Shown here one piece after another: positions 1 through 64,000 of a DNA stretch of 64,000 bases (positions are counted from its first letter, which is position 1; every line of letters starts with the position of its first letter). Position numbers and translations under genes: made by a program. Source of the stretch: Cloeon dipterum (taxonomy: Eukaryota > Arthropoda > Insecta > Ephemeroptera > Baetidae); assembly GCF_949628265.1 (NCBI RefSeq), contig NC_088787.1, positions 35,638,844 through 35,702,843 of the forward strand. The letters run 5' to 3'. The notes below the pieces were generated by a model. The model made no database searches and had not been told where the DNA came from. It saw only the letters and a list, made by a program, of their open reading frames with translations.

Positions 1-670
1 CTTTATCATCGAACTACCAACCATTCCGGTTCCAAATCGGTCACAAAAAATGGCCGAAACAATTACATAATATTAATATGCAAAGGCACTGCGCGACCGC
101 TGCCGCTGCTTTCATGGCAAAACTCGTCACGCGAGGGAGCGAGAGCGGAAGAGGCAGAGCGGCGAGTGAATGTACGTGCGACGAGAGATGATATTTATTA
201 AGTCCCAACTATTTGCTTTTAAGATTTTGATTTTCAGCCACTTTGATGCAAAACGTTAAAAATTACCAACCCTTCTGTAGCCAATAAAATGCGCTTTCTG
301 TCAACATAGTCATTTTAAGTTTTTCACACTCCCTTCATATTATCATTAAGCTATTTAACTCAATGGAAAAATATCTTAAAATATTTTCGGGCCCAATATT
401 AATAAGATTAAAACATGAAATTTCATGAATTTTTTTTTGTAGCAAATTTGAAGAGTGTCTTCACTGAGATATCATTTATTTATTTCCTTATTGCCAAGTT
501 TCCATAGGGGTCGGCGGTCTGAGCGCGTGCGTCGGTGCAATGCTATATTAAAACTAATATGTACTATTATTTGCAATTTTAACATTTTGTATATGCGATT
601 CAATAAATGTATACAAAATAATTAATATTTAGGACTTTCATAGTTATGATTTTCAACAATATTTTCCTAG
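1..670. other. Non-coding sequence and intron upstream of protease gene A
   Basis: No coding exon is visible here. The signal-peptide exon expected from the two paralogues, which ends in a Tyr-Ile-Pro-Ala-Pro stretch, is absent, so it either lies left of the window or is lost. Parts near 480-640 resemble the first intron of gene C in inverse orientation (around 27300-27450), so this is probably intron 1 of gene A. A GC-rich patch lies near 80-180. Confidence 0.5.
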
Positions 671-3600
671 ATTTTGAGGGCGGAGAAAACTTGAGCGTCG
701 AGAAGTGTGGTCACGAAGATTCTCCTTACCGCTGGGCCGTTTCTGTTAGAACTCTAGCAGGGGAAAATGAACATTGCGGAGGCATAGCCCTTTCTCCAAG
801 AACTGTTCTAATAACAGGTAAAATGATACTTTCCTCTTTCAATAATAGCATCATTAGAGATGTTTAATATGCAGGCAAATGCGGCTTCTCAACACGAGAT
901 GCAAACGATTTACGGGTCTCTCTTAGAGCTTGTTGGTGGACACCAAATGATGATGAATGCAAGAAAAGGGACATAAGAGTAATAATTTTCTCATTTTAAC
1001 AAACAACAATTACTAAAATACTTTTCCTTGTACTGTTTCAGATCTTCGATATAATTGAACTACCTTTTACTAAAGTTGCCATAACTGAAAAGATGATGCC
1101 TAGTGAAGTAATGCCCATTTGTTTGTTCAACCGAGACAACCTAATGGATTCGGAACTTCAAACAGAATCACCCTACTTTGAATGGCAACATTTTTGGGTA
1201 GCACTTATTTTCAATGGCAACAATTTTGCTGAGTGTATTGATTGTATTATTTTCCTTTTGACAGATTGGGGGTTACAAACACTGGACACAGAGTGAGTTG
1301 AATTTTGAACTGTGTGCTACCGTAGTCATTTGTTTAAAAATGCCATTCAATTAATTTTCAGTTTGAAATTGTTTAACTAAGCCGCACTGGCACCATAAAA
1401 TTCTCAGTCAGAATGAATTCTAATTCTGAATTTTACCTCGTTCAAAATTGGCTTTCAAAATATAGTCTTGCTTCTAGGAGACTAGCTTCTTGATCTCCTG
1501 AAGATACAGAGTAATATTTATCGACTCACCTTTCCTGCCGGGTATCCTGAGACTAGACTTTATCAAATTTCAATCAAAATATCAAATTTTTCCGCGGAAT
1601 CATCTGATTTTTTACATGTAATGATTTTAAAATCAATATATTTTCCACACGATCAGTCGTTAAAATCGTGAGATATTAAAAACATTTAGAATATTTCCTA
1701 GCATCAGAAGTTTAACCAAGCCACTATTTGATCGCATTGTTGTTGAGAGCTTATGCTTTGCGTGTACGTTGCTATGTGAGAATCCGAGCGATGTTTGGCG
1801 GTTGATTGCGGGCTGATTTGAACCTTTATACTCTCTGTCACTGCTATGACGATAAGTCCATTCAGATTCGCGAGAATTTGCGCAAGCTAAAATTAACTTT
1901 GCTATTTGCACATTTCCAACCTGCATGAATGAATTTCATGGGGCAAAATGACTTGCTTTTCCATATAAAGACTCCGGTACGGGGGGGGGGGGGGGGGGGG
2001 TGGGGGTGGTAACACGAGTTGCTCCTTTTCTGGATTGATGAGCCCATAGGATATTGGATGAAATTGGGACGAGAAGCTATCGTGAGTTTTCCCTCGCGAT
2101 GGAGAGGAAACGATTAAAAAGGAACAAAGTTTTAACTGAATATTTTTTCTGTATTTAAAGAGTAATGATTATGAATTTCCCCGCAAAATCCTTTAACACA
2201 CATACAGATTGGGTCCTAAAAATCATGTACAGTTAAAAAAATACATAGGCAGCACTGTAAATTTTCGAGAAAATCGGCCTCAAACTTAGCATTGTTTTAA
2301 ATGGAGAATTTTCAACGGAATTGTGTAATCGCGATTTACTCTGAAATTCCGCATTTCCCAAAAAAAAAGACTCTGGCTGTCCGATAGATCTCGATCCGAG
2401 GATTCTAAATCATGTGAGAAAACATAGTGCAGCACTGTAAATTTCGGAGAAAATTGGCAAAAACAATCTGATTGGTCAGCGCCCAGCGCTGCTGGCCAAG
2501 AGAGGGGGGCGTTTCACGCCGTCGCTTCTGGTTGCATTACAGAAGGTGGCCGGCGCGCAACTCAATTATCATTTTAATTACGTTTTCATTATCAGAAAAA
2601 TTTGAAATTTTCGCACATGGTAGCCAATGAATCTGTCCTTGAAAATCAATAAAAAATTTATTTATATTATACGCAGTCTATGATAGCCATAAGGGTCCGA
2701 GTTTGCCTCTGAAAATCATTAAAATTATTAAAATGAAAGAAACATTTTTTCTGAGTTGATTCTTGAATAAATTAACTTAATTTTGGGTATTTTGATTTTT
2801 CCCAAAAAAATTTTAAACATTCTTTAACGGACATCTGAAATTTTCAGACGAATATTTTTCGAATATTTTAAATTTGAGAAAATTTTGCTGAGTGAGGGAA
2901 AACTGGAAATTTAATCAGCTCTCTGAATTTAGGCAGTATTTAACGCTACTATGAACTAGTGAATTTTAATGAAGCCAAACACAGACCCCTTTTGAAAATC
3001 TGCAATTTTTGAAAAAATAAAAAATTTCTTTGAAGACTTAAAAGCACTATTTTTTATCTTCTCACTATTAAATTTTCATAATTTTTCTCGCCCCGGAAGC
3101 AATTAATTACCTATGCTAAAAAAAGAGGGCGAAACCCGGCGAAACCGGTAAAATTCGAAAAATTGGATTTTGGGGCACTTTTGGTCAGATGTACATGGAA
3201 AAAATAGGTCGGTTAGGGTTAACTCTACATGAAATTTCATTTTTTTAAATAAAAAATCCCTATCATTCCACTTTAATAATTTAGGGCACTAGTCAAATTT
3301 ATATTCAAATAATTATATTTGACTATAAATTTCATTAATGCACTTTTTGATTGATCATCAATTAACTTTATTTTGGTGGTCTACCGCCATTTCTTGATCG
3401 CTTCCATCAAATTTTCAGAAATTGTTATTGGACCAGGCGAATGCATAAAAAATCTATCAAAAAATGAATTGGATCATCTGAAGAATTCTCACATTTCCAC
3501 AAAAAATATCCTCTGTTTGAAGGATCACAATCACGGTTTGGGTAAGTTTTAATGTATTTTTAATTCCACGACATTAATTATTAAACTCCAAACATAGGCA

Positions 3601-4940
3601 ATAAAATTTTGGTGAACCGATACAAAAGGAGATATTTCTTGAGAGCAATAAAATTTGAGCATGGCAATTTTTACATTGATATATTGCCATACATTGACCA
3701 GATTGTGAGAAATGCAAAAGGTATTTATGCTCTGTCGATGCCGCAGCCAACACCCCGAAAAATAGGTACTCTAAAACCTGCACCAAATTATCGGCAAACT
3801 TATTAATCAAGTGAATTATTCGTTCAAAGAGTTCAGCGCACCAGACAACCTCAGTTTCCCCGACTGTGGAAGGAAACCGACAGCAGAAAGTAGAAGAAAA
3901 CGAGACAATGATGATTCATCCGAGGATTTGTCACTGATCCATCATATTTTCGGAGGCAGCACAGCTCAGCAAGGTGGACACCCGTGGCATGCTAACATTG
4001 AAAATGAGGAGACTGGAGGAATCTGTGGCGGAACATTGATTTCGCCGACAGTAGTTTTGACTGGTAGGGAAGCAAAAGAATTGATGAATTTTCGTGACTT
4101 CGATTTAAAATATTCTTTTTAGCTGCACATTGTCTTTATGGATCAAAAGCAGAGGACTTCATAGTTGTTCTTGGGATGTATGATAAAAGACAAAGAACAG
4201 CTCCTGGTGTTCAGACAAGAATGGTTTCACCTTCCACGTCAATTATTCTCATCCATAATAATTTTGGAATCATTTAGGTTAGCAATCTGGTCACGCACCC
4301 AAAATATGACTCTACGAATTTCATTAGTGACGTCGGACTCATGATTTTGAAGACAAAAATACGAATTACCGACCATATCCGACCGATTTGCCTGTGGAAC
4401 GAGGATTCTAACTTGGATCGCGTGGCTGGAACTATAGCTATGGTATCGGATGTACGTAAATTCAAAAAATAGATTTAATTTTTGTCTATTTTCTGTTGAA
4501 GGCGGTTGGATTCGGGCTTGCTGACAATTACACGCGCACAGATAAATTGCAAGAGGTTCGACTGCCGATTTTAGCTCATAAAGAGTGCTTCTTGTCAAAA
4601 AGGGCGTTTTTTGGGAAATATTTGCGGCCGGGAGACAATTTTTGCGCCGGATACACTAATGGTTTGGCACAATTGATTATATTTGGAATTAATGTAAATT
4701 TCATTGATTACTGTAGGAACGACCACCTGCAACGGAGACAACGGAGGCAGCGTTTCCGTGGAAAAAGACGGTCGTTGGTTCATTCGTGGCATTGTCAGCT
4801 TTGGAATTGCGAAAAGAGTGGAGTTTGAGGGCGAAGAAAGATCGTTTTGTCGCCCTAATCAATATACCTTGTTCGCTGACGTCGCAAGTTACATGGACTG
4901 GATTGTAGATAATACACCTGACATAACGTCAAAAAATTAA
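671..4940 (+). CDS. Two-domain chymotrypsin-fold serine protease homologue A (5' partial, catalytic Ser replaced by Asn)
   Basis: Secreted S1-family protein; the true first exon is not in the window. Exons read 671-817, 875-978, 1042-1197, 1265-1292, 3419-3541, 3598-3765, 3812-4063, 4123-4223, 4278-4451, 4502-4661 and 4717-4940, all with GT-AG borders and consistent phase (about 545 residues visible, 573 expected). The C-terminal domain starts at IFGG. It keeps the His loop (AAHC, 4123) and the Asp loop (SDVGLM, ~4330), but the Ser loop reads CNGDNGGS: the codon at 4740-4742 is AAC, so Asn replaces the nucleophile. The N-terminal half resembles a second, degenerate protease domain that ends in PICLFNRDN and a YIDILP helix, with no catalytic triad. 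By family knowledge such proteins are non-enzymatic serine protease homologues in haemolymph or at membranes; the role here is unknown. It is nearly identical to gene C at 24.9 kb. Confidence 0.85.
1370..3365. other. About 2-kb insertion inside an intron of protease gene A
   Basis: The matching intron of gene C is only about 220 bp (26423-26647). Its two ends align with 1293-1370 and 3365-3418 here, so roughly 2 kb is extra. The insert is AT-rich, holds a run of 20 G at 1981-2000 and a GC-rich patch near 2470-2560, and shows no open frame of note. I found no clear terminal repeats, so its class is unknown. Confidence 0.5.
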
Positions 4941-5104
4941 ATCAGCTATTATTGGTATTCATGCCAATAAAATAAATGTTTGAGTAAATTTACATTCAAC
5001 CGAAAAATAAAGTTGCAGCATTCTTCCGTTTTATTTTCTAAATATTATCCTGTTGAAGATCCGATTGATTAATTATAGTGGTGAAAAGCACGATTGCATT
5101 GTTT

Positions 5105-5184
5105 CAGTGTGCGCGTGTGCGCGTGTGCGCGTGTGCGCGTGTGCGCGTGTGCGCGTGTGCGCGTGTGCGCGTGTGCGCGTGTGC

Positions 5185-5252
<68 letters not shown>
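5105..5252 (+). repeat. Microsatellite (GTGTGCGC)n-(GT)n-(GA)n
   Basis: Compound simple repeat 165 bp downstream of gene A's stop codon. Its inverse counterpart beside gene C (24058-24730) has the same order of blocks but is about four to five times longer. Open frames across it are artefacts of a repeat unit free of stop codons. Confidence 0.97.
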
Positions 5253-5254
<2 letters not shown>

Positions 5255-8200
5255 GCAGGCGAAAGCCGCGATGTGACTTTGTGGAAGAAAAGAAGTTAGC
5301 TGCTGAGGCTGTTTTAGCACATCGGGCATCGATTGTCTCCGTGAGTTTGAAAAATCATGGCGAGGGTTTGATTTTAAACATTTCAAAAACTCGAAATTTT
5401 AAAAAAAGTATTCACTTAAGTAACCAAAGCCGACTGAATTTTGTGAAATTGCAATTAGTTTAAATAAATAAAATTTGAATTTCTAAATTTCAAAAAATTT
5501 TACATTTTAAAAATTCGTTTCACCGTTTTTTAAATGATTTTTAAATGGGGCTTATTTCAGTATTCCCTTAAATTAAAATCTTTTTTCTTTTCTACAGTCA
5601 CGCAGGACTTTATGATTTAAATTAAATTCATTAATCTCTGTTTAACAAAGTTTTTCAAATTGGTAAAGTTGTTGGGCGTTATCACCTTATATTTATCAAT
5701 TTATCCTTGACAGTAGCTACAATTCCCTTCAAATATTTATAACTTTTTAGAAATTGACCAACTTTTGAACCCTGTAAATTAGGCAGTTTTTTTATTTCAG
5801 TGTCGACCTTACGTCTGCTAGGACAATTTCGTCAAAACGGCGGACCCACTTGGATTAGTCAATTCTTAATTTAAAAAAAATCAATTTATAATGTTATGCG
5901 CCTGAAATATCAATTCAACACAAAAATAAGCTCATAAAATTACGTATGCGAGTTGAAATTGTAAGGATTCTGTAGCAGAATTAAATCGAAGTAACACACG
6001 CGCTGGCTTGATTATCTTATCTGCACTTTTTAGTCTTTTTCCTCAGTCCGTTAGCAGTTTCTGCTCTTAAATTCATATATTCTCGAGCGTCTTCGTTAAA
6101 TTAAAATAATTTCATAGCTGAAGGGAGCCAAGAATCATTTTGGTCAACAAAATTTGAAAAGCAATATTCCTAGAGGGGTTTCTTTAAAAAAATCTCGCTT
6201 CTTTATTATAGTTTTTGATGTCAAAATGACGCAAGCATGCAACCTGGTAGACGCTGGAGCAGCGCCCATTGCCTAAATTTCTCGACTTCTGCGTTTCAAT
6301 TATAGCGAGACGCTGATGCCGGATAAAACTAAATTAAAAAAATGTGCTGATAATTTTAATGAAAATAAGATAAACTGTTCTATAAAAGAAAAGCTGCAGT
6401 GATATTTCTTCAAATTTAATATCTCAGTTTTTATTTTTGCGAATGCATTGGCCAGCAGTAATTGCTGTCGGAGATGCGAGTGACGTTTTAGTTCTCTTGC
6501 CCGTTGCGATTAGGCATCTTGCACTTTACTCCAAAGCCAAGCAAGTTGCATCGCGGCAGCATTTTTCTCAAAGCAGCAGTAGCAGTATATGATGTTCATT
6601 CCTTTTTCCTAATATCCTTTCAGAACGTTCAAGATCACTGCAACGTGCTCATCTTTGTTTTGAAAAAAAATAGCATTATTGGGCCCTTTGCGGCCATTCA
6701 GGAGGTGTTATTGCAACTGGGTGAACTCAAAGCCGATTAGGAAGTGCTGATCAAATGTTCAAATTATAAACAATTGTTTTATTTAAATTTAAAAAAGCAG
6801 TAGTTTATTTTTATAGGTTGTGTGCTGACTTTCAAGCAAATTTTTCGCCTTCATTGTGCTACCATTGGCAGAAAATGACAACAACTGGTGACAATTGAAC
6901 GCTGTATTTTAATATGGATCAATCAATTGTGTGTGCTAAAAACGTTGTTAGAATTTGGAGCGAGCGGCGCGAGATGTGAAGGAGCGACTCTAGTTTGTGC
7001 GCTCGCTGGCCACTGCGCAGTGCGCACCTCGTAAAATATAGAGTTGCTCGCTCGCGCCCGCCGTCTGCCGCATAAAAAGCAGCGGCTGGAAAGGACGCGT
7101 AGACGGCCGCAGAGTGAATTCAAATGCTTCCAGTGACTAGCAGGAGGGTGCAATAGGCTTTAAATTGAAATTCCAGGATAAAGCGATTCAATTCGATTCC
7201 ATTTTTTTAAATTCAAAATCAAGAAAATTGTTCTCTATTTTTTTGTTATCTCTCACAAAAAATGTATTAAAACAATTTATTGTTTATTTATTTTGGCAGC
7301 AAAAACTCCAATGCAATTCATTTTTCACGATGAAAAGAGAACGAGTTTATCTACCTGAAGCTCGTAAAAAGAACCTAGATTGATAACGTCTTATTAATAT
7401 GACAATATATTCAGGCCCCGTGGAGATAAATATAAAATAAAAGAATAAAATAAAAAAATAAGAATTTTTCATTGTTGTACAGTCCCATGAAGCAATTTTT
7501 ACCGTTCCCGGTCGTTACCATTTCGCCTCCTAAGGCTTTGCATTTGTTTTTATTTGATTTAATAATGCAGATTATTTATAATTTTTACTGTTGGCAATCA
7601 ACTGAAGAGATCTCACAGCAAACGTCTGGTTTTGAAGCAGGATAATGAAATTGAAGGTGCATTTTTTTAATTCTGTTATTCTTACATCCAATTTACACGT
7701 TGGTTCTGGCCGGCACGTTTTGTCAAAACCTTTGATGCAAGGCTGGTAAAAGAATTTACTTATTATTATCCCTTTCCAAAACTTTGAAAAATGGGATTTT
7801 TATTTATGTATTTTTAGAGCTTCTTTACTATATAGAGCCTTAAAATTAAATTGACAAAATCCTTGTGGTGATTGTAGTCGTTGTCATTTAATAATTATTC
7901 TCATCTTTGAAACAACTGTGCGATTAGCCATGCGCACTTGCGCACCTTGAATTCCCGCAACACCCTTTGATCATGTTTCTCCTCTGCTGATATAAAACTT
8001 TCAGTTAAATGTAGGATTAAGTTTTTAGAAAAAATAAAATTCATTTCTTACAAATCAATGAGATCTTAGATGTATACCTAAATTAAAAAACAATTAATAG
8101 CCAAAAATTGATGAATGTCTGTTCTCCATTGTTCTTACGAATTTCCCTCCGATGTCGAAAATAATATCTCTTTTGGGACTCGATAGATGTCGCAGCTTTA

Positions 8201-8292
8201 TTAATTGTAAGACGACTGAATTTTTCTGATGTGAGCTCATAATACTGCGGAGGCCCCATATTTGTGGCTGCCTGCATCAAAGGGTTAGCAAC
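5253..8292. other. Intergenic; inner part of the left arm of the long inverted duplication
   Basis: No gene is supported. 5263-6300 is almost identical, in inverse orientation, to 23020-24050; 6420-6740 matches 22010-22330 more loosely; 6940-7130 belongs to a GC-rich repeat with copies at 21.1 and 21.7 kb. 7150-8290 is AT-rich, with nothing recognisable. Confidence 0.7.
6940..7130 (-). repeat. GC-rich dispersed repeat, copy 1
   Basis: A CpG-rich block with the string GCCGTCTGCCGC and a flanking GAGTGAATTCAAATGC. Inverse copies lie at 21060-21290 and 21650-21880. It could be a promoter-like segment or a non-autonomous element; no gene next to it supports a promoter role. Confidence 0.6.
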
Positions 8293-8493
8293 ATGCACGC
8301 CAAGCGTTTTGTTTCTTTCTCCCTGCTGGCTTTCTGCCTTCTTCTTGCTGCTGTCACGGCTTTTCCCGATGGAGACGATTCGAATGAGGAAAAAACTCCT
8401 GCTCAACTCGCTGTTGTAACTACATTAACACAAGGTCTGGAGTGCCCTAAATGGCACGAATATCGTCGCGGGAGGTGTGTTCGTAAAAAATAG
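8293..8493 (+). CDS. Small secreted two-cysteine peptide
   Basis: A 66-residue open frame. It opens with MHAK, then a strong signal peptide (about residues 5-23, Leu/Ala-rich, ending near VTAFP), a short acidic spacer, and a basic C-terminus with two cysteines in the pattern CP-x8-RG-x-C followed by Arg/Lys. A paralogue with the same layout lies at 32561-32770 on the other strand, and the signal and tail are the most alike parts. Short secreted peptides ending in CP..(R/K)RG.C are seen in insects and are often immune or salivary; that role here is inference. There is no intron. Confidence 0.65.
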   Translation: MHAKRFVSFSLLAFCLLLAAVTAFPDGDDSNEEKTPAQLAVVTTLTQGLECPKWHEYRRGRCVRKK

Positions 8494-9359
8494 TGCAACT
8501 CCATCAGGTAAATCAAACTATTCTATTTTGCAGGCAGTTTCTATGATCTTGAATGTGCTTTCAGCATTACTGTACCTCCTGAATTGTAGCAGAAAAAGAG
8601 AGAGGACACCGTACGTAAAAACGTGAAGAAATTCAAAATTATATAACATTTTTTCAAGCTGGATGTAGTATGGAAAAATTTAATTAAAAATAAAATTGCA
8701 AGATTTAGAACTTAAACCGCTTTGTTTTATATAAAGAATAGTTTAATAAACGCATTTGACCGCTTCGAAAACCTTTTCTTGTTCCAATTAAAAAGGGCAA
8801 GTTTGATCGTCAGTGGCCAACTGCGACGCTTCTCCTCATTAAAAGCAGATGATTCGTCCATTTTTTTCTGCACTGTAACACTATATCCCCACTCGAAAAT
8901 TTAGAATATAATTGAACTTGACCTCAAGCACTCAAATGATGTCATTGCTTTTTAAAATCTGCGCTGAGCTACACAGCTAACGAGGTCATGTTCAGGGGCT
9001 GAGACCCCCCCTACCCCCCCGGGTTGCTCCATATTTTATCAAATTATCTTGGTCAGAAATAAAAAAAGCGTTCTGGGTCTGGGTGACAATTCATAAAATG
9101 CTTTCGCCACGACCAACTCGATTCTAGATTTATATTTCCATCGTATCTCACTCCCTTTTTTCGTGCCACCACCCACCACAACCACACCAATCTTCGTGCA
9201 TACTCTTTCGCGGGCATTGATTTTCAGGTTGCTTGCAATTATAAAATAACAAAAAATAATAAATCATTTGAGAATAATCAATTCTAAATATAATATTTGA
9301 TTATTTTTATTCATGCACCTGATAATAGAAAATGAGGTCAGTATATTTGTTTAAAAACA

Positions 9360-9614
9360 TTTCTGAACAACGCAGTTTGTAAGATTATTCAGGGCTTTTC
9401 TTTGTTTCAATTGTGGCACAGCTGATCTGCAACGGGAGACAAGCGCCAAAAGCAGCATCAAGAGCAGCAAAAAGAGGGAGCCGCCGCGATATGATGTGTG
9501 TGGTGGCTTTTGTTCGTCTGCTCGACACTTCAACATCTCGATTAATCGGATGTGTTCCTGCTGCTGTTGTTTATTTGACGAAGGAATGTCACTCTTTATT
9601 GCAGCGTCCAGTCA
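9360..9614 (+). repeat. Segmental repeat, copy 1 (partner at 33065-33315)
   Basis: About 250 bp shared in the same orientation with 33065-33315, including a GTGGCACAGCTGATCTG block and a run of GAGCAGCAAAAA. Open frames across it differ between the copies, so it is not treated as coding. Confidence 0.7.
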
Positions 9615-10449
9615 TAGTGCGTTCTTCGGGAGCAAATTTTTCTCCCTGGGAGTCCCGGTCCCGAAAAAATGTTTCCTGTTACCGGAATTTCCTGGTGCCC
9701 TTACCAAATATTTTTCCCGGGAATTCCCGCTCCCGACTCTTATTTCCCGATTCTTCCCGCTCCCGATTTCCCGCCAAAATTTTAAAATCGAAAGTAGACG
9801 CACCATGTACGTTGATAACTTATAAGTTAATTAATTAATTCTTAGCCCGCATATTTACAAATACCAACTTACTATGCTCTTTTTTTCTGCGTTGAAGTTA
9901 TAAATTATACTTTTCGTTGATAAACGTTCACGGAGGCAATTTTACTGGGCCACGTTAAATACTACGTTTTAAATAAAATTCAAATTTCTGTAGAAATGCA
10001 GAGATTACTAAAACAAAACCTAAAAAACTGCATTTTATTTAGATCAAGAAATTTTCTCCCGACTTTTTTAAGTTGCAAGAATCATCACACGTGAATGAAA
10101 AAAAATTCTGTAACATTTATAGTAAAGCGAATAGTGAATGACAAAAAGAAATATTACAGCTTGAACTCCGCAAATTGAAATTGGGACAGTTTATAAAGTT
10201 ATCAAATCGTGAAAAATATCTAAGATACAAAACATTCCTAACAATTTTTTTAATCATTCTTAGGAAAATTAGAAGCGAGTTGTGAATAATTATGAATTTT
10301 GACTAGGTTCCCGGGAATTCCCGCTCCCGGCAAAACTTTCCCGATCCCGTCCCGACCCTGGCTCCCGTCTACAAATTTCGGTCCTGGCGCCGGGAATTCC
10401 CGGGAGATTCCGGGAGTCCCGAGACATTCCCGTCCCGGCGAACGCACTG
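9615..10449. mobile_element. Non-autonomous TIR element, hAT-like
   Basis: The ends are inverted: TAGTGCGTTC at the left and GAACGCACTG at the right, with CCCG-rich subterminal blocks (9640-9780 and 10305-10440) that also mirror each other. The AT-rich interior has no transposase frame. The paralogous segment ending at 33315 continues without this block, which looks like an empty site. The AGTGCG-type ends suggest the hAT group; an 8-bp target duplication is not clear. Confidence 0.6.
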
Positions 10450-11770
10450 TGTTAACATTAAAAATAAATAAATTAAGACAAAGGTATTATTTTAATTTGT
10501 GCAATTAGCAAACAAAGTTTGCTCGTGTGCTGCAAATAATGTCAAAGCAATATTTTTAAATTTCTTTTCTTTTTTCTTTAAAAATCTTTCGAACCCTTAT
10601 TTGTATTTGATGTCAAAATGACGCAAGCATATGCAACCTGCTAGAGGCAGAGACAGGAGCAGCGCAAATGGCGCCTATAAATTTCTCGACTTCTGCGTTT
10701 CAATAACCAAGACATGCTGCACACAAGTATATACTGAACAAACACATTTCTCCAGAGCGTTCAAGAATCATTTAGCAATGATGAATATTATTCAAGATAT
10801 ATATCAGAGCAACCCAGTAGGAAACAACTCAACATTTAATGGATATGGAATAAAAATACAAAATATTCACTTTCAATACGCTGACACACGCCCCTCCCCC
10901 TCTCTCTCTCTCTCTTCCGTTGAATGATTACGACGTGTGTTCATCTGCACGAAAACACAACATGATTTTCTCTTGCTATAATTCACATGATCAAGCTCCG
11001 AAACAGCAAGGTCAACAAGGCATCAATGTCGGCGCAGGATTTGGACTCACAATTGAACTTTAAACCTCGCCTCACCGAGAAAAACAGCCACGGATTTTCG
11101 ATCGAAATTTTCCTCGCGCGTCATTTATCATTGATAAATTTAGCATTTTTATTAGTTTTTGTTTAGGCATTAAATCGTTAGCATTTAGAATATTTTTTCA
11201 CTTCTAAGCCATTTTTTACCCTATCGAAAACAATTAGAAAGTTCTAGTCCCCATTAAAATATAGGTTTATTGAAATTTGACCAAATATATTAAGTAATGT
11301 GTAAGTTGTCTATATTTTTAAACAAAAACTGGGTGCCAAAATCGAGATAATTTCATTTTAACAAATATGAAAATAGAACCAACTGATTTAGTGGTTTTTT
11401 CCACATTTATTTAACGCTTTTGAGCTCCTGATAAATAGGTAATTTTTTTATTTCAGGGTCGACCTGATATTCTAGCTAGGGCAATTTCATCAGAAACGAC
11501 AGCGGACCAGACTAGTATGTAGGTCCTTGCCATATGAAATAAAAAAATTGCGATGTTAAAATGAAAAAAATAGATAGCAAAATGGTTAATAAAAAAGATT
11601 ATTCCATGATTGATGCAGTCGTCTCTATATTTTGCGTCGCGTGCAGGTCGTAACAGAAAACCCTCAAAACGACGCACTTTTTAGAGGTCGGCCGGCAAGC
11701 GAGAGCAGATACGCGCATTACGCACAGTTGCAGCGATGGAGGAGAAAATCACCGAATCGCTGCCATTCAG

Positions 11771-11776
11771 TATAAA
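11771..11776 (+). promoter_or_regulatory. TATA box of protease gene B
   Basis: TATAAA about 100 bp upstream of the ATG at 11875, at a spacing fitting a core promoter with a short 5' UTR. Confidence 0.55.
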
Positions 11777-11874
11777 TGCGCGCAACTTTAATCGGAAGAG
11801 GAGAGCCGCTGGACATACCACAGAAGAACGGCAACGGCAGCCCTGGTCGATCTTGAAGAGAAAATATTATCAAG

Positions 11875-14800
11875 ATGAGGCGTGGACTTCTCGTCCTTCT
11901 CAGCCTCTCGGTTTGCTGCGGACAAAAGGCCAAAAGCGAGGACTACATTCCAGCTCCGTGTAAGCATTTCTTATTATTTTTGTTTTACATCATGGAAAGT
12001 TTAATTTAAAAAAGTAAAATAAGCGGGCTGAATTTAATTATACTGATTTTCAAATGGCTACTCCCACAAGCGAACAGTCGGGCCAGAATGCTAAAATATT
12101 TGCAGTATTGGCCGAAAAAGCTGCTAAACCGTACAAGAGCGTGTTACAATTTTTCGACTTTTTACATTTCCATTCCTGCTTATTCGCCTGTGGAAGTAAG
12201 CCATTGTATAATAATCAGTAGAATTAATAATTTTAACTTTCGTTGATGCGCATATTAACCTGAAATACGCCATGCAGGTGGCGCTCCTAAGACAATATAT
12301 ATTTGAGCCTTTTTTTAATTTATGTTTTGACCTCATTTTTTTCATTCTGAATCGACTTAGAGTAAAGTTATCACTAGAAAATACGGAGAATACCTTTCCA
12401 GAGAACATCAAGGCTAAATGTTTATAGGGAGACCCGCCCTCGCCAGAGTTCGCAAAATCATGAAAATCGCATTAGTTCCCTTTTGACGGGTTGGCCTTTG
12501 AAGCGCGCGTGCTCCCTTCATCCATCATCCACTCCCTCCAAGCATTTAGAGCGTCTCGCTGTTAAGAACGAGCCTCCTCTTAGCCAATGAGATGGTGAGA
12601 TTGAGCCTCGTGACTGCTTGTGTAATTTTCTTCTCTCACTTGGTATGACTACACAGATGTCTCTACTGTCTATTCGCAGATCGACAGCCCGAGAAGTACA
12701 CGAAATAGTTCTAGCAGTCACGTGACTTAATCCCACCATTTTATTGGCTAAGAGCAAGCTTGCTTCTCCCTTCCACTACATCATGCCCTAGGCGATCGGT
12801 GCATGTAAGTGGGTCAAGGGTCACTTGAGGTGTACAAAGGAGGCAGGAAGGAAAAATTCCTAAATATCAATTTTCCTGGCCAAATTTCCCTTTGGTCGCT
12901 ATAATATTTCAGTCTGCAGGCTTGCCGCCTGCTCGCTCTAGAGCGCAAGCACACGAGCGCATGCGTACTAGCGACCCGTGTGCTAGGCTAGTGCCACACG
13001 AATCCACGGGTTAAATCAAATGGGAAATTGGGACCAATCAGCGACCTCCAAATTTAACACGTAAAATCCCATAAGCAGCAAGTGGTAGCTAGAGCCACTT
13101 AAAAGTGGTGGGAGAGCACGCGAATGCGACAGCGACTTCAATTTTTTACTTGTTTTGGTGCAATTATTGATTGGAAAAGCTGATTGCTGATTGAGAATAA
13201 ACAAAAACTAGCACGTCTGTCAAAATGCTGAATTGAATATTATAAAAATATGGTGCACAAAGAAATTTTGGTTAGGGAAATTGTCGTGGCAATCGAGTTT
13301 AAAATGCGCACCGCGCTCGACAAACACCTAAATTTTTGCTCTTCTAATGATTAAAATTAATTGTGACAACAAGGAAATTTGATTTTGTTTGCTGATCAAT
13401 TATTTTATAAAAGTGAGTGAGGTACAAAGTGAATATTTAAGTCAAAAAGTAGATCTCCAATAAAATTTGTGCGCTCTTATATATACTATCTAGGTTTGAT
13501 CTTGAATAAAGAAATCACTTTTCCCTTATACAATATAAACAAAACTAAAATAATTAAATTGTTAAATACTATGTACTTTTGCTTTACAATTTGGTCGGGA
13601 GGTTGCTGTATACCATTTACGGTTTATATAATGGTTTTTTCCACGATATTGGCCACTGCCACTTGAGGTGTATCCAAATCCACCGATCGCCTATGCATCA
13701 TGGGGTGCTACAAAGCGGCCGCCCGCAGAAAAAAGTAAAAAATAGGATTTTTTCCAATATTGTTATTTTTGAAGCGTCAAATATCAGCTTCTAACCATCA
13801 GAATTACAAAAACTACCCGCCATTGGACTCGTCTCAACCTAGCTGAATGCTGGGTGCTTGCTTATACCTTCCGCCCGTAAGACGCTACCCTTATTTTTAA
13901 TTTTTCTGAGGGGGTTGAACGACTTAAGGGTAACCCCTTAACCTTTTAGTTCGTCAGGGTAGGTCAAGGCGAGTCAAACGGTGGGTAGTTTTTGCATTTA
14001 TAATAGTTTGAGTTAGAACCGGAGTGGAGTTTAAAAAATAACAATATTGGAAAAAATCCTATTTTCACACTTTTTTCTGCGCGCGGCCGCTATTACTTAG
14101 AAAGTTTGGCGTAAATCACGAATATAAAAAGTCACTTGCGCGCGAAAGGTTGTTTTGCTCGCTGTGTGCAGCTCCCCGAGCGAGATCGGAATGTCGTACA
14201 GATTTCGTTTTTGTTGCGTTATGTCCGAGAGGAAGAGTGTAGCTTGTGAATGATACCAAATTGGCACCCTCACCGCACAACTGTCATAACTAGTGCCAAA
14301 TGAAATAATAATCGAGATATAATATATTCATGCAGTGCACGGTGTGCAACTAAAGCTCTAATAGAAGTGGCACTTTAGTCTACCTTCCACGCGTGCCGGC
14401 TGTGACGTCACCGACGGAGAGGCCAATGAGCCATAGATGTCACATCCTTTATTATTGGTTGGCTGGGTGTCGAAACTTGCATGAATTCGGAGGGTGCCTC
14501 CAGCAATTTAGACACAAAGGAAGCCGTTAGCAAAAACTAATTATTTGACATGGAAAAATGGGATAGGGCGCGTCGATTCACTGAGGCGCGCGTGTCTCTG
14601 ATTATAATTACTTAAATGTTCTCTATATTGTACCGGGACATCTGAAAAAATCAGGATTGTGCTCTGACAAAATTTGAAACTCACATGGAAACACACAATT
14701 AATTTGTAATTTATTTTCACAGATTTTGATGAGGATGAAAACTTAAGCGTCAAGGACTGTGCCAACGAAACATCTCTAAACCACTGGGCCGTGTCAGTTA

Positions 14801-15733
14801 GAAGCATATCCTCTACCTCTGGTTATGATATTCCTTGCCCAGGAATAGCTATTTCTCAAAAAACTGTTCTATTGAGAGGTACCTGTGTCATTCCCTTGAA
14901 TATTTTAGTAATAGGAGTTTTATTTAATTTTAGAGAGGCTCCCCTTCTTGAAATCAAGTGTACGTGATTTACGGGTCTTTTTCGGACATTGTTGGCAATC
15001 TGACGAAGAAGAATGCATCAAGAATTCCATCAAAGTAAATTTTCTGTTTTTATATATTATTGGTTGCCAGATGCACGTTGAAATTGGTTCCCGCTGGTTG
15101 GATCCTACACGGCATCAAATTTTGGGGAGCTTAAGAACTCTTTTGCGCTCTGTACGATGTGTGTTTTACCGATCCGATCAGTGTGTATAGTTCATATACA
15201 TAATACATATAATTTCAATATTGCTGAAAACTCGCCTCTGTTCCAAAAGTTATCAATTTTCCGTACCAGCACCATATGCCCCATCCAACCTGCTCGTCGC
15301 GCGAATCTGGCCTCCAATATAATTAAAAGATGAATATAGAAGAAATCATTTTTGGAATTTTTGTTTCAGGTAAAAAAAGTGATTGACGTTGGCATGAATT
15401 CGACAGCTCAATTTGTACATTATACAGTTCTTAGAACTGAGGAAATGCCCACTCAAGTAACTCCTCTTTGTTTATTTAATCGTGACAACGCAATTGACTT
15501 GAAACGAAATTCCCCCTACTTTGAATGGAAACTTTGGTTGGTAAGTACATTTTGGGGCCCTTTTTACTGATCTAATTTGTTATGCAGAGAGGAGGTTATG
15601 CAGACAGGACACAAAGTGAGTTGATACATAAAAATTATTTTATAGTAACAGAGCTGAAATTTCCTAAAAATTCATTTTGTTGATTTAACTCATTAAAATT
15701 GCTGCTCGTCTATAAACGCCTTTTAAATTAAAA

Positions 15734-15789
<56 letters not shown>

Positions 15790-17377
15790 TTATTTTGAAA
15801 GAACACAAGACAAGGTCATCTGGTTTTTCAAATTTGCAGAGAATGTTACAAGCCAAAGCGAATGCCTAACAAATCAGACAGAAAATCAGCTGGAGATATT
15901 GAAGGAGCAGCATATTCCCACTAAAAATATCCTCTGTTTGAAAGATCATGATGAAGGTTCAAGTAAGTGTTGAACGTACATTATTAACTATCTCAAAGAT
16001 CTTTAAATACTGCAAACAGGTAACATATTGGTAAATTTGTACAAGGGAAGATATTTTTTGAGAGGTACAAAGTTTGGAACTGGAAATTTATACATCGACA
16101 TACTGCCCTACATTTACGAAATTGCAAGTAACGCAGAAGATATTTCTGCTCTTCATTCCATCCCGCAGTCAATTCCGAGAAAACGTAATTAAATTAGCAC
16201 CAATTAAAAAAAAGTGAAATACTTATTTTCATCGTAATAAATAGGGTTTCAGTCTCCAGATGACAAGCTCAGTTTCCCCAACTGTGGAATAAAGCGGCGC
16301 ACAAGAAGAACCAAACGAGACCTTGATGATGACTCACCCGTTCCTCTTATTGTGAATGGGTCAGACGCCGAGGAAAAAAGGCACCCGTGGCATGCATTCA
16401 TCTACATAGAAAATTCAGACTCAACCTCGTCACAATGTGGCGGCACGCTGATCTCGCCTAGAGCAGTTTTAACTGGTGATGCGATGCAAAGTGAGAAACG
16501 ATCTTTCAGAACTAATGAACGCATTTTCTTTTAGCTGCACATTGCATTAATGGAACAGAGGCAACGGATATAGAAGTTACTGTAGGAATGTATAATAAGA
16601 TTAATAGAACTTCTGGAGATCAAAATAGAACAGTAAAGCAAAATCTGGAAATTTAAGAATTCTCGCCTAGTATTCAACAATTTTTTAGCCCAGCAGACTG
16701 CTTGTGCACCCTGACTACAATTCAAATTTACATTACGATATCGGTTTGATGATCTTTGATGAGCCATTTAAAATTACTGATAAAGTCCATCCCATTTGCT
16801 TGTGGAACAATGGTTCCAATTTGGACCACATCGCAGGAAGATTCGCTGTGGTAGAGTATTTGCGCCGAATTTTTTCTGCCAAATTAATTAACAAAATTGT
16901 TTACGGTTGACAGGCGGTTGGATTTGGATTTATTGCTGACTACTCTTTACCCGACGATCTTCAAGAGGCGCAGCTACCAATAAAATCACATAAAGATTGC
17001 TACCTGACGAGCGACCGGAAATTCTATGGAAAATATCTATGGCCAGGAGACAATTTTTGTGCTGGCTATTTGAACGGTATAAATAATTGACTTTAAAAGA
17101 GATAAGTGCTTGAATAATATAATTTTTTGCAATTTGCTTACAATTAGGAACGAGCACGTGCAACGGGGACAGTGGAGGCAGCCTCTCTCTGAAAAGGCTC
17201 GGCCGGTGGTACATCCGAGGCATTGTCAGCTTTGGATACCCGAAAATTGCATCTATCGAAGGTAATCCGACCAAAGTGTGCCATCCACAGTACTACTCAT
17301 TGTTTACCGACGTTGCAAGTTATATAAACTGGATTGTAGATAACACACCGGACATTTCATTCAAAAAAACGCAATAA
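11875..17377 (+). CDS. Two-domain chymotrypsin-fold serine protease B (catalytic triad complete)
   Basis: Exon 1 (11875-11959) encodes a signal peptide and a DYIPAP segment, followed by a 2.8-kb intron. Later exons begin near 14723, 14934, 15370, 15589, 15840, 16021, 16246, 16535, 16689, 16917 and 17149. The N-terminal domain is a degenerate protease fold: it has a WAVSVR strand and PLCLFNRDN but no His-loop AHC. The C-terminal domain starts at IVNG and has AAHC, DIGLM and CNGDSGGS (Ser codon 17171-17173), so all three catalytic residues are present. The residue six before Ser is Ser rather than Asp, which argues against trypsin-like specificity (inference). It is the only one of three paralogues in the window that can be catalytic. 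A polyadenylation signal, AATAAA, lies near 17466. Confidence 0.85.
13715..14090. mobile_element. MITE-like inverted-repeat element in intron 1 of gene B
   Basis: Long imperfect terminal inverted repeats: GCGGCCGC then a CAGAAAAAAG stretch and ATAGGATTTTTTCCAATATT on the left, and the inverse on the right ending GCGGCCGC. A second inner inverted pair (AACTACCCGCC / GGTGGGTAGTT) lies inside. There is no coding capacity. Confidence 0.7.
15739..15784. repeat. (TA)n microsatellite in an intron of gene B
   Basis: Pure TA repeat of about 46 bp. Confidence 0.95.
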
Positions 17378-18841
17378 AAATCGAAGGTAGAAAGATTACT
17401 TAATGAATTCATTCATGAAGATAATGTTAGATATAATTATGGTGACATGGCATTGTATTGTAACCAATAAATGTTATAAAATTTGTATCGTTCTGTTTTT
17501 ATTATTATAGTTGGAGAAAAACGATACGTATTTTTTGCTTATCACGTTTTGAAGAAGTGAATGGGAAAGAGGTTATAAATGCATGGCCTGCTGGCGTTTC
17601 ATTTCAAGGCCCGCTCCCGCCTTTATCAACCAATGTGCCTTCACTAACAGAGTCGGCTGCTTTTTAATTTTACAATTTCCACGTAGACAATAATAAATAT
17701 GAGCACAGCAATTTGATTTGAAGCCAAATTTTACACAAAATCACTGTTCAGAATTTAAGACTTTTAAAGTTACGAAAATAAATACTGAAGAAAACTTCAT
17801 AAAAAGGTTAAAATGAATTTACAGAATTTTTCAGCATGGATCCCTTTTAAAAATACAGACCTAGCATTTTTATCGAATTTATTTTGAGAAAAGATAAAGG
17901 GCATATATGTCCGTGAACTGTGGGCGTTTCGTCTGACGGCCCTATATCGCTATCAGGCCTATCAGCTGATGCTTCATCTCTGTCACCACACGTTCGAAAT
18001 TTTCGCATCGTTGTTACTTATATAAGCGGGCTTCCTTGTTAGCAACAAATACGGATAGATATAAATTACTTTTTAAATATCAACTTTATCAATCGTCAGG
18101 CATGCAGCATGCAGCTATGTTCATACCTTCTTCGCGGCATTAAATCCGTGTCGCTTTGGCCAAATTTTAATTTCATTGAGTTTAAAAATATATAAAATTT
18201 ATTTAAATTCAAACAAGCTTTTGTTTGGCATTTTGCTTGAGTTTATGCTCCGCTGCATGAACCCCAGCATCGAAATGTATTATTTCAGTATATATACCAG
18301 CATGAGCTCCCTTTTTGCGCACGTATGATCGTAATATCAATAGCGCATTAGCTTTTATCTCCTTCTCGCAGGCAAACCGATGCTGGGGCAATACGTGATT
18401 GATGTTTCCTCCTTTGGAATAAAAAAAAATGAAAGGAATTATTTATTTCAAATGATTTTTCAATTGCTACTCCAGAACAAGATATTGGCATAAAAGGCTG
18501 ACAAATTGAAAAATTGTATTGCTCATCAGCCGTTTCTTAAGGTGCAAAACAAAAATCATAGCCACGGTATTGGCTGCAGATAATTTTTTTAATCTGTGAT
18601 CGTTGAAAACGTCCGCCTACGCCCACACTAATTTCAAAGTGCAAAAACTAAAGAGAAACGAAATTGACAATCCTACAACTCGATTCTCCCTAGCTGTAAC
18701 AGAAACTCCCGCGATGTTCCAACAATTTACAAAAATCAATCCTGTTCGCTTCAATTGGAAAATCGTTTAATTGAAACTCTATATACAAACATGTTTTTCC
18801 CTTTTCTCAAAGTTAATTATTTATTCCACCGCTGGGAATCA

Positions 18842-18945
<104 letters not shown>

Positions 18946-19584
18946 GCAGCAAAAATTCCGTTCGTTAAAATCGAGTTTAACTCTCGAAATTGGTAATAGA
19001 ATCATCAGTTGCGTTAATGAAATCAGACAAATCCCCTGCTCTTTCCATTTGGAAGAAGAAAAAGGTAAAAAGTCTGTGTTATGGCGTTTTCAGCCGATGC
19101 GGTCAGGGAAGGCGACGGCAAAACCGCAAATAAAACAGTTTAAATTTTTCTATGGATCGTTTATGGGTGTTATTTCGGCCCTGCGTGTGTGAAGAAATTT
19201 ATAAAAATCTCCGGGGGGCCTCGGAACGCCCGTGTGCACTTAGCAGCTCCGCGACTGCAAAACCGAGGTGGCCATAAGAACGCACGTTAAATTTTAAGCA
19301 ATGAGAAACAACGCCCGAAATCTCCGCCGGCCTTGAGCTCGGTTGGAGCGACCTAGTGAGGTCACCTACCAATGATTGCTTTTGATAGGGCCCAGGAGGC
19401 CCACCGAGTGGCCAGAGGCCGCTACCACAAAAATCAACCAAAAGTGCGTTGTTTTTGCGAGCCGGCCGCTTGCTGCACGCTATGCACACTCCACGTGTGC
19501 AAGAGTTTCCCATTCCCATATTTGTCTAGCAAGATTTTTAGTCACAGTCTTCGCCTTCGCAGCAATGAAAATATTTTCAATAAA

Positions 19585-19746
19585 CTGCAGCGGCGAATAA
19601 AACTTATTCACCCCACTTTAATTTATTTAGTCGCCACCTCTTTGCGCCCTGTGGCGAAGAGGTGGATGATTCTATGTGTATGTAGAAACGCCGAGACGAG
19701 ATAAAATAAATTGAAGTGGGGGGAATAAGTCTATTCGCCGCTGCGA
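19585..19746. mobile_element. Short hairpin MITE-like element
   Basis: Terminal inverted repeats of about 45 bp beginning GCAGCGGCGAATA on the left and ending TATTCGCCGCTGC on the right; the interior repeats GTCGCCACCTCTT / AAGAGGTGG. Total about 160 bp, non-coding. Confidence 0.65.
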
Positions 19747-19784
19747 AACCACCGAAATAAAATAATTAAATATATATATATAGG

Positions 19785-20110
19785 CTTTCCAGCAAAAAGC
19801 TCTTTTAGTTTGTAGAAAATAACATTTTGTAATCAAATGATAATTTAAAAAAATTTGAAATGCGGCCATCTTGGCAGACGAATTATCCTGAGTTGAGTAA
19901 ATATAATGCGCTTCTAGGTGCCGGCCGGCCGCGACTTGCAGGTCTTTATTTTTCTTCTAGCCATTCGCTGTTATCAATAATTGGCGAACGAGGTTGCAAT
20001 AAAAGACGGATGAGTCATCGGCCGCAGTGACAATTATTATCTCTTGGTTGGTCTGCGGTGGGTCTCATAACCCTTTTTTAATTTTTACAAGTGTGGCTTT
20101 AAAATCGCTC
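19785..20110 (+). repeat. Segmental repeat, copy 1 (partner at 31975-32350)
   Basis: Same-orientation partner at 31975-32350. Shared blocks include AAAAAGCTCTTTT, CCGGCCGGCCGCGAC and CATAACCCTTTTTTAA, at the same order and spacing. Non-coding. Confidence 0.7.
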
Positions 20111-21059
20111 TGAAGGTAAAATTATAAAAGGAAATGATATTAATTTTAATAATAAATATAATAATATCAAATAATATGGAAAAATGGCTACCACGATTAT
20201 TTCAAAAACCGGTTTCAGGATTTTCATTCTGCAGTTTTGGCTGTATATTTGAGCTATACAGTGGTGAAAACCTATAAAAAGACACCAAGTTCGATGAAAT
20301 TGAAAATTTTCGAAATTTTTTATCTCAGGGTCACGTCAGGGACAGACCCTGAAGGTCGATTTCAACCTTCCTTGGTCTACACTAGGCCCCATTGGCGTTT
20401 CTAAGCAAAGTGAAATGCGAATAACATCAACTTGACGAACGAGAGGTGAACGGTCTTGAGCAGGTTTTCAAACTTCAAACTCGAATTGCAGCAAAATTAT
20501 CGCGATTGCACCTATGAAACTTGGTGTGCTTGTGCAGAATTTCACGATATACATTTCAGCCCTGAACCCCAAAAAAATCGTAGGGGGCTATCATCCCTTA
20601 ATTTTGAATTTTCAAAAAAGGTCGCAAAATGTGACCTTGACCTTTGACCTGGGATTTTTTGTAAATTCAAAAGTTGTTCAGGATCAAAAACTAGGTTAGG
20701 CAGTGAAAATTTCAAGGTGATACCTCAACGCAGTCAAGAGTTGCAGTTTAGAATTCATTAACACAATTCGTTTTTCGGGTATTTTCGGGTACCGAAAAAA
20801 TAGGGAACGCCCCCATTCCCGAGCTTCAAATTTGGAATTTCACCTTCTATTAACAAGTACTTTAAGCAAATATGACTGCCACCTAAAAATTTCAACGCTG
20901 AAAAATCGCGTCCAGTCGACCTCCAATCTCACAAATAACTGCTAAAATATTTCTTTTTCTACGTTGATTCATAAAAAATAATCGAAATCATTCAATTTAA
21001 AGCATTTTGCGCCTTCCTGACCTTCCTGCTACTCAACTGGAAGTCTGATGGAAGCATTA

Positions 21060-21290
21060 TTTTAATTCACTCTGCGGCTGCCAATATGCCCACTTCAATA
21101 GGCGCTGCTTTTTGTGCCGCAGACGGCGGGCGCGAGCGAGCGGCTCTCCGCGAGAGAGGCAGGCGAGAGAATGACGCGGACGCGAGCAGCGCTGCTCTAT
21201 TTACGCGAAGGCCGGGGAGCGATAAGCGACCCAATCACAAAGTCGATTCTTCACTTCACGCGCCGCTCGCTCCAAATAATTTCAAAATCA
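21060..21290 (+). repeat. GC-rich dispersed repeat, copy 2
   Basis: Shares CACTCTGCGGC, GCCGCAGACGGCGGGCGCG and CTCTATTTACGCGAAGGCC with the copy at 21650-21880, and an inverse match with 6940-7130. Confidence 0.75.
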
Positions 21291-21649
21291 TTTTTAGCAT
21301 AAACAATTCAATGGAATTTGTTCGTCCATCGCTAATAATTATAGTAATTTTCTGCAATTTCTAGTAAAATGAAGGAGGAAAAATTGCTTGACATCGGCAC
21401 AAAACTTGTAAAAAAAAACACATTTTGTAGCTTTCATTATTGTTACATAGAATGGCCTCATCCCAGAATCTAGAAGTCATTTAAAACAATTCTCAAAATG
21501 AATTCTTTCAGCAGTAACTAACAGCTTTCTTTTCACGAGTGTTCGCGGTGAAATAAAATTAAAATATTAAATGTTCTACATTTAAAAAAAACTAATCGTA
21601 ATTAATCAATTCAAATTTTCGCATCCCTGGCTGCCAGTCACAGGAGGCA

Positions 21650-21880
21650 TTTGAATTCACTCTGCGGCCGCCAATATGAAACTTTGCCGCAGACGGCGGG
21701 CGCGAGCGGCTCTCCGCGGTAGAGGCAGGCGAGAGAGTGTCGCGGACGCGAGCAGCGCAGCTCTATTTACGCGAAGGCCAGGGAGCGACGAGCGGACCAA
21801 TCACAGAGTCACTTCTTCACTTCACGCGCTGTTCGCTCCAAAAGTTCCATAAATATTTTTAGAACGATTAACGGATTGAT
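21650..21880 (+). repeat. GC-rich dispersed repeat, copy 3
   Basis: Tandemly placed second copy on the right arm, about 590 bp from copy 2 and closely similar to it. Confidence 0.75.
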
Positions 21881-22358
21881 CCATATACTAAAACTATCGC
21901 TATTTGTTGTCAATTTCTGTCAATCGTAGCCTAATGAAGGGGAAAATTGCTTGAAAGTTTGCACACAACCTGTAAAAATTACCTGCTGCCCTTTTAACAG
22001 TTAAATTAGAAAAATTGTTAATAATTTGAACATTTGCATAGCACTTCCTATTTGGCTTTGAGCTCACCCGGTCGAAATAACACCACCTGAATGGCCGCAA
22101 AGAGCCCATTACTGCTTTTATTTTCAAAACAAAAATGAGCACGTTGGCAGTGATCTTTTACGTTCTGAGAGGGAAGGAATGAACATCATACTGCTTCGAG
22201 AAAAATGCTGCCGCGATGCAACCTGCTTGGCGAAGGAGTAAAGCGAGATTCCTAACTGCAATGGACCAGAAGACTAAAACATCGCTCGCATCTCCGACAG
22301 CGATTACTGCTGGATCTACAGTCACACATCGCACCACATATTGACTGTGTTAATTTCA

Positions 22359-22653
22359 GGGCAGGGCATGGGTATATTAAGCATTTTTTGCTCTTTTTTG
22401 CGTTTCTTTGCAGCTAATAGTTTCTCCCGCCCTTTTTGGTGCTCATGAAAAATTACATTTAAAATTTAAAAAAACTCTCAACAACCCATGAGTCAAGAAA
22501 AACCAAAAAGCGATCCCCTTTCCATATTGGGAATTTATTCAATAATATTACTATGGGGTGCAAAAACGCACAAAACTGGTAAATATCGCAAAAAAACACT
22601 GCACTGCAAGTTTGGGAATCTCCCCGGGAGATACCCAGCCCTGGATTTTTAGT
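22359..22653. mobile_element. Possible small hAT-like TIR element
   Basis: Short inverted ends: CAGGGCAGGGCATGGGTAT on the left and ATACCCAGCCCTG on the right. CAGGGC-type ends are common in hAT elements. No clear 8-bp target duplication and no coding content. Confidence 0.35.
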
Positions 22654-22659
22654 ATTCTA

Positions 22660-23030
22660 TTGCCAAATTGTTCATTTAAATTTTGAGATAGAAATAACAA
22701 ACATTAACGTTTAGTTGTTTCCTAAAACGGGTTGCTCTGAGAATATTTTGAAAGTATAATTAAGTTGCAATATTTTTGGTTAACAGCTTGATACATACAT
22801 TATAAAGGGAAAAGGTGTTATCAAATATCTTATGAACATATTCATTATTGCAAGAAAAAATCTGACTCGAGATTCAATTCTTTTTAAAACTCGTTTTAAG
22901 AAAATTCTTCATCGTGCTGTAAAAATGTTTTTATTCAGTACTTGTGTGTGCGTCATGCCTTGTCCGCGGCATCAGCATTATTTATTGCGGCTCACACGTC
23001 TCGCTATATCATTCAAACGCAGAAGTCGAG
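22660..23030 (+). repeat. Segmental repeat, copy 1 (partner at 27870-28130)
   Basis: Direct partner at 27870-28130, sharing ATTGCCAAAT, GTTTCCTAA and TGTTTTTATTCAGTACT blocks in order. The two copies flank gene C and its downstream sequence. Confidence 0.65.
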
Positions 23031-24050
23031 AAATTTAGGCAATTTTCGCTGCTACAGCGTCTATCAGGTTGCATGCTTGCGTCATTTTGACATCAAAAAC
23101 TATAATAAAGCGAGATTTTTTTAAAGAAACCCCTCTAGGAATATTGCTTTTCAAATTTTGTTGACCAAAATGATTCTTGGCTCCCTTCAGCTATGAAATT
23201 AGTTTAATTTAATGAAGACGCTCGAGAATATAATATGAATTTAAGAGCAGAAACTGCTAACGGACTGAGGAAAAAGACTAAAAAGTGCAGATAAGATAAT
23301 CAAGCCAGCGCGTGTGTTACTTCGATTTAATTCTGCTACAGAATCCTTACAATTTCAACTCGCATACGTAATTTTATGAGCTTATTTTTGTGTTGAATTG
23401 ATATTTCAGGCGCATAACATTATAAATTGATTTTTTTTAAATTAAGAATTGACTAATCCAAGTGGGTCCGCCGTTTTGACGAAATTGTCCTAGCAGACGT
23501 AAGGTCGACACTGAAATAAAAAAACTGCCTAATTTACAGGGTTCAAAAGTTGGTCAATTTCTAAAAAGTTATAAATATTTGAAGGGAATTGTAGCTACTG
23601 TCAAGGATAAATTGATAAATATAAGGTGATAACGCCCAACAACTTTACCAATTTGAAAAACTTTGTTAAACAGAGATTAATGAATTTAATTTAAATCATA
23701 AAGTCCTGCGTGACTGTAGAAAAGAAAAAAGATTTTAATTTAAGGGAATACTGAAATAAGCCCCATTTAAAAATCATTTAAAAAACGGTGAAACGAATTT
23801 TTAAAATGTAAAATTTTTTGAAATTTAGAAATTCAAATTTTATTTATTTAAACTAATTGCAATTTCACAAAATTCAGTCGGCTTTGGTTACTTAAGTGAA
23901 TACTTTTTTTAAAATTTCGAGTTTTTGAAATGTTTAAAATCAAACCCTCGCCATGATTTTTCAAACTCACGGAGACAATCGATGCCCGATGTGCTAAAAC
24001 AGCCTCAGCAGCTAACTTCTTTTCTTCCACAAAGTCACATCGCGGCTTTC
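23020..24050 (-). repeat. Right arm of the long inverted duplication, non-coding core
   Basis: Almost identical to the inverse of 5263-6300, including a TGCATGCTTGCGTCATTTTG block and long AT-rich sequence with few differences. The homology continues outward through gene C and more loosely inward to about 21.0 kb. Confidence 0.85.
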
Positions 24051-24056
24051 GCCTGC

Positions 24057-24730
<674 letters not shown>

Positions 24731-24898
24731 TTAGTCAAGGCAATCGTGCTTTTCACCACTGTAATTAATCAATCGGATATTCAACAGGATAATATGGAGA
24801 AAATAAAATGAAACAATGCTGCAACTTTATTTTTCGATTGAATGTAAATTTACTCACACATATTTATTTTATTGGCATTATTACTAATAATAGCTGCT

Positions 24899-27635
24899 TT
24901 AATTTTTTGACGTTATGTCAGGTGTATTATCTACAATCCAGTTCATGTAACTTGCAACGTCAGTATAGAGTAAATACTGATTAGGGTGACACAACGATCT
25001 TTCTTCGCCCTCAAACTCCACTCTTTTCGACATTCCAAAGCTGGCAATGCCCCTGATGAACCAACGACCGTCTTTTTCCACGGAAAGGCTGCCACCAGCG
25101 TCCCCGTTGCAGGTGGTCGTTCCTACAGTAATCAATGAAATTTACATTAATTCCAAATCTAATCAATTGTGCCAAACCATTAGTGTATCCGGCGCAAAAA
25201 TTGTCTCCCGGCCTCAAATATTTCCCAAAAAACGCCCTTTTTGACAAGTAGCACTCTTTATGAGCTAAAATCGGCACTCGAGCCTCTTGCAGTTCATCTG
25301 GCAACGTGTAGTTTTCGACAAGCCCAAATCCAACCACCTTGAGAAGAAAATATACAAAAATTAAATCTATTTTTTGAAATCACGTACATCCGATACCATA
25401 GCTATAGTTCCAGCCACGCGATCCAAGTTAGAATCCTCGTTCCACAAGCAAATCGGTCGGATATGGTCGGTAATTCGTATTTTTTTCTTCAAAATCATGA
25501 GTCCGACGTCAGCACTAATAAGTTCCGTATATTTTGGGTGCACGATCAGACTGTGAACCTAAATGTTTTCAAAATTATTTTGGATTAGAATAATTTACGT
25601 GAAAGGTGAAACCTTTGTTCTCTGAACACCAGGAGCTGTTCTTTGTCTTTTATCATACATCCCAAGAACAACTATGAAGTCCTCTGCTTTTGATCCATAA
25701 AGACAATGTGCAGCTAAAAGTTATTTTTTAAATCGAAGTCATATAATGCATCATTTCTTTTGCTTCCCTACCAGTCAAAACTACTGTTGGCGAAATCAAT
25801 GTTCCGCCACAGATTGTTCCAGTCTCCTCATTTTCAATGTAAGCATGCCACGGGTGCCCACTTTCCTGAGCTGTGCTGCCTCCGAAAACATGATGAATCG
25901 GTGACAAATCCTCGGAGAAATCATCATTGTCTCGTTTTCTTCTACTTTCTGCTGTCGGTTTCCTTCCACAGTCGGGGAAACTGAGGTTGTCTGGTGCGCT
26001 GAACTCTTTGAACGAATAATTCACTTGATTAATAAGTTTGCCGATAATTTGGTGCAGGTTTTAGAGTACCTATTTTTCGGGGTGTTGGCTGCGGCATCGA
26101 CAGAGCATAAATACCTTTTGCATTTCTCACAATCTGGTCGATGTGTGGCAATATATCAATGTAAAAATTTCCGTGTTCAAATTTTATTGCTCTCATGAAA
26201 TATCGGCTTTTGTATTGGTTCACCAAAATTCTGTTACCTGTTTTGAGTTAATAATGAGTTTCACGTATAAATAAATAAAAAATAAATAAACACTTACCCA
26301 AACCGTGATTGGGATCCTTCAAACAGAGGATATTTTTAGTGGGAATTTGAGAAATTTTCAAAATATCCAATTCTTTTTGTGATAGATTTTTGATGCATTC
26401 ACCTGGTCCAGTCACAATTTCTGAAAATTTGATGGAAGCGATCAAGAAATGGCGTTAGACCAACAAAAGAAAATACATTGATGGTTAAAAGTGATTAAAT
26501 TATAAATTTCTATTCGAATATAGGACACGTCCACTTGGGAGTCTGAGGTATGTATATGGGTGAAACAATTTCGAAGCGAAATAAAATACTAGAATAATAG
26601 TTTCAAATAATAAATGATACGGCAGCACCGTTAAAAATTCAACTCACTCTGTGTCCAGTGTCTATAATCTCCAATCTGCCAAGGAAGAACAAAATAATGC
26701 AATAAATACACTCTGAAAAATTTGTTTGAAAATAAAAACTACCCAAAAATGTTGCCATTCAAAGTAGGGTGATTCTGTTTGAAGTTCCAAACGCATTACG
26801 TTGTCTCGATTGAACAAACAAATGGGCATTACTTCACTAGGCATCTTTTCAGTTATGACAACTTTAGTAAAAGGAAGTTCTGTTATATTCAAAACCTGAA
26901 AGCGTAAAGAGGGAAAATATCTTAGTGTTTGTTGTTTGTTAAAAAGAGAAAATATTTACTCTTATGTCCCTTTTCATGCATTCATCATCATTTGGTGTCC
27001 ACCAACAAGCTCTAAGAGAGACCCGTAAATCGTTTGCATCTAGTGTTGAGAAGCCGCATTTGCCTGCATATTAAAAAAATCTCTAATGATGATAAAGAGC
27101 AAAGAAAGACACACTTTTTACCTGTTAGGAGAATAGTTCTTTGTGAAATGGCTATGCCTGAGCAAAGTTCATTATTCCATGCTGTATTACTAACGTTTCT
27201 AACAGACACGGCCCAGCGGTACGGAGAAACTTCGTGACCACAGTTCTTGAAGCTCAGATTTTCTCCTTCGTCAAAATCTGGGAAAATATGGTCCAAAAAC
27301 ATAACTATGAAAGTCCTAAATATTTAATCTCAAAATTTTTTTAAAATATTCATAGATTTTAGCAAAACCGAAACAGCAAAATTGCGAATTCAGATTTGTA
27401 TGTTTACATCATAGCATTGCACCGCCGCTCGCGCTCTGGCCGCCCCACGAGTCTTGGCAGCTTGGCAGCAACTATATGATATATCAATGAAGACGCAATT
27501 CAAATTTTATACCTAAATTTGATAGGAAAATAAATTAAATGAACTCTTACACGGAGCCGGGATGTAGTCGTCACTTTGAGTAGTTTGTGCGGCGCAAAGT
27601 GCGAGGTTGAAAAGGACGAAAAGTCCAAACCTCAT
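24899..27635 (-). CDS. Two-domain chymotrypsin-fold serine protease homologue C (catalytic Ser replaced by Ala)
   Basis: Exon 1 (27551-27635) encodes a signal peptide, MRFGLFVLFNLALCAAQ, and a DYIPAP segment. Exon 2 is 27122-27277, and further GT-AG exons run down to the stop at 24899, giving about 573 residues. Domain 1 has NLSFKNCG, WAVSVR, PICLFNRDN and a YIDILPHIDQI helix, but no AHC or GDSGG. Domain 2 has AAHCLYG and SADVGLM, but its Ser loop reads CNGDAGGS: the codon at 25097-25099 is GCT (Ala). It should therefore be non-catalytic. It is about 90% alike to gene A by eye, yet the two lost the serine by different changes. Alternative reading: the N-terminal half could be classed with the gastrulation-defective N-terminal domain. 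Confidence 0.87.
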
Positions 27636-27869
27636 CTCGATTACTTCTCTGGACGCAATGGACCAGGGCTGCTGCTAAACTAACGACACTGATGCCTTTT
27701 ATTGCCCTTGTTGTTTTTTTAGCTTGGTCACGTGATTTTAGCAAGAGAAATTAACTGGTGTTTTTGTGCAGAAGGACGCGCGTAATCACCCAACGGAAGA
27801 GAGCGAGAGAAATGGGGGGCGTGAAATCGCGTGCCAGCCACCACGAATTAACAGTAGGATAATTTAGTA

Positions 27870-28130
27870 ATCATTACATATCCATTGCCAAATCGTTCAT
27901 TTAGATTTTAGGATATAAATTACAAACATCTTACATAAACGTTCAATTGTTTCCTAATACGGGTTACCCTGAGAATAATTTCAAAGTATAATTTAATTGC
28001 ATCATTTTTTGTTTGCAGCGTTTGCAGATGAACGCCCTGGAAAATGTTTTTATTCAGTACTAGTGTGCGGCATATTTTGTCCGGCATCAGCATTTTTTGG
28101 CGGTTCGCGCGTCTCGCTATCATAGAAACG
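27870..28130 (+). repeat. Segmental repeat, copy 2 (partner at 22660-23030)
   Basis: See the partner. It lies between gene C's promoter and the gene D remnant and replaces the downstream exons expected for gene D. Confidence 0.65.
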
Positions 28131-28201
28131 CTCTCTCTTTCTGAGACTGCATTGGCCTTTATAATTAAGCAAATTATTATAACGAATTTTTTGTTCTTAA
28201 A

Positions 28202-28505
28202 TTAATGGCGTGTTAGAATGGTCCTGCGAGAAATGACTATGCAATCGCATACCCCGTCAGGACTTTGCAAAAATGCAAGCCACGAGGTGTGGTTTGTATT
28301 TTCATCCCGAACGCCACACTCGTGAAAGCTCAAATTTTCTCCTGTGTTGAAAACTTGTAGGTATAGGCAGAAGACGTATTTTAGATTAAAAAAGACAAAT
28401 CAAAAAGCTAAAATACAAATAATACTCACGTGGAGCTCGAATGTTGCATTGAGCGAGGCTGACCACCAAGCCGAGGAGGATAACAAAAAGGTATCTGAAA
28501 TCCAT
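28202..28505 (-). pseudogene. 5' remnant of a fourth serine-protease paralogue (gene D)
   Basis: The exon at 28430-28505 encodes a clean signal peptide, MDFRYLFVILLGLVVSLAQ, then CNIRAP, ending at a GTGAG donor in the same phase as genes B and C. The exon at 28202-28353 encodes GENLSFHECG, a TSWLAF strand and ISRRTILT, matching exon 2 of the other copies, then reaches a stop. No later exons follow. A TATATAAAC box lies about 70 bp upstream of the ATG (near 28574), so the promoter may still work. Called a pseudogene because the rest of both protease domains is missing. Confidence 0.75.
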
Positions 28506-29091
28506 TTTTCATGCACGCGTCTGTTGAGCCAAACAACTCTGCGTCTCTGGCCAGCATTTCATGATGGGATGAAGTTTATATATCGGCTTCAATTATTTAA
28601 ATCAAAATTTCCTCCTCTGATAACAGAGGTCGCAGGGCAATATTGAAGACATTTCAGACATAAATAAATTTGGCATAAGATAATTATGTTCTAATAATTG
28701 TTTTGGTGAAAGAGACAAAACATCAACATCACCATTCGCAGTGCTACAGATTTTTTTTAAATAGAATGTTCTATATAATTTTAATGGAAGATAGTTTATT
28801 TTTAAAAACAAATGAGGCTATATAAAAATTTGCTTATTCATAAACTTCACTCCAATTTATCACTGCATTAATCTTTAATAAAACTGAGAAGTGCTGCTGG
28901 GTCCTATGCCCGCCGACAGCTCTTATCGCAGGCCTTTTACGCCCATCAACTGATAGCGTCGCAAAATATATGTCTGATTGGTGTGGGAAAGGAATTATCT
29001 TTTGGCTGCTCTGAAGCAACTGGATGAAAAAAAACCGTTGGATAAAAATTACAACAATTTTTATTTGTTCGTAAGCAGCTGAAATTAGCTG

Positions 29092-31129
29092 TCAAACGGA
29101 AGTGGAAGGCTCAACTTCCTCATAAATCACTTCTCCATCAGGAATAATCTCCTGAAATTTTTCAGGAGCTTTGGCTAACATGCCCTTATTTTTTCTTTTC
29201 AAAAATCGGAACCAAAATATCTGGAATCCAATCGAGAAAAAGCTGAACACGTTCCAACAAGATAGCACCACGTTCAAAACGCGTAAATTTTGGAGAACAC
29301 GATCATCACACCCGTGAACTGTTGCATTTCTTTTGTCCGCAATTGATGGGCCGGAAATATTAAATTCTGGGCCGAAATATTCATCTCTCTTTCCGCACGC
29401 TGAAATAATTGGTTTGATAGTTAAATTACCTTTGATGGAAAAAGAAAACAAAAACAATTATTTTTACCTGGCAATAAAACGTCGGAGTCGTTGTACAAAT
29501 AAGACCTGGCGCCGACTGCTGCCCTGAGCAGCTGGTACTTGGTTCCATTCCGAATCAGAAGCCAAAGATTATTGCAAGTGTCAAAGGCGAATGAAAATGG
29601 AAATTTATTCTTCAGTTCTTCTTTCTAAAATTAAATGCAGATTTTTTACAATTTTTGGCAAACTAATCTGAAAGAATTCAGGACAGTTTGATATTTATAT
29701 TAAAGACCGTCTTTGACGAAGTTTCTGAGCACACCAATCGATTCTTGAGGGTCGAATTAGTTAAATTGGTGATTTTTCCGACCAAAAAGTCCAGCGCGAC
29801 GTAAGAACTTTTTTCCCGCCAAAACAATATGAACGTATATGCGAGAAATGCGCATGCGTCAGAGCTGGTTTGAGCACTTGCAGAGAGACCACCTGCTCGA
29901 ATGATTTCTTTGTCAGATCCAGCCAGCTCTGACGCATGCGCACTTCTCGTTTATAGCTTCATATTGTTTTGGCGGGAAAAGGTTCGTACGTCGCGCTGCA
30001 CCTTTTGCTTATCGAAAAAATATCGAATTCACCTCATTCAACCCTGAAGAATAGATTGCTGTGCTTAGAAACTTCGTAAAGACGGTCCTTAAGAAAAATT
30101 ACAACCGCGTATACGTTGTTTTCGTGATTTTTTTATTCACAATTAAAAAGAAAATGAATACCTGGTAGACAACCTCCTCGAGGAAAGGATCGGCATTGGT
30201 ATCCCAGGTGGCGATGCATCCTTTTCTCTCAAGATCAAAGTACAATTTCCCTCTGCTGTCCATGAGCATCCTCCTGGATCCCTCCGTCTTATTTCCCACC
30301 AAATAAGGATTAACTTTCTTGTCTCCTCTCCTGAGGCTGGAAATAGGAGCCGTGTGCACTTCTGTTTGAGTTTGATCGGCGAGGTAGAGTAATCCTCTAT
30401 TTATTTTCGGGGAAAGGGCGAAGGCACTGAATTTAACTTTCTCGATTTTGACCGTCCACGACGTATTTCGCTTTAGACTGAAAACCACTATTTTTGCGGC
30501 TTGAAAATCTGGAATATAGGCGAGCCAGTCGTCGTCTGGCGTCTCGTCGAGCACAAACTCGCGCATATCCTTTTTAGATAAGTCGTGAATGGCGACGTGA
30601 TAAGCAAACTGGTGGACGAGCACGACGGAATCGTTGTTGGCCAGGTCGAATATCCACAGTTTGGTTGCTGCACAATTTTTAGTTCCTCTGTCCAGCGCCC
30701 AGAGGCGGCCCACGGGGTCCACTTCCAACCCCTTTATTTCTTTTATTTTTTCACAGCCCCCTTCTTCCTGCAACAAAATAAATATATTATTATATATTTT
30801 AAAACCTTGTAATTTTAATTTAAAAAACTTACGTGCATTGTCCACGACGGAAAAGGACGAAGTTTGGGTTCGCGGGACTGCGCCTCAGTCATCGACAGCC
30901 AAGTCAGAGTGACAGGCACGCCAAAAATATAAAAGCTGATGAAAATGCGCTCTCGAAACACTGCATGGTCGTAAGTCAAAATATTGTTGGGTTCGTAAAC
31001 GGTCTGAAACGAGTTCTTGTGGGAGGGCCAATTGAAGTTCAACTGTTCCCAAACGAAGACGGTAGAGAAGTTTAGGCCACAAACTGCAAACGGACTGAGC
31101 AAGAAGAGTAGAAAAGAGAACCAAGCCAT
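29092..31129 (-). CDS. Yellow/MRJP-family protein with C-terminal membrane segment (minus copy)
   Basis: Four exons (30833-31129, 30162-30767, 29468-29624, 29092-29399) join in phase to 455 residues. A signal peptide (MAWFSFLLFLLSPFAVCG) is followed by yellow-family landmarks: an NILTYDHAVF strand, GLEVDPVGRLWALDRG, KLWIFDL, AYIPDF, LMDSRGKLYFDL, an IATWDT strand and a FAFDTCNNLWLL strand. Yellow proteins fold as beta-propellers and are usually secreted. Here the last exon adds a hydrophobic stretch (VVLSCWNVFSFFSIGFQIFWF) followed by RFLKRKNK and a short tail with IYEEV, which suggests a type I membrane protein. Its divergent partner is at 34.4 kb. Intron 2 carries a MITE. Confidence 0.88.
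29700..30092. mobile_element. TTAA-bounded palindromic MITE, copy 1
   Basis: Terminal inverted repeats start TTAAAGACCGTCTTTGACG and end GTAAAGACGGTCCTTAA, with about 60 bp of mirrored sequence and a mirrored GCATGCGTCAGAGCTGG core. It lies in the intron between exons 2 and 3 of the minus-strand yellow gene. TTAA borders point to piggyBac-type mobilisation (inference). Confidence 0.8.
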
Positions 31130-32560
31130 CGCGATTTAAACTGGAACTGAAACTGTTTTACAGGGAAAGGAAACCAACAACTTACTCTGATTGCGTGAAA
31201 GCGGAAATTCAAAAGCCACATTTCTTTCTATTTAAAGGCCTCTTAAGGTGAACTTGTTTTTGTAGACACTTTGAAGTTGGAATACTGTAATTCTAACAAG
31301 CAGTTTATATCAGAAACATTTTGTTTTAATTCGGAGATGATGGTGACAAGAATTAACAATGCTGGTTTAAATATTAAATTCAATAAAACGTTTAAATTAA
31401 CACACACGAATTTCTCCATAAATATAATACATCAAGGAATCTAAGTGCAATAACGAGAGTCATAAAAACAGGAACTAAGTGTGGTGGCGACGGATCTGTT
31501 ATTTTTCACCGCCTTTCAAAGCAGACGCGGAGAGAGAAGCTTCACAGACGCTTGACCTGAATGAATAAAATAATTGCAGGTGCAATTTTTGATTTTATTA
31601 GATAAAAACAAATTTAAATAATTCATTCCAGACATTTATATAAAAAATTAAATGCTGCTAGTCTAAGAGAGTATGTGAATTTCCCGTTTCTGAATCTCAA
31701 TGTAGCGAAATAACAAATAAAAAACTTGATTTTTTGACTCAATATTTAGTTTTTTAAAAGCTATTTCAGATTAAATATTTAGTGTTATTTTATTAACAGA
31801 TTCTTCTTAACTATTCACGAAACCAAAAGCTAGAAACACACCCAGAAGCTTCCTTCTTTGCACTCGATTTAATTTTGTAACTATAGCGGAAAACTCGCCA
31901 GCGGTTTGACAGAAGTCAAATAAAAAGCGATGTAAATAAATAATTATTATGCATTTTAAGTTTGCAAAATTTTAATCAGTCTATTAAATATAGACTTTGC
32001 AGTAAAAAGCTCTTTTTCATTTTTTTTTTTTTAGTAAAAATGCGGACATGGGAAAAGCAAAATAAAAATTAAATCCTAATTAAATGCGCTTCTGATTGCC
32101 GCGCGGGCGCCGGCCGGCCGCGACGTGTTGGGCGGCTTCTGCTCTTATTTTTCTGCTCCATCCAAGCGATGACATCAAATAAGAGAGCACGTGGTCTAGC
32201 CGCTCGCTGTAATCAATGGTGTGCGAGGAAGCGACAAAAAACGGATGATTCATCGGCCAGCAGCGAGGAAAATAATCTCTTTGTTGAGATGCGGTGGCTT
32301 ACATAACCCTTTTTTAATTGTTACAATAAATGAGGCTTGAAAATCACTCTGATCTGAAGGGTAAAAATATATAATAAATAAATCTGCGCTTTATTTGTAA
32401 AGAACTGTTTTTATTGTTTCTTGCTAAAATACATAGAATCGCAGAGCTTCTTTTACTCCTCGTCGGTATTAATTGCTACACGATGCCTTGGTATTTTCTA
32501 AAATTGCATTGATAATCAGTGAAACTGTCTGTTCAAAATACGATGGTTTGCTTTACCTTT
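31130..32560. other. Intergenic between yellow gene and peptide gene
   Basis: AT-rich. Contains the segmental repeat at 31975-32350; otherwise nothing recognisable. Confidence 0.6.
31975..32350 (+). repeat. Segmental repeat, copy 2 (partner at 19785-20110)
   Basis: Longer copy with an extra ~50 bp around TCCATCCAAGCGATGACATC relative to the partner. Non-coding. Confidence 0.7.
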
Positions 32561-32770
32561 CTAGCCCTTAGATGAAGTTGCAGAGATACATTTTCCGCGT
32601 TTTCTTGTTTGCCCTCTCGGGCAGTCATCCTTCCCAGGAATCATTATTCGTGGAAGCGAAAGTTGTACATGTTCTTCTGAACCTGAGTCTGTTTCAGTGG
32701 GAAAAGGCGAGACAGCTCCAAGAAGAAGGCAAACAGCCAGGAGGAAGAAGAGAAAATGCTTGGCGTGCAT
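32561..32770 (-). CDS. Small secreted two-cysteine peptide (paralogue of the 8.3-kb gene)
   Basis: 69 residues, starting at MHAKHFLFF by match to the paralogue; an upstream in-frame Met exists but would bury the signal peptide. The signal (about residues 4-20) is followed by an acidic spacer and a tail CPRGQTRKRGKC. The two cysteines and flanking Arg-Gly match the copy at 8293-8493. Function is unknown; an immune or venom/salivary-like secreted peptide is possible. Confidence 0.65.
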   Translation of the reverse strand: MHAKHFLFFLLAVCLLLGAVSPFPTETDSGSEEHVQLSLPRIMIPGKDDCPRGQTRKRGKCISATSSKG

Positions 32771-33064
32771 CTTGGTAATCCAGACAGCGTGCAGTGAATT
32801 TATTCTCGTCGCATTCAAATGTTGCATGCAGCATCACTCATTCTGGGAGCTGACATCTCGCGAGTAATGATACAACTATTATTTGCAATGTGCGAAAGAG
32901 CTGTGAAATTTAATCTCAAATTTTAGAAAACGTGAAATTGATGCAGAAAAATATGTGAGGTTTTATTTAAAGTAAAAAGGCTCATAAAGATGACAGAAAA
33001 ATTAACTCTAAATTTAAAAAAATAACAATTCGTTCGCATTTGAATAAAAATGTTTCAGGCAAGG

Positions 33065-33315
33065 GTTTTTAAGAACATTCAGGGTTTTACTCTGCTCAAT
33101 TTGTGGCACAGCTGATCTGTCGGGGGGAAAGCGAGAAGCAGCATCGAGAGCAGCAAAAAAGGAGCCGCCGCGACAGAATGTGTGGCGACGTTTGTTCGTC
33201 TGCTCGACACTTTGACTCCTCGCTCTCTTGCATGGCTAACAACCAGCAATTTATCGGATGTGGCCATTCTGTTTTTTTTTTATCTGACGGAGAAAAGTCA
33301 CTTTTATAACAGCGT
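33065..33315 (+). repeat. Segmental repeat, copy 2 (partner at 9360-9614)
   Basis: Same orientation as the partner; lacks the TIR element that follows the partner and so acts as an empty-site reference. Confidence 0.7.
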
Positions 33316-33369
33316 CCGGTCCCGGTGTCAAAATATTAAAAAAACATATAAATAAAGAAAGGATGAACG

Positions 33370-33582
33370 ACAGGATATTTTTATTTAAATTTAAGCGCAT
33401 ATAGTTTGCTTCTTGTCGCGACCTGTAAGAATGAGGGAATGCCGGGAAAGACTGCTAAAATGGACCTTTGAAATTCCGACATTGCTCGTATTTTCAGCCG
33501 AAACACATTTCGCAGCCGATTCTCGGGCCCCGAATAAAACGTACGTTCCATTTTCCTCACGCATCGCAATGACGAGCGTCTG
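33370..33582 (-). other. Possible terminal exon on the minus strand
   Basis: Read on the minus strand, TTTTCAG precedes an open stretch of about 63 codons (starts TLVIAMREENGTYVLF, ends QTICA-stop) with a plausible poly(A) context after it. No upstream exon could be linked and the product is not recognised. It may be chance. Confidence 0.2.
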
Positions 33583-34354
33583 AAAAAAATGTTTTCTATT
33601 TTAAAATTGCTGTGAAAGTTCGTAAATTAAAATGAACACTTCCGCTGCGGCCCGAGTTGTTAAAATTACATAAAGATTTATTAAAATTATAGATCGGGTG
33701 AAAATTTGAAAACGCGTTACAAAAAGGAATCCATTAAAATAAGTGTATTAATATTCTATAGAATTATAATTTAATTGCATTGGAAACTGACAAATTAAAT
33801 TAATTTTATTTCTTTAATAGTAAATTAAATAAATAAAAATTATATTAAATTAAATGAAAAAATAAATTGTGAAAAATTATTACGATTTAAAAATATTTAA
33901 ATTAAAAAAGTTTAGATATTTTGTGTTAAATATTTAAAAAATAATATTTTATGCATTTATCTCTGATACGGTGTCCGCCGGGAATTTCAATTGCGGCGGC
34001 CGGCGTCGTTTCGGGCGTTTAAGCGCAGAGTAATTTCTCTCACTCGCGCGCGTCCTCCCTTCCAAATAAATGTATCCAATTGTGCGCGTAATGATGGCGA
34101 ACGCGTTCACAAGGAGATACGAGAGGGAATAAATCAACAAACAAATTAATTAATTTCACATTTTTTTAAATTTATATTTTTAATATAAATATTTTTCCGT
34201 GCGCATTTTTCCTGAGCATGTGGTCTTGACCTCGCTTTTATTATCACAATATCCTTCACGCAATAAACGTTGGTGGTTTCCTGTGTTTTTAAAAAGGTTT
34301 CCTCGACGGAAAAGGAAAATATAAATTCACTCAAAGCCATTTTTAAGCGTGATA

Positions 34355-36828
34355 ATGGCGCATCGGTTCTCCTTTCTGATCTTGTTTCTCAGCCCGTTTG
34401 CAGTTTCTGGCCTCGACTTTACCACCGTGTTCGAGTGGGACCAGTTGGACTTCAACTGGACTTCCGAACAGAGCCCACCGCCAAATTTTGAGAGCGTGAA
34501 TATTTTGACTTACGACCATGCAGTGTTCGGCGACAGAATTTTCGTTAGCCTTTCTCCAAAAATAGGCATTCCTGCGACCCTTTCTTACCTCTCAGTCAAT
34601 GACGTTGCACCAAAACTCGCTCCTTTTCCATCGTGGAATTTGCATGTGAGATTAAATTAATTAATTTTATTTAAAGACTGTCTTTGACGAAGTTTCTGAG
34701 CTCACCAATCGATTCCTGAGGGTCGAATTAGGTAAAATGGATGCTTTTTCCGACCTAAAAGTCCAGTACGACGTGTGAACTTTTTTCCCGCCAAAACAAT
34801 ATGAACGTATTTGCGGGAACTGCGCATGCGTGAGAGCTAGACAAAGAGGTCATTCGTACAGATGGTCTCTCTACAATCTACAAGTGCTCAAACCAGCTCT
34901 GATGCATGCGCACTTCTCGAAAATAGCGCGAATACGTTCATATTGTTTTGGCGGGAAAAAGTTTCGCACGTCGCGCTGCACTTTTTGCTCGGAAAAAAGA
35001 TCCACTTTACCTAATTCGACCCTCAGGAATCGATTGGTGGGCTCAGAAACTTCGTCAAAGACGGTCTTTAACTGTGCTGAAATTTTTCAGGAAAAAGAAA
35101 ACCGCGACAAAATGGAGGAGGTGAAGGGCCTGGAAGTGGACAGCCTTGGCCGTCTCTGGGCAGTTGACGTGGGAAGCAATAATTCTCCTGCTAAACTGTG
35201 GATTTTTAACCTCAGCAATGGCGATTCTGTTGCTCTCGTTCATCAGTTTTCCAGTCTCGTCGTGAGCTATACTTATAATCGACGAGATCTGCGAAAGCCG
35301 GTGTTGGACGAAACAGCAAATGACTCACTAGCCTACATCCCAGACGTTAACACAAATAAAATAGTCGTGTTTAGTGAAAAAAGGAACGAGTCGTGGAGCG
35401 TCCAAGTGAAAGAAAGAATTTACTTCAGTGCTCTTGCCCTTTCTCCGAAAAACAAAAGAGATTTTGTCTACCTCGGCGATCATGTCCAAACATACAAAAA
35501 CCTGTACAAAATTCCTATTTCCAACCTGAAGAAGGGGGGAAAAGTAGAAGTGTCCCCTTCATTCGTGGGCAGCAGGAATGGGAGTTCGTGGAAAATGCTC
35601 ATGGACAGTAGAGGAACATTGTATTTTGACGTTCGGACGGACCAGGATGAGCAGGGACGCATCGCCACCTGGAACACAAACACACCTTTCAACGAGGAAA
35701 TCACCTTCCAGGTATTTTTTCACTGTCTGTACAAAATTTGTGTGTTAGTTATGGTTTGATAGTCCTTTTTTATTTTAAAAAATGATGTTAGTTAAAAAGC
35801 TAACCAATTTTTTTCATACATTTCTGACCAAAATCCTACATTTTTAATTTTACCAGTTACGCCCTCTTTTTTAGCAAAGCAAATTAATTATTGCTTCGAG
35901 GGTGTGAAAAATTATGAAAATTTAACAAAAAGAAGATATTATAAAAAAATAGTACTTTTGAGTTTTGAAAGTAATTTTTTATTTTATCAAAAATTGCAGA
36001 TTTTCCGAAAGGGGTGTGTTTTTGGCCTCATGAAAATTCAGCAGTTGATAGTTGCGATAAAAACTGCCAATATTCAGACAGCTGATTAAAATTTTGAGTT
36101 TTGCCTATAGAGCAATTTTTTCTGAAATTTCCCATTTTCGCACAAAATTCATCTGGATATTTCAACTGGCCGTTAGAATTAAACCTGTGTTATTTGTGTT
36201 AAAGGATTTTGCGTGGAAATTCACTATCATTCCTCTTTAATTTAATTCATTATATCTATTTATTTCATGAACCAAAACTCTGATTTTGAATGAATAGTTT
36301 CAGTTTTCGCTTACACGTTATTCGATTGCCTTCGATACGTGTGGCAATCTTTGGCTTTTGCTTTGGGATGGAAGGAAATACCAGTTGCTCAAGGCGGCAG
36401 TCGGCGCCAAATCCTATTTATACAACGACTCTGATGCTTTCACAGGTAGAAATTTCTTATATTTATTTTTCATACTTCTATCATCCTTCTGATCTTCTAT
36501 AGCTTGCGGAAAAAGAATAAGTGACTCGACGGTAGGCAGCGGAAACGCTGCAATCGACTGTAGTGGTTTGCGGCATTTGAACGTGGTGTTGTCTTGCTGG
36601 AATTTGTTTGCATTTTTCTCGATCGGACTACAGATATTTTGGTTTCGAGCGTTGACAAGGAAAAAATACGCAATTTTGAAAACCAAAAAGGAGCAAGAGG
36701 AAACGTACATGCCCGCTGATGATCCCGCAAATTTCCAGCGGACTTCTTTCACTCCCGGGGAACCGATTTACGAAGAAGTCAAGCCTTGCACGTCCTCCAA
36801 TTCCACATGTCTTGAAAGCCAATGTTAA
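34355..36828 (+). CDS. Yellow/MRJP-family protein with C-terminal membrane segment (plus copy)
   Basis: Exons 34355-34645, 35091-35711, 36304-36445 and 36503-36828 join in phase to 459 residues. The start is chosen at MAHRF, which aligns with the minus copy. Signal peptide (about 1-18), NILTYDHAVF, GLEVDSLGRLWAVDVG, KLWIFNLSNG, AYIPDV, LMDSRGTLYFDV and FDTCGNLWLLL are yellow-family hallmarks. The last exon encodes a hydrophobic helix (VVLSCWNLFAFFSIGLQIFWF), basic residues, and a tail with IYEEV. Intron 1 carries a copy of the MITE found in a different intron of the minus copy. The genes are divergent, with their starts 3.2 kb apart. Confidence 0.88.
34672..35071. mobile_element. TTAA-bounded palindromic MITE, copy 2
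   Basis: Same family as 29700-30092: begins TTAAAGACTGTCTTTGACG and ends CAAAGACGGTCTTTAA. In intron 1 of the plus-strand yellow gene, immediately before the acceptor of exon 2. Confidence 0.8.
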
Positions 36829-37829
36829 ACGCTTTTATATTTGATTTACTTTAAAAGTTAATAAAAATATCAGTGTTGTTTTCTTAATAAAAAAAACACA
36901 CTTTTTTGTATTCCTGTTTTGCGAAATTAACTTTTTCCCTGCTCATTCTGCTTCACAGACTCAAAATAGTTTTTTTTTTAATTTTCCGTCCAATGATTTA
37001 AGGTCCAATTTAAAACCAATTTTGTGTTGACCGGGAAAAATGTTTATAAACATTTAAATTTATTTTTTATAAGCATTTTATGCTCATTTCCAGCAACTTT
37101 TCCTGCTTAATTTTTGCACTCATCCTGAAAGTGCTCGAGCGCCTCAAAGTCTGTTCTGTAATAGGGAAATAATTATTAATATCAGCTGTTATTCCTCGCA
37201 TCACAATCGTGTCCGCTGCGTGATAAAAGTGGTCGCGCCTTCTCTGGGTCAATGTCGCGTCGCGTCATTCGCCCTTTAGAGATAAATTCAAGAGCGCAAC
37301 GTCCGGTCGCACAGTTCCTCGCTCTGGCAATATTTTTTATCTTTTTTTTTATATTTCCGACTAGGAAATTTCTTTTCCAGACTTGGATTCTACCCGTGGC
37401 CACAATTGGTGCGAGACGAGTTTTAAATTTAAAAAGGTTTTACAGTCTCTTTTTAATCTCCATTGTCTAAAATTTATTTTTTTGCAGTGTTTCAAATTTA
37501 AATTGGTGCTGCTATCGATGATAGATGATAGAATCGGATTTTTGAAGGAAAATAGATTGAAGGTGAGACACCAATTTGCATTTTTAAATTATTTAAAACA
37601 ACTGGTTACAAACAAAAATATTTTGTCATGTTTCAGATTTGTTTTCCAGCGAGAGAAGACAGGACTTCTTCTTTCTCTTCAAGAATGGTTTCCGAATTTT
37701 TAAAATAGTTTAAAATTGAGTAAGAAAAGGGAAATTTATTTTGTTGCGTCTCACGTCTCACCTGGAAAATCACAAATCAACGAGTTGAAGGAAAAAGGAA
37801 ACTTATGATCGGTGCAGTATTTCGCTATT
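36829..37829. other. Intergenic; left host flank of the large element
   Basis: Poly(A) signals of the yellow gene lie near 36858-36885. After that the sequence is AT-rich with no supported gene. The host/element junction probably lies between here and the iterons at 37830, but no target-site duplication marks it. Confidence 0.5.
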
Positions 37830-37979
37830 GTCACTTATAGCCTCTTTTCCGTCACTTATAGCATCTGTTTACATATTTTTGTCACTTATAGCATCGTTTG
37901 TTTAGATGCTACAAGAAGCACAACAGATGCTATAAGTGACGAAAAAGATGCTATAAGTGACAAACTCTTGTAGCATCGG
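37830..37979. repeat. Symmetric iteron cluster (GATGCTATAAGTGAC)
   Basis: Three copies of GTCACTTATAGCATC (37830, one mismatch; 37851; 37881) face two exact inverse copies (37926; 37947), with weaker inverse and forward copies at 37905 and 37968. Copies 1-2 and 5-6 are both 21 bp apart, two helical turns. The centre of symmetry is near 37890-37910. This looks like a protein-binding array, such as a recombinase or origin site. Confidence 0.85.
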
Positions 37980-38161
37980 TCAAAATATAAACACGAGTCG
38001 TGTTTAGCGCGCAATTTCGAACTTTGTTAGGTTGGCACGTCAGCGGCGAGGGCGGAGCCAGTGTTTGGTTACGCCGACCGTTCACCGGCCGCCAAAACCG
38101 GTAAAATCGTGATTTTCAGTCCGCTTTGTGAAGTGAGCAGCGGCCATATTGGATTTGTCGC

Positions 38162-41100
38162 ATGTGCACTCCGCGTGGCTTGTTATCACAGACAACATAT
38201 TTCGCATATCCAACGAAAATTCCAAGAAAAGGTGCCACAATCGAAGACGAAATGGTTGAAATTCCTCCCACGTTCAACTGGGACCTTGTGGTGGGTGGAC
38301 TCCCTCCAGGTCGAGAGAAAAACGAGCGGAACCGGAGGAGGTGTGCCAATGAGCATCTTGAAGGCTTTGATAAGGTAATTGTGCTTTTATCAGTGCTAGT
38401 GTGTGTCAGCAGGTTAGGTTAATTATTTTTTTTTAATTTCAGGATCAAAAAGGTTGCTTCTCAGCCAGGCATGTTGGTGTCATTCCGGTGGCTTCCTTCA
38501 AATTGTAAGTTTATGGATGATGCAATCGCATGTATGGGGGACTCACACTTTCCGCTCACTCACACTTCTCGTTTTTTGATGGGAAGAATCAATGTAATGC
38601 CCTATCCTAGCGAGAAGTGTGAGTGTTGGGCGAAAAGGGTGAGTCCCCCATACTATTATGTTCAGATCGGAGTGTTTGTTTATTCATATGGGATTGTTAC
38701 TAATTTGCGATTCTTTCAGTGCATTGCCTGAGCATCAAGAAGGCTATCTTGAGACTAACAGCCGCTGCCGAGAAAGGCAGTGGCAATACCACATTCTTGA
38801 CCGGACTGAAAGAACAACACATGAAGGGCGGCTCTTGTTCGTGAGTCGTCGAAGTGTGGCCTTGTATGATGTTCCGCCCATCCCCGATAGCTTCATGCAA
38901 GCGGAATCTGACATCAGCACCACTTACGAGTAAGTATTTTAAAATATAATAAGTGTATGAAGCTCATAACATTGTCACACAGCATGGAAAGCCACATGAC
39001 CCTGCTTGGCATGGAAAACTGGCTATTGGACATGGACCGTAAGATGACAATGCCAAGGTGAGTAAAAACGATGTTGGTTTCTTAGCTCGGAATGTATGTA
39101 TGTCTGTGTTTACCCTGGCCCTGTTAACACATAGCTGTGTCTGAATTGAAGCGCCCAATTTTGCCCCAATTAATTCTTTTAAATTGACTCTTGCAGTTCA
39201 CGATCCAATTACCTTTCTATTCCGGATTGAGCAGCCCCAGTTGCCCCAAACTATTTTTAATAATTATTTTGAAAGCCAATTGTGCTATTTTATTGATCAC
39301 TTGTGCTCACTTTTTAATATCATTATTTTTTGCAAGGCGTTGCAAGCCATTTTGCCGCCGACCGTGCCCTCTCATGCAAGCCACCTGTGCTGAGGTACTT
39401 TGGCCGGAGTCAGGACGCAGCTGTCCGGAGGTGATGCACTCTGCTGTGTTGATGCACTCTGCTGTGTGTGCTAAAGTGCACCAGTGCACTCAACTAGTCT
39501 GTGGCACAGCATTAGCACCCTCCGGCTGGCTGCCCCTGCTCCCTGACCTCGGCACAGAGGCGAGGCATCAATTGTCAGGTTCTAATTACCTTCCCAATAC
39601 GGATTGAGCAGCCCCAGTTGCCCCAAACTATTTTTAATGATTATTTTGAAAGCCAATTGTGCTATTTTATTGATCACTTGTGCTCACTTTTTAATATCAT
39701 TATTTTTTGCAAGGCGTTGCAAGCCATTTTGCCGCCGACCGTGCCCTCTCATGCAAGCCACCTGTGCTGAGGTACTTTGGCTGGAGTCAGGACGCAGCTG
39801 TCCGGAGGTGATGCACTCTGCTCTGTTGATGCACTCTGCTGTGTGTGCTAAAGTGCACCAGTGCACTCAACTAGTCTGTGGCACAGCATTAGCACCCTCC
39901 GGCTGGCTGCCCCTGCTCCCCGACCTCGGCACAGAGGCGAGGCATCAATTGTCAGGATCTAATTACCTTCCCAATACGGATTGAGCAGCCCCAGTTGCCC
40001 CAAACTATTTTTAATGATTATTTTGAAAGCCAATTGTGCTATTTTATTGATCACTTGTGCTCACTTTTTAATATCATTATTTTTTGCAAGGCGTTGCAAG
40101 CCATTTTGCCGCCGACCGTGCCCTCTCATGCAAGCCACCTGTGCTGAGGTACTTTGGCTGGAGTCAGGACGCAGCTGTCCGGAGGTGATGCACTCTGCTG
40201 TGTTGATGCACTCTGCTGTGTGTGCTAAAGTGCACCAGTGCACTCAACTAGTCTGTGGCACAGCATTAGCACCCTCCGGCTGGCTGCCCCTGCTCCCTGA
40301 CCTCGGCACAGAGGCGAGGCATCAATTGTCAGGATCTAATTACCTTCCCAATACGGATTGAGCAGCCCCAGTTGCCCCAAACTATTTTTAATGATTATTT
40401 TGCCAGCCAATTGTGCTATTTTATTGATCACTTGTGCTCTCTTTTTAATATCATATATTTTTCAAGGCGTTGCAAGCTTTCTTGCCGCCGACCGTGCCCT
40501 CTCATGCGAGCCACCTGTGCTGAGGTACTGTGGCCGGAGTCAGGACGCAGCTGTCCGGAGGTGATGCACTCTGCTGTGTTGCTGCACTCTGCTGAGTGTG
40601 CCAAAGCGCAGCAGCACACTCAACTAGTGTGTGGCACAGCATTTGCACCCTCCGGCTGGCTGCCCCTGCTCCCAGACCTGGGCACAGAGGCGAGGCATCA
40701 ATTGTCAGGTTCTGATTACCTTCCCAACACGGATTGAGCACCCCAGTTGCCCCACACTATTTTTAATGATTATTTTGAAAGCCAATTGTGCTATTTTATT
40801 GATCACTTGTGCTCACTTTTTAATATCATTATTTTTTGCAAGGCGTTGCAAGCCATTTTGCCGCCGACCGTGCCCTCTCATGCAAGCCACCTGTGCTGAG
40901 GTACTTTGGCTGGAGTCAGGACGCAGCTGTCCGGAGGTGATGCACTCTGCTGTGTTGATGCACTCTGCTGTGTGTGCTAAAGTGCACCAGTGCACTCAAC
41001 TAGTGTGTGGCACAGCATTGGCACCCTCCGGCTGGCTGCCCCTGCTCCCTGACCTCGGCACAGAGGCGAGGCATCAATTGTCAGGATCTAATTACCTTCC

Positions 41101-44100
41101 CAATACGGATTGAGCAGCCCCAGTTGCCCCAAACTATTTTTAATGATTATTTTGAAAGCCAATTGTGCTATTTTATTGATCACTTGTGCTCACTTTTTAA
41201 TATCATTATTTTTTGCAAGGCGTTGCAAGCCATTTTGCCGCCGACCGTGCCCTCTCATGCAAGCCACCTGTGCTGAGGTACTTTGGCTGGAGTCAGGACG
41301 CAGCTGTCCGGAGGTGATGCACTCTGCTGTGTTGATGCACTCTGCTGTGTGTGCTAAAGTGCACCAGTGCACTCAACTAGTCTGTGGCACAGCATTAGCA
41401 CCCTCCGGCTGGCTGCCCCTGCTCCCTGACCTCGGCACAGAGGCGAGGCATCAATTGTCAGGATCTAATTACCTTCCCAATACGGATTGAGCAGCCCCAG
41501 TTGCCCCAAACTATTTTTAATGATTATTTTGAAAGCCAATTGTGCTATTTTATTGATCACTTGTGCTCACTTTTTAATATCATTATTTTTTGCAAGGCGT
41601 TGCAAGCCATTTTGCCGCCGACCGTGCCCTCTCATGCAAGCCACCTGTGCTGAGGTACTTTGGCCGGAGTCAGGACGCAGCTGTCCGGAGGTGATGCACT
41701 CTGCTGTGTTGATGCACTCTGCTGTGTGTGCTAAAGTGCACCAGTGCACTCAACTAGTCTGTGGCACAGCATTAGCACCCTCCGGCTGGCTGCCCCTGCT
41801 CCCTGACCTCGGCACAGAGGCGAGGCATCAATTGTCAGGTTCTAATTACCTTCCCAATACGGATTGAGCAGCCCCAGTTGCCCCAAACTATTTTTAATGA
41901 TTATTTTGAAAGCCAATTGTGCTATTTTATTGATCACTTGTGCTCACTTTTTAATATCATTATTTTTTGCAAGGCGTTGCAAGCCATTTTGCCGCCGACC
42001 GTGCCCTCTCATGCAAGCCACCTGTGCTGAGGTACTTTGGCTGGAGTCAGGACGCAGCTGTCCGGAGGTGATGCACTCTGCTGTGTTGATGCACTCTGCT
42101 GTGTGTGCTAAAGTGCACCAGTGCACTCAACTAGTCTGTGGCACAGCATTAGCACCCTCCGGCTGGCTGCCCCTGCTCCCTGACCTCGGCACAGAGGCGA
42201 GGCATCAATTGTCAGGATCTAATTACCTTCCCAATACGGATTGAGCAGCCCCAGTTGCCCCAAACTATTTTTAATGATTATTTTGCCAGCCAATTGTGCT
42301 ATTTTATTGATCACTTGTGCTCTCTTTTTAATATCATATATTTTTCAAGGCGTTGCAAGCTTTCTTGCCGCCGACCGTGCCCTCTCATGCGAGCCACCTG
42401 TGCTGAGGTACTGTGGCCGGAGTCAGGACGCAGCTGTCCGGAGGTGATGCACTCTGCTGTGTTGCTGCACTCTGCTGAGTGTGCCAAAGCGCAGCAGCAC
42501 ACTCAACTAGTGTGTGGCACAGCATTTGCACCCTCCGGCTGGCTGCCCCTGCTCCCAGACCTGGGCACAGAGGCGAGGCATCAATTGTCAGGTTCTGATT
42601 ACCTTCCCAACACGGATTGAGCACCCCAGTTGCCCCACACTATTTTTAATGATTATTTTGAAAGCCAATTGTGCTATTTTATTGATCACTTGTGCTCACT
42701 TTTTAATATCATTATTTTTTGCAAGGCGTTGCAAGCCATTTTGCCGCCGACCGTGCCCTCTCATGCAAGCCACCTGTGCTGAGGTACTTTGGCTGGAGTC
42801 AGGACGCAGCTGTCCGGAGGTGATGCACTCTGCTGTGTTGCTGCACTCTGCTGAGTGTGCCAAAGCGCAGCAGCACACTCAACTAGTGTGTGGCACAGCA
42901 TTTGCACCCTTTGGCTGGCTGCCCCTGCTCCCAGACCTGGGCACAGAGGCGAGGCATCAATTGTCAGGTTCTGATGACCATTCATTCCGGATTGATTATC
43001 TCCATTTGCCCCCAAATATTTTTTCCCATTTGTTTTTGCTTGCCAAAAATGCTCTTTTATTGTTCACTTGTTCACATTGCTGATGCTTGTACTGTTTTAT
43101 TGTGTTGTTTTTTAATTTACTGTTTAATTAATTTGATGATTACTTTTTAGAATTCTTGCCTGTATATACCTGGACTTGGCAAAGAAAGTGACACTTCTGG
43201 AAGGTGCGTCTGGGATGGCCCTGATGTCCTGTACGAACCCTGGACATGGCGCGGACAGAGCCACGTGGACGGCTAGCCTGGACTACCCGCTCTCACCAGA
43301 ACGCAACTTGTGCCTGGAGTCGACCGTTGGAGAGTGGTGCATGGTCCGCTTGGTTAAAGGTCGTCGGAAATTAGGTAGTAGAAGAGATAAGTTACTCCTT
43401 GACCTTTCTAATGTATTTCTTTTATCTGTACAGGCAAGCTTCTCGTCTCACGTCATGACAGTGGAACAGTGACGCTCATGGAAGGAGACGGTTGCGAGCT
43501 GAAGCACCGAGAGATGCTGCTGGCAATGAGAGGGCAACCGGTTGAGCTGGATTTTCAAGCGACGTTGGTGGCTTTCAAGCTCAAGGTTACCGGTACCATT
43601 GATGCCCTATCAGCTCTCAAGGACTATTTCGTCGGCGGTGGCCTTCAAACTGCACCACGTGGACTACCTCTTGTGAGTGGATACCAAAGTTATTTTTAAT
43701 TAATTAATTAATTGACTTGAATTAATTCAAGGTTTCGGACGACCACCTGGAGAGGCTTGCCAAAGGGGAAGGTTATTACAACGGACTGCTGAATTGTGAC
43801 CAGAGAAGGGCCGTGTACGAAATCCTCGAGCATGCCCGGCCACACACCATTTACTTGTTGGTGGGACCTCCTGGTACAGGAAAAACTGCCACCCTGGATG
43901 AGGTTGTGGTCCAGGTTGCCAGGCATCACCAAGAGAGAAGCGGACTCGATGCATTGTAGGTTGTAGGTTATATTGACGGCTGAATAATCATTTATGCTTT
44001 CCAGGGTATTTTTTGTGGTACCCACCAACGTGGCAGTCCGATCAACAACTGAGAGGCTGGTGCGTGCTGGGCTGGACGAGGACATGATCGTGCGTCTGCT

Positions 44101-45337
44101 CTCCGAGCAAGACTACCTGAGGAGGAATGATGCCCTAAGCGGAATGTCCCAGCGTGCCACGAGGATGATGTATCGGAGCACAACCAGTGTTGTAGTTGGC
44201 ACACCAATCTCAGTGGCCAGGATTTGCATGTCGCTCGGGGAGAGGAATCGACCGCCGCTCATGCTGCTGGTAAGGAAGAGTCGCTTCTCAATCGGATTGT
44301 TTTTTAATTATATTTTTGACAGCTCGACGAAGCAGGATATATGCCGGCTAGTGACGCGTTCGCAGCCATGACGTGTAACGGTGAGGCGGTGCAGACTGTA
44401 GCAGCAGGAGACCGCTTGCAGCTCAGACCCCGGTCATCCAGCAAAATCGCTGAGCTGCTAGATGGTCAATATAGTTTCTTCGACATGCTGGCGGACAGTG
44501 ACTACTTCCAGGATGACGGGTGAATTGCAATGCGAAAATTAATTACGTTAAATTATTGATTATTTTGTTTCAGTATCGTGCCGAAGGTGGGATTGGGTGT
44601 TTCGCTGACCGTGAACTATCGGGCGCACCCACGGTTGGTCAGAGGAGTGTCTGCACTTTTCTATCACGGATTGATGGTAAGCATGGTACGACGAAGATGT
44701 TTGGTTGCAATTACATTATTTTGTTTTCAGACTCCTGCTCGGGACTTGATCGTTGGAGACGAGACATTGCGTCTGCGGCACGAACTGAGAGAAGTAGGAC
44801 TGGACGTTGATGCCAACCCTCTCTACTGGGTGGACCATACAAGCCTGATGGAGCGCGACTTCCTGACGTCGTCGCTGTACAATGTTGGAGAAGCTGAAGT
44901 GGTTGTCCGACTCGTCGAGTTCCTCACCTCGGTCATCCCGCACAGACTCATCACGGTCCTATCACCGTACAGGAAGCAGGTATTTTGTGCAATAGACTTG
45001 CAAAAGGTAGGGTCTCTAAAAAACTGTTGTATTGTTCCAGGTGCTGCTGCTCAGGGAGATGCTGCCTCCCACCGTCCCTACGTACACAGTGGACGAGATT
45101 ATCGGACAAGAGCGTCCGGTAGTCATCGTCTCACTGGTACGTAGCGACCTAAGTGATACCGGAGTGCAGTCACACGGCCTTGGATTCTTGAGGGAGCCGA
45201 ACCGTGTTAATGTGATGGTGTCTAGGGCGAAGGAGCTGGCCATCCTCGTTGGATCAAGAGCCCATTTCGCCAAGAGCAGAGTCAGCTTTTGGGAGACTTT
45301 GACGACCAGGGCAACTGGAATCCAACCTGATTTTTGA
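38162..45337 (+). CDS. SF1 RNA/DNA helicase, UPF1/MOV10-like
   Basis: Twelve exons (38162-38374, 38443-38504, 38720-38929, 38983-39057, 43151-43359, 43434-43672, 43732-43955, 44005-44269, 44323-44519, 44574-44676, 44731-44979, 45041-45337) join in phase to 780 residues. Superfamily-1 motifs appear in order: Walker A GPPGTGKT (about residue 382), Ia VVPTNVAV, Walker B LDEAG (about 501), III GDRLQLRP, IV NYRAHPR, V VDEIIGQERP, VI EPNRVNVMVSRAKE. The DEAG box and overall order fit MOV10/Armitage-type helicases. The start could also be 38252 (MVEIPP). Intron 4 holds the 4-kb satellite array. Within a mobile element it may act in replication, or against RNA silencing (both inference). Poly(A) signal near 45418. 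Confidence 0.88.
38532..38653. repeat. 43-bp-arm inverted repeat in helicase intron 2
   Basis: Arms starting GTATGGGGGACTCACACTTT and ending GGTGAGTCCCCCATAC flank a loop of about 37 bp, with inner arms CACACTTCTCG / CGAGAAGTGTG. Could be a tiny MITE or a structured intron hairpin. Confidence 0.75.
39218..42993 (+). repeat. Tandem array of ten ~377-bp units, left
   Basis: Units start at about 39227, 39604, 39981, 40358, 40735, 41111, 41487, 41864, 42241 and 42618. Each opens after CGGATTGAGCA with CCCCAGTTGCCCCA and ends TACCTTCCCAATACGGATTG. Most are nearly identical; units 4-5 and 9-10 are a distinct variant pair repeated 1,883 bp apart, implying a five-unit higher-order duplication. The array lies in helicase intron 4. 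Long frames that recur in each unit are artefacts of a unit length with few stops. Confidence 0.95.
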
Positions 45338-45681
45338 TTTCGCGTTTGGACAGTCCGTTGTGTGTTTGTTGTGATTTTTTAATGTCGTTTTCAACTCTGA
45401 CCATTTGATTTACTTTTTAATAAATTAACGATTTGTACTAGATTAAAAGACGTGAAATATTTTTATTTGCTCTTGCTGTCTACCATTCAATTTTAGATCG
45501 GACGGGTTTGAACAACTAATTTTGTTGGATATTTTATCAGAATTTTGAGTGAAGCAGGCATATGCAAATGACATTTCCCTCTGGATTGGCCAAATTGCTA
45601 AGAAAACTTGGACTATGTAAAGGAAACATGATCTTCTTGAATGTCATCCAGCTAATTTATTAATCAATTTTTTAAACAAAT

Positions 45682-46470
45682 TCAATCAATCGTCTTTTTG
45701 GTACGTCCTCTTGTCACCTTTGGCTGCAAGTGCTCCTCACTGAAAGAACAATGTTGGTGGCTTGAAACCATTCTCCTAAAAGCTCTTAAAATTGTAAATT
45801 TGGGCGAGTGGTTTATTAATTTTGATTCTTTGTAGGCGCCTGATTTTGAAAATAAGCTGGATGCAAATGGAACCTGTTTGATGATATACCTTTCCATTTT
45901 GGGACGCCCACGCTTCTTGGTCGCCACTTTGTTTTGGATGGGGGCCGCAGCTGGAGAGGCGATTTCCCTGGAGCTGTATTTTATAGTGAGTGTTGCAAAA
46001 AGGAGATTCAGATAACACTTACTTTAGTTGGCTGGCATCCACGGCGTTGCTCTCCGTAATAGGCCTCTCATCTCCGTCTTGCGAATTTGTCTCTGCACTG
46101 TCCGACTGTGCCGTCCTGATAAGAGTTGCAATTAATTACTAACATCGCACTACTCACATTCCGGACTGTTACTTGTCATTAGGCGCGCGCTGATCTTTTT
46201 GCTTTGGTTCCTTTGCTTTGGTGGCCTTGCCAGGTGGACGGCCTCTGCCTCGTTTTACGGGGTTTTTATCCGCGCAGACCTCTGCCACTGCTGCATCTTT
46301 GCCGGTTCTGTCAGCAGTCCGGAATTTTTTTTAGTTTTGCAAGAGTTGGCAGTGGTAAGAAATTACCCTAATTCGTTGGCAACCGCACTGGGCCTGTAAT
46401 CACTGTGTTCTGAATCTGTCTCTGCACTGTCCGACTGTGCAGTCCTGGTAGAGATGTAAAAAAATATTAA
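45682..46470 (-). CDS. AT-hook exon cluster downstream of the recombinase gene
   Basis: On the minus strand three or four exon-like stretches with acceptors and donors encode two copies of an acidic TAQSDSAET segment (near 46410-46445 and 46070-46115), each followed by an AT-hook: KRGRGRPPGK near 46220-46250 and TKKRGRPKM near 45890-45925. The frame near 45682 ends the last one. They repeat the layout of the recombinase's own last exon (KKRGRPPGSK, 46545-46575). They may be alternative 3' exons of the recombinase gene or a small separate gene; I cannot tell which. Confidence 0.5.
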
Positions 46471-46496
46471 TCCCGCGCTTCAAATAATCTGGAATA

Positions 46497-49400
46497 TTAC
46501 TTTTTCTTCAGCTTGCGGCTAGGCGTTTGAGTCGCTCCTTTCACTCGGTTCTTGCTGCCCGGCGGGCGGCCTCGTTTTTTTGGCTTCGCCTGCGCAGATA
46601 GCTCGGCCTCCACTTCTTCCTCATCGGCATCCTCCAGGAGAATCGCATCTTGGAGATCCTCAATTGTGAAGCTGAAGCAAAAAGGATTAAACTTCAATGC
46701 ATAGTACAAATTGAACACGGAATGAGATTTTTGACCAAATCCTTGCAGGCACTAAAAGAATAAATGGGATCGCGCTATACTCACTCATCCTCTTGCACAG
46801 CATTTGGCGCATTTGCATCGGTTGTCCTGATCTGTGCAGCCTCTTCCAAGGTGGTTCCCTTGTGTTTTTTGATATCACCCGTCTGGAAAATCTCGAGGGC
46901 TCGACCAACCATCAGATTGAAGCCGAGGCCCGTAGGAAGATCATAGTAGTTATCATGTACCTTCTGGCTGTGGCCCATCAGTAAGCATAGGAGCTTCTTT
47001 GCTGGCCCGCTGAGCTGCATGTGCCCAACCTAAACTTGGTCATATAAGAATCAAAATTCATAAACAATTGGCATTGACTGGAAGTACCGTTGTCGCAAAC
47101 GAAGTTCTGATGGCACGAGCCCTCAGGCTTGTTGGTTTGGCGGCAAGGCACAATTTTGCCGCTTTTTCCTGCACCCTTCTTGTATCCATCGGACGTCCGT
47201 TACAAGTACCGAATAGGTATGCACAATTTTCAGGAATCCCTGCAGCAGCGCGCACTGCTTTGTCGGCCAGCGTGCAGAAATAGTCGCGCCACTCCGGTTT
47301 GATGAGCGACAACACTTTTGAGGACCCTTTCCCAGTTGATGTGATGACGTCATAACGCTCAGCCAGTTCTTGCTGTGCCTTTGAGAGGGCTTCACTGTTC
47401 TGTCCGGAGTAATTATTCCTCTGCGCGTAGTCCTCGAGGGTAATAAAACTTCCCTCGGTTGCCCTCCGAGCGTTGAAGGAGCAGAATGCCAAATTTAAGT
47501 GTGAGGCCAAAGTCCTGTAGTGCAATTCAATCTCGGAAGGATCTTTCGCCGCGAGCAGTTTTATGTGGTGAAAATCACACATCCCCTCTAGGTGATTGTT
47601 ATACAGCATCAGGTCGTCCGGAGATACGTGAGTCTTGTGCAGCTTCTCATTGCTCTTTTTCTGCTTTGCAGCCCTCGTTGTGGTGTACATACGGAACCTC
47701 TTCGTTCCCAAGTACTCGATCAGTAGGCGACACTCTTCAACCCACACCGTCCGATCTTTATCTTCCTCAAACCGCTCCTGCTGCAACTCACTTGCAACCT
47801 GGCGGACAAGCGAGCTGAGTGTCATGACATCGTTTGGCCTGTGGAAGTCAGTCTTGTTTTCGCCGCCCCCGCAAATCATGTGGATGACCTCGAGAATTCG
47901 GTCAGTCTTGCTCGCAGGCCTGTTGCTGGGCAATCCCTGCCACACAGACCGCTTACAGATATCCCGGAGAGAGTTGACTAATCCTGGAATTTCGGGATGC
48001 TCCTTGAAACCTGTGTAAAGTGCGTGCAGGAGCCGGATATTCCGCCGGCTGATTTGGACACCGTTATTTCCAGTTTCTTGCTGAAGGCCGAAATTTTTGA
48101 CCACTCGAATGACCAATGCATCATCTGTGACGATAAAACTGGCGATTCTCTTATCCCTCATGTTCATCAGGATTTTATCCACTGCCGAAGTATAGCTTGG
48201 GTCCAAATTAGCCCGTAGTTTCTCGATCCGGTTGATATTGTGGATGTCCACAGCTGGCTCAGGCACCTTTTCCTCTTCCTCTCTCCTTACCCTGCAGGCC
48301 TGCAAGTGTCTGCGAAAGTTCCTGCTGGTGTGGAGTGTACTGCAGTAGGGGCACAGGTTGGTTTTGTGCACGGTGCCCGATTGTGTCCGGCGTGCTGGTA
48401 CAAGGGTGCCCTGCTTGTATTGCATAACAGCAGCATTGTGCTGCCCGTTTCCGAGAAGCACCAACTCTTTGAAGAACACCTTCAGCTGCTCCTTGTTGGG
48501 ATTCTCTGCAAACTTGTCTTTGATTAAGGGCTCATTCCGGTGGAACTCCCTGAGATGGCGCCAAATATTTCCCCCATAGTTTTTGCCGCAAAAGTAGCAA
48601 TACTGCTTCTTCTTCACTCCGGAGGCGAGCGCTAACAGCTTGATTGGCGTACTTTTCATTTTTTTGTAAGGAGACAATTGCAGGCATGAACCTCCCATCG
48701 CGTGGAACTTCCTCGAACCAGCTGCAATCGGACGGTCGGAAGTGTAAGAGAAAACTCTGACCTATAATTGGAATTTGCCTACCTGGTTTCCAGAAATTTT
48801 CATACACTTTTCTTGTATGCTTCTTGAGCAGGTTGGAGAAGATGTTGAATGCGCGCCACTCCGTTCTCTCATGCACACCAATGATGTAGACTTCTTTCTC
48901 TTCAGGATCAATGTTGAGGGTTGTAAAGACGGAATGGAGGAAACGGGCACCAGTCGGAACGCTCTGTGATAACAACTGCTCCGCGGCAACGAGTTGGTTC
49001 ATAAGGGTGTACAGCGTCTCTGTTGTGATGTATAGCTGACCTGAAACCATGCAAATTTGACGCCCATTGCGTTGTTGTTGCTTGCAATACTTACTGTACA
49101 CGATTTCAGCCTTGAGGAGAACCTTGCAATCGCCACTCTTGTCCAGAGTCAGCTGCTTCAGCTCGGCAAGTGTCTGCAGCCGTGGTGACTGACTGTCAGG
49201 GATGAGGAAGAAGTCAGGCAAGTTTTCCTTCCTTGACATTGAGTAATACGTGACCTTGATTAAATGGACCTTGTTGTGAGGCACTGAAATGCAGGAAAAT
49301 CGCGTGTGAAGATTAGTGTTAGGGGGATTGTTTTGTCGGGATGCTGAATTAGTTGCATAATTCACAATATTCTGCAACATTTTTAAAAATAAGATGAAAT

Positions 49401-50747
49401 TGCTCACAATCTTTTCCAGGTGTACCAGGAATTTGGTCAGCGATCCCTTTTTTCTCTGGCGTTCTCTGATCAGTCCGAGCTGGAAGGGGGAAAGTTAAAA
49501 TCATCTTTCAGGTAATAAAGCTGTGAAATTTTTGCGCCACACAACTAATTTCACGCTAATTCTCGCACCAATATCCCGCCTAGTGGGTTTCGCAGCCTGT
49601 TTTTCCCGCGGATTGGACACTTTGCTTGCAGCAACCTCTCCTGCAGTTTCTTGTGAAGAACACTCATCTGACTCTGCTGAGTCTGTGGACGAATCATCAA
49701 AGCCAGCTCGGACGGATGGGAATGGCACTCCGTTTCTAGGGATGGGGATGTCTGGGCCTTCCAGCTCGCGAGGCTTCTTCCTATCACCTTTGGTTTTCAA
49801 TCCGCTTGGGCCTGCTACTGGGTGCACTAGTAAGCAAAGTGTCACTTAATTGATGATTTTCAAGATCCAAAGCGCGATGAAAATCGACTTACTCACCGAT
49901 TTTTCCAAGCTGGTCGCTTGCGCTTCCTTCAGTGTATGGCAGATGACTCTCACACTGGCTGCCATCTAACACAGGACTCATCTGTTCAACGTAGTCAAGG
50001 TCGAAGTCCACATGTGCGTCAGAGATGAAATCACTGTTTGGTTCAAGCTGCCCTCCGTTGGCGACGGAAGTGGCAGTCACTGGGGGCGCTGAAGGTGTAA
50101 GCAACCTTTGCGAAGGTTTACACGAAGGTACAGCCTGAGGAGGAGGCACCTCCTGAGGTGCCTCCTCAAGAGGTGCCTCCACAGTCATCTGGCCGGCAAG
50201 AGACTGGCGAGAACTGTGCGACAGAAAATATAAATTTGAATTGGGGGTATTTTTATGCAGATTAATTCAACACGCGATCTAATAAAATTCGGATTGAAGC
50301 TGTTTCAATAAAATGGACAACTTACTCTCTGATGGCGAGTTTTGAGATTAGCGTAGATTGGAAGCGGTTGATCCTCTGCGAATCTTTTTTTGTCTTGTTG
50401 AACACGTTGAATGCAGGACCAGAATCTGACAAACAGTGAATTTTTCTCTAGCTTAATTTTAATCCTGAATTTTTTTCCAAGGACTGAATGTTCATACCAC
50501 CAGCGAAGACTACCAAACTGTCATGCCCATCTTTATTCTTGACAACATCATCAAAGGTTGGGCATCTCGCAGTGCTATCGATCTTCTTGAGCGTCACAAG
50601 CCCTTTCGTGCTAACAAGCACCATGAACTTACACTGCGCGAACAGAGAACGAGGTTTGTTGCACTCATTCCGGCTTGATCGACTTTGCCTCTCAATTAAA
50701 TAGGAATGATACTGCAAGCACCGTAAATTTTTGAAAAAAGTAGACAT
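46497..50747 (-). CDS. Zinc-finger tyrosine recombinase with C-terminal AT-hook
   Basis: Ten exons (50498-50747, 50326-50425, 49897-50213, 49569-49826, 49408-49479, 49095-49283, 48783-49040, 47088-48721, 46785-47029, 46497-46671) join in phase to 1,165 residues. The N-terminal 480 residues are of unknown fold with a Pro/Glu-rich spacer. Next come a C2H2 finger (CYFC...HLREFH, about 519-540) and a C2HC finger (CPYC...HLQAC, about 605-625). The catalytic part has Arg in NARRATEGS (about 900), Arg in RAIRTSFAT (about 1020), His in LLMGHS (about 1046) and Tyr in DNYYDLP (1054/1055): the R-R-H-Y set of tyrosine recombinases. Spacing and a LEDY strand after the first Arg resemble Crypton-like animal recombinases. 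An AT-hook ends the protein. It is the likely mobility enzyme. Confidence 0.82.
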
Positions 50748-51059
50748 AATTTGAAATTTCTCTTTCGGGAGGGCCTTTTCAATTATTGCAAATTGTGCAT
50801 CGATCAATTGTTCATGGCACCCAGCAATTATAATAAATTTTAATTGTTGCCCTGCATCATTCCGCTTCAAGTTTCAACAATTTGGAAAGATTCCAGCAAT
50901 TTTAAATTTCTATAGGCAACTAATAAAAAAGGAGCGAATTCGCAAAAGGTGGGCATAATTTAAATTTAATATCATTGAAACGTGTGAGTGTGAAGCGCAC
51001 TGGTTAATTAAAGTCTAATAGTCGCATATCAATGAGGATGTCATCAGATATAATCAATT

Positions 51060-51359
51060 TTTAAAGATTGTTACCGTCTCAGACTGCATGGCAGACGCCT
51101 TCAGTGGTGCACGTTGTGCAGTGCTGTGCAGTGCCGATGGCGCCAAAAGGTTTCTGCACCTCCACTGCACATCAACTACACATCCAATGCACCAAAGACG
51201 CGGCGCCAAATCTTATTGTACATAGGCAGCAGCACTTGGATTGCAAGGACGTGCAGGCTGTCCGCACGTTTTTTTTCAGGGATTTTAATGCGATATTCGC
51301 CATTCGCCAGAGTCGGCACTCAACTTTTAACTTGATCGTGGGCAACGTTTTTGTGGAGA
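51060..51359 (+). promoter_or_regulatory. TGCAC-rich upstream patch of the first BEN-like gene
   Basis: The 300 bp between the divergent recombinase and BEN-like genes contain many TGCAC/GTGCA words (for example GGTGCACGTTGTGCAGTGC at 51104-51122, and CAGCACTTGGATTGCA near 51230). The block CAGCACTTGGATTGCA recurs at 52674-52689, upstream of the next gene. No sustained frame is supported here. The role as a shared control region is inferred. Confidence 0.4.
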
Positions 51360-52421
51360 ATGGATGGGCCAAAGAGGACAAAGATAAATGACGAGTGCGT
51401 GTGCTGCCATTGCCGCAACAAGATTAGGCTTCCCTTGGTGTGTATTTGTGCATGAATTATCTGCGCCATGGTGCTAAACTGCCTTAATTGTTTGACCTTC
51501 CAGAAGTTCCAAGCTGTCCCAAGCGATCTTTGGACCGCGTTTATTCAAGCAAAACGGAATGAACTGGCGGCCCAACTCGAAGTGCGCCAGCTCGAAACTT
51601 GGGTACAGCACGCCTCGCTCCAACAGAAGGACGAGGGTGATTTGGAACTGGATGCACTGCGTGATGAAAGTATGAAAAATATATCTAGCAGCCGGTTGTG
51701 ATTTTAAAGATTTACGATTATTAATTTGCAGAGCAACACGAGCAGGATTTCTATCTCTCGCAACTCGAGTTCAAAAACCCCGAGGACATCAGCAATGACG
51801 GAAGAAAGGTATATGGTTTTCTGTCTCCATCTTGCGACTGGTTTACTCACACAATCATGATTCTGTGATTCAGGCCGCGTTTTTTATAGTACGTGTATTA
51901 CTTTTGTTAGATTCACCACACGGAATGGACAGAATTGTTCAAAATTTTAAATCAAAAATTTAAACTCTGCATCACGTGTAGCAATTACCAATAACAATGC
52001 TAATATCTCTTTGCAAATTCTCAAGCTCATCTAATACGCGTTGCTTGCAGGTGATGTTTTACAAAAGTCCCAACGGCTACGCAATCTTGGACAAGGCCTT
52101 TGTAGATCAGATTTCCAAAGACGCGAAGACAGCAAAAGAATTGTTTGAGGAGCTCCTTCTGCGTCATTTCACACACGAGGCGCTCCTCAATGGAAGTCTG
52201 GATGGAGGCTGTGGGTTCCATCGACTGAATCCTCCGATGATTGATGCCATTTTCGGTGAGCATGATTAAGATTTGTGTGTTTTTCAATCCGGATAGCTAA
52301 TTACAAAATCTTTGCAGACATCATTCATGACGTCCATTCCAGAAGTGAGACCACAAGCCGCAACGCTTTCAAGGAGAGCCTGCGAAGGATGAGGGAGAGG
52401 ATCAGGGCAGAAGAGGCTTAA
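51360..52421 (+). CDS. BEN-like domain protein 1 with N-terminal Cys motif
   Basis: Five exons (51360-51437, 51504-51669, 51732-51808, 52051-52255, 52318-52421) join in phase to 209 residues. The N-terminus has a CVCCHC cluster that may bind zinc; the middle is polar and helical; the C-terminal half has the BEN-like pattern LFEELLLRHFTHEALLNGS, then a Leu-Asn-Pro-Pro segment and AIFDIIHDV. BEN domains bind DNA in animal repressors and occur in DNA viruses and transposons (known). The start at 51360 gives the only frame that joins to exon 2 in phase. Confidence 0.65.
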
Positions 52422-53213
52422 TAACACAAGCGACAACCGCAAATAAAGTCAATGTCCAAAAAGGAGTGTTCAAAATGCAAAAATTATTAATTTCCTTTCT
52501 CCGCCTGCCTTCATCAAAATTTGTAATTTTGCCACAATAAAAACATTTAAAATTTTAATTGGGCTTCTTTTCTGCAATTATCAAATCCAACTAATTAAAT
52601 TTCATCTAAGCCACCATCCGACGTGAGTAAAAAATTGAACGGAGTTGGCACGAATTTCCATTAAGTAGGCGGCAGCACTTGGATTGCAGCAACACAGGCA
52701 ACACTATTCCCCTTACCCATTCACAGCGTGCGCGTGGATAAACACAGAAGCGGTGCACCATCACCAAGAGCGTCAATTCGTTTTCTGGTCCTGCATTTAC
52801 ATACCTCTTGCGCCGTTTTCAAAGTTAGTATGTGCCCTTGTGTCTTGTAAAATGTTAAGATCGTATTTTTCCGTGTTTTCCAACCTCACTCGAACAAGTT
52901 TTTTGCATACCTTGAAATGTATGCATTGCATACTCGACTGCAATTGTTTGTCAGGGAAATGCAAATCATGTGAATTGACGTATTACATAGGGGTAATGTT
53001 CATTTTCCCACCGGATGGCTTTTTATTGCATTTGAGGACAATTGCAGACATGCGTTAAGCGTAATTCCCTTTGCTGGCAAATGTTTGTATGTGTTTGGCA
53101 CGGGGACTACATATGTGTTCGAATCTGTGTGCATGCTTTTTCGAATTACATTCGTGCAATCCACTGGCCGTGGCACGTAAAAATAATTTGATCGTCACTT
53201 TACAGTTTGAAAA
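52422..53213. other. Intergenic between BEN-like genes 1 and 2
   Basis: Poly(A) signal AATAAA near 52443 for gene 1. It contains the recurrent CAGCACTTGGATTGCA block (52674) and otherwise AT-rich sequence. No gene is supported. Confidence 0.6.
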
Positions 53214-54792
53214 ATGCAACAAGAAGCAGATCCAAGTGATGGGACTGAGAGCGGGGTCGTCTTCGACGTGAATGCACCAGAGCTGCAGCCGCTGGACCTG
53301 GACCACATTCTCAAGAATGCGTCAAGTGAGTTGTAATTTTCAATATATTTTTAATTCTTCGGTAATGTTCCTCTTTCTGGTTTACTTGTGCATGCGTGAG
53401 TGTTCCCCTGTTATCAGGGTTCATCAGAAACCCTCATTTATCCTCTAGAACCGACGACTTGCGAGAATTTGGAAAGCACTTTAATAGTCTTTTTTGCTTT
53501 CTGCCTCAGTTGCCGCTCCGGTTTGTGCAATTACCGAGGTGGAGTGCGAACAAGAATCAGAATCCGGAAGTGAGGATGTCGCAGACATGCAATTCTATTT
53601 CTATTAAACCTTTCATCTTTATCATGTAATACGCTTTCCTTGCAGATGACAGCGGAACGCCGTCTGATTCTTCAACCTCCAACCGGACTGAGAGTGAAGA
53701 AGAAGAGGAACCACCTCACGAACCACCTTCCAAGCGGCGAAAGTTTTCAGAAAGCGAATCGGAGGCGGATGACGAAGACCTGGCTGAAAGAGTGGCTGGT
53801 AAGCTGAAGGTTGAATTATTTTTAAATTGGCAGCTTCCTAAAACTCATACACCATGTTCAGCACTGAAAAAGGAGAGAGCAACATTGGTAGTGGCCAAGA
53901 TTGAACTGAAGCAGCAGGTCAATTTCCTAGAAGAGAAGAGGGCACGCCTCATGGAGGAAAATCAGTCATTGAGGGAGGAAGCCCAGGTTCAAGAACGGAA
54001 GGTGGAACTGCTGAAGAAAGCAAGGAGAGATTTCAAAAACCAAAACCTTGATAGTGTGCGCTCGCTGCAAAAAGCCGTTGTTGAACCTGGAACCAGGCGT
54101 TATGCGGCGGCAGTGTACTTGTAATAATCTTATTCTACCTTCATATAGTTACTTCATGAATTTTGTCGCAGGGACAGCAAGGATAATATTGAACAACAGA
54201 TTTCCAAAGATGGGTGGCGAGCCGTCCTCTTGAACGACCCCGATCTCCCTCAAAAGGTTAGTCATTCCGTGAGCGCAAAAAGCAGTAATTTAAATTCCAT
54301 TCATTTCCAGATGAAATCTGGCGCAAGATCCAGTGACAATCTCATTGCCATTGCGGACGGTGAGCTCAACGAGTGCTACGAGGAAAGTAAAGGCTCCTTC
54401 ATCTCCTGCTTGAGGCACGTCGCAATCTCCATTTTCCGCGTGGAACGCCTACTGTACTTCAGTTACGGCGGTACGAAGAGGACCGGACGGCGGGAGGCCA
54501 CTTTGTCCCTCCCACAGCCCCTGAAGGAGGCCTTCTTTGGTAATAATTTTCAGTTCGGAGTGTTTCTTTGTCTTACATAACCCTTTGCTTCCCAGACATT
54601 GCCACACAAATTGCCAGGATGGAACGGTACACGTGGTTCGAGAGGTCGAAAGGAGCCAGCTCATCAGTTTCAGATGTGAAACGTAGCGCAAAACGTGCCC
54701 TGGCTGACCTCATTACGGAGCGACGCCCAAAATCCAAGACAGATAAAGACGGAAGGAGCTCCACAGAATCGATTGATTCAGAAGATGATTAA
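53214..54792 (+). CDS. BEN-like domain protein 2 with coiled coil
   Basis: Seven exons (53214-53325, 53510-53569, 53646-53798, 53862-54120, 54172-54256, 54311-54539, 54596-54792) join in phase to 364 residues. An acidic N-terminus with a basic SKRRKF patch (possible nuclear signal) is followed by a coiled coil of about 60 residues rich in Glu, Lys and Leu, a QISKDGWRAVLL segment, and a C-terminal domain with SFISCLRHVAISIFRVERLL, an LSLPQPLKEAFFDIATQI stretch and a basic-acidic tail. It is closely related to the next gene in every part, and to gene 1 in the C-terminal domain. Probably a DNA-binding dimer; function inferred. Confidence 0.75.
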
Positions 54793-55917
54793 TTCAGCCG
54801 CCCAAATTCGGATTGGCAATTATTTTCGTTTACTTAAATTTGATACTTTGAACTAATCATTAATCTTAATTTAAATAAAATGGTAAGTACCCTTCATCTC
54901 TCATATTTTTTCTGCGTTTCATTACCTCCGATGAAAAGTGAACCATTACATTATCACAAGATTATGGCACCCTTCACTGATTAAAATTTATTTAACACAA
55001 CTTAAAGTTCCATACAGGCAGAATTTCATAGTGGATTCGTTGATATCTTCACTCCGGTTTAATTTTAGATTCCACATCGCAAGGTGAAGCGCAAGGTACA
55101 GCTGAATTTGACTGAAAATTGCAGGCAAATCGTTTGAAAATGGTTGAAAAATGGTTTGAAAAATTTCAGCAGTACTTCATAAAGCCTCCCAGCCCAGCCC
55201 CCACGCTATTCATGCTAACTCCTTTCTGAAGCCTCCTTGCGAAATCGTCACTACCGCAGCTAGCTAGGCTTTGGCGGCAATACTGCACTTCCACTGCACC
55301 AGAGAGCCGCTGGAGACCATAAAAACCTGTAATTGTTCCCCAATCTCCAGTTCATTTTCCAGTGTCACGTTTGAAATCGGAATGTAAGAACGCATTAATG
55401 TTAATTTTTTTGGGGGGGAATTATGCCCACCACATTTTCCATATTATTTGATTCCATCGCCACCGATTGATAATCGAATGTGTTTCTTTCAAGATTGCAT
55501 GATATCGCATGTAAATCAATGTAGCCAAATGCAGGAAATTCAGTGGACACTCTAAATTATAATACGGATGGCATTTTTATTTCCGTTTTGACACTCGTAC
55601 ATTAAATTTGAATGCGATAATCACGGAGCCCATGTATGTATGTATGTATGTATTTATGTGTTTGTATGAATGTGTTTATGCATTTTTCACGTGCAATTAA
55701 GTAATAACATGCATTACTGTGCATATGAAAGTACATAAGTACATACATTATGCATTTTTTTGGCAATTTCGCATTCAAATTTATGTGAAAATGTGTGCAT
55801 GTAAGGATGTGAACATGCATGCAATTTTGCATGAAAAAATGGTGAACTGGATATTTACATAATATTGATATTTTCCAAGCCAGTTATAATTGTTTGTGCA
55901 TTAATTTTCAGTCAAAA
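54793..55917. other. Intergenic between BEN-like genes 2 and 3
   Basis: No gene supported. Contains a TGCAC-rich patch near 55265-55310 and a (TATG)n run near 55634-55655. AT-rich elsewhere. Confidence 0.6.
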
Positions 55918-57345
55918 ATGGAAAGAGAGCCAGTTCAGGACCAGGCTGCGTCCGAAAAAGACCAGTTTGTCATTGCCGCAAGTAAGTTGAATATTACTTG
56001 GTTTTAAGTTGAAATTCGTCCAATTGTTATTTAATTTGTCACTCCGGTCGCATGTATTATCTCTGTTCTCATTTGGCCAACAGATGAGCTTCTGGAGCCC
56101 AATTATTTCGAGGTGGTAATTGACCAAGGTGACGTTGCAGGTGATGGCACGATGGAAGGTGGTCAAGGTACTTGTATTATTATTAATTTAAATATGCATC
56201 TCAAGGGTTTGGTTTAGGTGCAGTCGATTGCGCAGATCCGTTGGATGATCCCAACCCCGATGCTGCTGCCCTGCAAGACTTTGATCCGTTCATCGACTCA
56301 CCGCCATCGGAATGCCGCAACAGTCCAGTCCTCGCGCCCGCGAAAATTGATGACTCTCGCAAATGGGCTTGTAAGTTACTTGCATTTGATTTAATTCAAA
56401 GGCGGCAATTCAATATTCATATATTTTTTCCAGCTCTTGAAATAAAGATTGCAGACAATGAAATTCAACGCATTGTCATCCAGAAGAAGATTGCGGATCT
56501 CGAACAACGGATTGAGGTGCTCAAGAAGGAAAATGAGGCTTCAAAGAAGATTGTAGCATCAGCATCAAGCGCCAATTCGACAACACCTAGCGCGAGTCAG
56601 GTCGTGTCGGTGCACTCGCTGGAGAGTGCGATTGCGAAACAAGTGGCCCTAGTCGAGGACCCATACATGTGAGTAGTAAAAAATAACTTGCTAAACGGTT
56701 AATTCTAATCGTTGTCCTAGGCTGAACATGTTGCGCATCGAGCAGCGGGTGACTAATGAGGGTTGGGAGAACGTGCTGCTGGTGAATCCAAACGTCCGTG
56801 TAAATGTGTGATACACCGGGAATTAATTTATTGCACGTATCACTTCTGATTTTTGTTACAGACCCAATCCGGAGTGAAGGCCGGCAGTATTGCGATCACT
56901 GATGACGACCTGGAACTTTGCTTCAAGGACGGAAGGCAATCATTCTTCTCGTGCCTGCGCCGCGTTACTCTCACCATCTTCCGAATGGAAGTTATGAAGT
57001 ACTACAGCTTGCAAGGCACCAAAGGGACAGCGAAACGCAAACCCACCATGCACCTGCCAGACAGCTGCTTGTTGCAGTTCACTGGTACAATCTTGTTGTT
57101 CTTTCCGATGTTCCTCTTATTCCACATACATTTTTCCAGAGCTGGCCTACCAGATTGCCATCCGTATGAAGGGCAAGTGGCGCAATTCCAAGAAAGCCAA
57201 TGCCAACGTCATCGACACTGATGTCGTTGCCAGGAGGGTCCTCTCAAACATGCTCTGCGAGCGACGGCCAACTTACCAGCAGGAGGGTGATGCCAACAAC
57301 GTAAGTTCATCCGAAGACGCCGCTCTGGCTGATTCCGTTTTGTAA
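55918..57345 (+). CDS. BEN-like domain protein 3 with coiled coil
   Basis: Seven exons (55918-55981, 56084-56167, 56218-56370, 56434-56668, 56721-56799, 56862-57084, 57140-57345) join in phase to 347 residues. Acidic N-terminus; coiled coil (IADLEQRIEVLKKENEASKK, about residues 115-145); RVTNEGWENVLL, matching the QISKDGWRAVLL of protein 2; and a C-terminal domain with SFFSCLRRVTLTIFRMEVMK, a Leu-Pro segment and ELAYQIAIRM. The last exon reads through a possible GTAAGT donor at 57301. A tandem paralogue of the preceding gene. Likely DNA-binding, partner unknown. Confidence 0.75.
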
Positions 57346-57639
57346 GCCAATCGGATGGAAAGTAATACGAACAGTTGTTTCTTTTGTAAGATATTCAAAT
57401 AAAGTCCAAAAAATTTGTCACATTCATAGAACATTTCATTGACATCCATTGTTTTAATTGTAAAAATATTTAAATTAAACAGGAATGCCATAATGTAAAA
57501 TTCATTCCGTTCTGCCTAACTTGGTGCAAGAGCTGTTGACCAGAATCAAAGTGAATGTCCTCCAACCTCGATTTCCATTCTCTCAGCACTTTTACTCCAC
57601 TAAAAGCCAAAATTTTGCAAAATCTGGTGCGGGTTCTGT

Positions 57640-58730
57640 GCAGTACCTTGCCAATCCGATGCCAAACATGTGCAGATCTAGTGCCATTTGACTGCCAGAT
57701 TTCACTGCGGGTCTTGTGCGGACGCGATAAAAATCGAGATTGGTGCGATTTAAGTGCAAATGCGATGCAGAACAAGTGCAGAAACAATGCCAATGCAGTG
57801 CAAGAATCTGACAACGAGACCAGAATCAGGCAACCAGTAAGCATATGGAAAGACACTCGATTTATTTTCTCCGGAGTGATAGCCTTGCACCGCAAAAGCA
57901 TTGATTCTGGCACTCAAAAGGCACATGATCTGCACCCGTTTGGCAACGAAATGGCACCAGTTCTGCACAGAACCATTGCAAAGTCATGTTCCTGCACTGG
58001 ATAAGCCGTGATTCTGGCACTCATATGGCACAGCATGTGCACCCGTTTTGCATTGAACTGGCACCTGTTCTGCACAAAACATGCACAATGGCCATGGTGC
58101 CATGTTGCGGAAAATTGTCCATCGGCCACTTTTGCTTCGGGGGGTTTAGCCACGCTGCTTCTCACAGGGAAGCAGCGTTTTCACTCGGATCACGTGACTG
58201 AAGAGGCCGATGGACAGGGCGATTTTGAAGTGTAGACCACCAGAAAATTTTCCACGGCACGCGGCAATTTCCCTTGTGCAGGAATTGTCCAATACTGGTA
58301 CCAATCCGATGCCAAACATGTGCAGATCAAGTGCCATTTGACTGCCAGATTTTACTGCAGGTGATGTGCGGACGCGATTAAAATCGAGATTGGTGCGAGT
58401 AAAGTGCAAATGCGATGCAGAACAAGTGCAGAAACAATGCCAATGCAGTGCAAGAATCTGACAACGAGACCAGAATCAGGCAACCAGTAAGCATATGGAA
58501 AGACACTCGATTTATTTTCTCCGGAGTGACAGCCTTGCACCGCTTAAGCATTGATTCTGGCACTCAAATGGCACATGAATTGCACCCGTTTGGCATCGAA
58601 ATGGCACCAGTTCTGCACAGAACCATTGCAAAGTCATGTTCCTGCACTGGATAAGCCGTGATTCTGGCACTCAAATGGCACAGCATGTGCACCAGTTTTG
58701 CACTGCACTGGCACCTGTTCTGCACAAATT
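57640..58730 (+). repeat. Two direct ~400-bp TGCAC-rich repeats, 650 bp apart, upstream of the methyltransferase
   Basis: The segment from GCCAAACATGTGCAGATC (57661) recurs at 58311 and matches for about 400 bp, ending in GTTCCTGCACTGGATAAGCC. Both copies are packed with TGCAC, GTGCA and TGGCAC words every 15-30 bp. They fill the space just before the methyltransferase start and may be its control region, or a satellite seed. Confidence 0.85.
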
Positions 58731-58781
58731 ACGCACAAAACAATCATTCGCGGTGCTCTGTTGATCGCTTTTATTTCTACC

Positions 58782-61593
58782 ATGAGGCCGATCGGTTCTT
58801 TTGCCCGATTTGGGAAAAACTTCTGTAAGATAGTGAGCGCAGAAGAAGACCTGGCATTCAAATGTCCAGATATATACCACGTCACAGTGCTGGAGTTAGT
58901 ATTTTTTCATTAATCATTCCGATATCTAAAACAGTGTGTCTCCTCACAGACGCATACAAGAGACGCTAATCCAAAGCGGAGCGAGAAATGAGTTGGTGCA
59001 ACTCAAAGGTTGCAACTACGTCCAAGGTACAGCACTCGGTGATTCAATTATTGTTTTTCCATCCGCGGAAGAGGCTTCTGAAGGTGACTCATTCTTCTGC
59101 AGACTCTTGTAAGTTTATTTCACTTCGAGATAGTTCCAGCTCATTCAAGGTAACATACACTCTCATTCAGTTTTGATGGCTCCTCTTACACACCAACGAT
59201 GGTATTCAACGACGAGAAGAACTGGTGCCATTGCAAAGTAACATCTAACAAACGAAGGCAGCTAGCACGCACAATAACTGATGCATCGAATGGCACCACT
59301 ACTGTAAGTTACATTTTTCGTTTCTTTTCGCGGCAACAACTTTCACAATCGTATATATTGTCCTAGGTCCGGATTGGCTCGTCCGTGGTGATTGAGAAAG
59401 ATACATGCTTGGCCACGACATTCAAATCGGAGCGTTTGCCCCACGTGCCAGGGCAAAAATTGCTCCGCATTGTCCGCGTCGACAAAATCAGCGTCCCCAA
59501 AGGCTCTCAATCAGAATCAGAAAAAGTGCTCGCTGCGTCAAAGATTCGATTTGCAGTCACCTGTTTCGTCAGAGCTGCTGAGACAAACAGTTGTTCTATG
59601 GAAACACCTACAAATCTGCTGCACTTGTCTTCTTACCGTGATATATCATTTACCAAACCTTCCGCCTTTTTAAAAAACATTTCCTTTACAGAAACCGAGA
59701 TTTCTGGTGCACTCTTTGTCTCAGTGGTGAACGTGTTATTTCTTCCTACCCTAGAAGTTAAGTACATTGATGACGTTGACCAATACGGAATGGCGACATA
59801 CGTCTGCAATGGAATGCTCGACTTGCAAAACCAAAAAGTTGTATTCAAAAGTTGCATACGCCTGATTTCGTGGTAAAAATATGTTCTGTTCTCAGCTTTC
59901 GAAGATTGGTAGCGCCATTTCGTCACTCAAGAGTGTTCCTCCTGCTATCCAAAGGAAGCCACTCCGATGTCTTGATCTCTTTGCAGGATGCGGTGGATTG
60001 ACCCTCGGATTGGAAATGAGCAAACTGACTTCCAGCCTGTGGGCACTTGACTCAGATCCTATCGCATGCAAAACTTTTGCGGAGAATTTCCAACATGCCA
60101 CAGTTTTCCAAGCAACTGCAACAGATTGGTTAAAGGAGCTGAGAAGTGTAAGTCTTTTTTTGATTCCTAGCAAGAACAATTTCAAATTTCTATATCCTAT
60201 TAAGGGCCAACTGCTATCAAAGAAGGGTCAAAGACTGCCGCAACGCGGCGATGTAGAAATGATCGTAGGTGGCCCTCCGTGTCAGGGATTTTCACACCTA
60301 AATCGATTCAAGACAAGCAGCAAAGCTGCGAAGAACGTAGTTACTTTAATTGCTTTCAGATCGTGTTCTATTTTGAGTTTCGTGTTTTTTCAGAAATCCC
60401 AGGTTCCAGCATTTCTAGACATCGTCGCTTTCTACAAACCAGAATGCTTTTTAATGGAAAACGTCAAGTCATTCATTACAGAGGAAGGTGGAAAGCACTT
60501 CTTTGGGGCGCTGCAGACAACAAAAGAAATGGGGTACTATTTCCGATTCATGGTCTTGCAGGCTGCCGATTTTGGCGCACCACAACAGCGGCCAAGGTTG
60601 TTATACACTCATTCCGTCTTACGCCCTCTAACAAAAGTGCTCTTCTACTAGGTTTTTCCTATTTGGCACGCTTGACATCGGACGGTTGGCTGGTAAACCC
60701 ATTGCCACCCATTTCTCTGGGCTCACGATGACTAGTGTCAAAGCTGGCAATCATACTCTGGTTGGGAGCTAAACGACTCATGCTCCCCACCATAACCGAA
60801 ATTAACACTTATTTCCTTTTTCAGTCATTCGAGGACAAACAGGAGGCGTATTTTCAGAAGGTTTCTGTGTTCCACGCCATCGGGGATTTGCCAGATGTTG
60901 AGACACTTGAAAGCAGCAACAAGAGCTGCTACAATGCAATCACCTCTACTTTCCAATCGAAGGTGATGAAACAAATTAACATTTTTCGTTCCGCATTGAT
61001 TTCTTTGTTATCAGATGAGAGTCGGCAGTGAAAAATTGCGTATGCATAAACTGCCCACGTCCATCAGTCCAGAGGACAAGAAGAGGATGACGATGATTCC
61101 CCAGGGTTCAGATTGGCGATGCCTACCTCGGTACGAGGATGAAGAGCGCTTCAAAGCGTGAGTGTTACCTTTTCCTAATCACTCTTTAAAATGTATATTA
61201 TTCTACTTTTCCCCCCTTTCATTAGCGGAATGCCACTCGCTCCAAAGTCATTGGTAAAATCAGCACACTCAAATGGTGATTGGCGCGGAGCATACGGAAG
61301 GCTGCAGTGGTCGGATCTATTCATGACAGTTTTAACGAGGCCATGCATTGCTTCTAAGACTGGAAAAATCATTCATCCTATGTACCATCGAACGCTGAGC
61401 CTCCGAGAGTATGCCAGAGCCCAGACCTTTCCAGACAGATTTAAATTTAAAGGGGCATTGACTCAAGTACAGAAGCAGGTTGGCTACCATCAAAATTCCA
61501 TTCCGTTATTCTTTACCAATGGTGTTCTTGCAGATTGGAAACGCAGTACCTCCCCTGCTTGCAGAAGCAATCGGACGGTCACTCTTAATCTAA
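58782..61593 (+). CDS. DNMT1-type cytosine-5 DNA methyltransferase with BAH region
   Basis: First exons 58782-58894, 58950-59108, 59171-59303 and one from 59367 join in phase; borders around 59.6-59.9 kb are uncertain. About 700 residues. The N-terminal part holds BAH-like segments (VRIGSSVVIEK, LLRIVRVDKI, FAVTCFVRAAETN). The catalytic domain has LDLFAGCGGLTLGLE (SAM), GQRLPQRGDVEMIVGGPPCQGF with catalytic Cys, MENVKSF, QRPRFFLFG, YGRLQWSDLF and IGNAVPP in family order. The KGQRLPQ.GDVEM wording before PPCQGF is typical of DNMT1, not DNMT3. The targeting (RFTS) and CXXC modules of host DNMT1 are not seen, so it is a short form. It may be a captured host gene that keeps the element or its host methylated (inference). 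Confidence 0.85.
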
Positions 61594-61764
61594 ATAAACT
61601 TGTGCTCCCTCAATTCAGATCAAAATCTATTATAGCCACAATTAATTCAACTTCTCATAATTTGGTCTCTAGTTGTAACTATTAAAACGTGTTCCATTCC
61701 GGTTTGATTAATAAAACAATTACCGTCAAATAAAGTGTGTTTATTCCTTGTCTATCACTCTATA

Positions 61765-63660
61765 CATTAAAATAATGAAAGCAGTGCTCCCAGGCAGTCA
61801 GACACGCCTGCCAGCTGTTGCCTCCACTGTGGGCCCCACGTTCGCCAGGTTCCAACACTGCAGAATGCACCACCACTGGCTGGACAGCGCCTCCACTCCG
61901 GCCACAGCTTCCTAGCACAGGCGTCCCGCATGACAGGGCAAGTTAGGCGGCAAACTCCCTTTAAACGCCTTGAAAGCAAAATTAGATTTACAAGTGTGCA
62001 CAAGTGATCAATAAAATAGCACTATTGGCGGGGAAAATAAACGATTAAAAATATTTTGGGGCAACTGGGGGCTCACAATCCGGAATGAATGGTCATTTGA
62101 GGCTGACAATTGTCGCCTCGCCTCCTTGCCAACGTCGGGAAACCGGGGCAGCCAGCCGGGGGGTGCAATTGAGTGCCAATGCTGTGCCACACACTAGTTG
62201 AGTGTACTGGTGCGCTTTAGCACACACAGCAGAGTGCAGCAACACAGCAGAGTGCATCACCTCCGGACAGCTGCGTCCTGACTCCGGCCAAAGTACCTCA
62301 GCACAGGTGGCTCGCATGAGAGGGCACGGTCGGCGGCAAAAAAGCTTGCAACGCCTTTAAAAAATTATGATATTAAAAAGTGAGCACAAGTGATCAATAA
62401 AATAGCACAATTGGCTGGCAAAATAATTATTAAAAATAGTGTGGGGCAACTGGGGGTGCTCAATCCGTATTGGGAAGGTAATCAGAACCTGACAATTGAT
62501 GCCTCGCCTCTGTGCCAAGGTCTGGGAGCAGGGGCAGCCAGCCAAAGGGTGCCAATGCTGTGCCACACACTATGCTGGTGCGCTTTAGCACACACAGCAG
62601 AGTGCAGCAACACAGCAGAGTGCATCACCTCCGGACAGCTGCGTCCTGACTCCGGCCAAAGTACCTCAGCACAGGTGGCTCGCATGAGAGGGCACGGTCG
62701 GCGGCAAAAAAGCTTGCAACGCCTTGAAAAATATATGATATTAAAAAGTGAGCACAAGTGATCAATAAAATAGCACAATTGGCTGGGAAAATAATTATTA
62801 AAAATAGTTTGGGGCAACTGGGGGCTCTCAATCCGGATTAGAAAGGTAATTAGAACCTGACAATTGATGCCTCGCCTCTGTGCCAAGGTCTGGGAGCAGG
62901 GGCAGCCAGCCGGGGGGTGCAATTGAGTGCCAATGCTGTGCCACACACTAGTTGAGTGTACTGGTGCGCTTTAGCACACACAGCAGAGTGCGCGCTTGCT
63001 GCGCGCACTGCATCAACACTGCAGACAGCACCACCTCCGGACAGACTGCGTCCTAACTCCGGCCAATGTTCCTCAGCACAGGCGGCTCGCATGAGAGGGC
63101 ACGGTCGGCGGCAAAAAAGCTTGCAACGCCTTGAAAAAATAATAAGATTTAAAAGTGTGCACAAGTGATCAATAAAATAGCACTATTGGCGGGGAAAACA
63201 AATGAGTAAAAATATTTTGGGGCAACTGGGGGCTCACAATCCGGAATAGAAGGTAATTGGAACCTGACAATTGTTGCCTCGCCTCCGTGCCAAGGTCCGG
63301 GAGCTGGGGCTGCCAGCCGGGGAGATGCCACTGACTGCTTTTGCTGTTCCAAACACAAGCTGAATTTTCTGGTGCGCTTCAGCACGCAGCAGAGTGCGCG
63401 CTTGCTGCGCGCACTGCTTCAACACTGCACAAGCACCACCGCCGGACAGACAGCGTCCAAACTCCGGACACAGCTGCTCAGCACAGGCGGCTCGCATGAC
63501 AGGGCACGATCGGCGGCAAAATAGCTTGCAACGCCTGGAAAAGAAAATGAGATTTACAAGTGTGCACAAGTGATCAATAAAATACTACTTTTGGCGGGGT
63601 AAAATTGCGAATAAATAATTGTGGCACAATTAGCCGATACACTCCGAAGTGGAAGAGTGA
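61765..63660 (-). repeat. Tandem array of the same repeat in inverse orientation, right
   Basis: About five units read inversely (boundaries near 62085, 62465, 62833, 63240 and 63645). Shared blocks with the left array include TTGATCACTTGTGC, TGCAAGCTTTTTTGCCGCCGA and GGCGAGGCATCAATTGTCAG. These units are more diverged from one another than the left ones; the outermost and innermost are the most decayed. They start just after the methyltransferase gene. Confidence 0.9.
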
Positions 63661-64000
63661 TTTTCACCTGACTATGCTCGCCTCATCTCCGTGTCCGACA
63701 GGAAGGCCGATCTGCCAGCCGGGGGTGCTTATTATTGCTGCCACGCGTGGCTGCGTCCACTGTGGGCCACTGAGAGTTGCATGACGTCCAGGTCGAAACA
63801 CTAACTCCCGCAGACACATAAACAAACAATGGCGGCCGCGAGGCGAAAACTAAGCACAATGATGTTATTAGAGCGCATGCGCCCATCCTTCTTATTTTTC
63901 TACTGCGCTGCACTCACTATAACACTGGTGCTGCCACTTACTACAAACTAACACCAAATAACCGGTTTTTTTTTGCCAATTACAACCTATCGGCAGTGAA
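63661..64000. other. Right edge of the window
   Basis: No gene is supported. It still carries some element-like words (AGCCGGGGGTGC, CTGTGGGCC, GGCGGCCGC), so the element may not have ended here. Confidence 0.5.

Follow-up and report, generated by a model that had tools for sequence, protein, structure and literature searches.

Cryptons of animals, insects included, are DNA transposons moved by a tyrosine recombinase, for which a circular intermediate was proposed. In this account, animal Cryptons are presented as YR elements that lack both a C-terminal domain and terminal repeats, and direct repeats of 4–6 bp are given for fungal and stramenopile Cryptons (PMC3212892). Starships are giant fungal elements with further genes behind a tyrosine recombinase. 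Their Captain, a DUF3435 protein, is described as the first gene of an element that typically spans about 100 kb and carries host-adaptive cargo (PMC11623301). Captured cytosine methyltransferases were reported for the retrotransposons SymbioLINE-Dnmt and SymbioDIRS-Dnmt3 of dinoflagellates and charophytes. According to that report, CpG loss as a sign of self-methylation was tested and found in the LINEs, and the DIRS elements have Dnmt3 (PMC5890265).

The element described here, W, lies in a window of 64,000 nucleotides of the Cloeon dipterum genome (contig NC_088787.1) and shares traits with all three systems as they are portrayed in these sources. Like Cryptons (CryptonA/CryptonI), W is an animal DNA transposon with a putative tyrosine recombinase, but W differs from them in having six genes, inverted arrays, facing 15-bp motifs at the tips, a 2-bp AG and a size of 24.7–28.4 kb across the six copies measured of W and its sister family E. 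As in Starships, a large element carries genes beyond its candidate recombinase; unlike in Starships, this gene comes second in W and points inward, the helicase gene comes first, and a fixed set of genes is carried in an insect host. A cytosine methyltransferase gene within a transposon is shared with SymbioLINE-Dnmt and SymbioDIRS-Dnmt3; here, however, the gene is DNMT1-like, and it resides in an insect DNA transposon with no reverse-transcriptase match. A search of part of the literature, exclusive of preprints, recognized no such element by title or abstract.

Extent, gene content and copies of the element

The GC content rises at about 37.8 kb of the window, with 41–51% inside the block as compared to 34–41% before it (2-kb windows); the one preceding 2-kb window with 47% GC is a simple repeat. 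The original prediction had placed a dense gene block at 37830–63660. The block is present, and its limits were corrected to 37816–64208, which gives an element of 26,393 bp whose right end lies 208 bp beyond the window (Table 1). Six genes were modelled with 43 GT-AG introns in all, exons being chosen by eye, and each was spliced to one stop-free frame. Insect genes were found in the flank.

Table 1. Features of element W, in positions of the window.
Feature	Position	Strand	Description
Whole element W	37816..64000, on to 64208	+	ends from comparison with five E copies and the empty site
Cluster of the 15-bp motif GTCACTTATAGCATC at the left tip	37830..37961	.	three direct and two inverted copies
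SF1 (UPF1-like) helicase gene	38252..45337	+	12 exons, 755 aa
Left tandem array	39198..43023	.	10.2 copies of 377 bp, within helicase intron 4 (4,093 bp)
Candidate zinc-finger tyrosine recombinase gene	46497..49239	-	at least 5 exons, 818 aa
BEN1	51360..52421	+	209 aa, BEN-like domain at the C-terminus
BEN2	53214..54792	+	364 aa, coiled coil and C-terminal domain without BEN match
BEN3	55918..57345	+	347 aa, BEN2 paralogue
DNMT1-like cytosine methyltransferase gene	58782..61593	+	13 exons, 705 aa, catalytic domain complete
Right tandem array	61895..63605	.	4.4 copies of about 368 bp, in the opposite orientation to the left array

The predicted gene set held for the SF1 helicase, which matched Pfam AAA_11 and AAA_12 and has Walker motifs, and for the DNMT1-type methyltransferase; the zinc-finger recombinase was retained on a weak family score that falls at the right place. 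The three predicted BEN-like proteins were reduced to one: BEN1 matched PF10523 weakly (E = 0.0026; 18.4 bits, under the cut-off of 23.2) and nothing in the PDB at E ≤ 1, and BEN2 and BEN3, paralogues with 30% identity, had no Pfam match to BEN at E ≤ 1. No separate counterpart of BEN3 was found in copy E1.

The two arrays consist, as predicted, of one repeat in inverted orientation (the 25 longest of 166 inverted pairs are 90–96% complementary); they are not outer brackets of the gene block, the left one sitting in a helicase intron. Between W and E, the position and inversion of the arrays were retained and their sequences no longer match. At the tips, the motif GTCACTTATAGCATC occurs in a sixth, inverted copy 18 bp from the right end of W, beyond the window. 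With up to three mismatches, six matches were counted in W as compared to a mean of 0.9 in 20 shuffles.

The sister family E comprises five copies on four contigs, which have exact ends in common and different flanks. In an alignment of the five loci, only 3 columns in 4,614 bp were variable. A full-length open frame of the E recombinase, which is 75% identical to that of W, was present at each of these five loci, and gene order and array layout are conserved between W and E1. Additional ends of W's own family were found with 88–98% identity. AG was present at both tips in all junction pairs (6/6; W and the five E copies). For two of these six copies, an empty site was recovered, in a satellite for E5 and in paralogous flanks for W. 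Insertion occurred at a single AG, which is found once in the empty site and twice in the filled site; the junctions and empty sites examined showed no long target duplication.

The elements move as units with exact ends, and family E has spread recently within this genome. Both W and E elements are, with near certainty, mobile units. The dispersed copies and empty sites at which the original prediction could be checked were both found and support its interpretation as a giant recombinase transposon, while the contrary outcome that it named, a single fixed copy with the genes found separately, is contradicted by the dispersed copies. A fixed host gene cluster with unrelated repeats would fit the introns and intact frames of the genes; it is refuted, with hardly any probability left to it, by dispersed copies with exact common ends and by the empty sites.

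In some insect viruses and poxviruses, BEN domains occur, as do inverted terminal repeats. If W were a large DNA virus that had integrated, or an element derived from a virus, this would account for its size, its several genes and the inverted arrays close to both ends. However, Pfam detected no gene for a polymerase, a capsid or packaging in the set of six, the ends are exact at AG, and a close search of viral contigs with the recombinase yielded three stretches that matched a pattern, none of which was confirmed as a relative. A viral origin is therefore considered very improbable.

The candidate tyrosine recombinase

The spliced 818-aa frame shows two C2H2-like fingers by eye. More exons are possible on either side of the gene. 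The catalytic pattern R..K..(H/R)xxR..H..Y occurs in the proteins of both W and E, where R takes the place of the first H. The XerC model matched the W protein at the right place with a weak family score (E = 0.004), and hhalign against five recombinases gave P = 0.0015 with the catalytic residues in register. In single comparisons, two of five known recombinases ranked above the controls, and Cre, Lambda Int and FimB were no better than these. A HMMER profile of the five recombinases lent no support, since it ranked BEN1 (E = 0.06) over the recombinase (E = 0.3–0.5).

The Pfam models for recombinases, for DUF3504 (CryptonA-type) and for DUF3435 (Starship Captain) had no match with the main exon at E ≤ 10 or, at E ≤ 1, with the spliced W protein and the E exon. 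NCBIfam had none for the E domain alone; in PHROGs, this domain matched an integrase once and weakly (E = 0.1), and W matched none. When the PDB was searched with a profile of both proteins (E ≤ 10), zinc fingers and unrelated chains were returned and no recombinase, and none of 7,991 candidates scored in a protein-database search reached E ≤ 0.001. AlphaFold on the single sequence gave no usable structure model (mean pLDDT 35.8). Between W and E, dN was 0.187 and dS 1.64; judged by these rates, the gene is under purifying selection. In a third family, the recombinase shows 36–40% identity, and helicase, methyltransferase and recombinase genes occur together at all loci (5/5).

The weak family scores and the contrary comparisons would fit a zinc-finger protein that is no tyrosine recombinase, another, unrecognized enzyme moving the element. 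This reading is improbable: the XerC match falls at the right place, the catalytic motifs are retained in W and E, no transposase or reverse transcriptase was matched by Pfam in the scanned gene pieces and spliced proteins, and no long target duplication accompanies insertion. By sequence, the assignment to this class is weak; overall, the zinc-finger protein is very probably a tyrosine recombinase.

The methyltransferase and the CpG footprint

The methyltransferase matched PF00145 almost completely (E = 4e-54; profile positions 2–322 of 324), and its best PDB matches were DNMT1 (E = 2e-69), the listed matches spanning residues 284 onward only. In the 705-aa model, in which an upstream exon was possibly missed, Pfam (E ≤ 1) found no RFTS, CXXC, BAH or other additional domain; BAH domains suspected by eye had no Pfam match. 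The rates between W and E (dN 0.223, dS 1.17) indicate that this gene, too, is under purifying selection.

The observed/expected ratio of CpG was 0.75–0.76 in the elements as compared to 0.97–1.14 in the flanks, and that of TpG+CpA was 1.29–1.33 as compared to 1.01–1.07. The loss of CpG with gain of TpG/CpA peaked in the arrays; without them, it was mild (CpG ratio of 0.83 in W and 0.90 in E1). Since this footprint coincides with constraint on the methyltransferase, the DNMT1-like enzyme may methylate its own element, a view for which belief and doubt are evenly balanced. In the original prediction, replication, DNA packing and self-methylation might be one programme; of these, self-methylation has thereby gained indirect support, and replication and packing are conjectural.

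The footprint might instead stem from a former methylating host, the element having arrived by horizontal transfer, or from enzymes of the present host acting on foreign DNA, and the element's methyltransferase would then have another role. The GC content of 46–51% in the element as compared to 37–40% in the host flanks would fit such an origin, as would methyltransferase matches away from the element loci (C1:5543547, C2:6904444, C3:34442396). It is nevertheless somewhat doubtful, since the methyltransferase is constrained along with the element and, in the third family as well, adjoins the recombinase, and since only 3 of 118 windows of host flank, repeats included, carried the footprint.

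Proposed mechanism and significance

In all likelihood, these elements form a new group of large insect DNA transposons with their own zinc-finger tyrosine recombinase and a DNMT1-like enzyme that, as base composition suggests, may methylate the element. The 15-bp motifs facing each other at both tips would be the binding sites of the recombinase, which would join the tips at AG and free a circle that integrates at another AG; such a circular intermediate is probable. The five nearly identical E copies imply that copies are gained, and the SF1 helicase may therefore serve element copying. Methylation would affect CpG mostly in the inverted arrays, and its likeliest use would be as a mark on the element's DNA or as a way for the element to create there a chromatin state of its own, repressed or protected. 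BEN-like proteins would perhaps bind the arrays and take part in that state.

More tentatively, and with slightly less than even confidence, the elements may be giant DNA transposons of animals that make up a new superfamily, with a core of recombinase, helicase and methyltransferase. Their inverted arrays, self-methylated, would form a private epigenetic system and serve the element as its own centre for chromatin or replication, holding their position despite complete sequence turnover, the host stretches examined being without footprint.

An insect DNA transposon here unites a giant element driven by a putative recombinase, as known from Starships in fungi, with methyltransferase cargo, as known from dinoflagellate and charophyte retrotransposons. 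The near-identical copies make it testable how large elements gain copies and why transposons retain a methyltransferase. The role of the arrays becomes testable as well, because position and inversion, but no sequence, are common to two families. Finally, it can be tested whether the epigenetic state of a selfish element is of its own making in a host whose DNA bears few traces of CpG methylation.

Copies, ends and insertion sites

As the original prediction had proposed for the element in the window (W), the W/E element is mobile. A recombinase search of its own genome (190-Mb assembly, 10 contigs) returned 40 matching stretches, all of which (40/40 candidates) were scored. Besides W, five full-length, stop-free copies were found, which form the sister family E (E1–E5; 75% identity) and lie on contigs C1 (two copies), C2, C3 and C5 (one each). 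The five E recombinase loci (4,614 bp) showed 3 variable columns, and E1 (27,561 bp) and E2 (28,355 bp), which were read over their whole length, differed by 11 mismatches and one gap in 17,433 bp (four blocks, with arrays and mid repeats left out). The E copies have exactly the same ends: over the left 114 bp all five were identical, and over the right 116 bp four were, with 99% identity in the fifth. Measured between these ends, the E copies span 24.7–28.4 kb. Ends of W corresponding to those of E and further W-type ends were located (see the table). Between the left and right ends of the C5 pair lie about 10 kb that matched the helicase and the methyltransferase but contain none of the 40 recombinase stretches, likely a deletion derivative. 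Broken recombinase, helicase and methyltransferase matches were mostly gathered at C2:36.16–37.10 Mb and C5:1.05–1.20 Mb, as if these were sites where old copies accumulate.

Features of W, related ends and loci of the more distant family F (the window spans C2:35638844-35702843)
Feature	Location	Size or identity	Strand
W, left end	window 37816		
W, right end (208 bp past the window)	window 64208		
Helicase (SF1)		755 aa	+
Recombinase (zinc-finger)		818 aa	-
BEN1		209 aa	+
BEN2		364 aa	+
BEN3		347 aa	+
Methyltransferase (DNMT1-like)		705 aa	+
W-type left ends	C2:36508821; C5:1164791; C2:37094737	98%; 88%; 91%	
W-type right ends	C5:1174722; C2:36438137	97%; 95%	
W-type end, shorter match	C5:24140205	87%	
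F loci	C2 36.19, 36.41, 36.86 Mb; C4 6.64 Mb; C5 1.14 Mb		
MRJP-type genes	window 30099-30845; 34830-35759		

In 6/6 elements, the left tip starts with AG and the right tip finishes with AG. Empty sites were compared for two of them, E5 and W. E5 is inserted in an 80–81-bp satellite array, and its left flank (1,500 bp; L029, C5:31808288-31809787) contains 18 satellite units, of which 10 agree fully over 20 bp and the others have at most three mismatches. These units read unbroken (A/T)AGAGAAACCC; since they are uninterrupted, a single AG was present at the E5 site before insertion and two are present after it. For W, paralogous stretches of the flanks right of the window were the source of the empty site. 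The W flanks joined with one AG matched the first of these (L025 from about 4481) at 89.8% over 7 bases of left flank, AG and right flank (TCGGTGCAGGAAAATTATT), and the match to a second paralogue begins at the same base (82%). Farther out, the first paralogue was matched in line by the left flank (81%) and by the right flank (92%). In between, a stretch of the left flank of about 120 bp did not align, and therefore the W empty site is good but less clean than that of E5.

MRJP-type genes adjoin the W insertion, which identifies the host as an insect; these genes and the paralogous stretches of the W flanks were noted at window 30099-30845 and 34830-35759 and in L025 and L026. A 2.55-kb inverted repeat of 99.8% identity (L027:3854-6403 and L028:1635-4185) lies right of the window. 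Within the window, a 1.9-kb inverted repeat of 90% identity (3356-5223 and 24612-26483) adjoins GTGTGCGC/CACACACA tandem tracts and is probably an unrelated mobile element.

A 15-bp tip motif, GTCACTTATAGCATC, starts from base 15 of the left end, and its inverted copy stops 18 bp short of the right end. When up to three mismatches were allowed, it was found six times in W and seven times each in E1 and E2, always in the tips, compared to 0.9 matches per shuffled W. It is read as a putative recombinase site. In joined tips, two facing motif arms would flank the AG crossover, and a circular intermediate may be formed.

The probable recombinase and the element genes

The XerC model matched the C-terminal domain of the zinc-finger protein (E=0.004; W domain alone, 0.0098); the E domain alone gave no match to this model. 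When five known recombinases were aligned and compared with a combined W and E profile, the match had P=0.0015, and the TGKGS, RAIR, GHS and Y residues fell in register. In single comparisons, XerC (0.0031) and XerD (0.049) ranked top of 12, while Cre (0.15), Lambda Int (0.49) and FimB (0.74) were indistinct from seven unrelated controls (0.20–0.85). Against the assignment, no Pfam match was obtained for the recombinase, its first catalytic histidine reads as arginine, a HMMER profile ranked BEN1 above it, and structure prediction gave no usable model. Because ends, target and conservation agree, the protein is very probably a tyrosine recombinase.

GC content rises from about 37.8 kb in the window (41–51% in 2-kb windows). 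All six W genes have single stop-free spliced frames, with exon boundaries picked by eye and frame and splice signals then verified. The 43 introns are all GT-AG and 48–113 bp long, save four longer ones (helicase, 215 and 4,093 bp; BEN1, 242 bp; BEN2, 184 bp). The recombinase splice FATT|VGHMQ was confirmed by an intronless read-through at the same place in the E1 gene. Helicase intron 2 (window 38527-38653) holds, by eye, a hairpin-like, MITE-like inverted repeat with arms around GGGGGACTCACAC...GTGAGTCCCCC.

W and E1 have in common the order and orientation of helicase, recombinase, BEN1, BEN2, methyltransferase and inverted array; for BEN3, a separate counterpart was not found in E1. The left array sits in the same helicase intron in both (intron 4 of W, 4.1 kb), and the right array is inverted relative to it. 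The W arrays (377 bp) and the E1 arrays (337 bp) gave no blastn match to one another at E≤1e-3 and word size 7; position and inversion are conserved and sequence is not. An extra repeat block directly upstream of the methyltransferase gene differs between W (window 57651-58730; GCAC-rich repeats, 650-bp spacing) and E1 (element positions 17942-19504; tandem repeats of 172–173 bp).

The recombinase of family F is 36–40% identical. Its match is stop-free at three of five F loci, has two stops at one, and is partial with two stops at another. Recombinase, methyltransferase and helicase are grouped at all five in an order common to F, unlike that of W/E; no BEN2 match lay near F loci among the 26 matches listed. 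The helicase genome search (59/129 candidates scored) listed 82 matches, each of which falls either within a W, E or F locus or inside the element-rich parts of C2 and C5.

Selection on the methyltransferase and CpG depletion

Codon pairs were taken from tblastn alignments, with BEN3 set against the E1 BEN2 gene. Between W and E1, dN was 0.187 and dS 1.64 for the recombinase (817/818 codons), and the remaining genes had pN/pS of 0.40–0.65 with synonymous sites near saturation. For the methyltransferase, dN was 0.223 compared to a dS of 1.17 (702/705 codons), which shows it to be under purifying selection as part of the element. By exon, the W methyltransferase was 52–77% identical to that of E and 35–61% identical to the unlinked genes C1:5543547 and C2:6904444; this higher identity to E argues against recent capture of either gene.

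The CpG observed/expected ratio was 0.76 in W, 0.76 in E1 and 0.75 in E2, compared to 0.97–1.14 in six host flanks, and 0.45–0.65 in four arrays measured. TpG+CpA was 1.29–1.33 in the elements, 1.43–1.60 in the arrays and 1.01–1.07 in the flanks. Without arrays, W and E1 had CpG ratios of 0.83 and 0.90 and TpG+CpA of 1.24 and 1.19, respectively. GpC showed no comparable loss. Windows of 1.5 kb with CpG below 0.8 and TpG+CpA above 1.2 made up 3/118 in the host, 6/17 in W and 9/18 in E1. When CpG was compared with that of the 20 host windows rich in GC, the difference had P=5e-7 for W and 2e-5 for E1, neighbouring windows not being independent. This footprint is silent on the responsible enzyme and on the host where it arose; it is the one that CpG methylation of the element, and not of the examined host DNA, would leave.

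Placement among known elements

Dnmt genes were reported in retrotransposons of dinoflagellates and charophytes, where CpG loss was used to test self-methylation and was seen in one group (PMC5890265, in the part consulted). In the consulted text on Cryptons (PMC3212892), animal Cryptons are without C-terminal domain and terminal repeats, non-animal Cryptons have direct repeats of 4–6 bp, and the words helicase and methyltransferase are absent. In Starships, the first gene is a captain recombinase with DUF3435, according to the consulted part of PMC11623301. The word Crypton is absent from the portion consulted of a review of giant transposons (PMC6431247), and a literature search, judged by its listings, returned no paper recognisable as describing such an element. 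From these descriptions, W/E is filed among tyrosine-recombinase DNA transposons, outside Cryptons and Starships as defined.
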